From assembly GCA_006503475.1 (NCBI GenBank), contig RSEH01000203.1:24376-88375 (forward strand): 64,000 nucleotides of DNA, written 5' to 3'. The notes under the pieces are model-generated. The model was not told where the DNA came from. It did not search any database and saw nothing but the letters and a program-made list of their open reading frames with translations. The position numbers and the translations under genes were made by a program. Of this stretch, positions 1 through 64,000 are shown one piece after another; position 1 is the stretch's first letter; each line of letters begins with the position of its first letter. Source of the stretch: Stentor roeselii. Lineage: Eukaryota; Ciliophora; Heterotrichea; Heterotrichida; Stentoridae.

Positions 1-784
1 AAGCATTGATAGTTTCAAGTTCTTTTTCATAATAACTAACAAGTGATTCAGTGGAAGGAGTACTTGGAGGGTTTTCACTTGAGACCTGTTGCAAGACTTT
101 ATACATATCTCGTTCTTCTTTCAACTTCTCAGCAACACCTTCAAGTTTTTTTACTTTTTCTTTAAGGCTATGGTTAAGTCGGTCCTTCGGAGAAATTGTT
201 CGATTTATCGGCGAAATTGACTGTTTTCGGTCGATAGGACTGAAATCTCTCTGTTTTGGAAGCAATCTCTGAGTCACAGGGCTTTTCGAGTTTTTCGTGA
301 TATGGCTCGATCCGGACTTGGGCCTTGAGACTCTTTCACTTGTCAAGTTTTTCGAAGAGACTATTTCAGTTCTCATGATTTCCATTTCGCGTTTTAATTG
401 AAGCATCTCGGTTTCTTGTTTTTCCAGAAGAAAACTCTTCGTCTTTAGAAGTTTTTCGAGGTTTTTCGAAGAGTTGTAATCGTCTAATACTCGGTCTTGA
501 GAAGAGATTCTTTGATTTAGTTCTTTGATTGTTTTGTTTAGAATTTCGATTTGTCTTCTGAGTTTATCGTTTTCTTTGTTCACGTCGGATGAAAGACCTC
601 GAGGATTTGTTTTTTTTGGAATTGGGCTTTGCTTGATTTGCTTTGGAGAGGAAGGACTTTGCATGTAGCTTGAACAGTGGTTTACGAATTCGTGATATTT
701 TGACTCTAGGTCTGATAGTTTCAGTCTCAAGGATTTTTCGTTGTTTGATGATCTGTTTAAAGGTTTTGAATTCTTGATATTCAT
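1..784 (-). CDS. Coiled-coil protein with Ser/Pro-rich linker (C-terminus off window)
   Basis: The frame opens at an ATG at 784 and stays open for 261 codons to the left edge, so the C-terminus is missing. It starts MNIKNSKPLNRSS and holds two charged heptad-like segments, roughly residues 15-30 and 65-145. A basic Ser/Pro-rich linker at about 145-200 contains repeated SP sites (SPIDRK, SISPINR, TISPKDR) that would suit proline-directed kinases. Coiled coil then resumes. There is no catalytic motif. A structural cytoskeletal or centrosomal role is possible, but I do not recognise the family. The DNA upstream of the ATG (785-860) is G/T-rich on the plus strand. Confidence 0.75.
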   Translation of the reverse strand, partial: MNIKNSKPLNRSSNNEKSLRLKLSDLESKYHEFVNHCSSYMQSPSSPKQIKQSPIPKKTNPRGLSSDVNKENDKLRRQIEILNKTIKELNQRISSQDRVLDDYNSSKNLEKLLKTKSFLLEKQETEMLQLKREMEIMRTEIVSSKNLTSERVSRPKSGSSHITKNSKSPVTQRLLPKQRDFSPIDRKQSISPINRTISPKDRLNHSLKEKVKKLEGVAEKLKEERDMYKVLQQVSSENPPSTPSTESLVSYYEKELETINA

Positions 785-1060
785 TTTTATTGTTCGAATT
801 TCGAGTGATGAAAGATTTGAATTGTTTAGAGGGTGGGGTTATTAATGTTTGGGGATTTTTTGTGATGGGGGAATTTTTTTATACTTTCTTTCTAGATGAT
901 TTATGCTTTTTTAATAGTGATTAATTATTTTGTAATTGTTGATTATTATTTTTTTTATAAAGTATTCTCAGTGCGAATATTTTTTAGGTAAATTTTTGAA
1001 TATAAGCATTGAAATAATCTTACATTAAAGAACAGAAGTTTTATTGATATTATTAAATAC

Positions 1061-1993
1061 TTATGAAAGGAGTGCTACTTTTATTACATAAACACTAAAC
1101 ATCGAACATACAAGATTAATAAAATTCTTCTTTTCATCAGAAATTCTATCTTCAGATTCAGGAAATTTTAAAAATACAACTAAAGGTAGAGAGTAAATTA
1201 GGTAAATGATTATTTGAAGTAATACAGGAACACTATTATGATATGCTTTCAAGAGAAATTCCATGAAATATCCAACTGCTAAACAAAGTCCCAGTATTAT
1301 CACCAAAAATAATCTTTCAAAGAACTGATTATTCAAGTTTTTTCGGTAATCCGAAGACGTTATCGGCAAACATCTTGAAGACTCATATTGAATAACCAGG
1401 TAATAAAGCATATGCAACTCAAGAAAACATATGAGCACTGAAAAAATTATCTCCAGATTGAAAATGAATAGACTTTTACTGAAATCTAAAGAAAAAACAT
1501 TAAAAGTCAAATCAAAAACTTGAATCATACAAAACTGAACCAGCCACATAATAAAAGTAATGTAAATTATGTTATTTCTTCCACTAGGAAGCAAGAAAAT
1601 AGCTAAAGAATTAATGACTGGCATTAAAGAAAAGAAAACGTCTGATGAGTTCTGCAAATGTTCGTTGATCATAAAGTTAAGAACCATTTGAGTAATGTTT
1701 ATATAAAAGATCTTATCCCAATACACAAAATCACTAGTATTTTTGCATAGTTTATTTAAAATCAGAGCACTTATCAGGAAAGTAAAATATTTTACAACAT
1801 CAGCAATTCGAAAAAAATCGCAGATGTTTTTGAACCAGTCGAAAATAAAATCTAATTTAAAGAGAAGGATATAAAATAAAATTCCGTGAAAAATTACACA
1901 AAATGATTTCATATCTAAAAATCTCAATGATTTGTGAATGATTAACAATAGTGAAGCAAGTGTCCAAAAGCAGATATACAAAGGAAGACACAT
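1061..1993 (-). CDS. Multi-pass membrane protein, tandem copy 1
   Basis: This 310-aa frame from an ATG at 1993 to TAA is very hydrophobic, with about seven or eight predicted membrane segments spread along its length and no enzyme motif. It is a diverged duplicate of the gene at 2131-3081: lengths and hydrophobic layout match. Both C-termini share an FLK/LRY-P-E-x-E motif (FLKFPESED here, LLRYPEYEG there) about 35 residues from the end, just after a hydrophobic segment. The copies are in the same orientation, 137 bp apart. The family is not recognised; a ciliate-specific membrane protein or receptor-like protein is possible. Confidence 0.7.
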   Translation of the reverse strand: MCLPLYICFWTLASLLLIIHKSLRFLDMKSFCVIFHGILFYILLFKLDFIFDWFKNICDFFRIADVVKYFTFLISALILNKLCKNTSDFVYWDKIFYINITQMVLNFMINEHLQNSSDVFFSLMPVINSLAIFLLPSGRNNIIYITFIMWLVQFCMIQVFDLTFNVFSLDFSKSLFIFNLEIIFSVLICFLELHMLYYLVIQYESSRCLPITSSDYRKNLNNQFFERLFLVIILGLCLAVGYFMEFLLKAYHNSVPVLLQIIIYLIYSLPLVVFLKFPESEDRISDEKKNFINLVCSMFSVYVIKVALLS

Positions 1994-2130
1994 ATTTTTT
2001 ATTATTATTTCGAATGAGGAAAAATGCAGGACTTATATTTGGAAATTTATGTAAAAACTATATCAATTACAAAATAACGAATAATAATCAATAAATAATA
2101 TTAAGATCTAATGAATTTGTTAAGTAAAGC

Positions 2131-3081
2131 TTAAAAGTTCCATGTAAATAAAGATCTTAAAAAATAGCTACTAAAACCCACTGCTATAAGATTCAAAAGA
2201 TCTTGTCCTTGCTGGGTAATCGGAGCACCATATCCTTCATATTCAGGGTATCTGAGGAGAGCAACAACAGGAAAGCAATAAATAGCATTTGCGATAACTG
2301 ATATCATTGCAGGTTGATACCCATGATAATCTTCAAGAAAATTTTCACAGAAATAAACCACAACAAAAGAAAGGCCAAGTAAAGAATAATTAAAAATTTC
2401 AACCAAAAAAAACCCAATCAATTGTTTTTTAGTTTTTCCTCTCAGATGAAAGTTTTCTTTAATCTGTTCAATTTTTTGTATGAGTTTATTCATTTGATGA
2501 ACAATGAAATAAGCCAGTCCACAAATAAAAGGATATTCTATAAAGTAAGTAACAAACAACTCAAACAAATAATAAAGAAAATTCCAGATATTCCTGAACC
2601 CTATACAGTCTAATAAAATCCCAAAAAGCCACAAACAAATCACACTTATTGCATGTTTATTGTTTCTATCTGTTGAGTAAAGAAGATACAATTGAATTAG
2701 CACTGGAGATAAAGAGACTAAAGCAGAAAACCAATCTTCAAAAGCAGGATAGACAAAAATATTAATAATCACAATCACCTGACATGACTCAAAAATATCT
2801 TTTAGTTCATGATCATGTCGAGGTATTCTTAAAGCTTTAAAAGAAATCACAGAAATCAAACACCAATCAACAAACTTCAAAATACTCGAAAGATGAAAAA
2901 CTGACACTAAAAGGCCAATACTTTCAATAAATCCTCGATCCAAGTACGAAAAAAAGAACAAGTTCAAACCACCCCAAACACCCACCCAAAAAAGCCGAGT
3001 ACAAAACAAAGAGCTATAAAAATCATAAAAATTGAAGCAAGTAAAGCACAAGCAGCAAATCCAACAATAGCTCATACACAT
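2131..3081 (-). CDS. Multi-pass membrane protein, tandem copy 2
   Basis: This is a 316-aa protein starting MCMSYCWICC, with a second in-frame ATG two codons later. The first 30 residues are rich in Cys and aromatic residues, and about seven or eight hydrophobic segments follow. Charged residues lie mainly in short loops, including a cytoplasmic-looking KIEQIKENFHLRGKTKK stretch in the middle. The C-terminal 90 residues align with the downstream paralogue at 1061-1993. It is divergently oriented to the coiled-coil gene at 3148, with only 66 bp between the ATGs for both promoters. No family was recognised. Confidence 0.7.
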   Translation of the reverse strand: MCMSYCWICCLCFTCFNFYDFYSSLFCTRLFWVGVWGGLNLFFFSYLDRGFIESIGLLVSVFHLSSILKFVDWCLISVISFKALRIPRHDHELKDIFESCQVIVIINIFVYPAFEDWFSALVSLSPVLIQLYLLYSTDRNNKHAISVICLWLFGILLDCIGFRNIWNFLYYLFELFVTYFIEYPFICGLAYFIVHQMNKLIQKIEQIKENFHLRGKTKKQLIGFFLVEIFNYSLLGLSFVVVYFCENFLEDYHGYQPAMISVIANAIYCFPVVALLRYPEYEGYGAPITQQGQDLLNLIAVGFSSYFLRSLFTWNF

Positions 3082-3147
3082 TTCCTTAATATCAGCAAAA
3101 ATCTAACCTAATCCATAAACAACTAAAAATCCAATCATGGACTATAA

Positions 3148-4437
3148 ATGTCAGGCGAGCACAACATTGAAATAGAAGAAATCCAGGCAAAAATAGGAGA
3201 AAATTCCAGTCCTCTTGAAAAGTCCCCTGAAAACATTGAAGCTCTTGAAGAAGAATTCATTAAACTCGCTGAAGAGGACGGGCAAGAAAAGCTTGGCAGT
3301 CCTTTGGAAGAGATGACGGGCAACTTGGTGGACAGTCCCATCGAGGACATAAAAGAATCAGGAGAATGTCTCAGTCCTCAGGATAATCTGAACCCTTTTG
3401 AAGTAGACGAGGCTCATGAAGATGACCAGTCAGAAGCCAAGTTACTAAAAAAGTACCAGGCCACTTTACAGGACCTGAAAGAAGAAATCACTCGACTTAA
3501 TAAGCAAATTGAACTCAAAGCAAAACTCGCCAGGCCTGAACCTTCTGATGAAGAACTTTTTAAAATTAGAACTGTCTGCAGATTAACTAAAGCAGAAGCT
3601 AAAGCTCTTCGCACTGAAACTGAACAACTCGCTGAGTCGAATGCCCAGCTTAGTGAATCTATTGAAAATCTTAAGGATCAGTCAGCTTCTAAACCAGCTA
3701 CTAATGAAAGGGTACTTAGTTTAACTCAGAAGTTGAGAGGGTTGGAAAAAGAATTACAGGATCTTAGCAAAACTCATGAAGTTAGTTTACAGGATCTGGA
3801 AAAAGTCATGAATCCTGAAGTCACTCAGAAGTTCGTCAATGAATTTTATGTTAATGTCCAAAAGCGCGTTGATATGTTGGAAACTGAAAATAATTCTTTG
3901 AACTTATTATTGAAGAAAAACTCAGTTGAACTCTCGAAACTCAAGGAAAAACTAGAAAACTCCACGATTAGGAAGAAAGCGAATGATGAGATTAAAAATA
4001 AACTCAAGAGTCTTGAAGAGACTTATGAGAATTATATTGTGACTGAAGGAAGACTTAAAAACGGAATCAAGGAGTCCTTAGAAGAGCTTTCTTTTTACAG
4101 TGATAAGCAAGAAAATCAACATGATACTGATAGTGCCAGAAATATTTTAAAAGATATGAGAGAACAAGTCAGGCTTTTAGAACTTGAAGAGGAAAGACTG
4201 GAATTTGTTTTGCAGGAAAAAAGAAACTTTTTCAGAGCCAAACAAGTTTATGGCCTTCAGAGAAGTAAAACTAGCAACAAGCTCAGGTCTGATATGGAAT
4301 TGCTTGGAATGGTGAGTGTGGAAAAGGAACAGATGCTCAGTCGGATGAAGAGAGAAATTGATGAAATCAACATCAGAACTCATAAAGTCCAGATTGATAT
4401 TAAAGAGATACAGGATCGAAAAAATGCCTTTAATTAG
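3148..4437 (+). CDS. Acidic N-terminus plus long coiled-coil protein
   Basis: This 429-aa frame starts at an ATG in the context TATAAATG. Residues 1-95 are acidic and Ser/Pro-rich with repeated SP(L/I)E motifs (SPLEKSPEN, GSPLEEM, DSPIEDI), so phosphorylation is plausible. From about residue 97 to the end it is nearly continuous heptad-type coiled coil, rich in Leu, Lys and Glu, with no catalytic motif. The layout suits an axonemal, basal-body or cortical scaffold protein, but I cannot assign an orthologue. Confidence 0.75.
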   Translation: MSGEHNIEIEEIQAKIGENSSPLEKSPENIEALEEEFIKLAEEDGQEKLGSPLEEMTGNLVDSPIEDIKESGECLSPQDNLNPFEVDEAHEDDQSEAKLLKKYQATLQDLKEEITRLNKQIELKAKLARPEPSDEELFKIRTVCRLTKAEAKALRTETEQLAESNAQLSESIENLKDQSASKPATNERVLSLTQKLRGLEKELQDLSKTHEVSLQDLEKVMNPEVTQKFVNEFYVNVQKRVDMLETENNSLNLLLKKNSVELSKLKEKLENSTIRKKANDEIKNKLKSLEETYENYIVTEGRLKNGIKESLEELSFYSDKQENQHDTDSARNILKDMREQVRLLELEEERLEFVLQEKRNFFRAKQVYGLQRSKTSNKLRSDMELLGMVSVEKEQMLSRMKREIDEINIRTHKVQIDIKEIQDRKNAFN

Positions 4438-5190
4438 TTTAATGAATTAAGATTCAATTATTTTACTAGATGATAGAGATATTTTTATGGTTAATAGTTT
4501 GAAGAGTCAATCGTGATATTTAGACTAAAGAAAAGAATTTTAAGGATATTAAAATTATTGTTTTTGATTTTGGCTTGACTTGGCGTTTAGACACTTTTGA
4601 TGAATGCTTACCTTTAATAACTTAGATAAGTATTCACATTATCACTAAATTCAGTGATTTAATGAAATATTTATAATTTTAAGGATTTGATCTCTTTAAA
4701 TTAGAGCAGATCTGTAGAGGATTAATTAAGTAAATGATAATATGATAGATAATATTTTACATGCATTAAGTTTTATACGCTTGCATTTTTTTTATTTATT
4801 GAATTATGTTCATTAATTAAATAACAAAATTATTGTAAACTTTTTCAATATGAATCTATAATTTATATATCTAATTGTCAATAAATTCATATGCTAAGGC
4901 CCATCCTCAACAATTATATAGATAATCTTATCAAATATATTAATACTCAAATACACATAATTTTTTCTACTCATTTCTAGTCAATAATGCAATATCTTGC
5001 TGATCCATGAAAAAAATATCATGTTCTAGTTAGATCATCAGAAACTAAAAATTTTCTATTAATCCCGGGTTAAACTATATAAATCTTTTCATAATTTAAA
5101 GATAACCATATATATCCTACCAAATCTATTCAAGTTGAAGTAATATCTAAGAAAAATCAGAATTTCTCCTTATCATTAATTAAGAACTAT
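4438..5190. other. AT-rich intergenic region
   Basis: This 753-bp gap lies between the ends of two convergent genes (stop at 4437 on plus, stop at 5191 on minus). All six frames are closed by frequent stops, and I saw no RNA gene or repeat. Confidence 0.7.
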
Positions 5191-6636
5191 TTATTTATGA
5201 TCTTTTGTTTCTTCACGTAAGTGTCTATTGGTATATGCTCTCGGACAATGACCTAAAAAATTTAACCTCGAAGATCTTATTTTGAATCTAAAAAATCTCT
5301 TTGAATTAATATCTCTTATAACTTCTTCATCAGTTGCATGATTCTTCTTAATGAAATCTGAAACAAATTCATTAAGTGGTTGATTCCAGTTTTCATAATT
5401 CAGAATAAATTCAGAAGCTTCAACTGATATATACTTCAAAGGAGACCCGAAAAAGTATGTTTCAATATAATTTCCTGCTTCGCTGCATTTTTCTCTAGGT
5501 GTAGAGAACTCAATCCACTTTTTATCACAATTTAATTCACTTCGGATCATATAGTTCTCTAATTCATGCAAAAAAGACACCAAATAAAAAGTCTCTTTAA
5601 GAACATTAGATTCAATATTCTTCACTATTTCTTCATTTATTATGATATACCTGTCAAACAGAGTCAATGCTAAAATGTCATTAGGAAGGCTGACACGATA
5701 TGTTGACTCAAAGATTGTATCTAAAATTCTTCTATATGATTTATGTTTATGAGCAGTAAAATAACCTAAGACAAGTTTTGATGTTAATATTTTTTTAAAG
5801 TTCATCAATTTAGGTTTAATAGGTATTGAAAGATCGGATTGGAACAAAATAAATTTCATGATATTATGTGGACTTGTAAATTCATTAGGAAAATACATAA
5901 CTTGAATTATTAAATCAAGAATCAAGGACTTGGTTATTTTATCAAATAATGAAAATCTTTCTGTAAACCTTTGTAATATATTGAATTCAAGCAGAAGAAC
6001 AAATTTTTTAAATAGATCTATTTGATTTAGATCAATTCGATTAAGAATGAACCACGTTATATAAAAAAATATTAAAGTCAGTAAACACTGATCATCATCT
6101 TCGATGTGTCTTTCCTGACTGTCTCTAGGAACTGTTAATAAGTTCAGAGCTTTTTCAAGAGAAATAAACATTTCCCCTATATTCCTGTGAGCTTCTTGTT
6201 TCAGAGTAGATATCAAATCAATATTCTCTTGATTTTCAGGAAGTTTAATTGTAAATGTATCAACATTGTTACACATGGCTCTCTCTTTCTTAACTTTAAT
6301 ATGAATGACATTTAAAAGATCATCAAATTTTTTGTAAGACTGTAAGATATCTGAAAGACTCATTTCTTTTAGAGAACTTAATTGAGTTATTATGCATTTT
6401 GAGTCTATGAACTTTGAGAGAGAACTTGATGAGCTCGGATCAATTTTTGAAAACAATAAAAAATACTCTTGCTTTTCAGATCTTGGAAATTTGTGATTGA
6501 TTTTCAGAAGATCTTTGCTTTTTTTGAAGTCTTCATAAGTTGAAGATAGGCCTGAGACAAAGAAATATTCAGGTTTTGGGGAACTTCGGCTTCTTAAAGA
6601 TCGCTTTTGTGGAAGATTTTCCGAATATTTTTCCAT
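5191..6636 (-). CDS. Uncharacterised 481-aa helical protein with HELEN motif
   Basis: A complete frame runs from an ATG at 6636 to TAA. The first 25 residues are basic (QKRSLRSRSS). The rest looks like a globular alpha-helical protein with several hydrophobic helices (such as LLTLIFFYITWFILNRI), but without clear paired membrane segments. Near residue 355 there is FLHELENYMIR, followed about 35 residues later by EAGNYIETYFFG. This loosely resembles an HExxH...E zinc-peptidase layout with the second His replaced by Asn, so an inactive or divergent metallopeptidase-like fold is a weak possibility. No family was recognised with confidence. Confidence 0.65.
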   Translation of the reverse strand: MEKYSENLPQKRSLRSRSSPKPEYFFVSGLSSTYEDFKKSKDLLKINHKFPRSEKQEYFLLFSKIDPSSSSSLSKFIDSKCIITQLSSLKEMSLSDILQSYKKFDDLLNVIHIKVKKERAMCNNVDTFTIKLPENQENIDLISTLKQEAHRNIGEMFISLEKALNLLTVPRDSQERHIEDDDQCLLTLIFFYITWFILNRIDLNQIDLFKKFVLLLEFNILQRFTERFSLFDKITKSLILDLIIQVMYFPNEFTSPHNIMKFILFQSDLSIPIKPKLMNFKKILTSKLVLGYFTAHKHKSYRRILDTIFESTYRVSLPNDILALTLFDRYIIINEEIVKNIESNVLKETFYLVSFLHELENYMIRSELNCDKKWIEFSTPREKCSEAGNYIETYFFGSPLKYISVEASEFILNYENWNQPLNEFVSDFIKKNHATDEEVIRDINSKRFFRFKIRSSRLNFLGHCPRAYTNRHLREETKDHK

Positions 6637-7439
6637 TTATAATTAATTTAAAGGGGGTGAATTATATAGTTTTATTCAATTTTTCAAGGGAGATTATTAG
6701 AAATCGATTTCTTTTACATAGTCAAATTTTCTCTTTATAGAGAATTGTAATTATTTTTCAAGTTTGGATAACTAATTGTATTGAAAAAGTATAAATTTCA
6801 TGATTCTTCAATATCAAGATAGCGTATCTTGATCGGGCATAACTAGTTCCTTTCAGTTGGCTGACAATCTTTTTCACGAATTTCATTGTTAATATTTCAA
6901 TTACTATATATATGCGTATTATTAGATAAGTATCTAATAAGGACAAAAACTTTCTATCAATAGTAAGTCTTTTATTATATCAAATAATCTTAATATTAAT
7001 TGTATAGTTAAAACAACTAGTAGTGTTTTAGATGAATAAACAAAATAGTTGAATGTAATTATAATGGCAAAACACAATATATTATTGTATTTTTTATCAG
7101 GATAATAAGAAAATTTTGAAATATAGTTAGTTCACCCTAATTATATATATTCAAAATCATGGAACACTAACTTTTCCAACTAAAGAGTCAATAACACTTT
7201 TAGAGGCAAAATTCAAAAAAAAATTATCAGAAATGCCTTAAATTATTTGGAAATTGATAAGCCTGACTATCATTCACAATGTTCTGGGGTTAGGTAGTTG
7301 AAATTCGAAGAACTTGTAAAAGTCACAGTTTTCGTCGGACTAAATCTCTCTGAGCTTCAAGAGTTGAAGAATAATCCTGAAAATTCTTAAATATGTATCA
7401 ACTCGCGTAACTTCAAAAGTCTCCATCTTATTCAGAGAC
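6637..7439. other. AT-rich intergenic region
   Basis: No convincing frame is present. The composition becomes less AT-rich from about 7240 rightwards, where coding-like but stop-riddled minus-strand sequence of the neighbouring EF-hand relic may begin. Confidence 0.55.
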
Positions 7440-8130
7440 TTCCTCAAAAGTGAAGCGTGTCATTTGCCAGGAGACTGCCTCAAAGAAGAATAAATTGAAT
7501 TGAGTAAGTCTCTGAATGGCTCGCGTTTGGGACTCAATCGAAGAGGAAAGGCGCTCCTGGCATTCCCTGAGATTTCAACATTGTCCACTCGTTTACTTGG
7601 CTTAATGCATCAACGAATTCCAAGTAACTCAAAACTCAAACCACTGTCATTACCAAGCCGTCAAAGAGGACATCAATGCCATGTTCAGTGAATGTTTTGA
7701 AATAGGTCAACTTAAATACTGATGTGCATCAAGTCAGATTCACAAGAAACATAAAAAGTTTAAAGTCTAAAAATTTGAATTCCGGCCTCGAAACCGGCTC
7801 TCTTCGAATGATTTCTAAGAAACTGTAAAAATCACTTATTATTGAATCAACTTGTCTAAAAGATACTCAACTTCACTTGTAAAAATTCCTCTGTGTGACA
7901 GCGAAAGTTCCCTGAATGATGGGTTCGTGCTTGGAATGACTAAATGTGAAAATTCGTTGTAAAATAGTTGGCCGTTCTGGTTACTGTAGTTTAACTGATC
8001 AGGTTGCAAGCCTTGCCTTGTGTGCAGAATATTTGAAAGTCTGATAAAAATAACTGAATTTCCGCTGGAGATAATGATTATATGCAGTACTTGTTCATGA
8101 ATGGAATGATGAGTGGGGAAACTTGAGTGA
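7440..8130 (-). pseudogene. Eroded EF-hand-type gene
   Basis: Reading the minus strand through frame changes gives an ordered series of protein-like pieces: LSPAEIQLFLSDF (about 8070-8035), NGQLFYNEFSHLVIPSTNPS (about 7965-7905), VEYLLDKLIQ (about 7875-7847), FYSFLEIIRREPVSRPEF (about 7835-7780), HGIDVLFDGLV (about 7683-7650) and SYLEFVDALSQ (about 7629-7597). The alternation of helix, loop with D/N-x-G-x-L/I-x-Y-x-E-F, helix is the EF-hand pattern, and the order suits a protein with several EF-hands. Stops and frameshifts separate the pieces, so it cannot be expressed intact. The assignment to EF-hand proteins is by motif only. Confidence 0.55.
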
Positions 8131-8501
8131 TTTGATAAGGATTAACGATTTAAGTCTATCTTGGATTCTTGAGTGGATGTGGAATGGAATAACTCAAATA
8201 GCCTTGTTCTTAGTTCTCTTGAGATCATTAGAAGTGAGTTTGTTTTAGGGAAAATGCTATTGCATGGATTTTGATTATTTGAAATATAAATAAGCTTTAA
8301 AATCGAAAAAATAATTGAAATATTTTTATAAAAAATATTTTGAATGATTTAAAGTTAAAATAAGTTTATCTTCAATCAAATATAAATTAAATAATTAACC
8401 TTGTACACTTTTCAAGATCTCTTTAAGTTATCCTTTCATCTACTAATTATATAAAATTCCATATCCAAGCTAAAAACTACTCAAATACTTTTATATCATC
8501 A
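8131..8501. other. Intergenic, no feature seen
   Basis: AT-rich sequence between the EF-hand relic and the stop of the FYVE-like gene. The right half (8270-8500) is very AT-rich. No repeat or RNA gene was seen. Confidence 0.6.
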
Positions 8502-9482
8502 TTAAAATACTAAACAATTGCAATTTTTCGACTCCACCGGTTCAATCTTATTAGCTTCAATTTCCTGTTTAAGTTTTTTAATCAAATCCTGCTGTTCATG
8601 TAAAGTTTCATTAAGTTGTTTCAAAAAGTCCTCTTCAATCTGAGCATTATTAATTTCCTGTTCAATCTTCCCTAATTCTTCATCCTTTTCCTTCATATCC
8701 CTTTCAATATTCCTAAGTTCTTCACTAAGCTGAATATTTTTATCCGTAAAAAACTTCTCAGTTTCCAACAACTTTTCATAAGCTTTCCTTAAACTTCTCT
8801 CTCTATTAATCTGCCCTTCAGTCTTTTTTTTCCCAGAGGTCCTCATATCCAGCGCATCAAGAGTTTTCGAAAGTTGAATATTTTCATCTTGTTTAATAGC
8901 AAGAGCCTTATAAAGTTCTAAAGATTTTTTCTTACAACTATCAAGGCGGATTTTTTCTTCCATTAAAAAAGTTTCTGACTCGAAGTAAATCGTTTCTTGG
9001 TCTTCGATTTGTTGACAAAGAGAGTCAACTGATGATTTGAGTTGTTTGTGCTTGGCGCATAATTCTTCTTTTTTACTTAGAAGGGAAAGATAAAGGTCTT
9101 GACCTTCTTGTTCTGCCATAAGTCGCTGGTATTTTTTTGTTTTTTTTTTGTTGTTTTCGATTTTTTCACGGAATTTTGAGTTTTCTTGGATTAGATCGAC
9201 ACATTTTGAGTACTTTTCAGAAATCTGCTTGTTTTCTTCGTTACTGGAAGAACTTGTCTTTTCTGTGCAGATTTTGCATATCAAGTCGAAAGTCTTGGAG
9301 TTGGAGGAGTCGATTGGAGTACCGGAACAGTTGATGCAGATTGCTTTGAAACATGTCTTGCATCCGTACTTTTTTATGTAGGTGCAGTCGACTACTCCGA
9401 AGGTGGTTGAGCAGATTGCACAAGATGACTCTTTGAAGATCTGGGATTTTAGAGAAGTTTGTCTCTGGATTTTTTCAGCCAT
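8502..9482 (-). CDS. FYVE-like zinc finger plus coiled-coil protein with CaaX-like tail
   Basis: This is a 326-aa protein. Cysteines at 21/24, 41/44, 49/52 and 69/72 give the spacing CX2C-X16-CX2C-X4-CX2C-X16-CX2C, which is the FYVE-type double zinc finger. The basic RRHHCR patch of PI3P-binding FYVE domains is absent (KYGCKTC is at that place). It is closer to the FYVE-related fingers of Rab effectors, so PI3P binding is doubtful. Residues 85-310 are coiled coil. The C-terminus ends NCNCLVF: CLVF fits a CaaX box with Phe last, so prenylation is possible. Together this suggests a membrane-tethered trafficking adaptor, which is inference. Confidence 0.75.
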   Translation of the reverse strand: MAEKIQRQTSLKSQIFKESSCAICSTTFGVVDCTYIKKYGCKTCFKAICINCSGTPIDSSNSKTFDLICKICTEKTSSSSNEENKQISEKYSKCVDLIQENSKFREKIENNKKKTKKYQRLMAEQEGQDLYLSLLSKKEELCAKHKQLKSSVDSLCQQIEDQETIYFESETFLMEEKIRLDSCKKKSLELYKALAIKQDENIQLSKTLDALDMRTSGKKKTEGQINRERSLRKAYEKLLETEKFFTDKNIQLSEELRNIERDMKEKDEELGKIEQEINNAQIEEDFLKQLNETLHEQQDLIKKLKQEIEANKIEPVESKNCNCLVF

Positions 9483-9927
9483 TATGCTGCAATAAATATA
9501 GTTTCTTGGGTATTTTTATTTAGAGGTTTTATTGATTTGAGGTGGAATTTAGGTTTGGTTTAGTTCATAGATTTTGAATATCACTCCAGCTTTGACTTGA
9601 ATTACTTTAAACAGATTAAAATCTTGATAATTGAATATCCCTATAAATACTGCAAAATATTCTAAGTAATACTTCAAAAGTCACAAAAGACTCAGTAATA
9701 AAAGAGCTCACGATCAAATACATCCAAAAACCATAAAAGAGAAATATTATTTTAGACTAGCAAATTTTTCAAAACAATAAACCCATAAAAAAAATCTAAA
9801 AATTTAAGACCCCTATGAAAAGAGTCTATAACTTACGATAAAGTCCAAAATAAAAGCCCTAAAAACAATTTATTCTAAATTCTTAAAATTCAAGATTTAT
9901 AAAAAATAAATCATTACTATAATCAAT
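9483..9927. other. Intergenic, no feature seen
   Basis: 445 bp between the start of the FYVE-like gene and the stop of the kinase gene, both on the minus strand. About 60 bp next to the FYVE-like ATG are G/T-rich on the plus strand; the rest is A/T-rich. No repeat or RNA gene was seen. Confidence 0.6.
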
Positions 9928-12564
9928 TTAAAACTCATAATCCCAATCTTCAACAGAATCACTCCTATAGTTAACCGAAACCAACTTTTCACAATCTTCA
10001 GTTTTTCTAATAAAATTTTCCAAATCCCTTGACTGATTAATTGATTCTTCAATCTCTTCCGAAAAATCATTAATTTTCGGTATAAACGGAGGTTTCAACT
10101 GTTTCAAAGCCTGTTTTTCCCAATTAAGTCCTAAGAACCAAGTATGTCCTTTAAGAGTATCAACACTGCCTCCAGTCCTAATAGAAGGATTCCTATTCAA
10201 CAACTGTTCAATCAACATCTTACAAGGTGCTCTATTTTCAACCCAACTAGGAAAATTCAGTTCATGATCTAAAATTTTTTCATAAATTGCATAAGGTTCT
10301 TCTTCCTCATCTCCAAAAGGAAGGTACCCAAAAAGAAACTCATAAATCATGATGCCCAAACTCCAATAGTCACAAAGCACTCCATATCCTTTTCCTTCAA
10401 TAATCTCAACAGCCATATAATGAGGAGTCCCAACCATAGAAAAAGTCCTTCCACTGACAATCTTCGATATTCCAAAGTCAATTAATTTCGGGTACCCTTC
10501 AAAGTCAATCACGATATTTTCTGGCTTCAGGTCTCGATAAACAATGCTTTTCGAGTGAATATGTTCTAAAATACTTACAAGGCAAGCAGCGTAAAATTTT
10601 GAGTCAGAATCGCTAAGAATGCCTAAATTTCTAAGGACATCAAACATGTCTTGCCCTGAAACATGTTCTAATAAAAAGTAGATTCTGTTTTGGTCTTTAA
10701 ATGTTTTTACTAATTTCATTATCATGTGATGGTCAAGAAGAAGAAGGACTTTTCGTTCAAGGACAATATTTTTATGGACTGAATAAGCAGAGATTTTTTT
10801 TCTGTTGACTGTTTTTAATGCGAAAAGTGTCTTTCTTTTTTTATGCAGTACAAGGAAAACATTTCCAAAAGTTCCTAATCCGATCATCTTGACAGGGACT
10901 AAATCATTTAGTTTGATTTTCGTGTCTTGAAGCTCGATTCTTCTTAATATCTGAGTTTTTACATTTTCTGAAAAAACAGATAAAAAGTCTTCTTGAGTAA
11001 GACTCCATAATTCGACATCAGTCTTCGTCTTGACTGTTGCAGTTCTGGGACTGTTGAAAAGTAAAGACCTTTCTCCGAAGTAATCAAATTTTATCAGGTT
11101 TCTGACGGGTTTCGACTGTTTGAACACCTCGAGTTCTCCACTTCTGATTATAAAGAAAAAGTCACCGTCTTGGTTCTCTTCGAAGACTGAGATGCCTGGA
11201 GGTAAAAAAATGACTTTCATGTTATTCACAATACTTCGAAGTAAATCGATTTTTAGATTGGACAATAAAGGGATTATCTTCAAGGTTCTTACAATTTCAT
11301 TAATAACACTGATTTCTTTATAATTCCCAGAAATCAACTTTTCAAAATGCTCAATTGAAATCAAACCTAAATCTGAATCATCTGCAGCGATTAGGTCTTC
11401 AGAAAGACATTCTTCACTTTTTTCACAGAAATCTTTAGAAAAAATGCATGAAAACAAAGGAAAGTCCTGTTCACCTATTTTAATAAGTCCTTTCAAGACA
11501 ATAAACAAATTAAAAGCTTTTCCAGTCCCTGCCTTAGCAACGACCTGTCCTGTTTTATATGAATAAACTTTGACCGATTCAGAGATTTCTGTAATTTGAG
11601 AAGAGTTAAGTTTTTTCAAGAACTCATCAGTTTCCAATGCGATTTTTAAAGAATTTCTATAAACAATATGCTGTAATTTACTTCCAAGTGCTTGAGTAAG
11701 TGCATCAGAAGCGATAGACAAGCAAACAACATTAGTAATAGTTTGAACTGTGGCAGTTCGATTTTGCTTATAAAGCAAGGCCTGTTCTCCGAAGTAATCC
11801 CCTTTCGTCATTTCTCTTAACTCATTTCCATTCTTCATGACAGTGACTCTGCCGTCTTTAATAAGATAAAACAATTCACCTGGTTCTCCATCGTTCACAA
11901 TGTTGACTCCTGCTGGGAAGGTCTGGGTGTTCAAGGAATTTAGAAGTAGTTCTTTTTGGTCATTTGTTAATACTTGGAATATTGACACGTTTTCGATAAA
12001 TGATTTGTTTTCTTTGTAGTTTAAACTGTTTATTGAGTAGGCAACGTTCCGGAAGGTGCGACGGTCGATGCTCCAGAAGAAACTTCTTTCAAGGGTCTTG
12101 ATTGTCGCCATTCGAAGGGTTCCGTGAAGAAGGGCAACTTCTCCAAAACTGTCTCCTGGCCTTAGTACTGCTTTTTTTGAGTTGTTCATTATCACTTCGA
12201 CCTTCCCGGAGGAAATAATGAAAAAGTTGTTGCCGACACTGTTTTGTTCGAAAACTATTTCATTTGCTTCGAGGATGTAGTATCTCATCTCGCTTATTAC
12301 TTGTTGGGTTTGCATTTGGTCTAGACTGTTGAATATAAAATGCTTTTTTAATGCGTTTTGGATCTGTTGTAGGTCTTTTTGGGTTTTTTCTCGAGTTTCT
12401 ATTCGGGCTGATGGAGCGTCTCGGACTTCTAAGGATTTTATTCGGTTGTCGACTACTTTTGCTTTGGTTTTTTCTTTTTTTGTTGATGAGTTCCTGCTTT
12501 CACGATTGTTAGGGTTGATTTGAATACTTCCCTGATGGGAGCCTGAATGGGCTACACAACCCAT
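9928..12564 (-). CDS. PKG: cGMP-dependent protein kinase with four cyclic-nucleotide-binding domains
   Basis: This 878-aa protein starts MGC, a likely myristoylation (Gly2) and palmitoylation (Cys3) signal. Four CNB domains follow. Phosphate-binding cassettes are clear at about residues 140-155 (FGEVALL...LRMAT), 258-272 (FGEQALL...NRTAT) and 496-511 (FGERSLL...PRTAT). The third CNB (about 330-420) has lost its cassette and reads FCEKSEECLSEDL. The kinase domain spans about 555-815: GLGTFGNV loop, ALK lysine near 584, YRDLKPEN in place of HRD, DFG at 696-698, and MAVE in place of APE. A PKG/AGC tail (LGLNWEKQALKQLKPPFIP) follows. Four CNBs with a degenerate third is the layout known for apicomplexan PKG, so cGMP activation is likely. 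Confidence 0.93.
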   Translation of the reverse strand: MGCVAHSGSHQGSIQINPNNRESRNSSTKKEKTKAKVVDNRIKSLEVRDAPSARIETREKTQKDLQQIQNALKKHFIFNSLDQMQTQQVISEMRYYILEANEIVFEQNSVGNNFFIISSGKVEVIMNNSKKAVLRPGDSFGEVALLHGTLRMATIKTLERSFFWSIDRRTFRNVAYSINSLNYKENKSFIENVSIFQVLTNDQKELLLNSLNTQTFPAGVNIVNDGEPGELFYLIKDGRVTVMKNGNELREMTKGDYFGEQALLYKQNRTATVQTITNVVCLSIASDALTQALGSKLQHIVYRNSLKIALETDEFLKKLNSSQITEISESVKVYSYKTGQVVAKAGTGKAFNLFIVLKGLIKIGEQDFPLFSCIFSKDFCEKSEECLSEDLIAADDSDLGLISIEHFEKLISGNYKEISVINEIVRTLKIIPLLSNLKIDLLRSIVNNMKVIFLPPGISVFEENQDGDFFFIIRSGELEVFKQSKPVRNLIKFDYFGERSLLFNSPRTATVKTKTDVELWSLTQEDFLSVFSENVKTQILRRIELQDTKIKLNDLVPVKMIGLGTFGNVFLVLHKKRKTLFALKTVNRKKISAYSVHKNIVLERKVLLLLDHHMIMKLVKTFKDQNRIYFLLEHVSGQDMFDVLRNLGILSDSDSKFYAACLVSILEHIHSKSIVYRDLKPENIVIDFEGYPKLIDFGISKIVSGRTFSMVGTPHYMAVEIIEGKGYGVLCDYWSLGIMIYEFLFGYLPFGDEEEEPYAIYEKILDHELNFPSWVENRAPCKMLIEQLLNRNPSIRTGGSVDTLKGHTWFLGLNWEKQALKQLKPPFIPKINDFSEEIEESINQSRDLENFIRKTEDCEKLVSVNYRSDSVEDWDYEF

Positions 12565-12661
12565 TAATTAAAATTCCAAAAAAGTTTGTTTGTCTATCCT
12601 GAGTTTAATTTATTAGAAACTCTTGAGTAATGAAGATTGTTTAGTAAAAACAATTAATTAC

Positions 12662-12856
12662 CTAAGATGAAGAATTTTCGGTGATTTTTTTAACTGCCTG
12701 AGAATACTCCTCGATTAAAACTTGAATATTTCTTTCATGGCAGGAGTTGATGAAATCAAGACATCTCTCGTTAAAAATTTTAAGAAAATCTTGGACTGTG
12801 CATTCAGGATTTGATTGAAGCATATCTTTGATAGTTTGGGCGGCAATACTTTCCAT
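12662..12856 (-). CDS. Small hypothetical protein (64 aa)
   Basis: A short complete frame from ATG to TAG lies 97 bp upstream of the PKG gene on the same strand. The product is soluble and likely helical (starts MESIAAQTIKDMLQS, ends KKITENSSS), with three Cys and no membrane segment. Its amino-acid mix is ordinary and coding-like, unlike random frames in this AT-rich DNA, which supports a real gene. It is too short to assign; it could also be one exon of a larger gene. Confidence 0.5.
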   Translation of the reverse strand: MESIAAQTIKDMLQSNPECTVQDFLKIFNERCLDFINSCHERNIQVLIEEYSQAVKKITENSSS

Positions 12857-13786
12857 TATAACAAATCGATTTAAATTTTAAGATTATAATATGTTGTAAA
12901 TATATTATATTGCTTCAAAGGAAGATTGAAAGTGTATATAATAACAAGGTAAAAACCCTTATTAAGCATTACTTGGTCAATATATATAGAAAGGTTTATG
13001 GATAAACTTTTAAGGATTTTATAGATTATTTAATAGAATATTATAGATTGATTGAAATAGTGTATATGAATATGTTTTTTATTAAAGACAAACTTAAGAA
13101 TTTAACTGATAAACTATATCAATTATGAATAATATGAATTATAATGACAATAAATTATAAATATATATAGTTATTTCATTCTAGAAATCTTTATAAAATT
13201 TTTATAATTATATACAGAAATCTACTAGAGTAAAGTTTCTTTTAATATAGTAAGAGTGATTTAAAAAAGATTTAATAATTAATCTGGTTTCCAATATAAT
13301 AAAATGAATTTTAGTATGATGTACTGAAAGGATCAATAATAATTTTATAAGCTAGATTTAATATATTGAAAGACCAGAACGAGTGATAATTTTGGAAAAA
13401 ATTATCAGTAATAAAACCATTTACCACAGGGATTTCATATTGTGTAAGGCTAGTCTCTAAGGTTCCTAGAAATTCATTTTCAATAATATAAAACCTATCA
13501 TCAAAATAAATAAAGTTATTCAGTGATCATATTTCCTTTCTCTGTTATCAATCAATAACTAATGAAATATGATAATCAAACTAAACTCTTATTATAATAC
13601 TTAGAATTATGTAATTTTCCATAATAAAATCTTGGAGTCTATCAAAAAGGACTTTATACTTAGTAAAACTTAATCCTACAAATATTGTTAAAAATACCAT
13701 CCCCTGAACCGTATAAAAGAAATACAGTTTAATAAAAATTAATTCCATATCCCCTTTTGTAATTTCATAGCCTATATTTAATATAA
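12857..13786. other. AT-rich intergenic region
   Basis: 930 bp with stops in all frames between divergent genes. It has long A/T runs and no visible repeat, RNA gene or protein relic. Confidence 0.65.
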
Positions 13787-14330
13787 ATGGAATCTAGTGA
13801 GAACACTTTTGAAACCTTCTCAACTGAAGACAAATGCAAAGTTCTAAAGAAGGTAATTAATGTTAATATGAACAAGATCAATGATCTTCTTGTAGCTTAC
13901 AATGAAATAGCAATTGATCATAATCAAATCGGGTCTTCTATTAGTGCTTTGGAATTTTTCAACGATGAGCTCGTTTCCAGAGTGAAAAAATTAAAAAAAA
14001 AAGCTGAACTTGAGAAATTGTTGAAGAAAAAGCTCCAAGAAGCGAAGAAGAAACAGGAAGAGGTCAAATTCGATGGAAATTTTGAGAATTTTCAGGAAAG
14101 TATTAAAAGTATACTAAGAGTTTCAAGGAAAAAACAAATTCTATTGATAAAAAAATGACTTCGTAACAGCAAGCATTACGTTTATCGACAATAAAGCTGA
14201 ATCGCTGGAAAAAAGACTAGATGAAAAATTTTAGTCATCGGGAAATAGACTTGATGAGAAAATGAAGTACATGAAAAAAGGATGAAGTCTCTTGAAAATA
14301 CATTTGACCAATATTTTATCAAGCTATTCA
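13787..14330 (+). pseudogene. Truncated coiled-coil gene, possibly taxilin-like
   Basis: An ATG in the context ATATAAATG opens a 123-codon frame (13787-14158) rich in Lys, Glu and Leu, ending LLIKK-TGA. Similar charged sequence continues past the stop in other frames, for example VTASITFIDNKAESLEKRLD at about 14162-14223, then a stop, then NRLDEKMKYMKK. This indicates frameshifts and decay rather than a natural end. The order LEFF-N-DEL..., long Lys/Glu helix, NFENFQESIKSI, ESLEKRLDEKF recalls the taxilin coiled coil, but this is a weak resemblance. No 15-16-nt intron that would repair the frame was found. Confidence 0.45.
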
Positions 14331-15790
14331 ACTCAATCTATATTAAAAACATAGATTATTCTATTTTCATAAATCGTGTTTACTATTTAAATATTTACTA
14401 TTTATTGATTAAAGTAAAACTTTGAACAGACTTAAAACAATCATTAGAATTAAAAGTAATTGAGCAATTTTCAATATTAAATATATTTACTGGATGAAGT
14501 TTATATCTTTGAACAGACTTACAACAAGAATTTCATTATCATTTAGAAATTAAAAGTTTAGTGAATCTATTTAAACTAAATTATCAATTCTATAGGAAAG
14601 GTATCAGATGCTCTATTCTCATGTTAAAATCATATTTTTAAGATGATCTTTAATCAATTTTATATTCAACAGATCTAATTAAACATAATAGAACTTATCT
14701 TAAATTTCTCTCAAAAATGTAAGAATTATATTTTCTAAAATTTAGCTAAATTATGATACAAATTAACACTATGCATTTATTTATATGATTTTCTCTCTTC
14801 GTTAATGTAATATTGATTTTATATAATTCGGTTGTAATTCAAACAGACTTCATCTTAAAGAATCAAGCTCTATACAATATTATTTGGTTTTTTAATATAA
14901 TTTATTTAAATCTACTACATATCTTGTAAATAGGTACCATTTATCTTTTAATAATAATGATAATTATTATAGGAGTAGCACTTGATGACTAACACTGATT
15001 GGCTAAATGTTTAGTTATAAAAACAGCGAAATGGCCCCTAAATAATAAACTTACCGAATAAAAAACGATTTCAAGTCAATCTCAGCATTTCTTATTACTT
15101 TAAGCTCACGATGAAATCGTTAATTATTTACCAGATTAGGTATTTATTCAACCAAAACCTTCCGTAAAAATCCTCAATGGATAACTGAGAAATTCCCAAA
15201 TGACTGATGCCGATTTTTTTTCTAGCTTGAATTTCCTGTAACTTAAGTAAAAAAAACTTTCATTTAAAAAAAAAACAGCAAGATTTCATTGAGCCCTGTA
15301 ATGAAATCAGCTCGGAAAACACTTTTCACAAACTCTTTGAATCGATTAAAGTTATCCTCTTCTATAATACTATTATCAAATATTTATTTGATTTTCACTA
15401 TTTATCTTAAAAGTGAGAAAATATCCGCACCTAAAATACTTTTCGAAACAATTGGTAAATCTCAAGACTCCATCAAAAATCAGTACCCTAAAAAAACCAT
15501 CATCTTATACCTAAATAAGTTCTCAAGACAATATCCTTCCTTACCCTTCTCAATCCATCCCAAACCATCCTATTTCCTAATTAATCCAATTCTTTCATCA
15601 AAAAGCTCAACACCAAAAAAAAACCCCCAAAATTCATAAAAAATCTAAAAAATTTTCACATCCTCAACTTAACCTCACCAAATCCAAAACTCTAATAAAA
15701 CTCATTAAACCAATCCACAAATCAACCATCCTAAAACCAAAAAACTTCCTAAACCAATCCAAGCACATTCCCCTCTTAGATAAAAATCAA
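14331..15790. other. Intergenic region, right part depleted in G on plus strand
   Basis: About 1.46 kb without a credible gene. The left 950 bp is plain AT-rich DNA. From about 15420 to 15790 the plus strand is strongly C/A-rich and nearly free of G, which keeps a frame open at 15301-15639. That frame encodes a low-complexity Pro/Ser/Lys/Ile product and I do not accept it. The C/A tract leads into the ANKRD13 gene. Confidence 0.6.
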
Positions 15791-17308
15791 ATGAAAAACT
15801 ATTCTTTTGCATCAAGTAGCGACTCAGCGAACTGGGACTGGACAATGGACGAGTTCGCAAACTCAGAAAAGAATTCATCGCCATCATCACCAAGTCCATC
15901 TCCCACAAAAGAACTATGCGACACCCGTTTATACGAGACTTTAAAAGTGCGTCCATCAAATTCAATAAGCTACTCAAAAGACCTTCAAGAAATAATATCC
16001 TGTCAAAACTATTACCTGCACTACTTAGTCCTTCACAGTCAAGTAGCCTTAATCTCTCAATTTCTCCACTTAACGCCTTTAAACCTCGACGAAATTCTGA
16101 ACTTCAAAGACCATCACGGCAACTCCCCGTTATTCTTGGCAGTTAAACTTTGTTCTTCTTCTCGTGAATCTTTATCAATAGTTCGAATGCTTTTAGAAAA
16201 CGGTGCAGATGTCAGCGCAAAAGACTCAAACGGCTGGACAATGATTGACGAGGCGGTTTGTCAAAAAAACAGAGAACTTGTGTCAGTTCTTTTTGAGTTT
16301 CTGTATATTAAGAGACTTCTTTCTTGGGAAAAGAGTCGAGTCACGGCGCAGTCTTTTCTTTCAGCACTTCCAGATTTTTTCGTGGAGATTAAATGGGAGT
16401 TCAGTTCTAACGTTATTCCTTTGGTATCGAAAATAGGCCCTCATGATATCTGTAAACTTTGGAAAGTTGGGTCGAAGCTTCGCTTCGACAGTACTTTAGT
16501 GGGGTGGAAGAATCTTAGAAGTAAAAGAAGGAATATTTCTGTTATTTTTGATGAGGAGCTGTTTATCGTTAACCATAGCAAACAGATGGTTGTCAACCCT
16601 TTGGAAGAACTGGACCATGAAGAGACCAATGAAGTCATCAACGATATCATGAGCTCTGAACCGGTTCAAGGAAATTTGTCACTTCTTGGACATAATATTT
16701 CAGAGGAAAAGAACTGGAGAGGACTTCACAACAGTAAAATCATTGGAAATTGGAAAGCTTTTAAATATAGAATTTCTTTCAGGACTCATGTCGCTGTTGT
16801 GAAGAAGTCAAAAAAATCTGAAAGTTTTCAAGATTATTTCAAGGGTGTTAAAGGAAATATGCCGAAACCAAGCTTTACTCGGAAAAAAACAAGAAAAATA
16901 CCTGAAGTCCCTCCAAGAACGAAAAGTGTTGGAGATCAAACTGTTGTGAATGTGAAAAATAACACCCTGTATTGTTGGGTCTGTTATGATTTTCCTTTAA
17001 AGTTAGAAGAACTTCTCTCTGTTCTCGAAGTACTGAAAAATGCGAATAAGTCTTTAGATAAACTTTTCGATTTCTTGGTAAATGAAGGCATCGCGACACT
17101 ATTACCTGAAAATTCATTTCCAATTAAATTCGAAATCCCAGTGGCACTTGGAATAAGAGCAAAACTCACTTTTTTAAACTTTTCATTACTAGACAACGAG
17201 TCACAACTCTTTGAAATCCCGAGTTACAATCGGGTCTCACGAAGAGTAGGTCAAAAAACTCTAACATCTCCAAAGAAAAGACTGTTATTTACTAACCTTG
17301 TAGCATAA
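15791..17308 (+). CDS. ANKRD13: ANKRD13-family ankyrin and GPCR-chaperone-domain protein
   Basis: This 505-aa protein has a low-complexity Ser-rich N-terminus (1-45), then two or three ankyrin repeats at about 75-170 (DHHGNSPLFLAVK, LLENGADVSAKDSNGWTMID). The region at about 195-280 matches the ANKRD13/GPCR-chaperone domain: EIKWEFSSNVIPLVSKI, CKLWKVGSKLRFDSTLVGW, RRNISVIF. The C-terminal part also follows the family: FPLKLEELLSVLEVL and FPIKFEIPVALGIRAKLTF. Family members bind ubiquitin and act in endocytic sorting or as ER chaperones. No UIM motif is obvious at the C-terminus here, so ubiquitin binding is uncertain. Its stop is 16 bp from the stop of the convergent TTLL gene. Confidence 0.88.
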   Translation: MKNYSFASSSDSANWDWTMDEFANSEKNSSPSSPSPSPTKELCDTRLYETLKVRPSNSISYSKDLQEIISCQNYYLHYLVLHSQVALISQFLHLTPLNLDEILNFKDHHGNSPLFLAVKLCSSSRESLSIVRMLLENGADVSAKDSNGWTMIDEAVCQKNRELVSVLFEFLYIKRLLSWEKSRVTAQSFLSALPDFFVEIKWEFSSNVIPLVSKIGPHDICKLWKVGSKLRFDSTLVGWKNLRSKRRNISVIFDEELFIVNHSKQMVVNPLEELDHEETNEVINDIMSSEPVQGNLSLLGHNISEEKNWRGLHNSKIIGNWKAFKYRISFRTHVAVVKKSKKSESFQDYFKGVKGNMPKPSFTRKKTRKIPEVPPRTKSVGDQTVVNVKNNTLYCWVCYDFPLKLEELLSVLEVLKNANKSLDKLFDFLVNEGIATLLPENSFPIKFEIPVALGIRAKLTFLNFSLLDNESQLFEIPSYNRVSRRVGQKTLTSPKKRLLFTNLVA

Positions 17309-17324
17309 TTTTTCGAGTTTGACA

Positions 17325-18788
17325 TTATTTATTCACCTTTTGAATGAAAACCTGTAAAACAGTCCTCACTTTTTCTTTACCTTCCTTCGGCTCCAGGCTT
17401 TTTTTTCGAGGTAAAACGTCTTCAGCCGGTATTTGTTTTCGTCGAGCTGAAACAGGCCTGGTTTCTTTTTTTCTGTTTTTAGTTCCAGTGAAAACATGCC
17501 AGTTCTGAGCGGAGGCTTGAATGAACTTTTGGTAATAAGAGTCACTTTCGCCAGGGTATATTTTGATAAATCCGGTTTTTACTCTTTTTTCATGTTTTTC
17601 TCGAAGGACTAAAGCGTCTTTTTTAGCTGCTTTTCGCTCTTCACTGGTTTCTTTCCAGCTTCTTGAAGATGTTGCTCTTAACTCGCAGATACTTTTACAT
17701 TGGTTTTCTTGGACTTTTAAGCCTTTTGATGTGATGTTCATGATTTTTATCGCTTGGAGAATTACTTTATGCTTGATTTCTTGGTCTAAGGCACTGTCGG
17801 TTGTGAAACTTGGAGAATGGTTTACTTCTAAAAGCCAGGGCTTTAACTTGGAGTCGAGGATTATGTCGAAGCCTAGAACTTCGAAGCACATTGAGTTGGT
17901 TACGTCGAATGGTTGGCAACTTCGGTAAATGTGAGCTAGGTTTGGTTGGACTGTACAAAGACATTTAATAACAATATCACAAATTTTATCCCAAAGTTCA
18001 ACAACATTAAATCCTTGTTCTTCAAGTTTCTAAATTTTTTTTACAATTAAAACACTGCTTAGTCTTCTTTTATGTGCAACATGTTCGTCCTTTGCTTCTT
18101 CATTCTGAATAAATCCAGGGTTGTTCTTGTTTATTGCATAATTAGTCAGATGGATGTAAGCCTGATCCAAGTTTTTTTTACGAGGAGGCTGGTAAGGTTC
18201 AGTCGCGAATCGAGCCAGGCCTTCTTCATGAATAAAAATACGGAGAGGGTCGCATCCGGCTATCAGGACGTAAATGCGAAAGTCGAATTTTAGACCGTCT
18301 ATTAAAAAAGGCTTTGTTAAGTATTGTTGGGCTATGTAATGGTCAGTCTCTTGAAGGTCTTCTGGCTTTTTTACTAGGTAGATTCCTTTACCTTGTGATG
18401 AAGCTTCTGGCTTTACTATGAAGGTCTTGGACTTGTTCTTAGATAAAACAGAGACGAAATCAGTGAGTTCAACAGGTAGAACCCATGTAAGAGGATAAAA
18501 ATCATAATCCACAGGATAAAGTTTGCGCAGTTTATTCAAATTAAGCGCCATGCAGTTCTTCCTAGCCAATTGAAACATTCCCGGAAAATGATTGATTTTT
18601 TGTGTGATCCTCATTTTAGAGAGTCTCTCAGAAGATACCGCTGAGTCAGTCCACAAGAGATCCCATTTCTCTTCATCATCTTCAGTCAAGTTCCACCCTA
18701 AATGACATGCGACTTCCTTAACAACCTCATACTGAGTATGAGCAACATTTAAAGTGATTTTTTCAGTCTTTTTCCCCTTTTTCTTCAT
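17325..18788 (-). CDS. TTLL: Tubulin-tyrosine-ligase-like polyglutamylase, two exons
   Basis: The gene is in two exons (18788-18045 and 18029-17325) joined by removing a 15-nt intron; the spliced product is about 482 aa. ATP-grasp/TTLL motifs are in order: WDLLWTDSAVS, QKINHFPGM, KNCMALNL, FIVKPEASSQGKGIYLV (nucleotide loop), KFDFRIYVLI, YIHLTNYAIN and, in exon 2, LLEVNHSPSF, which carries the metal-binding Glu and Asn. This is closest in style to TTLL4/6/13-type glutamylases that modify tubulin tails in cilia and cortical microtubules. The C-terminal 110 residues are basic and probably bind microtubules. I chose the ATG at 18788 (MKKKGKKTEK); the codon 30 nt further upstream is TTG. It starts 22 bp after the CDPK stop. 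Confidence 0.92.
18030..18044 (-). other. 15-nt intron in the TTLL gene
   Basis: On the minus strand the sequence GTAAAAAAAATTTAG interrupts the TTLL frame with an in-frame TAG. Removing exactly these 15 nt joins ...SSVLI to KLEEQGFN... and restores one continuous TTLL domain in which exon 2 supplies the essential LEVNHSPSF motif. The length and GT...AG ends are those of heterotrich introns. Confidence 0.9.
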
Positions 18789-18810
18789 ATTCAAATTATG
18801 ATACCTTAAA

Positions 18811-20217
18811 TTACTCAAAAATCATCTCTTTAAACTCATCAAAGCCAATCACCTGAAAATTCGAAATTTCCTTAAAAATCTTCTCAGCCTCTACGATTTC
18901 GATTTTTTTGCCTAAAAGTCCAACAGAATCAACAAAAGCTTTTAATTCAATGAAACCTTTTCTATCTCTATCAAAAAACTCGAACCCAAGTCTTAAAAGT
19001 GACTCTTCAACCTCTTGTAAACTGATTAAACAACTGATAAACTCGGAAAAGTAAAGTTTTCCCTTTTGACGAATTCCAGATGATTCCATTAATTCGCTTA
19101 CTTCATGTTGGGAAAATTCTATTCCACAGTCTTCGAAAGTGTCACATATTTCTACTGCGCTTATGACACCTTTTAAGTTTCGGTCAAACCCGCTGAAACT
19201 TTTTCTTTCTTCTGTGATTATTTCGAATGGCATGTATCGGATCACTGCTGATTTGAAACACTTCTGCATGAAGGTCTTTGAACTGTAGGTTTTTAAATGT
19301 GGTAAGATGGAGAAGGTAAATGTTAGGCTTCGGGGAATTGAAAAAATTGCTGGATGCATCAATGCTTCGCTAGCGCTCAGCCTGTCGTGAGTGTTTAGGC
19401 AAAGAAGTCGAGTGACCAGATGTCTAGCTTCCTCATTAACCGACTGCCAAGAGTTTTTCAGCATAACATAAGCCCCAGTTTCAATCTTTTTAAACACCTC
19501 ATTCACATTGATCCCATAAAAAGGTATATCTCCCGACAAGAGTATAAAAAGAATAACACCAACACTCCACATATCACACTTCGAGTCATAATTTCCCTTA
19601 AGCACCTCAGGAGCGATATAAAAAGGCGTCCCAACAGTCGAGTGAAGTTTTTCAAACTTATTCGAAAACTTATTACTGAGTCCAAAATCAACCAATTTTA
19701 AGTCTTCCGGTGCTTTTCCAGATCCAAACAAGAAATTTTCAGGTTTCAAATCGCGATGGACAATCCCGATTTGGTGAATATGATTCACAGCCATTAAAAT
19801 GCTTCGAGTGAACAAAAGTGCAGTAGTCTCTTCTAAAGACCCTACTTTTGGAAGGGCCTGGACTAGTTCTCCTCCTGAAAGAAATTCCATTACAATGTGA
19901 ATGCTTTCCTCGTCTTCAAAGGTCTCAAAGCACTTTATTATGTTTGGATGGTCCAGGGTCAGCATTATTTCGATTTCTGACTTTAAACGCTTCGCAGAAG
20001 AAGTGATTTTTTTTTTTGGGATTGTTTTTATCGCAACTGTTTCTTTTGGATGAGATTGGTTTGATCCTCGCTTTACTGTTCCGAAGGTACCTTGACCGAT
20101 TGTTTTGCCAAATTTGTAAACTGAGTGAACGGATATTGATGAGGAGGCTTTTTCTACAAGCTTTTGCTTTACTGTCAGTTTTACGGGGTCTTTTGGGTTT
20201 TTAGTGCAGTTTCCCAT
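18811..20217 (-). CDS. Calcium-dependent protein kinase (CDPK) with degenerate EF-hands
   Basis: This 468-aa protein starts MGNCTK (myristoylation/palmitoylation signal). The kinase domain at about 33-295 is intact: GQGTFGTV, AIKTI lysine, HRDLKPENFL, DFG, GTPFYIAPEVL. The C-terminal regulatory part has four EF-hand-like segments, but most have lost calcium ligands: DRNLKGVISAVE keeps part of a loop, SGIRQKGKLYFSEF lacks position-1 Asp, DRDRKGFIELKA ends with Ala instead of Glu, and SNFQVIGFDEF has no loop. Calcium control is therefore probably weak or altered. It is one of three CDPK-type genes in 7 kb. TTLL follows 22 bp downstream on the same strand. Confidence 0.9.
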   Translation of the reverse strand: MGNCTKNPKDPVKLTVKQKLVEKASSSISVHSVYKFGKTIGQGTFGTVKRGSNQSHPKETVAIKTIPKKKITSSAKRLKSEIEIMLTLDHPNIIKCFETFEDEESIHIVMEFLSGGELVQALPKVGSLEETTALLFTRSILMAVNHIHQIGIVHRDLKPENFLFGSGKAPEDLKLVDFGLSNKFSNKFEKLHSTVGTPFYIAPEVLKGNYDSKCDMWSVGVILFILLSGDIPFYGINVNEVFKKIETGAYVMLKNSWQSVNEEARHLVTRLLCLNTHDRLSASEALMHPAIFSIPRSLTFTFSILPHLKTYSSKTFMQKCFKSAVIRYMPFEIITEERKSFSGFDRNLKGVISAVEICDTFEDCGIEFSQHEVSELMESSGIRQKGKLYFSEFISCLISLQEVEESLLRLGFEFFDRDRKGFIELKAFVDSVGLLGKKIEIVEAEKIFKEISNFQVIGFDEFKEMIFE

Positions 20218-20567
20218 TTTTTTTGAGAGATGGTTTGAGATTTGGATTTGGCTGATTTTGAGTATTTGGGTTGATTGAAGAATTTTCTGGAAATTTAAGG
20301 AATTGTTTGGAAGATTGAAAAATTTGAGAATTTTTTAGAATATTAAGAGTTTTGAGTATGTTTAAGGAAGTTTTTAGTGTGTTGAGATTTTCTTTGGGAT
20401 CAGTGATTAGTTTAGGTATTATTAATTGATGTGAAATTGTTAGGAAATAACAGTTTTTTAGTTATTTTGCAAAAAATCTTATAATTTCATTGTTTTAATT
20501 TTATAGTTTCTTTATATGAATGATTGAATCTTATTATTTAGACTAATATTCAGAAGAACTAATTATG
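20218..20567. other. Intergenic, G/T-rich then AT-rich
   Basis: 350 bp between two minus-strand genes. The 20221-20440 part is G/T-rich on plus, so C/A-rich on the strand of the CDPK gene whose ATG is at 20217. The rest is AT-rich. Nothing else was seen. Confidence 0.6.
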
Positions 20568-20978
20568 CTAAGTTGTTTTTTGCTTTTGCATCACGGCCCA
20601 GTCTCGGTATTGCTTTGAATAAGAGCTCATCAACACAAGGACCACACACAGAACTTGGTTGAAGACTTTTCTTGGAAACTCCATTCCGAGGTTCTTACAT
20701 ACTAGTTCAGGTAAAGGTAGAAGAAGAGTCCATAAAAGGATTTTTGAATGAACAATCATAAGCCAGGGCCTTTTAAGACTGCCCATTGTTTGCTCAGGTT
20801 TTAAAAGTTTTAAGTTGGTCAGTCCAGATATCAGTAGCAAAACTCCGCATATGCTTTGTATTTTTGCGTAGTGGACTGAGTTTATTCCATAAAAAGCATC
20901 AGCAAAAGTAGACCCTACAAAAACTGAAGCACTGCCGATATGAATTATCCTGAATACTAGTTTCAGTAAAAATTCCAT
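20568..20978 (-). CDS. Small four-helix membrane protein
   Basis: A 136-aa frame from ATG to TAG has four hydrophobic helices at about 5-25, 38-56, 72-90 and 107-122. His13 and Gly15 lie in the first helix (RIIHIGSASVFVG) and His76 at the start of the third, a layout reminiscent of small quinone, heme or copper membrane proteins of the CopD/DUF2269 type. That resemblance is loose and I assign no function. The ATG lies 30 bp from that of the divergent SF3B2 gene. Confidence 0.65.
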   Translation of the reverse strand: MEFLLKLVFRIIHIGSASVFVGSTFADAFYGINSVHYAKIQSICGVLLLISGLTNLKLLKPEQTMGSLKRPWLMIVHSKILLWTLLLPLPELVCKNLGMEFPRKVFNQVLCVVLVLMSSYSKQYRDWAVMQKQKTT

Positions 20979-21008
20979 CCTTTATAATCAAAAATCCCAA
21001 TAATTAAA

Positions 21009-22238
21009 ATGGTCTCCCAAAAGCAGCTAGAAAAGCAAAAAAAATTCCATCAAAAAAAGCGAAAAATCCAAAAAAAGCACAAAAAATCCTCAACCCTTCT
21101 AAACCCTCCAGAAACTTCCTCAAATCTCCCTTCCTTGCCCCCCCCTTGCTCAGAATCAACATTCGAGCTATCCCTCTCAGATCTTCCCCCAGACTACGAA
21201 AAAATATTCAATAAATTCGAAGAACCTCATCAATCCTCCGACTCATCATCAAATCTTTCAGCTCCAGACTGTCCTCCTCCAAACGTTCCAGAAGTCCATC
21301 TAAGCAAAAAAAAGTTAAAAAAGTTGAACCGTCCAAGTGTCTTCGAATTAAAACAACGAATAAAGCGTCCAGAAGTAGTAGAATGGGTTGACACAACAGC
21401 AAAAGACCCAACATTTCTCGTCTTTTTAAAATCTTACAAAAACACAGTCCCAGTCCCCAAGCACTGGTCCCAAAAGCGAAAATTCATGCAAGTAAAACGC
21501 GCCTCTGAGAAGATGCCGTTCATGCTTCCTGACTTTATCGAATCGACAGGAATCACCAAGATTCGAGCGCAGATGCGCGAGAGAGACGCTGGAAAGTTAT
21601 TAAAACAGCGAATGAGAGAAAGAATGAACCCAAAGTTAGGAAGGTTAGACATAGACTACCAAGTTCTTCACGATGCTTTTTTCAAACATCAGAAGAAACC
21701 GAAGATGGCGATTCACGGAGATGTTTATCATGAAGGTAAAGAAAACGAGTTAAAAATGAGAGTTTATCGACCTGGACAACTTTCAGATGAGTTAAAACTC
21801 GCTTTAGGCATGCCTGATGGGTGCCCTCCGCCATGGTTGATTAACATGCAAAGATTTGGCACACCTCCTGCTTATCCCCATCTGAGGATCCCTGGGTTGA
21901 ATGCGCCGATGCCTGAAGGAGGCTTCGGACAATGGAACGATAAAGCGATTTACTCTGACCCGAGCAGTTCAACTAAAAATCGATTTGCGGCGATTGACTC
22001 GGAGTATAAAAGAAAACATTGGGGAGATATTGTTCCTGACCCTGAAGAAAGCAACCCATTGCCTGAAGATGATGAAAGTATGGAAGATGATGCGAATAAT
22101 TTCATTACTAATGCAGCGAATACTGGATTCACTGATCTTACTCGGCTTATTAGTCATGGAATGAATATGATTAAAGGAAATGAGAGTGTTTTTGGATATG
22201 AAACTCCTGTCCCGGTTGATTTAAGGAAAAATAGATAG
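21009..22238 (+). CDS. SF3B2: Splicing factor 3B subunit 2 (SAP145/Cus1)
   Basis: This 409-aa protein starts with a Lys-rich, then Pro/Ser-rich tail (1-100). A DUF382 domain follows at about 108-235 (VEWVDTTAKDPTFLVFLK, NTVPVPKHWSQKRK, LPDFIESTGITKIRAQM). The PSP domain is at about 257-302 (PGQLSDELKLALGMPDGCPP, PPPWLINMQRFGTPPAYPHL). SF3B2 is part of the U2 snRNP SF3b complex that helps select the branch point. It is shorter than animal SF3B2, mainly by loss of the long N-terminus. A working SF3b is notable in a genome where introns are 15 nt. Its TAG is only 15 nt, and in frame, from the next ATG. Confidence 0.95.
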   Translation: MVSQKQLEKQKKFHQKKRKIQKKHKKSSTLLNPPETSSNLPSLPPPCSESTFELSLSDLPPDYEKIFNKFEEPHQSSDSSSNLSAPDCPPPNVPEVHLSKKKLKKLNRPSVFELKQRIKRPEVVEWVDTTAKDPTFLVFLKSYKNTVPVPKHWSQKRKFMQVKRASEKMPFMLPDFIESTGITKIRAQMRERDAGKLLKQRMRERMNPKLGRLDIDYQVLHDAFFKHQKKPKMAIHGDVYHEGKENELKMRVYRPGQLSDELKLALGMPDGCPPPWLINMQRFGTPPAYPHLRIPGLNAPMPEGGFGQWNDKAIYSDPSSSTKNRFAAIDSEYKRKHWGDIVPDPEESNPLPEDDESMEDDANNFITNAANTGFTDLTRLISHGMNMIKGNESVFGYETPVPVDLRKNR

Positions 22239-22253
22239 GGTAATGGTTATAGT

Positions 22254-23921
22254 ATGGATGAATTTGGAATTGAGGTTAAAGATATTTGGGTCTTTGTTGA
22301 AGGATTCAAGTTTTTTGCTTGGGTTAAAGGGAATAAGGAGGATAGGTTTAAAGTTAGACTTCCTTTTGAGATGGGTAAAGGGAAGGATCAGATGGAAATC
22401 ACAAAAAAAAGACTTTTGGAACTTTATCATCAGAAAAAACTTGATTATCGAAAAGTAAGTAGATCAATTATACAACTTGTTGATATTGATTCGTTGAAAG
22501 GTTCTTCTAATGAAATCTCTAAATTTTCCTTGAAAAATCCTGAGTTTTCCTTGAAAAATTCTGAAAATGATTTAAATTTTAGTCCTTTGAACCCGAATTT
22601 CTTCTTTCGAGTCCTTGACGGTCAAAATTTAGAAGATTTCTACGAGGACTTGAATTTGATTAGTCAAGGAGCAGACTTTAAATTATTTAAAGGAACTCAA
22701 AAGTCTTCAGGCCTGAAGCGATTTATAAAAGAATACTGTTTTTCCCCTACAGACCTAAAAACCAATGAAAAGTACTTCAAAGAGGTGGAAATTATGAAAA
22801 AGTTCGACCATCTAAACATAGTCCACATTTTCGAAGTGATAAAAAAAAATGACTTATTTTTTATTATTTTCGAGTACTGCGAGGGAGGCTCTTTACTAGA
22901 AAAAATGATAAAAGTCTCAAAAATCACTGAAAAAGATGCAGTAAAGGTCATGAAAGACCTGACTTCCGCTGTGAAGGTCTTACACGACGAAGGAATATTA
23001 AACGGGTCTTTAAAAATCAGCAGCTTTTGGTACGATCTTAACTCAGAGTGCTTAAAACTCGTTGATTTCAGCAAAAGTATAATCATCAGAGACCAGAACC
23101 CTATAAAACTAAATTTTCTATCAAATTACTACACAGCACCTGAATCTATCAACGGCCAAATCAGTTTAAAAGTCGATATCTGGAGTCTGGGTGTTATTTT
23201 TTATATACTTCTCGCAGGACGGCCTCCATTTTACTCAAAGTCTCAAGAACTGCTCTTTCACAAGATCTTAACTCAAGACCTCGACTTTCCCAATGATTTT
23301 TCCCCTGACGTGAAAGACCTTCTAAAGAAAATGCTTTCAAAAGACCCTGAGACTCGTTTTTCAATAACTCAAGTGATTGAACATGATTGTTTCAAGTCAC
23401 AAGTTTTAGAATCTTCAGAAATTCCTGACTTTCAGCCTTTGGAGAATATTCATTTAATCGACCCTCAAGCGAAAGACTTGAACTGTTTTTTTTACTTTGT
23501 CGCAAATCACCTGATAAACCCTGTTCATCATGAAAAAGCAAAAAAAATTTTCAAGTTACTTGATGCGGATCATGACGGAGTTTTAACTGTTAGAGACTTG
23601 GAACTATCTTGTGAAAAATTTCAACTGCAGATTAATGTGAAGACTTTTTTTGAGAAAGTTGATTTAAGTCAAGACCAGAAAGTAAGTTTTTCTGATTTTC
23701 TTTTTGGAGTCATTGATAAGGAAATGATTAAAACTCCAGAAATATTGGTGAATGCTTTTAATAGCTTGAAAATTTTAGAGTCAAGGATTTTTTCACCTCT
23801 TGTGAAAAATTTCAATGGTTTGATAAAGTCTGACCCTTTTAGATCGTCTTGCCTTTTGGGTGAAAATTCGGAAGTTTCTAGGTTTTTGACGATTTCTGAG
23901 TTTTTAAGACTTTTTAGTTGA
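22254..23921 (+). CDS. CDPK-derived pseudokinase with EF-hands
   Basis: This is a 555-aa protein. Residues 1-110 are a divergent N-terminus without acylation signal. The kinase-like domain (about 130-390) keeps the fold: ICE-type lobe signals FEYCEGGSLLEKM, DIWSLGVIFYILLAGRPPF and an APES activation-loop end. It has lost catalysis: the Gly loop reads ISQGADFKLF, the HRD motif is LNGSLK (no catalytic Asp), and DFG is DFS. After the kinase, one EF-hand is intact (DADHDGVLTVRD), one partial (DLSQDQKVSFSD) and two eroded. A regulatory or scaffold role beside the canonical CDPK that starts 22 bp downstream is plausible inference. Confidence 0.88.
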   Translation: MDEFGIEVKDIWVFVEGFKFFAWVKGNKEDRFKVRLPFEMGKGKDQMEITKKRLLELYHQKKLDYRKVSRSIIQLVDIDSLKGSSNEISKFSLKNPEFSLKNSENDLNFSPLNPNFFFRVLDGQNLEDFYEDLNLISQGADFKLFKGTQKSSGLKRFIKEYCFSPTDLKTNEKYFKEVEIMKKFDHLNIVHIFEVIKKNDLFFIIFEYCEGGSLLEKMIKVSKITEKDAVKVMKDLTSAVKVLHDEGILNGSLKISSFWYDLNSECLKLVDFSKSIIIRDQNPIKLNFLSNYYTAPESINGQISLKVDIWSLGVIFYILLAGRPPFYSKSQELLFHKILTQDLDFPNDFSPDVKDLLKKMLSKDPETRFSITQVIEHDCFKSQVLESSEIPDFQPLENIHLIDPQAKDLNCFFYFVANHLINPVHHEKAKKIFKLLDADHDGVLTVRDLELSCEKFQLQINVKTFFEKVDLSQDQKVSFSDFLFGVIDKEMIKTPEILVNAFNSLKILESRIFSPLVKNFNGLIKSDPFRSSCLLGENSEVSRFLTISEFLRLFS

Positions 23922-23943
23922 TGGGTTTTGGTTATAATAATTA

Positions 23944-25434
23944 ATGGGAAATTGTTGCATTCCTGCCAAGCCTGAGAGTACTTCTGCATTTTTAGACATG
24001 CCGAAGAGTGCAAGTGAAATGAGACCTAATACTCAGAACTTTAGATTGTCACCCGCTGACTTTATTAAACTAGTCTATAGACCATTGAACAATGAATACA
24101 CTTTGCTGAACTTAATCGGTTCAGGTTCCTTCGGAGAGGTATGGTTAGGAGTCCACAAAGAGAGCAAGCAAAAGCGAGCAATAAAGCAAATATTCCTGTC
24201 CGAATCAAACGAAGAAGAGCTAGAAAAGCTTCTAAAAGAAGTCTCGATCCTGAAATGTTTGGACCACCCAAACATAATCCGTATCTACGAAGTCTACAAG
24301 AACAAAAGCAAGTTAAGCATCGTGACAGAGTACCTCGAAGGTGGAGAGCTTTTCGACCGTATTCAAAAAATGCAGAGATTTAGTGAAAATCAAGCAGCTC
24401 GTTACATGTTGAACATGGTTTCTGCAGTGATGCATTGTCATGATTGTGATATTGTTCATCGTGACTTGAAACCTGAAAACATGCTTTTGGAAGATGACTC
24501 TGAAGGAGCACAGTTGAAACTTATTGATTTCGGGACTTCGAGATTTGTTCCTAATGATAAGAAACTTAAAAAACCGATTGGGACTTGCTTTTATATGGCT
24601 CCTGAAGTGTTGACGGCGGAGTATGATAAAAAAGTAGATGTTTGGAGCTTGGGTGTTATTTTGTATGTTATGCTCTCTGGATTTGTGCCTTTCCCTGGAA
24701 AAACGGATCAGGAGATATTTAGTCGTATACGTAATGCACCTTTGAGCTTTGATAAACCTTGTTGGTCGTCTGTTTCAGAAGAGGCTAAAATGCTTATTAG
24801 GAAAATGCTGGAAAAAAAACCTACTAGTCGACTCTCAATCAAAGAAGTCTTCAACGACCCATGGCTTCAAGAAAGAGGAAACAACCGAGTTCCCGACAAG
24901 TTAATCGAAAGTGAATCTCTTCGTTCCTTATCCGAATTCAGGACAGAAGGGAAGTTACAAAAAGCAGTTTATGTTTTTATCATCTCTCAATTCGTTGAGA
25001 TGAAGCATTTTGACAAATTAAAAGAAGTTTTTCTTTCACTCGACAAAAACGGTGACGGATTTCTAAACAAAGAAGAGATTTTACAAGCCAGTGAAAGTTA
25101 CAACTTTCATGTAAACTTCGCAGATGTACTAGCAAACTGCGACCATGACAAGAACGGTTTAATTAACTACTCGGAATTTCTAACAGCCACTGTTGACAGA
25201 GAAGCCGCTTATAATAGAAGCAATTTGATATCAGCTTTTAACAGATTTGATAAGAATGGCGACGGAAAAATTGATTTAGCTGAACTCAGGTCAGTTGTTG
25301 GAGGAAATAAAAGTGATACGGTTTTCAAGCAGATGATTCAAGAAGCTGATAGGAATAAAGATGGAGTCATTGATGTGGAAGAGTTCATTGAACATATGGG
25401 AAGCTATGTGAAGACTATTTGTCAACAAGATTAA
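23944..25434 (+). CDS. CDPK: Canonical calcium-dependent protein kinase (CDPK)
   Basis: This 496-aa protein starts MGNCC, a dual acylation signal for membrane attachment. The kinase domain (about 53-312) has GSGSFGEV, AIKQI (Lys81), HRDLKPENMLL, DFGTSR, GTCFYMAPEVL. After the autoinhibitory segment come four canonical EF-hands: DKNGDGFLNKEE, DHDKNGLINYSE, DKNGDGKIDLAE and DRNKDGVIDVEE, all with acidic residues at positions 1 and 12. This is the calcium-responsive Ser/Thr kinase architecture of plants and alveolates. It sits in a four-gene same-strand run (SF3B2, pseudokinase, this gene, RING-CH) with gaps of 15, 22 and 9 nt. Confidence 0.96.
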   Translation: MGNCCIPAKPESTSAFLDMPKSASEMRPNTQNFRLSPADFIKLVYRPLNNEYTLLNLIGSGSFGEVWLGVHKESKQKRAIKQIFLSESNEEELEKLLKEVSILKCLDHPNIIRIYEVYKNKSKLSIVTEYLEGGELFDRIQKMQRFSENQAARYMLNMVSAVMHCHDCDIVHRDLKPENMLLEDDSEGAQLKLIDFGTSRFVPNDKKLKKPIGTCFYMAPEVLTAEYDKKVDVWSLGVILYVMLSGFVPFPGKTDQEIFSRIRNAPLSFDKPCWSSVSEEAKMLIRKMLEKKPTSRLSIKEVFNDPWLQERGNNRVPDKLIESESLRSLSEFRTEGKLQKAVYVFIISQFVEMKHFDKLKEVFLSLDKNGDGFLNKEEILQASESYNFHVNFADVLANCDHDKNGLINYSEFLTATVDREAAYNRSNLISAFNRFDKNGDGKIDLAELRSVVGGNKSDTVFKQMIQEADRNKDGVIDVEEFIEHMGSYVKTICQQD

Positions 25435-25443
25435 AGATTAATA

Positions 25444-26199
25444 ATGGTTGATTGCGTTTTGGCTAGAGACTCTCCTAGGACTCCTAATCAGTTGTGCAGG
25501 ATTGATAGTGAAAAATCATGCAGGATTTGCTTTGAACCGGAAAATCAGCATGATCGGTTAATTGTGCCTTGTGATTGTTCTGGGTCGATGAAGTTTGTGC
25601 ATGAAAAATGTATGAAAAAAGCTATTCTTGTGAAAAGTAAAAGATTGAATCAGGTTAAGTGTGATGTTTGTAAGAGGGATCTGCAGATGGAGGTCAAGTT
25701 TGCATTTAAATTTAATTGTCACTATCCAAAAGAAGATATCTCCAAGCTTCTTCTATTTTTCTTATTATCCTGCATAATGAGCACGATAATAATCTTCATC
25801 TTACTCTACCTATCAAATCCATCCTCCAAGTCAATAACCGCAAAGATCTACCTAACAATAGTTCTAATCGCATGCCTTTCTTTAGACCTAGCCCTTTTTT
25901 TCCTATTTTACAAGACCTTCCGCCTAGCCTGTTTCTCTTTAAACATCTCAAAATGGAAGATATTTCCCATCGAAAAGCCAGATCACTTAGAAATAACAAA
26001 CATAACCGAAATCCTTGAAAACAAGGAAAACCTTTCAAGTCCCGAATCAAAAGACCCAACATTTTTCATTCGATGTGAAAAAGAAAACATTGAAAACATT
26101 GAAAACATTGAAAATAATCGAGAAAGAATCGACAGCTCAATCACTGAAGCTTGTCAGTTGACTCCAAGGGTGTCTCAAAAGAACATCCCTAAAAAATAG
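25444..26199 (+). CDS. RING-CH (MARCH-type) membrane E3 ubiquitin ligase
   Basis: This 251-aa protein has a C4HC3 RING-CH finger at about 25-75: CRICFEPEN, VPCDCSGSMKFVHEKCMKKA, VKCDVCKRDL. Two transmembrane helices follow at about 104-124 and 133-158, then a cytosolic tail with a short repeat (IEN three times in 26088-26115). This is the layout of MARCH-family E3 ligases, which ubiquitinate membrane proteins in the endomembrane system. The start ATG is only 9 nt after the CDPK stop. The 3' stretch and the next gene converge with 9 nt between stops. Confidence 0.9.
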   Translation: MVDCVLARDSPRTPNQLCRIDSEKSCRICFEPENQHDRLIVPCDCSGSMKFVHEKCMKKAILVKSKRLNQVKCDVCKRDLQMEVKFAFKFNCHYPKEDISKLLLFFLLSCIMSTIIIFILLYLSNPSSKSITAKIYLTIVLIACLSLDLALFFLFYKTFRLACFSLNISKWKIFPIEKPDHLEITNITEILENKENLSSPESKDPTFFIRCEKENIENIENIENNRERIDSSITEACQLTPRVSQKNIPKK

Positions 26200-26208
26200 T
26201 GAATTAAT

Positions 26209-26877
26209 TTAACTTACAGCTTTTGAATAAAGACGGTCAAAAATCACCCCTTCTCGATTTTTCATTAGTTTTGATGAAAGTGGAGAAATACTTGGATGGA
26301 ATGAAAAAATTTCCTCTGATTGTTTTGATTTCGCTTCGGAAAGTCTTTTAAAAACCGGAGTCAGGCTTCTTTCACTTGTAAGGTTCAGAGTTTTTAAAGA
26401 GAGACTTGGCTTTAATGTTGTTGACAGAATTTCTGCTTCGTTTTGTTTTTCACGAAGTTTTTGAAGTTTTTGGTTTTTTTTTATTGACCAGACTTCGGTT
26501 TCTTGGATGAACTCTTGATGGGTTCGGGTTGGACTTTTTGATGTGGGTTTGAATGTGCAGTGGGTTTTGAATTCCGAGTTTTTTCGTATTTCTTCTTTCA
26601 TTTGGAGAGATTTTTTTAGTTCGTAACGGGATTTTACTACTTGGTCCAGCCTTTGATGTATCGGGACATAATTTTTAAAAATCTTCTTCGAATTTTCACT
26701 GATATTCGGACGATCCTGAAGCGATTTGATTTCGAAGATCATTTTTTCCTTCCTAAGACATTCAATTTTATCCTTTTTGTTACACAAGAACTTCGAAAAT
26801 CTCTGAAAGGTATCAGCACCCAAAGTCTGTTGATCTTTAAAAGCAACTCCAAAGCTCTGAAAGTTCGAAATTTCCAT
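26209..26877 (-). CDS. Basic protein with repeated F-x-P motifs, abutting NDC80
   Basis: This 222-aa, Lys/Ser-rich protein has no membrane segment. It contains CTFKPTSKSPTR, TLKPSLSLK and FSFHPSISPLSSKL followed by REGVIFDRLY; such spaced FxPxI/S and RLY pieces occur in many ciliate basal-body and axonemal proteins, which is only a hint of function. Its ATG directly follows the TAA of NDC80, with no nucleotide between and in the same frame. It could therefore be an independent gene with its promoter inside NDC80, or a read-through extension of NDC80. Confidence 0.65.
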   Translation of the reverse strand: MEISNFQSFGVAFKDQQTLGADTFQRFSKFLCNKKDKIECLRKEKMIFEIKSLQDRPNISENSKKIFKNYVPIHQRLDQVVKSRYELKKSLQMKEEIRKNSEFKTHCTFKPTSKSPTRTHQEFIQETEVWSIKKNQKLQKLREKQNEAEILSTTLKPSLSLKTLNLTSERSLTPVFKRLSEAKSKQSEEIFSFHPSISPLSSKLMKNREGVIFDRLYSKAVS

Positions 26878-28539
26878 TTATTTGAATCTATCATTACTGT
26901 TAAAATATTCATCATGAATCTTAATAATATCATTTTTCTGACTCTCCATAAACCTCCTAATATTCGCCTTATAAACATTAACCTGTTCTACAATTTTCAT
27001 TAAAGTCGAATAAGCCTCATCAACTTCAGCATTACTTTTAATTTCCCTAGTCTTAAAGTTTTCCCTCATTTTATTCAAATCAATTTGTGCCTTTTCAATA
27101 TTATTTTGTATAATCTTCAAATTCACTTTTTTATTTTCAATAGATTCTTGAATCTTTTTAACTTCTTCTTCATTTTCTTTAAGAGTTTTAATCTGTTCTT
27201 TGATAAGTCTATTAAGGTCATTTTTGCGAAAGTTTTCTTTAGTGATGGCTTCATTGATATGTCGAGTTCTTTCCTGAAGTTTATGTTCAAGTGCAATATC
27301 TTGATCTGAGAGTTTTTTGATAGTTTCGATAAGTTCTTTATCTTCTTCTTTCTTTTTAGTGATTTCGTTGTTGATGTGGTCCATGATCGAATAAGAGATT
27401 TTTGAGAGTTTTTCATTTAAGTTCTGAATTATTTGGTTTTGCTCTGATATTGACTTATGCAGGGTGTTAGAGGAAAAGGCTTCTCCCAGTTGTTCTTTAA
27501 GGTAAGGGTGACTTTCACAGGAGGCGACGATATCTTCAAATAGTGAAATATACTCAGCTTCTAGTTCAGATAAATGTTTTTCTGCTTTCATTCTTGAATC
27601 CCTTGTTTGTTTCAAGGTACTTTCCTGCAATAAACAAGCCTGGTCAAGTGAAATAATCTCAGATCGAACCCTTTCCATATCATCAACAGAATAAGGCTGA
27701 ATTTCCACGATTTTCGCAATTTCCGCATTTTTCGAGTTAACTTCTTCAAGGTCCTTCTTCAGTTTTTCCTTTTCCCCTGCAAGATAATTCAATCGCTCTT
27801 CATGTTCCTTGATATTCGCGACGTACCCAGCACAAACTGACTTAATACTAAAAATCGCAGATTTATTCTTAGCAATCATCGACTCCGCATTTTCAAAGCG
27901 ACTTTTAACTTTCACAAGTCTTTCTTTTTCATCTGAAAGATTTTTAATAACATTTGCAAGTTCCTCTAATTTTTCATTATTTTCATTGAAATTCGCTTCA
28001 AGAAGACGAATCATTTCATTAAGTTCTTCAGAAAAATCATGAGTCGTTAAAAACATTTCATAAGCTTTTAAAGCGATTTGATGAGACTGGTCCTTGTTAA
28101 CTACTTCGACAGGCGGAAAAGAAACTCGAAGTGCATCGACAAGCCAACTTAAAGACGCCAGAAGTGACGGCCAAGAGTTGGGGGCTCCAACTGCGAGTAA
28201 AGAATTTTTACTGACAGTGAAAGGGTAGCCCAGAGCCTTTAAAAGTGCGGGGATCTCGTCTTCCATTTTCCCTGTCAACTCGAATAAAGGGTCGATAAGG
28301 CGCATTAAGGTTGTGAAGACTAGAATGTAGTCTTTTGTGTTTGGAGTTTGAAGGTGCTTTATTGTTATTGGAACATCTGAACAGTTTTCTTGGAAAAATT
28401 GGATTATTTCTCGTTGGATCTGAAGTTGGTATTGTTTTTCGCTGAAGTTTTTTGGGTCTAAGGAAAGTTTTGAGTATGTGTGAACTGAGGGACGTGAGAT
28501 TATGTTTCGGCTTGATGTTGATTTTCGAGGAGGATCCAT
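26878..28539 (-). CDS. NDC80: Kinetochore protein NDC80 (HEC1)
   Basis: This 553-aa protein starts with a basic Ser-rich tail (1-30), then the NDC80 calponin-homology domain at about 33-150: IKHLQTPNTKDYILVFTTL, EIPALLKALGYPFTVSK, VGAPNSWPSLLASLSWLVDAL, all diagnostic of the family. Long coiled coil fills residues 170-545. NDC80 links kinetochores to spindle microtubules; in ciliates this would serve micronuclear mitosis and meiosis. It is shorter than animal NDC80 (about 640 aa). The stop abuts the next ATG exactly. The 5' flank holds a minisatellite. Confidence 0.95.
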   Translation of the reverse strand: MDPPRKSTSSRNIISRPSVHTYSKLSLDPKNFSEKQYQLQIQREIIQFFQENCSDVPITIKHLQTPNTKDYILVFTTLMRLIDPLFELTGKMEDEIPALLKALGYPFTVSKNSLLAVGAPNSWPSLLASLSWLVDALRVSFPPVEVVNKDQSHQIALKAYEMFLTTHDFSEELNEMIRLLEANFNENNEKLEELANVIKNLSDEKERLVKVKSRFENAESMIAKNKSAIFSIKSVCAGYVANIKEHEERLNYLAGEKEKLKKDLEEVNSKNAEIAKIVEIQPYSVDDMERVRSEIISLDQACLLQESTLKQTRDSRMKAEKHLSELEAEYISLFEDIVASCESHPYLKEQLGEAFSSNTLHKSISEQNQIIQNLNEKLSKISYSIMDHINNEITKKKEEDKELIETIKKLSDQDIALEHKLQERTRHINEAITKENFRKNDLNRLIKEQIKTLKENEEEVKKIQESIENKKVNLKIIQNNIEKAQIDLNKMRENFKTREIKSNAEVDEAYSTLMKIVEQVNVYKANIRRFMESQKNDIIKIHDEYFNSNDRFK

Positions 28540-28579
28540 TTTTTATTTGGATTTTTTTTTGTACCGCGTTTTTTTTGTG

Positions 28580-28945
28580 GGAATTTTTTTGGGATTGGAT
28601 TTGGAAGGTTTGAGGAATAAGGATTTTTTGAATAAGGGGTTTTTTATTGGTTTAGGAGAAGTAGGATTTTTTTGGGATTGGATTTGGAAGGGGTCAGTGA
28701 ATAAGGATTTTTTGGGATTGGATTTGGAAAGTTATGAGTAATAAGGACTTTTTGTAATTAAGTGGGTTTTTAGTCGGATTTTTATTGTTTTAGGAGAATT
28801 AGGATTTTTTTGGGATTGGATTAGGAAGGTTATCAGTGAATAAGGATTTTTTTGTGATTGGATTAGGAAGGTTATCAGTGAATAAGGATTTTTTTGTGAT
28901 TGGATTAGGAAGGTTATGAGTAATAAGGATTTTTTTAATTAAGTA
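28580..28945. repeat. Minisatellite of about 42-bp G/T-rich units
   Basis: Units beginning AGGATTTTTT and containing GGATTRGGAAGGTTATSAGT repeat with periods of 42, 42 and 41 bp at 28801, 28843, 28885 and 28926. More diverged units lie to the left (28580-28740). The plus strand is almost free of C (for example 21 G and 1 C in 28681-28740). It lies between the divergent NDC80 and 29151 genes, so both promoters flank it. Confidence 0.85.
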
Positions 28946-29150
28946 TTTTAGGGAAGACTATGAATTTTTGGTAGTTTATAAAAATAACTTATTTGTATCA
29001 GAATAATTTTTTATATCTATGAGTGAAAAAGGACTTTATTGATAAAAACACTTGTATATACCGAATAATTAACAATATCTTTGCATGAACATAGGAATTT
29101 TTATAAGTACTTTACGCTATTTAACTCATATATATTTAATTATTCCGAAT

Positions 29151-30566
29151 ATGTCAAACCTCGACAATATCTACTCAGACATTTTCCCTTTAAAAGACCC
29201 AAACTACTACTCCTCAAGTGACAGCCTTCAACAAGATTTCACACTTTCACCATCAAAGCTAGTCTCAAACTTCTCAGGTCTCTTCAAAGTAGAAGACTCT
29301 TCACTTTACCTCCTCTCAGAGACCTCTTTTTATTCCTGCAGATTTGAAATAAACAAGTTTTCCTCAAAGCCTTTCACAGTCTCCTCTAAGTTCAAAACTT
29401 CTGAACAAGGCAAAGATTTCCTCATCGAAAGTGGAAAAATTTTTATTTTGTATCCAAAAAAAATCTTAGTAATGACTTTGCAAGAAAATCAAAAATTTTA
29501 CTTTATTGAGTCGAAAACTGAGTTATATTCAATTATTTCCTTAAGAGGAAATATTTTTACTTCCTCTGGTTTGCATGTTTTTCAAGTGCAGGAAAGATTT
29601 TTGTATATTTTTTTCACGGCTCCTAAACAAATTCTAGCGATTAAGCCGAGTTTTTATAATTCGAACTGCATTTTGATTGTTATGGACCAGATGTACTTGA
29701 TAGTGAATAATGAAAGGGATGTTGTTTTTGAATATGAAAGTGAAAATCCTTGTGATGTCGATTTTTTTAATGAGCATCATCTGGTTTTTTATGATAAGTT
29801 TAAAAATGAGTTGTATTTTATTGAATGGGCAGATTCTAATGAGCATACAGCAGAAATTTCTTTGAATTCCTTCGAAATAATGGAAATGAAGGTAAAAGAA
29901 AACCTTGTGGTTTTATTTGATAAAGAAGTAGGTCTCTTAGTTTGTGTTATTTTCTGTTACGACAATAACAGTTTCTCAAGTTTTTCAGGAATAATCGAAA
30001 ATTCATTCAACGACATTGACTTCGACTCTAATGAATTAACTTCACAGTCTTTATTCGGTCAATTCGATGGTTTTTCTAATTTGAACTTTATTTTATCACG
30101 AGAAAACAACTTATACAGTTTTTCAATAAAGTTAAGTTTAGAAGAAAATGCAGGAATTTGCTTTTTTTTTAAGTTTTCTGCTTCAGGACTTGACCAAAAC
30201 AGCCAGATGGAAAAAATTCCAGTTTTTGAAAAACCTCAGCCGATTGACCCGAGTTCAGTTTTTCGATTGAAGGAAGAAATTATACCTAATCCTGATATTT
30301 TGATTAGAAAGGAAGAGGAAATCATTAATTTAAGGAGGGATAAACAAAGGAATTGTGATTTTAAGGGTGGGAATTGCGAAAAAGATTTTGTTTCTGAGAT
30401 GAGGGAAATTTTTAGTAATGAAAATTTGCTGGATATTATGAGGGAGACTTTTGAATTGGTTTTGCCTTTGAAGCCTAAGGAATGTGTGAAGATTGAATCT
30501 TTTTTTGATATGCAGGGATTTGTTGGTATTCAGAAAATTATGAAGGATATTAGTTCGAGGTTATAG
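29151..30566 (+). CDS. Uncharacterised protein, beta-rich N-terminal part
   Basis: I start at the ATG at 29151 (MSNLDNIYSD, 471 aa). An in-frame ATG at 29085 would add 22 hydrophobic residues encoded by AT-rich leader-like DNA and is less likely. Residues 35-370 alternate short hydrophobic strands with polar turns (LYLLSETSFYSCRFE, FFIESKTELYSIISL style), as in a beta-propeller. Residues 380-471 are charged and helical (EEEIINLRRDKQRN, ending KIMKDISSRL). A propeller plus helical tail is seen in some nucleoporins and trafficking subunits, but I found no diagnostic motif. Confidence 0.65.
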   Translation: MSNLDNIYSDIFPLKDPNYYSSSDSLQQDFTLSPSKLVSNFSGLFKVEDSSLYLLSETSFYSCRFEINKFSSKPFTVSSKFKTSEQGKDFLIESGKIFILYPKKILVMTLQENQKFYFIESKTELYSIISLRGNIFTSSGLHVFQVQERFLYIFFTAPKQILAIKPSFYNSNCILIVMDQMYLIVNNERDVVFEYESENPCDVDFFNEHHLVFYDKFKNELYFIEWADSNEHTAEISLNSFEIMEMKVKENLVVLFDKEVGLLVCVIFCYDNNSFSSFSGIIENSFNDIDFDSNELTSQSLFGQFDGFSNLNFILSRENNLYSFSIKLSLEENAGICFFFKFSASGLDQNSQMEKIPVFEKPQPIDPSSVFRLKEEIIPNPDILIRKEEEIINLRRDKQRNCDFKGGNCEKDFVSEMREIFSNENLLDIMRETFELVLPLKPKECVKIESFFDMQGFVGIQKIMKDISSRL

Positions 30567-30686
30567 TGTAGGATTAGAAGGTAAGATGAAATAAATAATC
30601 TTTATCACCACATCTAAATAATTCAACCACCCAACCTTCTCTAAATCCTCGATTCCATAATTTCTCCTAATGTCAATAATCCCAAA

Positions 30687-32399
30687 ATGTACCCAATATC
30701 CTCTCAGGAAGCTGAATACCAAAAACTTTTCTTCCAAATGCGAGAATCTCGAAAACAACTAATATCAATCTCAAAAGAGCTCGAGCGTTACCAAGACCTA
30801 AACCATCAAAGCTTAAAAAAAATCGAAGACCTTCAAAAAGAACTCGACTCAAGATCAAAAGAAGTTCATTTCGGAGGTTCAGAATCCCTTCTTCTAAACG
30901 AAAGTATTTCCTTAGAAGCTCCAGCAGGTCGAGGAAGTCTTTGGCCAGGTCTTGACTCGACATTCCAAACATCAAGTCCAGAAGAGCCTGAGTCAAAAAA
31001 CACGTTATTTGAGTACTTTTTCGTTATCGAAGCTGACCCAAACACGGTGCATTTAGGCGAAAATAAAGCAAAAGTTTGTTATTCTTACCCTTCTGAAGTA
31101 GCCCCAGGGTATAAAAAACTTTGCAAAGAGCTGAAAAGACTTATTTTTCCTTCTGGAATTCAAGGGGACACTCTTGATGATAAAGAAAGTAAAATGGACC
31201 AAGTCAGTTATGTTTTATATAAATCTCGTGAAAGAGATGAAAATAGTTTTATTGTTTCTTTTGACCCGGTAACACCCTGTGGGTCTTTCGACAGGACAGA
31301 CGTGATAAACAACGGAAAACAACAACTTTACTGTTGTTGTGTTAAGTTCCGAGATATTTCAGCTGAATTTTATGAAAAACAGTTGATGGTTGTTTGGAAG
31401 TGTTATTGTTTTTTTACTTATTTTCCTTGTTTTGACCTGCATTTTGATGTACTTGATCGACTTTTACTTATTTTAAGAGTAATGATTTCAGATAAAAGTC
31501 AACATCAATTAGTTTATTTCGAGGATTACAATGATATCGACTTGATTTTTGGAAATTCAGAGGAAGGACTAGGACTACTTGAAAGTTACTTTGATTACTA
31601 CTCTGATGGCCAGGCTCAGTTGTTTTCAGATATTTGTGTAGGCCTGCAGACTGGCGGGTTTGTTGACTACCAGTTTCCCTCTGATTGTTATTATCTTGAT
31701 AAAAAATGGACTTGCTCTTTGTTGTTTTCAGTCTTTTCTTTGCATGATCTTTGGTTTTTCATTCAGGCGGCGATGATGGATAAAAATATTGTCATTGTTT
31801 TTGATGACCTTGATGCATTAACTAGTGCTGTTCTTGGACTTCAAGGACTTTTGATGCCTTTGGTTCGTACTTCAAATGTTTATACTTTAAAAGCGGCTTC
31901 AAATTTATCTGAGATTGTTTCTAAAGGGACTTCATTTATGGTTGGAGTAAGTTCGTTGAGCCAAAGTGAATATGAATCATTAGAAAATGTTTTTATTCTT
32001 AAAGTAAATCAAAGTCATAATGAAGTCTTTTTCAATTCAAGTCATGTAAATGTGAAAAAACCTTCTAGTGTCACTTATAGTCTTATGGAAAAGTTAAAAG
32101 ATGACTATGCTAACTTTAATAGAGAACATCTTTATAAAAGAACTAGAGATATTCCGAAGAAAAATTTGGTTTATACAAATAACGACGAGCAGAGCTCGTC
32201 GCAGGAAAGGATTGTTGGAGAAATTCGCAAGTTTGTTGCTTGGGTTGTTGAGGAGATTAAAAGTTGCTGTGATACTCGACCTGTTGACTGGAAATCTGCT
32301 GCTTTTAATTTGAAGGGTAGAGCTTCTCTTGGGAACCAGGAGTTCTTTTTGGAGATTTTAAAGAGTGAGGGTTTTAAGTATTTATTAAATAGAGGTTAA
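30687..32399 (+). CDS. DENN-domain protein (Rab GEF-like)
   Basis: This is a 570-aa protein. Residues 1-65 are coiled coil. The tripartite DENN module follows: uDENN near 107-190 (LFEYFFVIEADPN, VCYSYPSEV), cDENN near 230-420 (FFTYFPCFDLHFDVLDRLL, LLFSVFSLHDLWFFIQAAMM, LQGLLMPLVR), and a dDENN-like C-terminus. DENN proteins act as GDP/GTP exchange factors for Rab GTPases in membrane traffic. The DENN call rests on pattern and order, not on a search. A perfect 8-bp inverted repeat at 32183-32201 lies inside the coding sequence. The stop is 9 nt from the stop of the convergent SHIPPO gene. Confidence 0.82.
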   Translation: MYPISSQEAEYQKLFFQMRESRKQLISISKELERYQDLNHQSLKKIEDLQKELDSRSKEVHFGGSESLLLNESISLEAPAGRGSLWPGLDSTFQTSSPEEPESKNTLFEYFFVIEADPNTVHLGENKAKVCYSYPSEVAPGYKKLCKELKRLIFPSGIQGDTLDDKESKMDQVSYVLYKSRERDENSFIVSFDPVTPCGSFDRTDVINNGKQQLYCCCVKFRDISAEFYEKQLMVVWKCYCFFTYFPCFDLHFDVLDRLLLILRVMISDKSQHQLVYFEDYNDIDLIFGNSEEGLGLLESYFDYYSDGQAQLFSDICVGLQTGGFVDYQFPSDCYYLDKKWTCSLLFSVFSLHDLWFFIQAAMMDKNIVIVFDDLDALTSAVLGLQGLLMPLVRTSNVYTLKAASNLSEIVSKGTSFMVGVSSLSQSEYESLENVFILKVNQSHNEVFFNSSHVNVKKPSSVTYSLMEKLKDDYANFNREHLYKRTRDIPKKNLVYTNNDEQSSSQERIVGEIRKFVAWVVEEIKSCCDTRPVDWKSAAFNLKGRASLGNQEFFLEILKSEGFKYLLNRG

Positions 32400-32408
32400 A
32401 CAAGCATA

Positions 32409-33005
32409 TTACAACTTTTCTCTTTTCGAAAGAAACCTACTAGAACTCCTATTCGTCTGACAATCACCCCTGGCACTATAAACATTATAACTCCCAGGTC
32501 CAGGTACATTATCCAATTTTCCATAAATCTCAGAACGATTTCCCACTCCAAAGCTAATATTCTTAAAACTCGATTTTTCAACCTGTGCAAAGCAAGGTCG
32601 ATACGTTCCAGGAGGTGGTGTAAAGACCCTTTCCTTATTCGCCACTCTAACCCTAAAGCTGAATTTCGGTCCATGTTTTCCAAGAGGACTAAAAGGAGAA
32701 TACGATCCAGGCCCAGGGGCATCAGATCGAATTGAAATTTTCGGTTTTTTCTTTAAAGTAGGTCCTTTGTCGTTTTTTTCAAAAGCTGATTTTAATTCAT
32801 AAGCGGCAGGACTAGGAGCGTCTTTTCCAGCTTGATTGGCAGGCGTCCAACGTTTGCCTTTACCGAAGCTGCATGATCTTTCATTTAACGTTGAAGGGAA
32901 ATCGATGTATTCAGGGGTCTGGACTCGTTTTAACTGAATGAAACGTTTGGCTTTAGTGAAAGAATAAACAATTGAATTGTTGGACCTTGAAGACTTTTTT
33001 GACAT
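32409..33005 (-). CDS. SHIPPO/STPGR-repeat ciliary protein
   Basis: This 198-aa basic protein contains PGPGxY-type repeats: SPAAYELKS (degenerate), APGPGSYSP, PPPGTYRP and VPGPGSYNVYS. Such Sperm-tail PG-rich (SHIPPO) repeats are found in ODF3/CIMAP and STPG proteins that associate with axonemal microtubules. In a heavily ciliated cell an axonemal or cortical microtubule role is likely. The length of about 200 aa is typical for a small family member. It lies 25 bp upstream of the next minus-strand gene's stop. Confidence 0.88.
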   Translation of the reverse strand: MSKKSSRSNNSIVYSFTKAKRFIQLKRVQTPEYIDFPSTLNERSCSFGKGKRWTPANQAGKDAPSPAAYELKSAFEKNDKGPTLKKKPKISIRSDAPGPGSYSPFSPLGKHGPKFSFRVRVANKERVFTPPPGTYRPCFAQVEKSSFKNISFGVGNRSEIYGKLDNVPGPGSYNVYSARGDCQTNRSSSRFLSKREKL

Positions 33006-33030
33006 GGTTTATTTGAAATACTGATGAAAA

Positions 33031-33831
33031 TTATTGGCTTATTAATAAATTTTCCCAGTTTTTTGAAGTTTGAGTGAAAGTAAAGTTTTTATAAAGGTTG
33101 GAAGGACTGTTAAAGCCTTTCATGAATTCCAAGTCGTATTTTACCTGAAAATTTCTATGAGTGAGAGAGTTGTTTAACTTTAAAAGGTCCTGGTTTTTAA
33201 AGCTTTCTTCAATCTCTTGAAATAACTCATCTCTCGTCTTCCCTAAAGCCAAAGCGACACAAACCTGATCCAAGAACCTTTTTTTCGGATTTTCCTGAAG
33301 TTCAAGTTTCCAAAACTCTTCTAAATGATAAATTTTTCCAACTTTTCCGAAATCTGCAATTTTTCTTAAAAACTTCCAATCATTGAGTATCTGTTGTAAT
33401 CGATTATCAAGAACTGTTGCAGAGTCGCCTGTGAGTTCTTCAAAAGTATTAAAAGTGACAATTTCGCAGTTATGTGAATTTTTTTCAGTTTTTGAATGTT
33501 TTTCAAAAACTTTTACAGCGTGAGTCGTGGTCGTCAAAGGAATTGACTGGCCTGAACGATGAGTCTTTTCGAAAAGACCTGGAAATGAAAAGTTGCTGAC
33601 GAAAGCTCCTAAGTCTTTTGAATGGTCTAAACGAATTCGTCGGCCTGAGGTTGTTTTGCATGAAAGGAAGAAATGACGACTTTGACTGAATATGGACGTG
33701 CGGGTTGAATGTATTGAAAGCTCAGTTATGTGCTCTTCTTTGATGGGAAGTGAGGAAAGGTAGTTTGAGATTGTGAAGTCGAGAAGGAGAATAGCTGAGA
33801 TTGACTCGAATGTGTAATGGGGTATTCCCAT
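33031..33831 (-). CDS. Uncharacterised 266-aa protein
   Basis: A complete frame starts with MGIPHYTF and ends with LLISQ-TAA. It is soluble. The N-terminal half is Ser/Thr-rich (FLSCKTTSGRRIRLDHSKD) and the C-terminal half is helical and charged (VCVALALGKTRDELFQEIE). Its composition and ordinary codon use support a real gene. No motif was recognised. Upstream DNA (33835-34020) is strongly G/T-rich on the plus strand. Confidence 0.65.
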   Translation of the reverse strand: MGIPHYTFESISAILLLDFTISNYLSSLPIKEEHITELSIHSTRTSIFSQSRHFFLSCKTTSGRRIRLDHSKDLGAFVSNFSFPGLFEKTHRSGQSIPLTTTTHAVKVFEKHSKTEKNSHNCEIVTFNTFEELTGDSATVLDNRLQQILNDWKFLRKIADFGKVGKIYHLEEFWKLELQENPKKRFLDQVCVALALGKTRDELFQEIEESFKNQDLLKLNNSLTHRNFQVKYDLEFMKGFNSPSNLYKNFTFTQTSKNWENLLISQ

Positions 33832-34881
33832 TTAATAGAAGATGTTGGCTTCGGATAATTCGGAAAATTTTAGCATTTTTCAGGAATTTGAATTTTTTAG
33901 GTTTTTTGTATTAGGAGATTTTAGAGGTTATTTATTGGGTGTAGGGGGGTTTAGAGTTTGGGTTGGTGGTTTTTAGGTTTTTTTAGTTTAAGTGGGATTT
34001 GGGGAAATTGGATTAACTAAATTTTTATATAAAGAGTGAATTGATATAGAAACTCAAAATTTAGAGAATATTTTTGAGATTCGTTAGGCATCAATTATTA
34101 TTATTCAGTCATTAATTTGGTTTTATTCATATTAAACTGATTATTTAGATATTTTCATCATCAATCATTATTATTCACTCATTAAGTTGGTTCGATTTAT
34201 ATTAAACTGATTATTTTTGAGATTTTTTCAGTATCATTACTATTCACACATTAAATTGGCTTGATTCAAATTAAACTAAGCAGAATTATATTTAAGGTAA
34301 TTAATGAAGCAAGGATTCATCTAAACTCTTTTAAATTTTATGATCTTGAAGAATTTATTTGAAGTTACCTTGAGGTAAAACTATTAGAATCAAGACTCGA
34401 TAATAACACCCTAGAGATTCAGATAATCTTGAGTCAATATTGACGATTATTCTTGGTAATTAAATGCCTCTAAGCTAGATAATTCTATGCTAATAAGCAA
34501 TCCTAATTTCTCATTATTTAAAGACCATTTAAAATTTTGTAATAAAAGTATTTTTATCTTATAATTCAATCATTTATCTATCAAATTATTGTTGAGCTCT
34601 TATTAAACACTTAATCCATGATTCATTTTTAGAATTTAAAAATAACTATCACTATATATAAAATTTTATAGTAGATATATTTCCATTGTTAATTCTTGCT
34701 TCTTATAATTCTAATACTCAGATAAAATCTATAAAACATCTAGAATTATTAAATTTGAACAATTAGAAATAAGATGTCTCAGGTATCATAGATATTTAGG
34801 CTTCTTCTAAATAAACATATAAATATTATTGAAATTAATAATTACGAATAAAACATTTTCCTATTAAGAGATTATATAAAA
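33832..34881. other. Boundary region before the MORN array
   Basis: Just over 1 kb without a credible gene. The left 190 bp is G/T-rich on plus, next to the start of the minus-strand gene. A degenerate tandem repeat lies at 34088-34268. The rest is plain AT-rich DNA leading to the first MORN gene. Confidence 0.65.
34088..34268. repeat. Degenerate tandem repeat, about 65-70-bp units, three copies
   Basis: Three successive units share the pieces TATTATTCA(G/C)TCATTAA, TTGGTT and ATATTAAACTGATTATTT, the third being shorter and more diverged. It is non-coding and lies at the boundary between the conserved genes and the MORN array. Confidence 0.7.
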
Positions 34882-36051
34882 ATGTCCTCAGCAGCTTATA
34901 TCGGGGAAAAGTTAAATGGTTTCCCACATGGTCTCGGAGTTTACATCTCAAGTGACGGAATATTTGAAGGCACCTGGGAAAAAGGCCTAAGAGTTAATAA
35001 AGGTCTTTATAAGTTTGATGATGAACTAATCACAGTTAAATTCAAAGAAGGAAAAATATACAAGTTACTTCAAATTGAAAATCAAAAGACTAATGACCTT
35101 GTCAGCCTTAAGCAATTAAACTACCTAAAGCAAGGTGATTTTTTCCAAGAAATCCCTGGAACTGAAATCTGTTCATTTGTTGTTCATGATAAGAAAATAT
35201 TTTTTGATGGCTTATCAGTAAAAAAATTCAAGTTTTTCGAACTAACCAGCCCGAACTCTACAATTTATGGATTTTTACATGATTTCACTGGAATCAAAGA
35301 AATTAGAATAAAAGATTTCAAGTATGTTTGTAGACTATTGAACAAATTGCCTTTAGGGCCGATTAAAATATCAAAGAATAATAAATGTATTAAAGGGCAG
35401 ATAATTGGGTATAAATTCAGAGGAGAATGCAAGGTAAAGCAAGGGAATTTGAAATTAAGTATTCAAAAAACTAATTCATTTCTTACAGCTTCTTATAAAA
35501 TATCATCGAAAGAAAAAGGTATTCTGATGAGCATTGAAAAAACAAAGCAAGGTTTAATTATTACAAAAGAAATTGATCTTATAAACTTTGATTTTCTTTA
35601 TAATTTTTTTATTGATTCTCTTGAATTTTACAATGAGTCTATTATTGAAATAATGAAATTTTCAAAAGGAAAATGGTTTATCATGAATTCATTGATGGCA
35701 GCTAGTAACTGGTTGCAAATTGAAAAAGATATCTCTATTGAAGCTTTAGAAAAGGAGCAAATCATAAATAATGAAAAAAGTATCAAGTTAAGAGAAATTG
35801 AAACTATTGATAATAAATCGAAAAAAATTAAGAGAATAAGGTATGCTGATGGGAGTTTTTATTATGGAGAAGTTAAAAATGATATAAGGGATGGTCTTGG
35901 GTGCTTTGTTTTTCCAAATGGTTCTCGATATAAGGGGTATTTTCGAAATAGTTTGTTCTGTGGAAAAGGATACTTCGATTCTATCTCCTGTAAGATCAGT
36001 GGATATTGGGAAAATAATACAATTAAAACAGCTGCTTTGAAAATTAATTAG
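34882..36051 (+). CDS. MORN-array protein A
   Basis: This is a 389-aa protein. N-terminal MORN-like repeats lie at about 5-50 (YIGEKLNGFPHGLGVYI, FEGTWEKGLRVNKG). C-terminal MORN repeats lie at about 318-380 (RIRYADGSFYYGEV, DGLGCFVFPNGSRYKGYF, ISGYWENN). The central 230 aa have no known domain but carry family landmarks: KFKEGKIYKLL, NYLKQGDFFQEIPG, KEIRIKDFKY, LPLGPIKI, and a W motif (SLMAASNWLQIEKDI). MORN repeats in alveolates bind membranes or lipids and act at cortical structures. Closest in the array is copy D. ATG context is TATAAAAATG. Confidence 0.88.
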   Translation: MSSAAYIGEKLNGFPHGLGVYISSDGIFEGTWEKGLRVNKGLYKFDDELITVKFKEGKIYKLLQIENQKTNDLVSLKQLNYLKQGDFFQEIPGTEICSFVVHDKKIFFDGLSVKKFKFFELTSPNSTIYGFLHDFTGIKEIRIKDFKYVCRLLNKLPLGPIKISKNNKCIKGQIIGYKFRGECKVKQGNLKLSIQKTNSFLTASYKISSKEKGILMSIEKTKQGLIITKEIDLINFDFLYNFFIDSLEFYNESIIEIMKFSKGKWFIMNSLMAASNWLQIEKDISIEALEKEQIINNEKSIKLREIETIDNKSKKIKRIRYADGSFYYGEVKNDIRDGLGCFVFPNGSRYKGYFRNSLFCGKGYFDSISCKISGYWENNTIKTAALKIN

Positions 36052-36369
36052 TTTTAGGTTAAATATAATAAGTGTTTAATTTTTTCTACAAAGGGTTTAG
36101 TGAATTAGTTTTACTTTATTATATAAAATAAATTTCTGCAGCAAAATAAAATTATCTATCTTAATACTTTTATATTGAATAATTAACCTGCTAAAAAATA
36201 CTTAAATACTGAAAGTAAATCGTTTTTAATTTATTATTTGATTGTTGATACTGATTTTGTTATATCTAGAAACTTAATGGGCTACAAGAAAAGGGATAAA
36301 AAAGTTATGATTGTAAGAAAATAAACAAAATTTATAAGGAAAAATATTAAAAACATCAAATTGAGGAAG
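36052..36369. other. AT-rich spacer
   Basis: Spacer after copy A. A piece near 36275 (AACTTAATGGGCTACAAGAA) could be a remnant of the N-terminal LNGY MORN motif belonging to the relic that follows, but it is too short to be sure. Confidence 0.45.
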
Positions 36370-36590
36370 AATTGTTCAGAGATTAAGAAAGATTAGGTAT
36401 AATTATAGAAGTTTTTATTATAGTCAAGTTAGAGATTGTACTTGGTACGAATTAGACAGTTTTATAGTTTAAAATGGTTTCAGATATAAGGGATAATAAA
36501 GAACTGATAATTTTTAGAAAATGATACTTGTAAACTTAAAATTAAAGGAATATGGGACAATATTAATATAAAAACCCAAATTATCTCCAT
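36370..36590 (+). pseudogene. MORN-array relic, C-terminal MORN end
   Basis: The DNA aligns by eye with the last 200 bp of copy A. It has GGTATAATTATAGAAGTTTT (compare RYADGSFYY), TTTCAGATATAAGGG (SRYKG), ATACTTGTAAACTTAAAATT and GGAATATGGGACAATATT (G-I/Y-W-E-N-N). Multiple stops and indels break every frame. Only the 3' end of a family member survives clearly. Confidence 0.75.
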
Positions 36591-36755
36591 ATATAGATAA
36601 ATAATATAGCTGCCTATATTAATGCTGAATAGGAAAATATGAAACTATAAATAAAAAAATCTTAAAATTAAACAATCATAAGATAACTACACCTCATCTC
36701 TTTTCCAAATATTCAAAATAATTATAAAATAATAAATCACCAATCTTCCTTAAAT
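36591..36755. other. Spacer
   Basis: Short AT-rich spacer between the plus-strand relic and the convergent copy B; nothing else was seen. Confidence 0.5.
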
Positions 36756-37943
36756 CTAACTTTCTAAATTCACATAATGAACAACAGCCTCAAGCCTATT
36801 ATTTTTCCAAATTCCTTTAACCTTAAACCCATTCCCAAAAAAATTCCCCACTCCAAAAATCTCATCATCTCTAAAATACCCCTGAAATTTTGACTTATCA
36901 TAAAAAACCAAGTACCCAAATCCATTTTTCATTCCTCTAGAAATTTCTCCATAATAAAAACTTCCGTCATCATATTTAATCCTAAAAACTTTTCTTTCTT
37001 GCACAACATCAACTTCTGAATACTTTTGATTTTCATTTTTTGTTAATTGTTTATAAATTATCTGATGATTCAAAATCATTTTTTCTATTTCATTCCAACA
37101 AGTTTTAGGAATAACAGAGTTGAATAAGGTTTTATTGAAAAAGGATTTTTTATAAATCTCTTCTTTGAACATAATAAGCATTTCAAATGCAGAAATACAG
37201 AACTTTAGCATTGTTTGAGATATATCGATATCTTTCGCATCAATTGGAATAATAAAAACGTTTTCTTCACAGAAGCCATTATAATCCACTCCAAATTCAT
37301 TTGACTGAAGCTTGAAAGTTTTCGGGTATATTGAAAAATTTGCATCGTAAAACATTTTCAGACTTCCCTGGACTATTTTACAAGGCCCTTGAAACAAGCA
37401 CCCGATAAAAAACCCTTTAAAATAAATCTTTCCTGGTAAAATCAGTTTTGACTGACCAAAAGCGAAAAAGTTCCTGAAATTCGAATAAAGACTGAAATAT
37501 TTGCAACTTAATTCTTGGATTTTCAATGATTTTTCAAAGCTTTCGAAAAATTCAAGGTTTTCTAGCTTTAAAATAAGTAAATTGTTAGATGGAGTTGGGT
37601 GCCCATCGAATAAGAAATAATTGCCGATTGAATGAAAATAACAGAAAGATTTGCTTGGAATTTCTTTAAAAACATCTCCTTGTTGAGTATAATTTATTTG
37701 TGGGAGGGAATATTGAAGTATTTTTGATGGCTTCAGGTTTGTTTCGAGGATTTTATAAATTTTACCGAGTTTGAATTTGACTTTGATGATGAAACTTTTG
37801 GACTCGAAGGTTCCTGTCTTGATTCTAAGACCTTTTTCGAAGAGACCTGTGAAAACTAGATTTGGAGTGATTATAGTTCCGTGACCATGAGGTATTCCAT
37901 TAAGAAGTTCACCAACCTACAAACTAGGAATTAAATATTGCAT
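36756..37943 (-). pseudogene. MORN-array member B, in-frame TAG at codon 9
   Basis: From ATG at 37943 the frame runs to TAA at 36756 with a single internal stop, TAG at 37917-37919 (codon 9). The stop directly precedes VGELLNGIPHGHG, which is where all relatives have their first MORN repeat. Everything after it is intact for about 386 codons: FTGLFEKGLRIKTG, KLGKIYKILE, the central region with CWNEIEKM, and C-terminal RIKYDDGSFYYGEI and KGIWKNNRL. There is no 15-16-nt intron that removes the stop. Either a recent null copy, read-through, or an unrecognised start. Closest to C, F and G. Confidence 0.75.
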
Positions 37944-38383
37944 AATTTTTATGATTTCAAGAAATCATCTAATTAATTCATTAGATTATCAATTTGATCT
38001 GCCAAACATACTTCAGATCGGAAAAGAGATCTTCATATAAAACTAATATTTGTAGCAAAGGACTTAACCTACAAAGAAGATAATAATCAAACTATCTTAA
38101 TCTTCAAACTTAAGATTTTTCTTTAAATTCTCTGCTATACACATTACAGTAATTAAACTTATTGTTTATAGGCTTTAATTCATGAACTAGTTAAATCTTT
38201 CAAATAATTGTTAAAATGTGTATTCATTCAAGAAATAAGGTTTCATTACTTGGTAGATTTCTTGACATATTGAATCTTTGCTAAATGATAAAACTTTTTA
38301 CCTTTTTATATTTTCAAGTGAACATAAATTAATATTCTTGAGATTGCAAAAATCAAGTAAATAATTTTAAATACTTCCAATTA
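37944..38383. other. AT-rich spacer
   Basis: 440 bp between copies B and C on the same strand; no frame, repeat or relic recognised. Confidence 0.6.
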
Positions 38384-39559
38384 TTATCCTAAGCATTTAT
38401 AATCTAAATAATTAATAACAGTCTGAAGCCTATTATTCTCCCAAACCCCTGTAATTTTATACTTAGAACAAAAAAATTTTCCTAGTCCACAAATTTTATC
38501 ATTCCTAAAATACCCTTGATATTTCGACTTATCATAAAAAACAATACATCCAATCCCATTTTTCATTCCTTGATAAACCTCTCCATAATAAAAACTTCCA
38601 TCATCATATCTAATCCTAGCTACTTTTTTAATCCCTTCTTTCAAATCTTCAATTTTTGTAAAAGTTTTTTCATATTTTTTCGAAGAATTTATAATCTTCC
38701 GCATTAAGTTGTTTTCCAAATCTATCCAATTAACCTTAGGAATAATTGAATGATAAATCCATGGATTGAAAATAGATAATCTTAAAATTTTATCAATGAA
38801 ATCAAAATAACTGTTAAAAGCTTCGATAATAAGTTTTAAAATAATAGAAATAAATTGTCTATTGTTTTCATCAATATTCAAAAAAAAAAAATCATCCTGT
38901 GTGTATCCATTTGACTGAAATCCCAGTTCTTTTGAATTAACTTTAAAATTTTTTGGATATCTCGAAGTAGTCCCTTCAAAAAGTATCTCGATGCTGCCAT
39001 GGACCACTTTGCATGGGCCTATAAACAAGCATCCAACAAGAGAGCCTTTGAAGTAAATATTGTCACAAATATGCAGTTTTGAAGGACCGAGAGGGAAAAA
39101 GTTGCAGAATTTTGAAGTTAATCGAAATTGATTAAATTGAAGTTCTTTTATTTTAATGGATTTGTCGAGACTTTCGAAGAATATCGCGTCGGGTATTCTT
39201 GTGATAAGAAATTCTTTATTTGATGATGGAAGTCCTTCAAATAAGAAAATATTGTTGAGTAATAAAAAGTAACATAATGTTTCAGAATGAACTTCTTGGA
39301 AATAGTCTCCTTGTTTAGAGTAGTTTATTTGAGGTAGTGTTAAAATAGTTATTTCATTTGATTTTAGGTTGGAAGTCAGGATTTTGTAAATTTTTCCTGA
39401 TTTGAATTTGATTGTTGATGTAAAATCTGATGATTCGAAAGTTCCTGTCTTAATTCTTAATCCTTTTTCCCAGACTCCTGAGAATAATAAGGAGTCTTTC
39501 ACAAGGGTTCCATTTCCATGAGGAAATCCGTTTAGTAGACCACCTGAATAATGCATCAT
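38384..39559 (-). CDS. MORN-array protein C
   Basis: This is a 391-aa protein starting MMHYSGGLLNGFPHGNG. N-terminal MORN pair: LNGFPHGNGTLV and FSGVWEKGLRIKTGTFE. Central landmarks: KFKSGKIYKIL, QINYSKQGDYFQEV, IKELQFNQFRLTSK, FPLGPSKLHI, YFKGSLVGCLFIGPCKVVHG, and the W motif IIPKVNWIDLENNL. C-terminal MORNs: RIRYDDGSFYYGEVYQGMKN, SKYQGYFRNDKICGLGKF, TGVWENNRLQ. It belongs to the minus-strand subfamily B/C/F/G, recognised by the GPCK(V/I)xxG element, where Cys-Lys sits after Gly-Pro. No intron or break. Confidence 0.88.
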   Translation of the reverse strand: MMHYSGGLLNGFPHGNGTLVKDSLLFSGVWEKGLRIKTGTFESSDFTSTIKFKSGKIYKILTSNLKSNEITILTLPQINYSKQGDYFQEVHSETLCYFLLLNNIFLFEGLPSSNKEFLITRIPDAIFFESLDKSIKIKELQFNQFRLTSKFCNFFPLGPSKLHICDNIYFKGSLVGCLFIGPCKVVHGSIEILFEGTTSRYPKNFKVNSKELGFQSNGYTQDDFFFLNIDENNRQFISIILKLIIEAFNSYFDFIDKILRLSIFNPWIYHSIIPKVNWIDLENNLMRKIINSSKKYEKTFTKIEDLKEGIKKVARIRYDDGSFYYGEVYQGMKNGIGCIVFYDKSKYQGYFRNDKICGLGKFFCSKYKITGVWENNRLQTVINYLDYKCLG

Positions 39560-40522
39560 AATTTATACTCAACTAAATTTAGATAATTCGTCTATATTAT
39601 AATAAAGCGATTCCATCTAAAGTACAAGTTTTCATAAAAGTATTGCTAAAAAGAAATTCATATTCAGAGAATATAGAGTCTAATAATTAGATTGAGATAG
39701 CTCATCCAGTAATCACAATATAATGTAGATTTAAGAAAATTTTAATTTACTTTAAAACAAACTAAATTTCCATACTTAATACTTATCTAACTAATATCAT
39801 ATACTTTAAGTAGTAATTTTAAATTTATTTACAATTTTGGCTCAATTGAAAACTTAAGATCAGAAAATTAGTTAATATCTTGATTCCTACAGTTTAATTA
39901 TCTTAATCAAAAACCTGTTATTGCTATAGTTAGGCTCCAAGCGATATTAATTGTTATAGAAAACTAACAAGCTTAGAAACTAAGAGAAAAACGAGAGGTG
40001 TAATAATTTAATTGAATCCTTAATGTAAACTATTAACTACAAAATCTTTAGCATTTCGATAATATAAATCTTAAATGTTAGCCATATCAAAAATATATAA
40101 TTGAATTAATATTAATTGGCGAATATCTGATCATACGGATAAACTAGAAATAAAAACTATCCAGTTTATTATAAAATAATCAGGTATTAGCAGAACAGGG
40201 TGAAAAGTGTTTAAATACCAATGATTAATCATTCATCATTTGTTCATTGATGATCCTGGTTACAGCTTTGCTCATTTAGTTGACTTATTTAAGTGATTAA
40301 TAACTTAAACTTAAATGATGATCTTGAAATTAAATTAATCTTTGTTAAATTTCTTTAAAAATTAGGTATCTTTATAGTGAGTTAGCTTTTCTGATAAAGG
40401 TTAGGTTTCTGGATGATTTAATTGTATAATATTATCTCTAAATCACATCAATTATATACACAAATAGTTTAAAGTTAATTACTCGACTTAAATCTCTCAA
40501 ATATATCTAAATTGGAATATAA
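39560..40522. other. AT-rich intergenic region between divergent MORN copies
   Basis: 963 bp shared by the divergent copies C and D. Stops occur in all frames and I see no relic of a MORN gene, repeat or RNA gene. Confidence 0.6.
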
Positions 40523-41722
40523 ATGTCAGCTAATTATTTTGGCGAGAAGGAAAATGGCTACTTTCACGGTCCTGGAGTCCTTATCGAGCACAACAGAGTG
40601 TTTGAAGGTATATGGGAAAAAGGTCTTAGAGTGCAAAAAGGCACATTTAAATACGATGATAAAGTTTTAAATGTCAAATTTAAAAAGGGAAAAATTTACA
40701 AGTTAATCAGTTTTCAAAGCAAAACTGATGAGAAACTCTTGGTTCTTAAACAAATTAATTACATTCAAGAAGGAGATTATTATCTGGAAGTCCCTGGGAA
40801 TGATGTTTGCTCATTTTGGGTGATTGAGAATATAGTGGTATTTGATGGGTTTCCTTTAAAGGATTTGGAAGTTGGGATTTCTAGGGGGTCAAACTTTAGT
40901 ATTTATCAGTTATTGAATTATAATACTACAGTTAAAGAAGTAAGAATGAACAAAATTAGGTTTATTTCCAGATTTTTAAACAATTTGCCTCTGGGAACTT
41001 TCAAGGCTATTAAAGACAGCAAGTTTTCTATAAAGGGGTTCGTTATCGGGTATAATTTCGTTGGTGAATTACAAATTAAAAGAGATAATTTAAAGCTTAT
41101 AGCTCAAGAAACCCAATCATCATTCCCAAATAAGTTCAAATTGATATCAAAAGAAGACGGCTTAATTTTTACTTTAGAAACTGAAGATGAGGGTGTTAAA
41201 ATTATAAAACAAAAAAATCGCTTTTCAAATGATGATTCTTTTTTTCATCGTTGTTTTGTTGAATGTCTTGAGTTCTACAGTGAAGTCTTTAATTGCCTCT
41301 TAAAGTTTTCATCAAAAAATAAGTTTATGATGAATTCAATAAAATTATCAACTAATTTGCTTGATTTCGAAAAAACTATATTACTCGAAGAAAACATAAA
41401 AAGAAAGAAATTAGAGAATAGAAGAAATAAATTAATCGAAGGGAATAAGAAAGATGCAAATAAAATTGATGAGAATGAAAATATTTTGAAAACAGTTAAA
41501 AGGATTAAATATCCAGATGGGACTATTTATTATGGAGAAATGAAAAATGATCTTAGAGATGGACTTGGATGTTTGGTTTTTTCTAATGGTTCGAGATATA
41601 AAGGGTATTTTAAGGGTGGTCTTTTTTGTGGAAAAGGATACTTTGAAAATAACTCTTTCAAGATCAGTGGAATTTGGGAAAACAATAGAATAAAAAGGTC
41701 AATAGTTCTAAGGGTTTTTTAG
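40523..41722 (+). CDS. MORN-array protein D
   Basis: This 399-aa protein is the sister of copy A. N-terminal: YFGEKENGYFHGPGVLI, FEGIWEKGLRVQKGTF. Central: KFKKGKIYKLI, INYIQEGDYYLEVPG, VKEVRMNKIRFISRFL, LPLGTFKAI. The usual W motif is changed: SIKLSTNLLDFEKTI has Leu where most copies have Trp. A Lys-rich linker (about 295-325) precedes the C-terminal MORNs KRIKYPDGTIYYGEM, DGLGCLVFSNGSRYKGYF, SGIWENNRIK. ATG context TATAAATG. Confidence 0.88.
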   Translation: MSANYFGEKENGYFHGPGVLIEHNRVFEGIWEKGLRVQKGTFKYDDKVLNVKFKKGKIYKLISFQSKTDEKLLVLKQINYIQEGDYYLEVPGNDVCSFWVIENIVVFDGFPLKDLEVGISRGSNFSIYQLLNYNTTVKEVRMNKIRFISRFLNNLPLGTFKAIKDSKFSIKGFVIGYNFVGELQIKRDNLKLIAQETQSSFPNKFKLISKEDGLIFTLETEDEGVKIIKQKNRFSNDDSFFHRCFVECLEFYSEVFNCLLKFSSKNKFMMNSIKLSTNLLDFEKTILLEENIKRKKLENRRNKLIEGNKKDANKIDENENILKTVKRIKYPDGTIYYGEMKNDLRDGLGCLVFSNGSRYKGYFKGGLFCGKGYFENNSFKISGIWENNRIKRSIVLRVF

Positions 41723-42489
41723 AGTTTAAGTAATTAATAGGAAAATTATTAGAGTTTAATAGGAATTATAATAGGAAAATATGATATTAAAGACTGAATC
41801 TGAATTATTATTACTTTTCTGCTACTCCTGGAGTTAATCTAAACTTATCAAAGAAAAATCGAGTATGCACATTATCAAAAATTTTTCATAATATAAACTT
41901 TGATTTTATCTCCTGCTTTTATTAGAATTGGTTAGGGTTCTAATCAAATTCTATAATAATAATTTATCTCATTATATTATTTTATGTTATATTAAAATAT
42001 CGTCTAACTCTAAAATAGTCTTCAAATAATAAGAGATCAAAAAATTTTCTACATGAAAGTAAGGATGCTGGTTCTAGAAAAACTTCGCATATAATTACTA
42101 GAATATTATATTACAGTAAATTAAGTAGTCAGGTTTCTTATTCTCGACTAAGTTAAATTAAACTCAATTTCTTATTAAGTCTAACTTAAATAGTTTCTGC
42201 ACTAGAAGAATATCATATCTATAGAAATATGCTGATCAGTTATAATCATTCGATTAATTCATGACATATAATTGACTGATGAAATAATTAAAGAAATAAT
42301 ATTCCATAATCCCAATCTGATATTGTATTTAAATAATTAAACTTATTATTTTTACAAAAAATTTTGCAAAATGTGCATCACATTGACTCAGTTATACAAA
42401 ATTTCTAGAATCTTCTTTATTTCTTATTAAAAGATTAATAAATTAGTAAGAATCTCTTAAGAAAATATTTCTGCTTCAAATATTTAATA
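41723..42489. other. AT-rich spacer
   Basis: 767 bp between same-strand copies D and E; no protein relic or repeat recognised. Confidence 0.6.
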
Positions 42490-43710
42490 ATGCAAAGATC
42501 TGGTTACTACGGTTCATATCTCAATGGTTATCGTCATGGAAAAGGGTCATTTATTCAACAAGATGTGGAATTTCAAGGGTTTTGGGATAAAGGCCTAAGA
42601 GTTAACCAAGGAATATACAAAACTTCCTTATTTACTTTAAGATGCAGGTTTAGGAATGGAAGAATTTATAAAATTCTAGAATTTTTGACAGATGTTAGTG
42701 ATAAGAAAACTATCAGTACTAGTCTCATGCAGCCAGCTTATTTACAAGAAAGTGAATATTACAGAGAGATTCCAAGTAGTGAAAAATGCTTTTTTACTAT
42801 AGAAGACAAAAGATTTCTCTTTGATGGATTCCCAGCAAAATCTAAACAATTTCTCTATCGAGAGTTAGATGGCTGTGAACTTTTAGGAATTTCTGATGAC
42901 AGAATAAGCATCCATGAACTAAGACTAAAAAATTACCTTTATATCGGCAGATTAGTTCATTTTGTCCCAATTGGACCTGCCAAAATTATCATAAAAGACA
43001 ACTTTTACATAAAAGGTGTAATAAGAGGTTACTTTTTCACTGGAAAATGTAAAATAGTAAAAGAAAATTCAAAAATTCTTATTAATTTAGATAACATGCT
43101 CAATCTCTCAAGTCTTGAATTAAGTTTAAAAACCCAAGACTCTGAAATGGAACTTGAGTCAAAAGAAAGACTTTCACTCACATCACTTAAAAAAATATCA
43201 AACATTAACACCTATAACAAAAAAATGATAATTACTGATGAAGTCTTTAATAAATGCATAGATTTCATCTTTCAAATTGAAAAATTGTGTAAAAAACACT
43301 CAAGTATTGCATATTCTGTAATGATTAAGACAAATTGGTTGGATTTAGAGAATGAAATATTTAAATATATTAAAGATAAAAGATTATTTATGAAAAAAAT
43401 TAATTCAGATGAAAAATTTTTGAATAATTTTGAAGGTTTAGGAAATTATGATTATGAGAAAGTTGAAAGAGATAAGAAAAGGATGATTAGGAAAAGATTT
43501 GATAGAAAAAGTTTTTTTTATGGAGAGGTTAAGGATGGCCTGAGACATGGACTTGGGTCGTTTGTTTTTTCTGATGGAAGCAGGTTTAAAGGTTATTTTG
43601 AAAATGGTAATATTTGTGGAATTGGATATTTTGAAAATAGTGAATACAGAATCAAAGGGTTATGGAAAGACAATAGAATTTTAAAAGTGATGTCTTTTGT
43701 TTTAGTTTAG
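42490..43710 (+). CDS. MORN-array protein E
   Basis: This is a 406-aa protein starting MQRSGYYGSYLNGYRHGKG. N-terminal MORNs: LNGYRHGKGSFI, FQGFWDKGLRVNQGIY. Central: FRNGRIYKILEF, AYLQESEYYREIPSSEKCFF, FLFDGFPAKSK, IHELRLKNYLYIGRLV, VPIGPAKI, and W motif SVMIKTNWLDLENEI. The C-terminal MORNs lack the usual Asp-Gly in the first unit (KRFDRKSFFYGEVKDGLRHG) but keep GSRFKGYFENGNICGIGYFE and KGLWKDNRI. By the ExxxEKCFF...FDGFPxKS element it groups with H and L. Confidence 0.88.
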   Translation: MQRSGYYGSYLNGYRHGKGSFIQQDVEFQGFWDKGLRVNQGIYKTSLFTLRCRFRNGRIYKILEFLTDVSDKKTISTSLMQPAYLQESEYYREIPSSEKCFFTIEDKRFLFDGFPAKSKQFLYRELDGCELLGISDDRISIHELRLKNYLYIGRLVHFVPIGPAKIIIKDNFYIKGVIRGYFFTGKCKIVKENSKILINLDNMLNLSSLELSLKTQDSEMELESKERLSLTSLKKISNINTYNKKMIITDEVFNKCIDFIFQIEKLCKKHSSIAYSVMIKTNWLDLENEIFKYIKDKRLFMKKINSDEKFLNNFEGLGNYDYEKVERDKKRMIRKRFDRKSFFYGEVKDGLRHGLGSFVFSDGSRFKGYFENGNICGIGYFENSEYRIKGLWKDNRILKVMSFVLV

Positions 43711-44039
43711 ATTTTAAGTATAGGATGATGTTTTGATTATATGAAATATAATCACTGCTTGTAATAAATTTTATCTCGTCAGTTGAAATTTTCATTAAAT
43801 TTTGATGTATATCATTATGAGAATTTCAGAAGAATTTTTATAGAAAGCAATTAAAATATATACCGCGTTCATTTTATTTTTGTTTATAAGATATTCTTAA
43901 TGATTAAATAATCTTTCAAGTATTTCTTGCAGTGAAATTATCATTTTAATTTTGCGTTAAACTCATTATTTGTTTCAAAGGCTTGATGCCTAGTAAAGCA
44001 CTGATACTGATTAAAGGTATTAATTGGGTTAAATTGAAA
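43711..44039. other. AT-rich spacer
   Basis: 329 bp after copy E; no feature recognised before relic sequence begins. Confidence 0.5.
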
Positions 44040-44885
44040 AATTCAGAACTATCATTAATATTTAAGAGAATCTGTAAGAAATGCTTTTTCTAATTCATTG
44101 AGAAAAGAATTTTATTTGATGAGCTTTCAGTGAGAAAAGAATTTTATTTGATGAGCTTTCAGTGAGAAGGTCCTAATGAAAAAATTTGAATATTTCATAT
44201 TCATTATATAATTCTAATCAACAATTTATAATGTTTTAATACATAAACTATAAGCTTTATTTCAAATTATAACTTTCCTTCAAGATGGATTATGCAAAGG
44301 GCTACCAGGATGCTCAAATTATGCTCAAAAAGCAGTTAAATTGTAAAAGAGATTATGGAACTAATAATCATTGTAGAACAGTATTTAAATCTCACTGATT
44401 TGATGTATATACAAAAATAACAGGTAAATAAATTAAATGCTTGGAGCCAAGGTAAGAAATTGATATTCAAGGCAGTCTAAATGTTGAAGATAAATAATTG
44501 GGAACTTTATTGAAGAAGATTATAATTATTACATTAATTTTCTATTGCAATCCATAGATTTTGCAAAAAATATTGAAATAATTGTTATTCTTTGATAATT
44601 GCCATCGATTAGAACAGAAACTTGTTAGTAAATTAAGGAAAGAGAGTCCTTGGAAAATAATAGATTACCATCAAAAGCTACTCAGAAAAAGAAGAATATA
44701 AGATATAGAAAGTTTTTATTATGGAAATACGAGAGGACTTGGATATTTTCTATTTGCTAATTGAGATAGATTTATAGGAAATTTTAAACAGGATGGTTTT
44801 GGAGGTTAGGATCATTTGAAACTAATGAATATTTATAAAATGATATGGAAAAACAATAGACTCATTAATATTTTTACTGTTATTT
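44040..44885 (+). pseudogene. MORN-array relic, E/H/L type, with 32-bp duplication
   Basis: At 44060-44130 the DNA matches the copy-E segment for SEKCFFTIEDKRFLFDGFP (TGTAAGAAATGCTTTTTCTA, then AAAAGAATTTTATTTGATGA). A 32-bp piece is duplicated there. At 44690-44870 the C-terminal MORN end is readable through frameshifts: AAGATATAGAAAGTTTTTAT (RY-R-K-S-FYY), GGACTTGGATATTTTCTATT, GGAAATTTTAAACAGGATGG, ATATGGAAAAACAATAGACT (WKNNR). The middle is badly eroded. No frame could produce a protein. Confidence 0.7.
44099..44162. repeat. 32-bp perfect tandem duplication
   Basis: A unit starting TGAGAAAAGAATTTTATTTG and ending GAGCTTTCAG occurs at 44099-44130 and again at 44131-44162, followed by a partial third copy. 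It lies inside the MORN relic over the former KRFLFDGFP codons. Confidence 0.9.
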
Positions 44886-45042
44886 ATTTATAATAGGATA
44901 AAGAATCATAAATGCAATTATATAACATCATAAATATATCTAGACATAGCAATTATAATTTTAAGTTTATAAAGCTTATCAATTAGTACAAAAAGATATG
45001 GTTTAACTAGGACAATAAAGATCATAATTAAAAATATCTAAA

Positions 45043-46230
45043 TTATCTATACTCATAATAAAAGACAACTTTCTGCAGTCGATTTTGACTCCAAATTCCT
45101 TTAAACTTATACTCAAGTCCATAAAAACATCCAACTCCACATATTAGATCATCTTGAAAATATCCCTGAAACTTCGAATTATCATGAAATACCAAAACTC
45201 CAAGTCCATGTTTCAATCCATTTCTAACTTCTCCATAATAAAAGCATCCATTATCATATTGAATTCTCTGAACTTTCCTAAAAACCACTTGATCCTCATT
45301 AGAAGTTATTTCAAATTTATACCCTTTACCAAAGTCCTTACTTTTTTGAATATCCTTAAAATAAAAAAAGAACTTTTCTTCAAAGTCAAGCCAATATTTC
45401 TTATCAAGAACCGAGTAAGAAATTGAGAAATTATAAAAAGGCTGATAAAGAAACTCACTTACAAATTCATCATATATTTCAAATGCCTCATAAACAAATT
45501 TTGATATGATTGAAAAGAATTCATTCAAGTTTTTTTCTTTTTCAAAGTAAAAGTGATCATTTTTATAGCACCCCTTAAATTTAATATTTAACTCATTCGA
45601 TTTTACTGTAAAATTTTCTGGATATATTAATTGAGACCCTTCAAAATGAACTTCTAAAATTCCTTGAGAAATTTTACATGGGCCTAGAAAAAAACATCCA
45701 CAAAAGAACCCTTTCACGTAAAAGTTATTCTCAAGACATAATTTCGCAGGACCATGAGTAATGAAGTTTAAAGCTTTGCTGATTAATCTGAATGATTTAA
45801 ATCTCAATTCTTTTATTTGATATGATTTTACACGAATATAAAAAATGCTAGCATTTTCAAATCGATTGTTTTTCAGTTGATTATAGGGAAGGAATAAACC
45901 GTCAAATAAAAAGAGACCGTCTATGATAAAAAGAAAACAAAAGGTGTTGCTGATGATTTCTTTGAAAAAATCACCGTCTTTTATGTAGTTTATTTGAGGT
46001 AATTTTATGATTTTTCTGGATGGAGGGTGAGTTATTTCAAGGAGTTTATATATCTTTCCTTGCTTGAATTTTACTTTTAATGTGAAATCGAAGCAATCGA
46101 ATTTCCCTGTTTTTATTCTTAGACCTTTTTCCCAGGTACCCGTGAATATCGAGAAGTTTGTTACAAGAGTGCCTTGCCCGTGAGGGATTTCATTTAGTTT
46201 TTCCCCTTCATAATGGATTGAGTTATTCAT
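45043..46230 (-). CDS. MORN-array protein F
   Basis: This is a 395-aa protein starting MNNSIHYEGEKLNEIPHGQG. N-terminal MORNs: EIPHGQGTLV, FTGTWEKGLRIKTGKF. Central: KFKQGKIYKLLE, QINYIKDGDFFKEI, IKELRFKSFRLISKAL, HGPAKLCLENNFYVKGFFCG, GPCKISQG, W motif SVLDKKYWLDFEEKF. C-terminal MORNs: RIQYDNGCFYYGEV, HGLGVLVFHDNSKFQGYFQD, KGIWSQNRLQ. It is arranged head-to-tail with its nearest relative G, 218 bp apart, suggesting a recent tandem duplication. Confidence 0.88.
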   Translation of the reverse strand: MNNSIHYEGEKLNEIPHGQGTLVTNFSIFTGTWEKGLRIKTGKFDCFDFTLKVKFKQGKIYKLLEITHPPSRKIIKLPQINYIKDGDFFKEIISNTFCFLFIIDGLFLFDGLFLPYNQLKNNRFENASIFYIRVKSYQIKELRFKSFRLISKALNFITHGPAKLCLENNFYVKGFFCGCFFLGPCKISQGILEVHFEGSQLIYPENFTVKSNELNIKFKGCYKNDHFYFEKEKNLNEFFSIISKFVYEAFEIYDEFVSEFLYQPFYNFSISYSVLDKKYWLDFEEKFFFYFKDIQKSKDFGKGYKFEITSNEDQVVFRKVQRIQYDNGCFYYGEVRNGLKHGLGVLVFHDNSKFQGYFQDDLICGVGCFYGLEYKFKGIWSQNRLQKVVFYYEYR

Positions 46231-46448
46231 TTAAGTATTAAAGAATTAGATAATAGATAAAATTCTATTATTATCAGAATCTTTGAAATGAAACCTGAAC
46301 TTGGAGATGCTCAGGAGGTTTTCAAAAGTTAATTTGATAACTCATCTTCTTTATTAGCTAAAAGTATCACAATAAATATATTTTTCTTGATCCTAAATTC
46401 TTAAAAGTAAAGATCTATATCTTATTTACTTAAACATCTAAATTCAGA

Positions 46449-47627
46449 TTAAACTTCAAGTTTCAACCTATAAAAATGAATAACTTTCTCTAATTTATTC
46501 TCTCTCCAAATACCTTTAATCTTAAACTCATCTCCATAAAATTCCCCAAATCCTGAAATTTGATCATTTTTAAAATATCCCTTAAATCTAGTAGAGTTAT
46601 CAAAAATCAAACATCCAATTCCATGTTTAAGTCCATTTCGAACTTCTCCATAATAAAAGCTTCCATCATTATATCGAATTCTTTTAATAGTCCTATAAAC
46701 TTTTTCATCAATTCCAGAAAACTTTTCAAAATTACTCTTCGATTGTTCATTTTTTATAGATCCAAATAAATTCTTTTCAAATTCAAACCAATTTTTTCTC
46801 TCAAGCATTGAAAAGGAAAGAGCAGAGTTTAAAAAAGGTTGAAAATAAATATCATGTAAGAATCTTGAATACTGATAAAAAGCATCATCAAGAAAATTTG
46901 TTATAATTGAAAAGTATTGCTTAGAATTTTTATCTATCTCTAAACAAACGTGATTATTTTTGTTGTAACCTTTTATATCAACTCCCATTTCTTCTGATTT
47001 GACTGTAAAAATATTAGGGAAAAGTGAATAACACCCTTCAAAAAACAGTTTTAGGTTTCCTTGAGAAATTTTACATGGACCATGGAAGAAACCAGCGAAG
47101 AAACCTTTGATATAAATGTCATTCATTAGGAATAATTTTGCAGGACCATGCGCGATTGTATTGAAAAACTTTCCAACGAATCTATATGTTTTAGTTCTTA
47201 CTTCTTTTATTTTAAAGGTTTTATCACTGATGTAATATAGGTCATTTCCATCTAAATGTAAACTTTTCAGATGTTGAGATGGAGTAAACATATTATCAAA
47301 TAAGCAGATTCCATCTTCCATATGAAGAAAAACAAAGTTTTCATTAGGAATTTCTTTGAAGAATTCTCCTTCTTTTATATAGTTTATTTGAGGTAATCTC
47401 AATATGAATCCAGGTTTTTGATTCAGAGTTGTTTCAAGGAATTTGTAGATTTTTCCTTGCTTAAATTTTACTTTAATGATGAAGGTAAAACAATCGAAGG
47501 TCCCTGTATTTATTCTTAGACCTTTTTCCCAGACTCCTGTAAAAATTGAGATGCTGGATAGAAGAGTTCCTGGACCATGAGGTATTCCATTGATTTGGTC
47601 GCCGATATATTGTATGTTGAAATTCAT
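46449..47627 (-). CDS. MORN-array protein G
   Basis: This is a 392-aa protein starting MNFNIQYIGDQINGIPHGPG. It shares nearly all landmarks of F: FTGVWEKGLRINTGTF, KFKQGKIYKFLET, QINYIKEGEFFKEIPNENFV, IKEVRTKTYRFVGKFF, HGPAKLFL, FHGPCKISQGNLKLFFEG, W motif SMLERKNWFEFEKNL. C-terminal MORNs: KRIRYNDGSFYYGEV, HGIGCLIFDNSTRFKGYFKN, KGIWRENKLEK. No internal break. Confidence 0.88.
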   Translation of the reverse strand: MNFNIQYIGDQINGIPHGPGTLLSSISIFTGVWEKGLRINTGTFDCFTFIIKVKFKQGKIYKFLETTLNQKPGFILRLPQINYIKEGEFFKEIPNENFVFLHMEDGICLFDNMFTPSQHLKSLHLDGNDLYYISDKTFKIKEVRTKTYRFVGKFFNTIAHGPAKLFLMNDIYIKGFFAGFFHGPCKISQGNLKLFFEGCYSLFPNIFTVKSEEMGVDIKGYNKNNHVCLEIDKNSKQYFSIITNFLDDAFYQYSRFLHDIYFQPFLNSALSFSMLERKNWFEFEKNLFGSIKNEQSKSNFEKFSGIDEKVYRTIKRIRYNDGSFYYGEVRNGLKHGIGCLIFDNSTRFKGYFKNDQISGFGEFYGDEFKIKGIWRENKLEKVIHFYRLKLEV

Positions 47628-47809
47628 TTATTTATATTCAAGTTATTTCTTAGATCAAACTTCAATCAGATGATATAAAAAATACATTGAGTTTAAATAT
47701 AATAAAACTACTAAATCTTTTTCAATCCTAAACTCAACTAAACATCAAACCATGAAATTATTAAACTTTTTTACTAACCTCATAATAATTAAATATTCTA
47801 AAAAGAAGA

Positions 47810-48912
47810 TTATCACTCGAGCATCCTTTTATTTTGTACTGAAGCCCTTATTAGTTACCAATTCTGGAAATCTAATATTTTTAAAATACTTTCAAATTTC
47901 GACAAATCTTTAAAACAAGCATCCAAATCCGTTCTTCATTCCTTGAAAAATTTTTCCTAAATAAAACTTCAATCATCGTATTGAATCCTTACAATTTAGC
48001 AATTTTTTTCAGATCTTAAAGTTTTTGTGAAAATTCCTATCATCTCTTTCTTTCACTAACTTTATTCCTAAAAATTGTCTAATGATACGATTTTCTAATC
48101 CAATCCAAGACTTTTTGGAAACCTAGAGTTGAAAAATCACTAAATCACAAATAAGAGAAACTAAAATAAGCATTCTTCATTAAAATACCTCTAAAGGGCT
48201 TCATAGATAAATTCTGAAATCACTGAAAAGTAAGGTTTTCAACTATAATTAACTTGAACATAAAAAAAACGATTTTGGTAGCAGCCTTTAGCTTCAAATT
48301 TCAAATCTTCTGATTTTTTTTAAATTTTAAGGGAATTGAAAGAGATGTGTAAAAAAGTATTGAAAGACTACTCTTGACTATTTTTCATGGTTTTTAAAAA
48401 TGACAAAAAGAAACCCTTTCATGGAAATATTTTGTTTTAGGTGCAACTTGGAAGTCCGAGCGCGAATTAATTTATAATTTGATGACAAGACTGAAATTTT
48501 ATCTCTGATTTCTTTGATTTATCAATTTTATGATAAAGGTTCACCGTACTTATTTAAAGAATTATTTAATAACAGGCATAAATATTCAATCAAAGTTATT
48601 AAAGTCTTGGAAAGTTATGATATATAAGAGATTATTTTATTGTCTTTGTTATGTTTCCTATTTTCACTTATTTATCTGAGGGAGATGAATGATGAGTAAG
48701 CTTTCGAATTAAATGTTGTTTCAACCAATTTGTAAATTTATAATTGTTTTAATTTAAGTTTTAAGACAAACTAGAAACAATCAAAGGTTTCTGTTTTGAT
48801 TCTAAAGCATTTGCTATATTTCCCTGAGGATATTTAGATTTTGAAATTAGAAATCTGTTGAGGTGAAGGACTTAATTAAACTTTCACCTTCATATTGAAA
48901 ATATAAGTTCAT
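47810..48912 (-). pseudogene. MORN-array relic, B/C/F/G type, nearly full length
   Basis: On the minus strand an ATG at 48912 gives MNLYFQYEGESLIK, matching the starts of F and G, but stops follow. Further pieces appear in order across about 1.1 kb: the middle MORN/central segments with shifts, then RIQYDD-stop-SFI (compare RIRYDDGSFYY) at about 47985-47960, and a remnant of the SKFQGYF region near 47920. Many stops and frameshifts make it non-functional. Confidence 0.72.
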
Positions 48913-49278
48913 GCAAATTATAGATAATTTTAGAATAGTCTTTTGATAAATAGGGTACTATAGTAAATTAGTTTAGATTTTTAAATAGTTTCTATCATTT
49001 TGAGTCTTACAGAAATTTTCAACTAACTTCTTTCTTCTCAACTCTTACTAATTTTTATTATAAGTACTATTAATAAAAGAAATAATTAAAGTTATATAAA
49101 GACTTCAAACTGACTCTATTATTTTATCAATAAGAAAAGAACTAACTAATCTTAATTCTTCATTATTTATCAACTATTCAAAACAATCTCACAAAACTGA
49201 TAATTTGAATAAAATAATCAATTTAATAAACCAAAAAACTCTAAATTATCTTCAAATTTCTAAATATTCAAGTATAAA
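48913..49278. other. AT-rich spacer
   Basis: 366 bp between the divergent relic and copy H; nothing recognised. Confidence 0.6.
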
Positions 49279-50505
49279 ATGAATGCAACTAAATACATCG
49301 GTTCTGAATTGCATGGATACCCTCATGGCGAAGGGGTAATCATAGAAGACGATCTGATAATAGAAGGAACATGGGAAAAAGGCAAAAGAATAAATTACGG
49401 AGCATATAAATATAAGGACATGACAATTAAATGCAAGTACAAGAATGGGAAAATTTTCAAGTTTCTTGAATTCCGGATGGCTCAAGATATAAACGTATGT
49501 GGGGAGATATGCTTCCCAGATGTAAAATACATTCAAGAAGGAGAGTTTTACAGAGAAATCGAAGGTGATACACGCTTAGTTGTATTTCTAAATGACAAAA
49601 GATTTTTATTTGATGGAATTCCTGTGAAATCTAGAAATCTTAAGACTTGGAATGTGAATGGAATAGAAATTTTTGCAATATCAGATGATAAAGTTGGTAT
49701 AAGAGAATTGGAAAAGTTGGATTTTAGAATTGTTGGAAGGATTATTAAATTAATACCTTTCGGACCTGTGAAGATTATTAGAAATGAAAATTTTTACATT
49801 AAAGGATTGATTAGAGGGTATTGTTTTGTTGGAGAGGTTAAAATTATTCAAAATAATAAAAGAATATTTATTAACGGAAACGAAGGACTTAAGCCTATGA
49901 ATATTAAAATTGTTTTAAAAGATAAAAATATTGAAATTAAGATGAATTATCAAGAACGAATACTTTCTTTCACTGATCAAAATAGTCAAAGATATTCTGA
50001 AAAAAATAGAGAACTTATTGTTAATTCATTAGCTGAATCTCTATCTTTTTACTCAATAATGATAATGGAGATTGATATTCTTTGCAAAAAAAACTCAAGC
50101 ATTGCAAATTCTTTGATGGTCACCAGTAGTTGGCTCGATCTTGAAAGAATGATATTGAAAATTTCAAGAGATATGAAAGATGTTTTTCATTTAAAAGATA
50201 ATTTTCACAATAGAAGAACAAACTTTAAAGGGAAAGAAGATGATTTGGATAAACGTGAAAGATATGAAAATCATGTGGTTAGGGAAAAATATGTGGATGG
50301 GTCTTTTTATTATGGGGAAATTTATAATGGATTAAGGCATGGGCTTGGATGCTTCATTTTTTCAAATGGAGATAAATATAGAGGATACTTTAAAATGAAT
50401 AGGTTTTGTGGTCAGGGGTCTCTTCAAACTTCTTGTTTTATAATTAAAGGAATGTGGGAAAACTGTAAACTGACAAAAATTTATTGTTTTAGTTATTTAG
50501 ATTGA
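49279..50505 (+). CDS. MORN-array protein H
   Basis: This is a 408-aa protein starting MNATKYIGSELHGYPHGEG. N-terminal MORNs: HGYPHGEGVII, IEGTWEKGKRINYGAYK. Central: YKNGKIFKFLEFRM, KYIQEGEFYREIEG, RFLFDGIPVKSRN, IRELEKLDFRIVGRII, IPFGPVKII, GYCFVGEVKIIQNNKRIFI, W motif SLMVTSSWLDLERMI. C-terminal MORNs: EKYVDGSFYYGEIYNGLRHG, NGDKYRGYFKMNRFCGQG, KGMWENCKL. It is very close to copy L; both keep the INGNEG(L/I)KP element in the central region. Confidence 0.88.
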   Translation: MNATKYIGSELHGYPHGEGVIIEDDLIIEGTWEKGKRINYGAYKYKDMTIKCKYKNGKIFKFLEFRMAQDINVCGEICFPDVKYIQEGEFYREIEGDTRLVVFLNDKRFLFDGIPVKSRNLKTWNVNGIEIFAISDDKVGIRELEKLDFRIVGRIIKLIPFGPVKIIRNENFYIKGLIRGYCFVGEVKIIQNNKRIFINGNEGLKPMNIKIVLKDKNIEIKMNYQERILSFTDQNSQRYSEKNRELIVNSLAESLSFYSIMIMEIDILCKKNSSIANSLMVTSSWLDLERMILKISRDMKDVFHLKDNFHNRRTNFKGKEDDLDKRERYENHVVREKYVDGSFYYGEIYNGLRHGLGCFIFSNGDKYRGYFKMNRFCGQGSLQTSCFIIKGMWENCKLTKIYCFSYLD

Positions 50506-51667
50506 CTAATTTAATTTGTTAGTTTTATAACAAGTATGTGAAATGAATATTAACTCTTTAGCGGAGAATTCAATATATCTTGACCTTTTATTTTACTTTT
50601 ATAGAAAATTACATTAAATTATTCAATAAAATTATCACTTCAACTAATATATAATACTGAGATTCGTGTATTTTAACTGAAACATTCTACCAATCTTTGT
50701 ACTATTCCATAAAAAATCCCTAATTCCGTATTATCCAACTTAATAAGGTCTAATTCAAACCAAGGATGGTCTTTCAATGTTTTCAATCGATTATACCCAA
50801 ATTATATAAAGTGGTCTGATTCAGATTACAGAGTTAATAATCTTGATTAATTCAAATAAGGAAACTTTAACTTGCTCAATCAATCTTTGATATGTATATG
50901 CTAAATTATTTTCTAATCTTTAAACTCAATTTCTTTTAACTTTCCAGCCATTTTATTCTATATAAGTCTTTTAGATAGCCCAGAATATACTTTGAAAATA
51001 TTTATCCATTAAAGAAACAACCTTGAGATAAACATTACATATATTAAAATATTTCAATCAAAAATTAACATTAATTTACTTTAAGATAAATTTACATATT
51101 TCATTCGAGAAATAATCTTGAAATTTACACTAAGTTGACTTAATATATATTCTAGTGTGAAAAACTATAAAAAAAATACTCATTTCAAACCTTACTTCCA
51201 AAAGTTGAATTTTGAATTGTGTTCATTTGAATATAGAAGCAGTATTCAGTGATACGATAATGTGCTAGTTCTTGAAAATCCACAATAAGATATGATTTTA
51301 TATAAATTAATAGAATATTTGAGTTTAATTAAAATTTCAATATTGTTTAAACCAGATTAATTTCCAGTCATCTTATATAAAGACCCTTAGATATATTATC
51401 TAATAATTTTTCGTTTACTTGAAAGACAAAAATGATTTACTTTTAATTTTTCTTTCTTACCTAGCCCATCTCACTTTGTTAGAGAACATCTTTAATCAAA
51501 TAATCTTTAAATTTAAAATATTCATTTCTCGAAATAAAAATTTATTCGGAAGCAGAGTCGTATCCTTAAATGCTTCTAATTTTGAATCAATATAAAATAC
51601 ACAGAAAAATAAGATTTTATGTAAAATCTAAAAAAATGTAGGTAAATGTTTAGAGTATAATATAAAA
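50506..51667. other. AT-rich intergenic region
   Basis: 1.16 kb between copies H and I. All frames are closed. I looked for the DGSFYYGE and GYPHG codons on both strands and found no relic. Confidence 0.6.
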
Positions 51668-52815
51668 ATGAATTTAGATCTATGGATTTACTCTGGTGAG
51701 GAATTAGAAGGCTACCCTCATGGCAATGGCATTCAAATATACGCAAACGGCTCTACCTATACAGGGACCTGGGAAAAAGGTTTAAAAGTTGGAATCGGAG
51801 TTATTGAAGTTGATGGAAAAGTGATGAAAACTAAGATGAAATCAGGAGTCAACTATAAACTTCTAGAAATCAAAACATCTTCTCCTAAATATAAAACAAT
51901 GGTATTCAAGCAGCCTAGATATTCAAAGAATGGTGAATTTTACCAAGAGCTTTCCGATTATTCAATTGTTTATGTTCACTTCTTCAAAAGTACCCCATTA
52001 TTCGGAGGCAATTTAACAATTTCTAATTATTTTGAAATAATTGAATCAGAAGATTTTTTATTATTCATCAACCAGGAAGAGTTTTTCAGAAATTGTGAAA
52101 TTCAAACAAAAGATTTCAAATTCATTGGAAATGTGATCCAAATGCAAACTGTCGGTAAAGGAAAGTTTGTCTTAGATGAGCAGTTTTATGTTAAGGGGGT
52201 CTCTCGGGCAGGGTATCTTCACGGTCAATGTAAAATAACTAAAGGAGATTTTTCATTACTTTTTGAACCTGATGAGTTTTTAGAAAATTAGAAAATTTTA
52301 TTATTTGTTTGTCTTTAACAATAAAAAAAAACTATTCAGTTTTTGCTTCGGTCAATGTTGACTCTAAATGGGATGATTTTGAAAAAAGATTTAAAAAAAA
52401 ATCATTTTTATATCAGAAGATTAGAGAAAAAAACTTAGAAAATCGCCGAAGGTCTTATGAAAATAATGAGATTGAAGAAAGAGAAGAACTTAAACTAATC
52501 GATCATAAATTTAAAGATATTGAAAGTAGTTTCGAATATTTAAGAAACAAAAGCGGGCTTCATCAGATTAATGAGGAAAATACTCTTCAAAAGATTTGGT
52601 ATGGCAAAGATAAAGGATGGTATTTAGGAGAATCAACAAATTCTCTTAGAAATGGACTTGGAATATTTAGGTTTCCCAATGGAAGTCGCTTTACAGGGTA
52701 TTTTAATAATGGGAAAATGAATGGAAAAGGAAGGTATCAATGTGATGATTTCAGCATAGTTGGCTATTGGAGAAACAATAAATTAGATAAGGTTTACAGA
52801 TTGATATTGAAATAA
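51668..52815 (+). pseudogene. MORN-array member I, broken by internal deletion
   Basis: The first 207 codons (MNLDLWIYSGEELEGYPHGNG to EPDEFLEN-TAG at 52291) align closely with copy K. Homology resumes in another frame at about 52303 and continues to 52815 (SLTIKKNYSVFASVNVDSKW, C-terminal LRNGLGIFRFPNGSRFTGYF, VGYWRNNKLDKVYR). Compared with K about 145 nt are missing at the join, which is not a multiple of three and creates the shift. No ATG opens the second part and no 15-16-nt intron fits. Two truncated peptides are possible, but a broken gene is likelier. Confidence 0.8.
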
Positions 52816-53394
52816 ACATCTTATAATTATTAGCCGCTAGAAAAATTTGATATACCTCATCATAATAGAATCTAGTTTGATAGAGAATTAAAAAAATTCA
52901 ATATTACTATTGACTTAGGGATTCTATTTATTAATTATTTTAATATTGAGTATCTAAATAGCATGAATACCAGTCTAAAATATTACCAAACTGTTCAGCG
53001 ACCTTTTTTACTAATATGATTAAACCTAAATTTTATTAAATCTTTATAAATATTACCTCATATAACTTTATGTTCTCATAGTAGCGTTTCAGCATTATCT
53101 CATTTAATCGATATCAATTTCTTATAGTAATAAAATTGATTAATTAAAAATTTATTTGAGCTTGAAAAATCATTTCTATTACTATAAAGATTAATTATTT
53201 TTCCAAAGAAATCAAATTTTTACTTACTTGTTCAAGTAATTAAATATAAAATATGAGATTTTTAAACATCATTCCTAAATACTTACACCAAGTAAACAAC
53301 TTATTCAAAATCCAAGTTTTCACAGATTTTAAAGACTCGTATAACTTTTCCTCATCCAATTATAAAAAATTATTAAAACCTTCAAAAATATTAT
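52816..53394. other. AT-rich spacer between convergent copies
   Basis: 579 bp between the ends of I and J; no relic or repeat recognised. Confidence 0.6.
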
Positions 53395-54570
53395 CTAAAA
53401 AAACGAAATCGATTTAATTTTTACTGCTTTACCATCAACCCATTCTCCCCTTACCCTGAAACTTCGACTAATAAAAAACCCTTTTCCACAAATTTTATCA
53501 TTCCTGAAGTATCCATGATATCTTGACCCATCACTAAAACTAAAACAACCAAGTCCATGTTTTTTCCCATTCTTGACCTCTCCGAAATAAAAGCCATTCT
53601 TATAAACAACTCTTTTAACGCATTCATTATTTTTCTGGTCCTCGGCATGTCCAATATCAGAAAAATTTCCGATATGAAAATCAATTTTTTTATCATCATT
53701 ATTTTCAATCCTGTTATTTTTTGCAATATTTTTTTCATAACTGCCCCAATCATCTTCAACATTCAAAGAATCAGCTAAAGCACGATTTACTAAAGGTGAA
53801 TTTTTTAAACGATATGAAAAATTGTAAAAGAAATCAAAACATTCAAACACAAATGGCTTGATTATATCTTCATAAGGCCCGCAAGGCTCATAGATAACTT
53901 TCCTGTTGTTAAAATCAAGTTTTGCCTCAATGTTGATTCCAAAAGCCTTTGAAATAATTCTAAAAGTTTTAAAAAAATCTTTAAAAATCATTTTCATACC
54001 ATTTTTCACTATTTTACTTGTTCCGATTATATGGTGCCCTCGAAGAGTGGATTTAAAATACAACTGATCTTTAAAGATTCGAGAACAACCGACTGGAGTA
54101 GTGTTTATAAGATGTCCAACTAATCGGTATTCAAAAATCCGGATTTCCTTAATACCGAAGTTTTGGTTTTTAATTCTAAAGATTTCAAGAATTGAGATTT
54201 TTTGTGAATCGATTTGATGTGAGTCTCTTACAAGTCCATGAAATAGTAATTTATTTTCTGAAATGAAGATGAAACTAAAACAATTTGAAGGAATTTCTTT
54301 GAAATAGTTTCCTTCTTTTATGTAGTTAGGCTGGTCTAACTTGTGGATAAATCGAGAACGGGAAGGACCTTTATTGATAAATTCTAGGACTCTGTATATT
54401 TTTCCTTTTTTGTACTTGATGACCAGCTTTAGATCATTTACCTCTAAAGTGCCTTTTCCAGTTCTCAAACCTTTTTCCCAGGTTCCTGTGAAAGTCGTTG
54501 AATCTGTTGACATGAGAATTCCTTGACCGTGAGGATAGTAATTTTGAGTTTCTCCTGAATAAATAAACAT
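53395..54570 (-). CDS. MORN-array protein J (divergent member)
   Basis: This is a 391-aa protein starting MFIYSGETQNYYPHGQG. N-terminal MORNs: YYPHGQGILM, FTGTWEKGLRTGKGTLE. Central: YKKGKIYRVLEF, PNYIKEGNYFKEIPS, IKEIRIFEYRLVGHLI, TPVGCSRIFKDQLYFKSTLR, W motif SLNVEDDWGSYEKNI. C-terminal MORNs start with a shortened unit (KRVVYKNGFYFGEVKNGKKH), then SDGSRYHGYFRNDKICGKGF and RGEWVDG. It has no close sister in the window and stands apart from the other minus-strand copies. Confidence 0.87.
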   Translation of the reverse strand: MFIYSGETQNYYPHGQGILMSTDSTTFTGTWEKGLRTGKGTLEVNDLKLVIKYKKGKIYRVLEFINKGPSRSRFIHKLDQPNYIKEGNYFKEIPSNCFSFIFISENKLLFHGLVRDSHQIDSQKISILEIFRIKNQNFGIKEIRIFEYRLVGHLINTTPVGCSRIFKDQLYFKSTLRGHHIIGTSKIVKNGMKMIFKDFFKTFRIISKAFGINIEAKLDFNNRKVIYEPCGPYEDIIKPFVFECFDFFYNFSYRLKNSPLVNRALADSLNVEDDWGSYEKNIAKNNRIENNDDKKIDFHIGNFSDIGHAEDQKNNECVKRVVYKNGFYFGEVKNGKKHGLGCFSFSDGSRYHGYFRNDKICGKGFFISRSFRVRGEWVDGKAVKIKSISFF

Positions 54571-54705
54571 TTAATTTATTTGGCATTTAAAAGGTGAATT
54601 TTTCTGTAATTTCTATTGATTTATAAAGATTCGATAAATTTACCTTATGAAGAAATGAGAATATTGATGAATTGAACAGAGATATTTTTAACCTTTTAGA
54701 ATTTG

Positions 54706-54846
54706 GAAATTTTCTTCTCAAGATATGAAAAATAACGAATCAAACAATAATAAATTCCATAAATTTAAACTAATTAGAAATTTTCTTGTAATGATATGAA
54801 AATAACGAATCAAACAATAATAAATTCGATAAATTTAAACTACTCA
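54706..54846. repeat. 71-bp tandem duplication upstream of copy K
   Basis: Two near-identical units, 54706-54776 and 54777-54846, each contain AATAACGAATCAAACAATAA and TAAATTTAAACTA. They lie in the 285-bp region between the divergent starts of J and K, so they duplicate possible promoter sequence. The second unit reaches to just before the ATG of K. Confidence 0.9.
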
Positions 54847-54855
54847 TATTTTAAG

Positions 54856-56205
54856 ATGATAGACTTAGATTTATGGATTTATTCTGGAGAGGAACTAGAA
54901 GGCTACCCTCATGGCCATGGAATTCAAATCTACGCAAACCAGTCAACTTTTACAGGGACTTGGCATAAAGGTTTAAAAGTTGGAACAGGAATTCATGAAG
55001 TTGAAGGAACCACGATAAAAGCAAAGTTTAGATCAGGAATTAACTACAAATTTTTAGAAGTCAAATCAAATACTCTTCGCTACGATCAAATCGGATTTAA
55101 GCAACCTCGGTATTCAAAACACGGTGAATTTTATCAAGAACTTCCTGAGCACTCCCTAGTAACTCTACACATCTTTAAAAGCACTCCTTTATTCGGAGGC
55201 CGTCCTTCAAAAAACGATTATATCATCAAAAAAAAAGGAAAAAACTATTCATTGTTCATCGATCAGGAAAAGACTTTTCGGATTTGTGAACTTCAAGCGG
55301 CTCATTACAGATTTATAGGAAATGTCATTCAACTTCTACCTGTTGGAAAAGGAAAGTTTTTTCTTAATGATAATTTTACTTTGAAAGGTGTTACAAGGGC
55401 TGGGTATTTAAATGGTCAGTGCAAAATAACTAAAAATGATTTATCGATTTTATTTGATGCTGAAGATTTTCTGAAAAGTGAAAGTTTTACAGTGATTTTT
55501 AAAAAAAGTACCGTGAGTGAAAAGGTGAGAATTAGAGAAGGTGTTTTAGTTTTAGAAAAAAATTCTCAGGTTAAAAAAAATTCTGAAATATTTGAGTTAA
55601 TCATTAAAGCTTGTGAGAGACTAAAATGTTTTATTATAGAACTTTCTTTAAGAGTAAAAGAAAATTATGCTATTTTCGCATCTGTTAATTTACAGTCGAA
55701 TTGGGGACTATTTGAAAAAAACATGCAAAAAACAAAAGCTTTTTATAAGAAATTTCAAGAAGAATATCGAGAAAAGTCTGAAAAAAGTGAAGAATCTGAA
55801 GAAAATGAGGAGTTTGAAGATAGTTTTCTGGAAAATTCTGAAAAAAGTGAAGAATCTGAAGAAAATGAGGAGTTTGAAGATAGTTATTCAGAGATTTCAG
55901 ATGAGGAAAGAAATTTTATTAAACAAAATTTTCTATTTGATGAAAGGGTTGGGAATAATTTCATACAATTGATGAGGTATGATAATTGTCGAGAATTGTA
56001 TGTAGGAGAAATCAGAAATGGGGTAAGACATGGACTTGGAATCTTAAAATTTTCGAATGGTGGGGTTTTTAAAGGGTACTTCGAAAATGGAAAAATTCAT
56101 GGAAAAGGAAGGTATCAGTGTGGGGATTACAACTTTGTAGGATATTGGAAGAACAATCATTTATATAAAGTTTACAGATTAGTGATAGAGACTAGATTTA
56201 ATTAA
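54856..56205 (+). CDS. MORN-array protein K, with acidic repeat insert
   Basis: This is a 449-aa protein from ATG 54856 (MIDLDLWIYSGEELEGYPHG), matching the start of copy I. An upstream in-frame ATG at 54796 would add 20 residues encoded by the duplicated leader and is less likely. N-terminal MORNs: EGYPHGHGIQI, FTGTWHKGLKVGTG. Central: FRSGINYKFLEVK, PRYSKHGEFYQELP, LFGGRPSKND, CKITKNDLSILFD, W motif SVNLQSNWGLFEKNM. An insert at about 305-345 holds two 20-aa acidic repeats before the C-terminal MORNs (HGLGILKFSNGGVFKGYF, VGYWKNNHLYKVYR). It is the longest family member. Confidence 0.87.
   Translation: MIDLDLWIYSGEELEGYPHGHGIQIYANQSTFTGTWHKGLKVGTGIHEVEGTTIKAKFRSGINYKFLEVKSNTLRYDQIGFKQPRYSKHGEFYQELPEHSLVTLHIFKSTPLFGGRPSKNDYIIKKKGKNYSLFIDQEKTFRICELQAAHYRFIGNVIQLLPVGKGKFFLNDNFTLKGVTRAGYLNGQCKITKNDLSILFDAEDFLKSESFTVIFKKSTVSEKVRIREGVLVLEKNSQVKKNSEIFELIIKACERLKCFIIELSLRVKENYAIFASVNLQSNWGLFEKNMQKTKAFYKKFQEEYREKSEKSEESEENEEFEDSFLENSEKSEESEENEEFEDSYSEISDEERNFIKQNFLFDERVGNNFIQLMRYDNCRELYVGEIRNGVRHGLGILKFSNGGVFKGYFENGKIHGKGRYQCGDYNFVGYWKNNHLYKVYRLVIETRFN
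55777..55896 (+). repeat. In-frame 60-nt tandem duplication in copy K
   Basis: Units 55777-55836 and 55837-55896 are identical over the first 48 nt. Each encodes the acidic SEKSEESEENEEFEDS, then FLEN in the first and YSEI in the second. The duplication is in frame and absent from all other family members. Confidence 0.92.
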
Positions 56206-56293
56206 TGCTTTGAGTGGTTATACAGTTAATAGTAATTCAAGCCAAATATCTAAAAAACCCTATTGAAGATAATTGAATTCTTTCCATATAAAT

Positions 56294-57517
56294 ATGAGTC
56301 TGAATAATTACATTGGCCCAGAGCTCAATGGTTACCCAAACGGTGAAGGAATCATAATAAAAAATGATTCTGAAATAGAAGGATTTTGGGAAAAAGGCAA
56401 AAGAGTAAAACAAGGTCTTTTCAAATCTGATAGCATGGAAATAAAATGCAAATACAAAAATGGAAAAATTTACAAATTTTTTGACCTTCGAATGAAATTC
56501 GATCATGATCAAGACCTTCAATTCCAATTCAATCAACCGAAGTATATCCAAGAAGGAGAATTTTATAGAGAAGTGAAAAGTGATGAGAAATGCTTTATTT
56601 TAATCAAAAGAAATAAATGTATGTTTGATGGATTTCCTGTGAAATCAAATAAAATCAAGGTCTCGAATATAAATCAATCATTAAAAATTTACGAAGTAAT
56701 TGATGATAAAACCTCAATCCGAGAACTTCAAAATGAAATGTTTACATATGTAGGAAGACTTTTTTCATTAATTCCTTTCGGTCCAGGTAAAATTATTAGA
56801 AAAGAGAGAAATTACATTAAAGGATTTTTGAGAGGATATATTTTCGTGGATGAAGTTAAGATAGTGAAAGATAATATAAGAATATTCATAAACGGAAACG
56901 AAGGAATTAAACCTTCAAATATAAGAGTTCTTTTAAAAGATCGAAATATTGAAGTAAAACTATTGATTCAAGGAAATTTTTTTACTTTTGCTGATCGAAA
57001 TAGCCAAATAAAAGCGATAGAAAATAAAGATCTTATAAAAGGTTCATTAGCAGAATCAATTATTTTTTATTTAAGAGTGATTAGAATGATTTATATTTAT
57101 TGTAAACATAACCTTAACATTGCAAACTCTTTAATTGTTACAAAAAGTTGGTTAGAACTTGAAAAATTCATTGAAAAAAGATTGAAAGATGAGAAAAATA
57201 TTTTTAAATTTGATGATTTTGAACAGTCTAATGTTTCAAGTAATAAAGAGAATTTTCAAGAGAAATTTGATAAAAATGATTGTCAGTTTGTAAGGGAAAG
57301 ATATTGTGATGGAAGTTTTTATTATGGGGAATTTAGTCATGGAGTAAGACATGGCCTTGGTTGTTTTGTTTTTGCTAATGGCGATAAATATCAAGGATAC
57401 TTTAAAATGAATAATTTTTCTGGTCAGGGAATGTTTCAAACTTCTGAATATAAACTTAAAGGTGTATGGGAAAACAATAAATTAATTAGGGTTTCGAGTT
57501 ATTTAATTATAACGTAG
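56294..57517 (+). CDS. MORN-array protein L
   Basis: This is a 407-aa protein from ATG 56294 (MSLNNYIGPELNGYPNGEG), with context ATATAAATATG. N-terminal MORNs: NGYPNGEGIII, IEGFWEKGKRVKQGLF. Central: YKNGKIYKFFDLRM, KYIQEGEFYREVKSDEKCF, CMFDGFPVKSNK, IRELQNEMFTYVGRLF, IPFGPGKII, RIFINGNEGIKP, W motif SLIVTKSWLELEKFI. C-terminal MORNs: ERYCDGSFYYGEFSHGVRHG, NGDKYQGYFKMNNFSGQG, KGVWENNKL. Its sister is H, 7 kb upstream; both are followed by an I/K-type copy on the same strand. Confidence 0.88.
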   Translation: MSLNNYIGPELNGYPNGEGIIIKNDSEIEGFWEKGKRVKQGLFKSDSMEIKCKYKNGKIYKFFDLRMKFDHDQDLQFQFNQPKYIQEGEFYREVKSDEKCFILIKRNKCMFDGFPVKSNKIKVSNINQSLKIYEVIDDKTSIRELQNEMFTYVGRLFSLIPFGPGKIIRKERNYIKGFLRGYIFVDEVKIVKDNIRIFINGNEGIKPSNIRVLLKDRNIEVKLLIQGNFFTFADRNSQIKAIENKDLIKGSLAESIIFYLRVIRMIYIYCKHNLNIANSLIVTKSWLELEKFIEKRLKDEKNIFKFDDFEQSNVSSNKENFQEKFDKNDCQFVRERYCDGSFYYGEFSHGVRHGLGCFVFANGDKYQGYFKMNNFSGQGMFQTSEYKLKGVWENNKLIRVSSYLIIT

Positions 57518-57938
57518 AAGTAGTTAATCATGGGATAGTTAATCAGATTTGAGGATAGGTTTGAACAACTACTTCGTAAAAATAATATTTTTCAATAATC
57601 AACTCTTAGATTAAAGTAGCTAATGTTATGAATATCTCTCTTCACAAATAATCATAAAATAATAAAATCAATATTAGCATCTATAATCTTTAGAGTTTAG
57701 ATTACTTGAACACCTAGTTATACTTTAAACATAAGTAAAGTGAAAATAAAAATCAGTAAATCTTAATAATTTAAGCCATGAAGACTACAACATCAGGAAT
57801 ATTTCTTGATTCTTTATTTTTATATATTAATTAACAGAAAAGATTCAATAAATAAGCCAAAATCAAAACTACTTTTAATTTCAATCTAAACAAATTACTC
57901 AAAATTTCTATTGCAGCTAATTTAGTTTATAAATAATT
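57518..57938. other. AT-rich spacer
   Basis: 421 bp between copy L and the following relic; nothing recognised. Confidence 0.6.
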
Positions 57939-59195
57939 AACTTTGAGTTATGGGAATATTCTGGAGAAATGTTTATCCTCACGGTGAAGGAATGAAATAT
58001 TTGAAAATCTAGAAACTTTTATAGGATTTGGGATAAAGGCTTAAAAGTGAAAACAGGAACATTTGAGATTAAAGGATTTATCATCTAATTAAAATTCAGG
58101 AAAGGAAAAATATACAGATTTCTCGAAGTAGGCTCACAATCTCTCAACTACATCAAATTAAAATTCAAACAACCTGATTATATTCAAAGAGGTGATTTTT
58201 TGGAAGAATGCACTGAAGGTTCAAGTATTTAACTGCATTCATATCAAAACATTCCTTTATTAATGAGTACCCGTTAGAATCAAAGGAATTATTAATATCA
58301 ACTAATCAAAATTTCAACTTATTCACTGCAAAAGAAAATAAATTGAAAATATCTGAAATTCATAGAAGATATTTTATATTTATTGGAAATTTGATTCAGA
58401 ATAATCCGGTTGGCTGAGGAAAATTTCTTTTATTTGAAGATTTCTAGTTAACAGGTGTCGCGCGATCAGGATATATGAATGGAATTTGCAAATCAAGAAA
58501 AGGGGACTCTTGCTTATTTTGATTCAGATAAATTTATGAAGAGTCTTAGATTTAGGGTGGATTCAAAAAAGCTGGCAACAGATAACGAAATTTATTACTT
58601 TGGAGATGTATATGAAAAAAGGTATGGGGTTAGCAATGATTATTTCTCTCTTAAGAGATGTCAAATTTTTCAACAATTACTCATGAGGTTTTAAACTTCA
58701 TCCATGCGGCCCACAATAAATCCTTAAATTTTCTTATAAATTTTTCAAGAATGCTTAACGAAAACTATAGCATTACTTGTTACTTTAATGTTGAATTAAA
58801 TTGGATAAACTTTGAAGTTAAAATGTTAGAAAAATCTAAAGTTTAGGAATACTTTGGAAATATTCAATCTAAAAATAAACAAAAAACTAAGCCGATCATG
58901 AGCAAAAATGTTAAAGATAACCTCAAACTTAGAAAAAATGAACAAGTAAATGAATTTAATCAAAAGATTAGTGCTCTGAATTTGGTTAAAATTTATATTG
59001 TGATAAAGAGGTCTTCCTCGGTGAAATTTCTAGAAATTTGAAGAATGGACTTGAAATTATTAAGTTCAAGACCGGAGTACTTTTAAAGGGTACTTTCGTG
59101 ATAATCAGCTTCATGGCGAGGAAGACTTGAATGTGAAAATTTTACATTGATTCGAAAATGGGCTGGAAATAAACTTGTGAATGTTCATCATATAA
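57939..59195 (+). pseudogene. MORN-array relic, I/K type, nearly full length
   Basis: The start region reads ELWEYSGE, then shifts, and continues WDKGLKVKTGTFEIKG, LKFRKGKIYRFLEV, KFKQPDYIQRGDFLEE, all matching K in order. Later parts include a frame at 58479-58694 with KGTLAYFDSDKFMKS (compare DLSILFDAEDFLKS) and one at 58658-58846 with ENYSITCYFNVELNWINFEV (compare ENYAIFASVNLQSNWGLFE). The C-terminal MORN end is readable near 58998-59180. At least six stops or shifts interrupt it. Confidence 0.8.
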
Positions 59196-59475
59196 TCTTT
59201 TTTGGATTAAATAGTTTATAAATAATAAAGAACTGAACGTTGATTTATTAAATTAACTCCTCAAGCTCAATAAATATTGTTAAAATTAAAACTTGTTAAC
59301 TTATTTCTAGTTTCAAGAATAATTTATACAAACCAATAAAGATTTCTTTTTAATAAGAAAACTTTACATTTTTTCTTGAAAACATCAATTTTCTAAGAAA
59401 AACTCAAAATATTTACTAAAAATCTTCAACAATTTAAACAAATAAAACAACCCCCCCATTTAATAATAAACAAAA

Positions 59476-61539
59476 ATGTCAGCCTCAGGATCTATTTCCG
59501 ACTTTTACGACTTTTCTACCAAGCTATGCCAACGAATAGACAACTCAACTGACAAATTTGTAGTCTCTTCTCTCGGAAAGCAAAGCTTAGGCAAGTCTTA
59601 CTTTTTAAATTCCATCTTCTCCAGATCAATTCCAACAAAAGACGGTCAACTAGTCTCAAAAGGAACGACTTGTTTTCATCATTTAAGAAACGGCGACTAT
59701 CACCTGCTTGACATGGAAGGCCTTGATAGTTCAGAAGGTTCCACTCAAAGAGATTATTTCAACTTCTTATTCGTCTTTTCAGTCTCTGATCTTATTCTTC
59801 TTCAAGTCTCACATCAAGACTTGGAAAATAGGAAGTTTATTGACCACTTCTCATTCATGTGGTTTCAGTCGTTCTGCCCGATTAAAAGAACTTTTTTTGA
59901 GTTCAGAGTGAAAATTCCGAAGATTGTTTTGCTGGTTAAAGACCCTAGATGGGACACTGACACTCCAGCGACTTTCAATGAGTATGAAAAACTTGTCTGT
60001 GATTTTCAGAAAAAAGTTATGCAAAATTTTGAAGACTATTGTAATGCAGTAGAGCCTTTTTACCAGGAAACTCTTGAATTAGCAGAGATTCAAAGATTTA
60101 AAAATAGAAAATGGCTAGATGAAAAGGACTTTGAGTTCAAAATTGAAAAGTTTTTTGTTGTTTTTTATCAGAAAGTCGGATTTGGAAAGAGTAAAAGGAT
60201 TCAGTATTACTCTATGAAGAAAAAGCAAGATCTTATTGAAATAAAACCAAGTAAATTTAAGGCATTGATTAAAATTATTGATGGTTTTAAAAAAGAATTT
60301 ATTGATGGAGCTTACAAAAAAATATATAGAAGCTCTGAGCTTTCAATTCAAATGATGTCATTTAACTTGCTTCCAAACTATGAAAAATATCAAGGCGTTG
60401 AAATAAATAAAAGATGGATTTGTGATCATGTTTTTTTAGAAGTGATGAATGACTTCACATATAGCATGACTAACCATGAGGCAATTTTAATATTTTTAGA
60501 AAGGTTTAATACTATTTCGAAAGAGATATCCAGCATATTTCAAAATTGCGAATATAAAGCTCAAAGCTGGATTTTTTACGATGATCCATCTCTTGATAAT
60601 TCACAAAAACTAAATTGCAAAGGCGTAACTGATGAAAACATATCAGAACTTCGAAAAATAATCCAAAAAAAAGAGATGCTCGATATTTATGACCTCATAA
60701 TAAAACATCTAAAACTCGTATCTTTGAAGAAGTTTTTAAATTTTTTCCCTTCAGAGTTAAACGTGCATCAAAACTTAGTGTTCAACACTTTCTTCTCCTT
60801 ATTTTTACTCGAAAACGAATCACTTGTAAAAGAACAGCTTTCGCTTCTAAACAGAAGAATTTTGCTAATCGAGTCCTGCATTTTCGACGACGAATCAAAA
60901 AAAATCCTGCAACTTTACTTCTCAAAGAAAATCAAACCTTTTGATTGCACTTTCTCAGTTCTCGAAAACCTTTACGATCAGCTCATTCAGTGTTTAAACA
61001 GAAAATCACGACAAATTCTGAACCATGATAAAGATTCTGAAGATTTTTATATATTATTGACAAATATTTTCAAATTTTCAGAGTTTGGTAAAAAATTTCT
61101 TCAATGCAAAACGATTTTTAAGCCTTATGCTGATTTATCAGTGAATGAAATAGAAAAAGCCATGAATTTGGTGAAGTCTTTCTTTAAATCAAAGTTTTCT
61201 TTACGAGAAGATGGTTTTTTTCTGAATAGATTTTCAAGAAGATCTGTAAAATTTATTATGATTGAAAGAGTCATTAGTCGAATCCCTGTTATTGGGTGGT
61301 TTTGGACAAGTGAACCAAGTAGAACTGTCTCACTTTATGAAACTTTTTATCCTGAAGCGAATTCGGTAATTATTTCAGCAAAAAGTTTTAAAATAGTCAT
61401 GAATGGATATGTTAAAGATGAAAGTATCACTGTTTTAAAGGATAGAGTGAAATATTACTCTCAATTCGAAGCTGAAATAGATGCAAAAGTTGAATCTTGT
61501 GTTAAGGTGTTTCTAATAATTGAAATAGCAAAGGTTTAG
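59476..61539 (+). CDS. GBP/dynamin-superfamily-like large GTPase
   Basis: This is a 687-aa protein. The G domain is at about 20-230: P-loop SLGKQSLGKSYFLN (Gly34 to Ser41), G2 Thr in SKGTT (64-65), G3 LLDMEGLDSS (79-82, DxEG as in guanylate-binding proteins rather than DxxG with Pro), and a G4-like LLVKDPRWD. The rest is helical, as expected for a GBP or dynamin stalk. Near residue 600 a short hydrophobic piece, VISRIPVIGWFW, could insert into membrane. Such proteins remodel or coat membranes; in animals GBPs act in cell-autonomous defence, a role not demonstrable here. It lies 280 bp beyond the last MORN relic. Confidence 0.85.
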   Translation: MSASGSISDFYDFSTKLCQRIDNSTDKFVVSSLGKQSLGKSYFLNSIFSRSIPTKDGQLVSKGTTCFHHLRNGDYHLLDMEGLDSSEGSTQRDYFNFLFVFSVSDLILLQVSHQDLENRKFIDHFSFMWFQSFCPIKRTFFEFRVKIPKIVLLVKDPRWDTDTPATFNEYEKLVCDFQKKVMQNFEDYCNAVEPFYQETLELAEIQRFKNRKWLDEKDFEFKIEKFFVVFYQKVGFGKSKRIQYYSMKKKQDLIEIKPSKFKALIKIIDGFKKEFIDGAYKKIYRSSELSIQMMSFNLLPNYEKYQGVEINKRWICDHVFLEVMNDFTYSMTNHEAILIFLERFNTISKEISSIFQNCEYKAQSWIFYDDPSLDNSQKLNCKGVTDENISELRKIIQKKEMLDIYDLIIKHLKLVSLKKFLNFFPSELNVHQNLVFNTFFSLFLLENESLVKEQLSLLNRRILLIESCIFDDESKKILQLYFSKKIKPFDCTFSVLENLYDQLIQCLNRKSRQILNHDKDSEDFYILLTNIFKFSEFGKKFLQCKTIFKPYADLSVNEIEKAMNLVKSFFKSKFSLREDGFFLNRFSRRSVKFIMIERVISRIPVIGWFWTSEPSRTVSLYETFYPEANSVIISAKSFKIVMNGYVKDESITVLKDRVKYYSQFEAEIDAKVESCVKVFLIIEIAKV

Positions 61540-62090
61540 TTTAATAGTTTTAAGTTAGGATAGAATTTTTGAATTATACTGGATTAGCTTTGATTTAAGT
61601 TGAGAAATTATTAGAAAGGCCTGTTTAGATATTTTAAAATAAGTATTTCTTGGAGTTTTCATATAGAAAATAATCAGTATTACATTATAATCTAAGCTCT
61701 ATCTCTTTGAATGTCATTGAGCTGATATTTTTTTAAGAATTTAAATGATGACGAAATGGTCTTTTAAATTATAGCTTGGAAAAAAATTTACTGATTAATT
61801 TACATTTTGGTGCTTCTATATTGTTAATTCATTAATAAATCAAAAGATGATTTTTTGATTCATGCTTATGAATTAAAGTTTTATTTTCCATGATCTTTGA
61901 ATTGATATAGATGATTTTGAGACTAGAGTGATTGAATAAACACTTATCCAATTTTCTTTATTTTCAAAATTAAAGTTTTTAAGCGAATATGATTTCATTA
62001 TTTTAGTTCTACAATTATTTATTCACATGATATTTAGGTAATTAGGTGGATTAGCAGGAGATGAAAAGAAAGTGTCCTTTATTGTTTATT

Positions 62091-62192
62091 TTAGAGGCAA
62101 TTACTGGAATAAGGTTGCAGCTCGTCCTGCATGAAAGTGCCATCTATATATGCACTAACTCCAGGAAACCAAGAAGAAGACACATAAGCCAT
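62091..62192 (-). CDS. Possible 33-aa micro-protein
   Basis: An ATG at 62192, preceded by TTTATA, opens 33 codons to TAA. The product begins MAYVSSSWFPG, includes AYIDGTFMQDEL, and ends SSNCL. It stands out because its base composition and residue mix (Trp, Pro, Gly, Asp, no Lys runs) are coding-like inside very AT-rich DNA. It could be a real small gene, a decayed exon, or chance. Confidence 0.3.
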   Translation of the reverse strand: MAYVSSSWFPGVSAYIDGTFMQDELQPYSSNCL

Positions 62193-62244
62193 TATAAAGT
62201 TTGATCGATTATAATTAGTTTTACAAAGTATTTATATTATATTT

Positions 62245-62360
62245 CAACTATATTCTAATATATCTATATTATAATAATTATTTAGAATATCTTTATATTA
62301 TAATGTGTCTATATTATAATTATTATCAATGTCTATATTCCAATATGTCGATATTCAAAG
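62245..62360. repeat. Degenerate A/T-rich repeat
   Basis: Short units close to TCTATATTATAAT recur about five times with variable spacing, the last ones with C/G changes (CTATATTCCAATATG). Non-coding. Confidence 0.7.
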
Positions 62361-62698
62361 TCAACTTTTCATCAGATATTTTGAAAAAACTTAAATTTTC
62401 AAAGTTTCTTAAATATTTCTAAAAGATTAAATAATTTCAATGCCTTCTGTGGACTTATATTAAAAAATTTTTAAATCTTGTCAATTTCAAAATCTTCTTT
62501 ATTCAAATGATAATTAATCCTTCTTAAGCATAACTTATTATCAATATCGCCTCCCAGCTATTCCAAATTTCCAATCATTCTTAATCATCTATAAAAAACC
62601 TGAAATAAAATCGTTTTCCAAATAATCTTAACAAATAAATAATAACTCTAGTTTATCCTACAGAATGATATAATATCTGAGAGTAAATCTAAATATAA

Positions 62699-64000
62699 AT
62701 GGTTAACTTGATCACCTTCTTATCTTTGAGCCTTCTTCAGTTCCAGGCTCAAAGTTCAGATTGCAAGTTAAATGCTGAAACAAAAACATCAGTATTGACA
62801 ATCTTCAATCTGATGGTAAAAAAATCTTCATTGACTGACATAATTTCATTTTCAGAAAAAAATTCTGTGATCATATCTTCACAATCTTCAAATGACCTAG
62901 AGTCTTTATATAAGCTTTACTTCACCCGAGGCGGTACCTTTGAAATCATCTTAAACTGCAATGATTCCGAAGACATGTTAAAAGTTTATGTTTCAGAACT
63001 GGTCTACCACATTTCATTCTCAACAGAAACTAATGAAATCCCTTCAACAACAAGAGATTATTTTCAAATTCTTGTAAACTTTCCTTATCCTCAACTAAAT
63101 CATTTAAAATACGACTGCAGCTTGACACTAGTTGATACGAATTTCAATGAAAATATAAAAAGTCAACTTTTAAGAACGGAACCTGATGATCACTGTGAAT
63201 TCAAGAATTTAATGATAAGTCAATCAGGAACTTTTCGCATTAAAGTAAGAATAATTGTCTTAGATCAAAGTATCGAAGTTTATAAAACTGATAGTTTCAC
63301 TCAACCATTTAACATAAAAAGTTCTATTGAAAATATAGAAATTAGTCAAGATTCTGTCAATTTATTCGAGAAAAATTGCTTGATTTTAAGTGTTAAAGGG
63401 GAAAATAATAAAGATTTCCTTGATGGATGTACTTTAACTGCTGTTATTGGAAGGAATCATTTGTTTGAATGGAATGATCATGAAAAGGTTCTTGGGAATA
63501 AGAAATCTTTTTGCATTTTTGCGAATGATACTGATGATAAAAGACTCGTCTTTCAAGCTGCTTCTTTAGACAATAGCTCAGTTTATAACAAAACCTTTTC
63601 AGTTAAAGTCACTCCTGCCAAAATCATCCTGGATATTCCTGAATTTATTTACAAAGAAGAAAGTAATTTAACAAACCCTTTCGATGCAATGTTGCGGTTT
63701 CAAACCGCATCAAACAAAGATATAAAAATGAATGAATTAAAAGAACCAGTTTTACTAAAACTTTCATTAACGAATTTATCAGAGACTTTGAATAACACCC
63801 TAAAAATTGGGAAAAATATTTATCCTGATGGGATCCATTTATTTTACCTTCCATTAGAAAATCCTTGGAAGATAGAAAATATTTCAATTAGCTCTTCAGA
63901 AAGATTTTTTTTTAACATAACATCAGAAAATTTTTTTACTCATACAGCCTCTCGAGTACTTCAAACAAATGAAAATAATGAAGAAATTAGCAATTATTTT
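62699..64000 (+). CDS. Secreted or membrane-anchored protein, N-terminal 434 codons
   Basis: An ATG in the context ATATAAATG opens a frame that remains open to the right edge, so the C-terminus is missing. Residues 1-19 (MVNLITFLSLSLLQFQAQS) form a typical signal peptide with cleavage likely after AQS. The mature part is beta-rich, with paired Cys (DCKLN, ILNCND, YDCSLTLVD, DDHCEF, KNCLIL, DGCTLTA, SFCIF) and many NxS/T sites, as in an extracellular repeat protein. A REJ-like or immunoglobulin-like surface protein is possible, but I see no diagnostic motif. Confidence 0.75.
   Translation, partial: MVNLITFLSLSLLQFQAQSSDCKLNAETKTSVLTIFNLMVKKSSLTDIISFSEKNSVIISSQSSNDLESLYKLYFTRGGTFEIILNCNDSEDMLKVYVSELVYHISFSTETNEIPSTTRDYFQILVNFPYPQLNHLKYDCSLTLVDTNFNENIKSQLLRTEPDDHCEFKNLMISQSGTFRIKVRIIVLDQSIEVYKTDSFTQPFNIKSSIENIEISQDSVNLFEKNCLILSVKGENNKDFLDGCTLTAVIGRNHLFEWNDHEKVLGNKKSFCIFANDTDDKRLVFQAASLDNSSVYNKTFSVKVTPAKIILDIPEFIYKEESNLTNPFDAMLRFQTASNKDIKMNELKEPVLLKLSLTNLSETLNNTLKIGKNIYPDGIHLFYLPLENPWKIENISISSSERFFFNITSENFFTHTASRVLQTNENNEEISNYF

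Follow-up and report, generated by a model that had tools for sequence, protein, structure and literature searches.

The MORN array and its surroundings

We analysed a window of 64,000 nucleotides, which corresponds to bases 24376-88375 of contig C120 (88,375 bases) in an assembly of 44.4 Mb and 522 contigs. At 34.88-59.20 kb the window carries a tandem array of 16 loci of a single MORN family, placed on both strands: 10 open genes, 2 near-complete broken copies and 4 relics. The open genes start with ATG and encode proteins of 389-449 aa (clade names refer to the tree described below). The array begins with gene A (34882..36051, +), which encodes an intact MORN-hinge-MORN protein of 389 aa (AD clade), followed by relic r1 (36368..36576, +), a C-terminal MORN part. 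Genes B (36756..37943, -), a broken full-length frame, and C (38384..39559, -; intact, 391 aa) form the BC clade. Then come the intact genes D (40523..41722, +; 399 aa, AD clade) and E (42490..43710, +; 406 aa, EHL clade), relic r2 (44654..44890, +), which consists of the C-terminal MORN part only, and both intact members of the FG clade, F (45043..46230, -; 395 aa) and G (46449..47627, -; 392 aa). Relic r3 (47913..48854, -) covers most of the length and contains many stops. Gene H (49279..50505, +; intact, 408 aa, EHL clade) ends in TGA, gene I (51668..52815, +), the sister of K, is broken by an internal deletion and a frameshift, and gene J (53395..54570, -; intact, 391 aa) is a lone deep branch. 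The array closes with K (54856..56205, +; intact, 449 aa, IK clade), which carries an acidic repeat in its hinge loop, L (56294..57517, +; intact, 407 aa, EHL clade) and relic r4 (57933..59197, +), which is almost full length and has many stops and frameshifts.

All 16 loci were recovered in two ways, by tblastn of 13 frames against the window and by a profile search in which stops were treated as X, which bears out the census given in an earlier note. The relatedness of the copies is far above chance (H versus L, tblastn E 2e-131). Relics r1 to r4 scored 9.3, 21.1, 14.0 and 71.1 bits, respectively, against a maximum of 3.3 bits in 20 second-order Markov sequences derived from 9.9 kb of intergenic DNA. 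The weakest of them is r1: its profile match begins inside A in another frame, and the independent tblastn match spans only about 36368-36576. Among stop-to-stop ORFs of at least 120 aa at 34-60 kb, no unrelated gene was seen between the copies, and the sole non-family ORF within the array is a 120-aa antisense frame over L. The description of one MORN family on both strands, uninterrupted by other genes and with intact, little-broken and eroded copies side by side, is thus upheld. Such a mixture of living and dead copies is the pattern by which birth-and-death evolution is recognised.

The two broken copies were inspected for short introns. In B, the frame that starts with the ATG at 37943 meets a TAG eight codons on and is then open for 386 codons (37916-36756, -); no GT..AG of 13-39 nt in the first 120 nt yields an ATG-started open frame. 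Gene I is split over two frames, with about 45 residues of K absent at the junction as judged by eye, and none of the GT..AG lengths tried (14-18, 20, 24 and 25 nt) opens it. We therefore rejected short introns as the cause of both lesions at the lengths tried. Gene B is probably recently dead. The branch of pseudogene I is longer than that of K in the maximum-likelihood tree (0.51 versus 0.22).

Stentor uses the standard genetic code. The stop codons of the 35 ORFs of at least 150 aa are TAA in 20, TAG in 13 and TGA in 2 cases. A gene at 17.3-18.8 kb of the window, by eye a tubulin-tyrosine ligase, contains a 15-nt GT..AG intron, and there are three more candidate introns of 16 nt. Three units of CCCTAACA gave 547 matches in the assembly, the listed places lying at contig ends, and 0 for the reversed control. 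In Blepharisma, the telomere repeat consists of permutations of CCCTAACA and UGA is read as Trp (PMC9942806). From its telomere repeats, 15-nt intron and TGA stop, the genome looks like that of a Stentor-type heterotrich macronucleus. With TGA serving as a stop, it is probably not a Blepharisma but a different heterotrich, for instance a Stentor.

ORFs of at least 150 aa cover 85% of the sequence at 15-35 kb (GC 36%) and 65% of the array (GC 29.5%). Cover at 1-15 kb is just 56%, so the array does not stand out as loosely packed. The distance from the family loci in the genome to the closer end of their contig is 4.8-13.5 kb. Among the four nearer ends with evidence, telomere repeats occur at that of C59 and are lacking at those of C14, C162 and C120; with three of four ends devoid of them, a subtelomeric location as a general rule is not supported. 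Rfam at gathering thresholds and ARAGORN returned no match within the window. Most neighbouring genes were judged by eye, including two adjacent 323-codon frames (window 1061-3102, -) that look like hydrophobic proteins spanning the membrane several times and perhaps form a tandem pair. Immediately upstream of the array (34070-34278), a 70-nt unit occurs three times in tandem.

Architecture and relatives of the MORN proteins

MORN repeats (PF02493) score above the Pfam cut-off in all nine proteins scanned (A, C to H, J and K). The AlphaFold model of G (mean pLDDT 82.6) predicts a MORN-type beta-ribbon fold: a long MORN-like ribbon of about 10 hairpins (residues 6-229), a helical hinge (233-295), a variable loop of low confidence and about 3 C-terminal MORN repeats (313-387). 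Over 11 aligned copies, identity is 44% at both ends, 20-34% in the ribbon between them and 25% in the helices, and falls to 18% in the hinge loop, where 40% of comparisons are gapped. Many glycines are invariant across the copies. Net charge is +9 to +21 in 10 of 11 proteins and +1 in K. Based on hydropathy and N-termini, none of the 11 proteins has an evident signal peptide, nor was a C-terminal membrane anchor found: the top 19-residue hydropathy window starts at residues 94-252 in all 11, and the most hydrophobic stretch (2.04, F at residue 96) falls in a beta region of the G model. The proteins are probably intracellular, with a predicted lack of a secretory route.

Foldseek with the G model placed MORN1 at ranks 1-8 (best E 1.1e-9, with low TM-scores), and single MORN blocks superpose on solved MORN proteins at 1.2-2.5 Å. 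When sequence profile and fold are considered together, the best solved matches are MORN1 of Toxoplasma, Trypanosoma and Plasmodium (PDB 6t69, 6t6q, 6t4d, 6t4r), with which the array proteins share an extended MORN beta-ribbon; junctophilin and axonemal MORN proteins come next. Junctophilins (PDB 7rxe, 7rw4, 9uo9) also have MORN blocks parted by a non-MORN stretch, but they end in a C-terminal membrane anchor, for which hydropathy found no counterpart in the array proteins. Single blocks superpose closely on several of the axonemal proteins RSPH1, MORN2, MORN3, MORN5, FAP207 and FAP266, whereas the overall architecture differs. As for MORN1, the T. brucei protein is reported to consist of MORN repeats throughout and to behave as a dimerising protein-protein module rather than a membrane binder (PMC7725318); in the array proteins, by contrast, the ribbon is degenerate and the predicted helices at 233-295 of G separate it from the C-terminal block. 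Two family proteins and one sister-family protein scanned against NCBIfam gave no match.

To place the array in the genome, we searched the assembly with five protein queries, the agreement of which gives 17 substantial family loci: 12 in the array, 2 on C14 and 1 each on C59, C162 and C312. What else these queries matched was either relics or short pieces belonging to other MORN genes or to a sister family. Genome counts of repeats and large families are lower bounds. Frames are open at 14 of the 17 loci (about 390-450 aa), 10 of these in the array. On C14, the copy at 11.7-12.8 kb (C14b) carries one TAA; of 38 candidate GT..AG introns of 13-30 nt across its frame, none removes this stop. A short remnant lies between the two C14 copies.

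The sister MORN family occupies nine loci on C45 (45.3-82.8 kb; L043, L044), six without and three with stops, and further loci on C51 and C248. It resembles the array family in the order of its parts, in whole-length alignment (hhalign E 3.5e-28, 371 columns), in being clustered in an array and in including copies with stops (among them C45:74225, C45:68664, C45:47585 and C51:78998). It differs in being only 19% identical and in forming a looser array with genes of other families interspersed. For the C45:74225 copy, which has one internal stop, none of 39 GT..AG of 13-30 nt opens the frame. The model of a sister protein shows the same part order at low confidence (pLDDT 66.3, with residues 255-354 below 50). 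MORN repeats are common in this genome (1302 candidates; of the 150 scored, 0 on C120), and we asked how far the likeness extends. In hhalign comparisons of A1 with the longest ORF at 10 other MORN loci, 61-65 columns, corresponding to the C-terminal MORN part, aligned in seven and 14-23 columns in three, at which the longest ORF may differ from the MORN gene; with three single sister proteins, 352 columns aligned in two and 74 in one. Since most of the loci compared align over the C-terminal MORN part only, we rejected the view that all genomic MORN genes form one family. What emerges is a MORN family of distinct architecture whose copies have multiplied and are being lost in clusters on two or more contigs, with the sister family as a third cluster.

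Age of the duplications and selection

A maximum-likelihood tree was built from 17 sequences; I entered it as a fragment, and the stop of C14b was written as X. It groups A with D, E with H and L, B with C, F and G with C14b, and I and K with C59 and C162, and leaves J on its own. Support is good for 10 of the 14 inner branches; C312 and C14a sit on long branches whose position is uncertain. Relic r2 is EHL-like, r3 BCFG-like and r4 IK-like, while r1 is ambiguous between AD and EHL. Within the array, subclades track strand and order (A-D, B-C with F-G, E-H-L, I-K-r4). This correspondence suggests block duplication, more specifically that A-r1-B-C and D-E-F-G, as well as H-I and L-r4, are old block duplicates.

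The six closest pairs share 47-60% protein identity, with NG86 dS of 0.84-1.41 and dN of 0.27-0.42; K and I are 60% identical, and the closest intact pair 52%. Codon identity at shared residues is in modest excess over chance (0.59-0.67 versus 0.47-0.55), and no inter-copy repeat of at least 50 nt exceeds 81% identity (seed 16). With dS close to saturation, codon identity modestly above chance and no inter-copy repeat beyond that limit, these sequence comparisons indicate that the duplications are old and that copies have gone on breaking since. Of the continuing birth and death proposed earlier, death is borne out by B, I and the four relics, while continuing birth finds no counterpart in pairs as divergent as these. 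The recent, recombining and near-identical copies by which surface-antigen families are recognised were likewise not found.

At smaller scale, the youngest duplications seen in the array are a 44-nt direct repeat (98%; 54729-54842) in the 5' region of K and a second young direct repeat of 32 nt (97%; 44094-44157) upstream of r2. A 60-nt tandem duplication (80% identical; 55745-55864) extends the acidic hinge loop of K.

For 12 pairs, a number of them involving broken copies, dN/dS ranges from 0.29 to 0.55; these values are likely overestimated because dS is near saturation. As judged from these ratios, the copies are on average under purifying selection. In sliding windows of 40 codons over the six pairs, pN exceeded pS in 11 of 196 windows, with synonymous sites near saturation. 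The highest ratio was 1.61-fold (B-C, start 281), and the strongest window lay near the hinge loop in three of the six pairs (starts 281, 302 and 312). In this windowed form of the dN/dS check that the earlier note had proposed, positive selection, which defence families would show at contact sites, is not evident.

Proposed scaffold subunits and other readings

We favour, with a probability of about 0.5, the reading that the array arose by old single-gene and block duplications, that it is losing copies by mutation and that the paralogues, as cytosolic rods, serve as internal scaffold subunits. According to the model of G, each intact gene would encode an apparently cytosolic rod made of a MORN ribbon, a helical hinge, a variable loop and C-terminal MORN repeats. 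By analogy with solved MORN proteins, the conserved first and last MORN stretches may be used for docking and for dimer or oligomer formation, and partners may be chosen through the variable ribbon in the middle and the hinge. In that case the paralogues would act as partly redundant subunits of a scaffold located most likely at the cortex, the oral apparatus or the cilia. MORN proteins are usually regarded as conserved structural parts. The genes up-regulated when Stentor regenerates include MORN-domain genes (PMC9371601), and a cell-cycle study of Pseudokeronopsis tabulates MORN genes as up (PMC7022673). Neither identifies the array family, but both favour a cortical or ciliary role. Among the papers listed on MORN in Stentor, ciliates or Pandoravirus, on MORN expansion and on heterotrich tandem duplication, none describes such an array in its title or abstract opening, and the term MORN is absent from the text of PMC13291615. 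Should the paralogues prove to be true subunits of the cortex or cilia, they could be used to study how the cytoskeletal parts of one giant cell become diverse; as it stands, this is mainly a well-defined gene family with a putative scaffold role.

The same decay would also be expected if the copies were redundant leftovers of a once-useful axonemal or cortical MORN family, decaying under relaxed constraint and without a special role. Broken or eroded copies in the array, on C14 and in the sister array, the lack of recent births and the fairly high dN/dS agree with this account. However, 14 frames of full family length have stayed open across the genome, 10 of them in the array; dN/dS averages less than 1, and invariant glycines are numerous. 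We consider this account doubtful, if still to be taken seriously. The earlier note had drawn an analogy to surface-antigen and mating-type families, which are likewise tandem arrays with pseudogenes and of which one member would be used at a time. This analogy proved weak: hydropathy and N-termini give no evident sign of a signal peptide or of a membrane or GPI anchor, births are old, recent duplicates and near-identical DNA blocks between copies are missing, and the top structural matches are intracellular MORN proteins, all of which makes such a function very unlikely. We attach equally little belief to an assembly artefact or captured viral genes. The contig does end about 4.8 kb past the array without a telomere, and pandoraviruses and other giant viruses encode several long MORN proteins each, whose predicted structures rank among the Foldseek matches. 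Yet the window contains no N, subclades interleave along the array, and further clusters exist on C14 and C45. A viral origin was rejected since one IMG/VR scan with G found no sequence relative and the giant-virus matches are generic; a single weak PHROG match covers the C-terminal part.

Defence was kept among the readings because of GTPase neighbours. Downstream of r4 lies a gene for a dynamin-superfamily GTPase (59476..61539, +), outside the MORN family, with weak, sub-cut-off Pfam matches (RHD3 E 0.023) and matches to other such GTPases. On C14, a frame of 1784 aa (L045:2595-7949) with a GBP/URGCP-like GTPase domain (GBP E 6.9e-10) adjoins the MORN genes. A GTPase within 6 kb at two of the five family contig loci compares with 0.06 expected (P about 0.002), an expectation that uses about 31 such loci counted by hand from genome searches. 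The linkage is a lead only, because it was noticed after the fact, and C59, C162 and C312, like C45 of the sister family, yielded no match in the genome searches for GTPases of this kind. The two GTPases are moreover only distantly alike (E 1.9e-5), and no clear sign of positive selection was seen. The evidence for a defence role is thin. In its plainer form, intracellular defence or symbiont handling, MORN rods would act with dynamin-superfamily (GBP/URGCP-like) GTPases on vacuole or invader membranes and turnover would reflect an arms race, which we judge improbable. We give still less credence to the broader proposal that both MORN-hinge-MORN families make up an intracellular recognition system specific to heterotrichs, whose diversified rods, assembling on membranes with linked GBP/URGCP-like GTPases, would provide a ciliate counterpart of cell-autonomous immunity or of the control of symbionts and prey vacuoles. 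If the proteins did act with GTPases, they would open ciliate immunity to study. More matches to such GTPases lie on C140 (two), C237, C70 and C80, and the 1784-aa frame on C14 also has cysteine-rich repeats, as judged by eye, and a weak VWA match.
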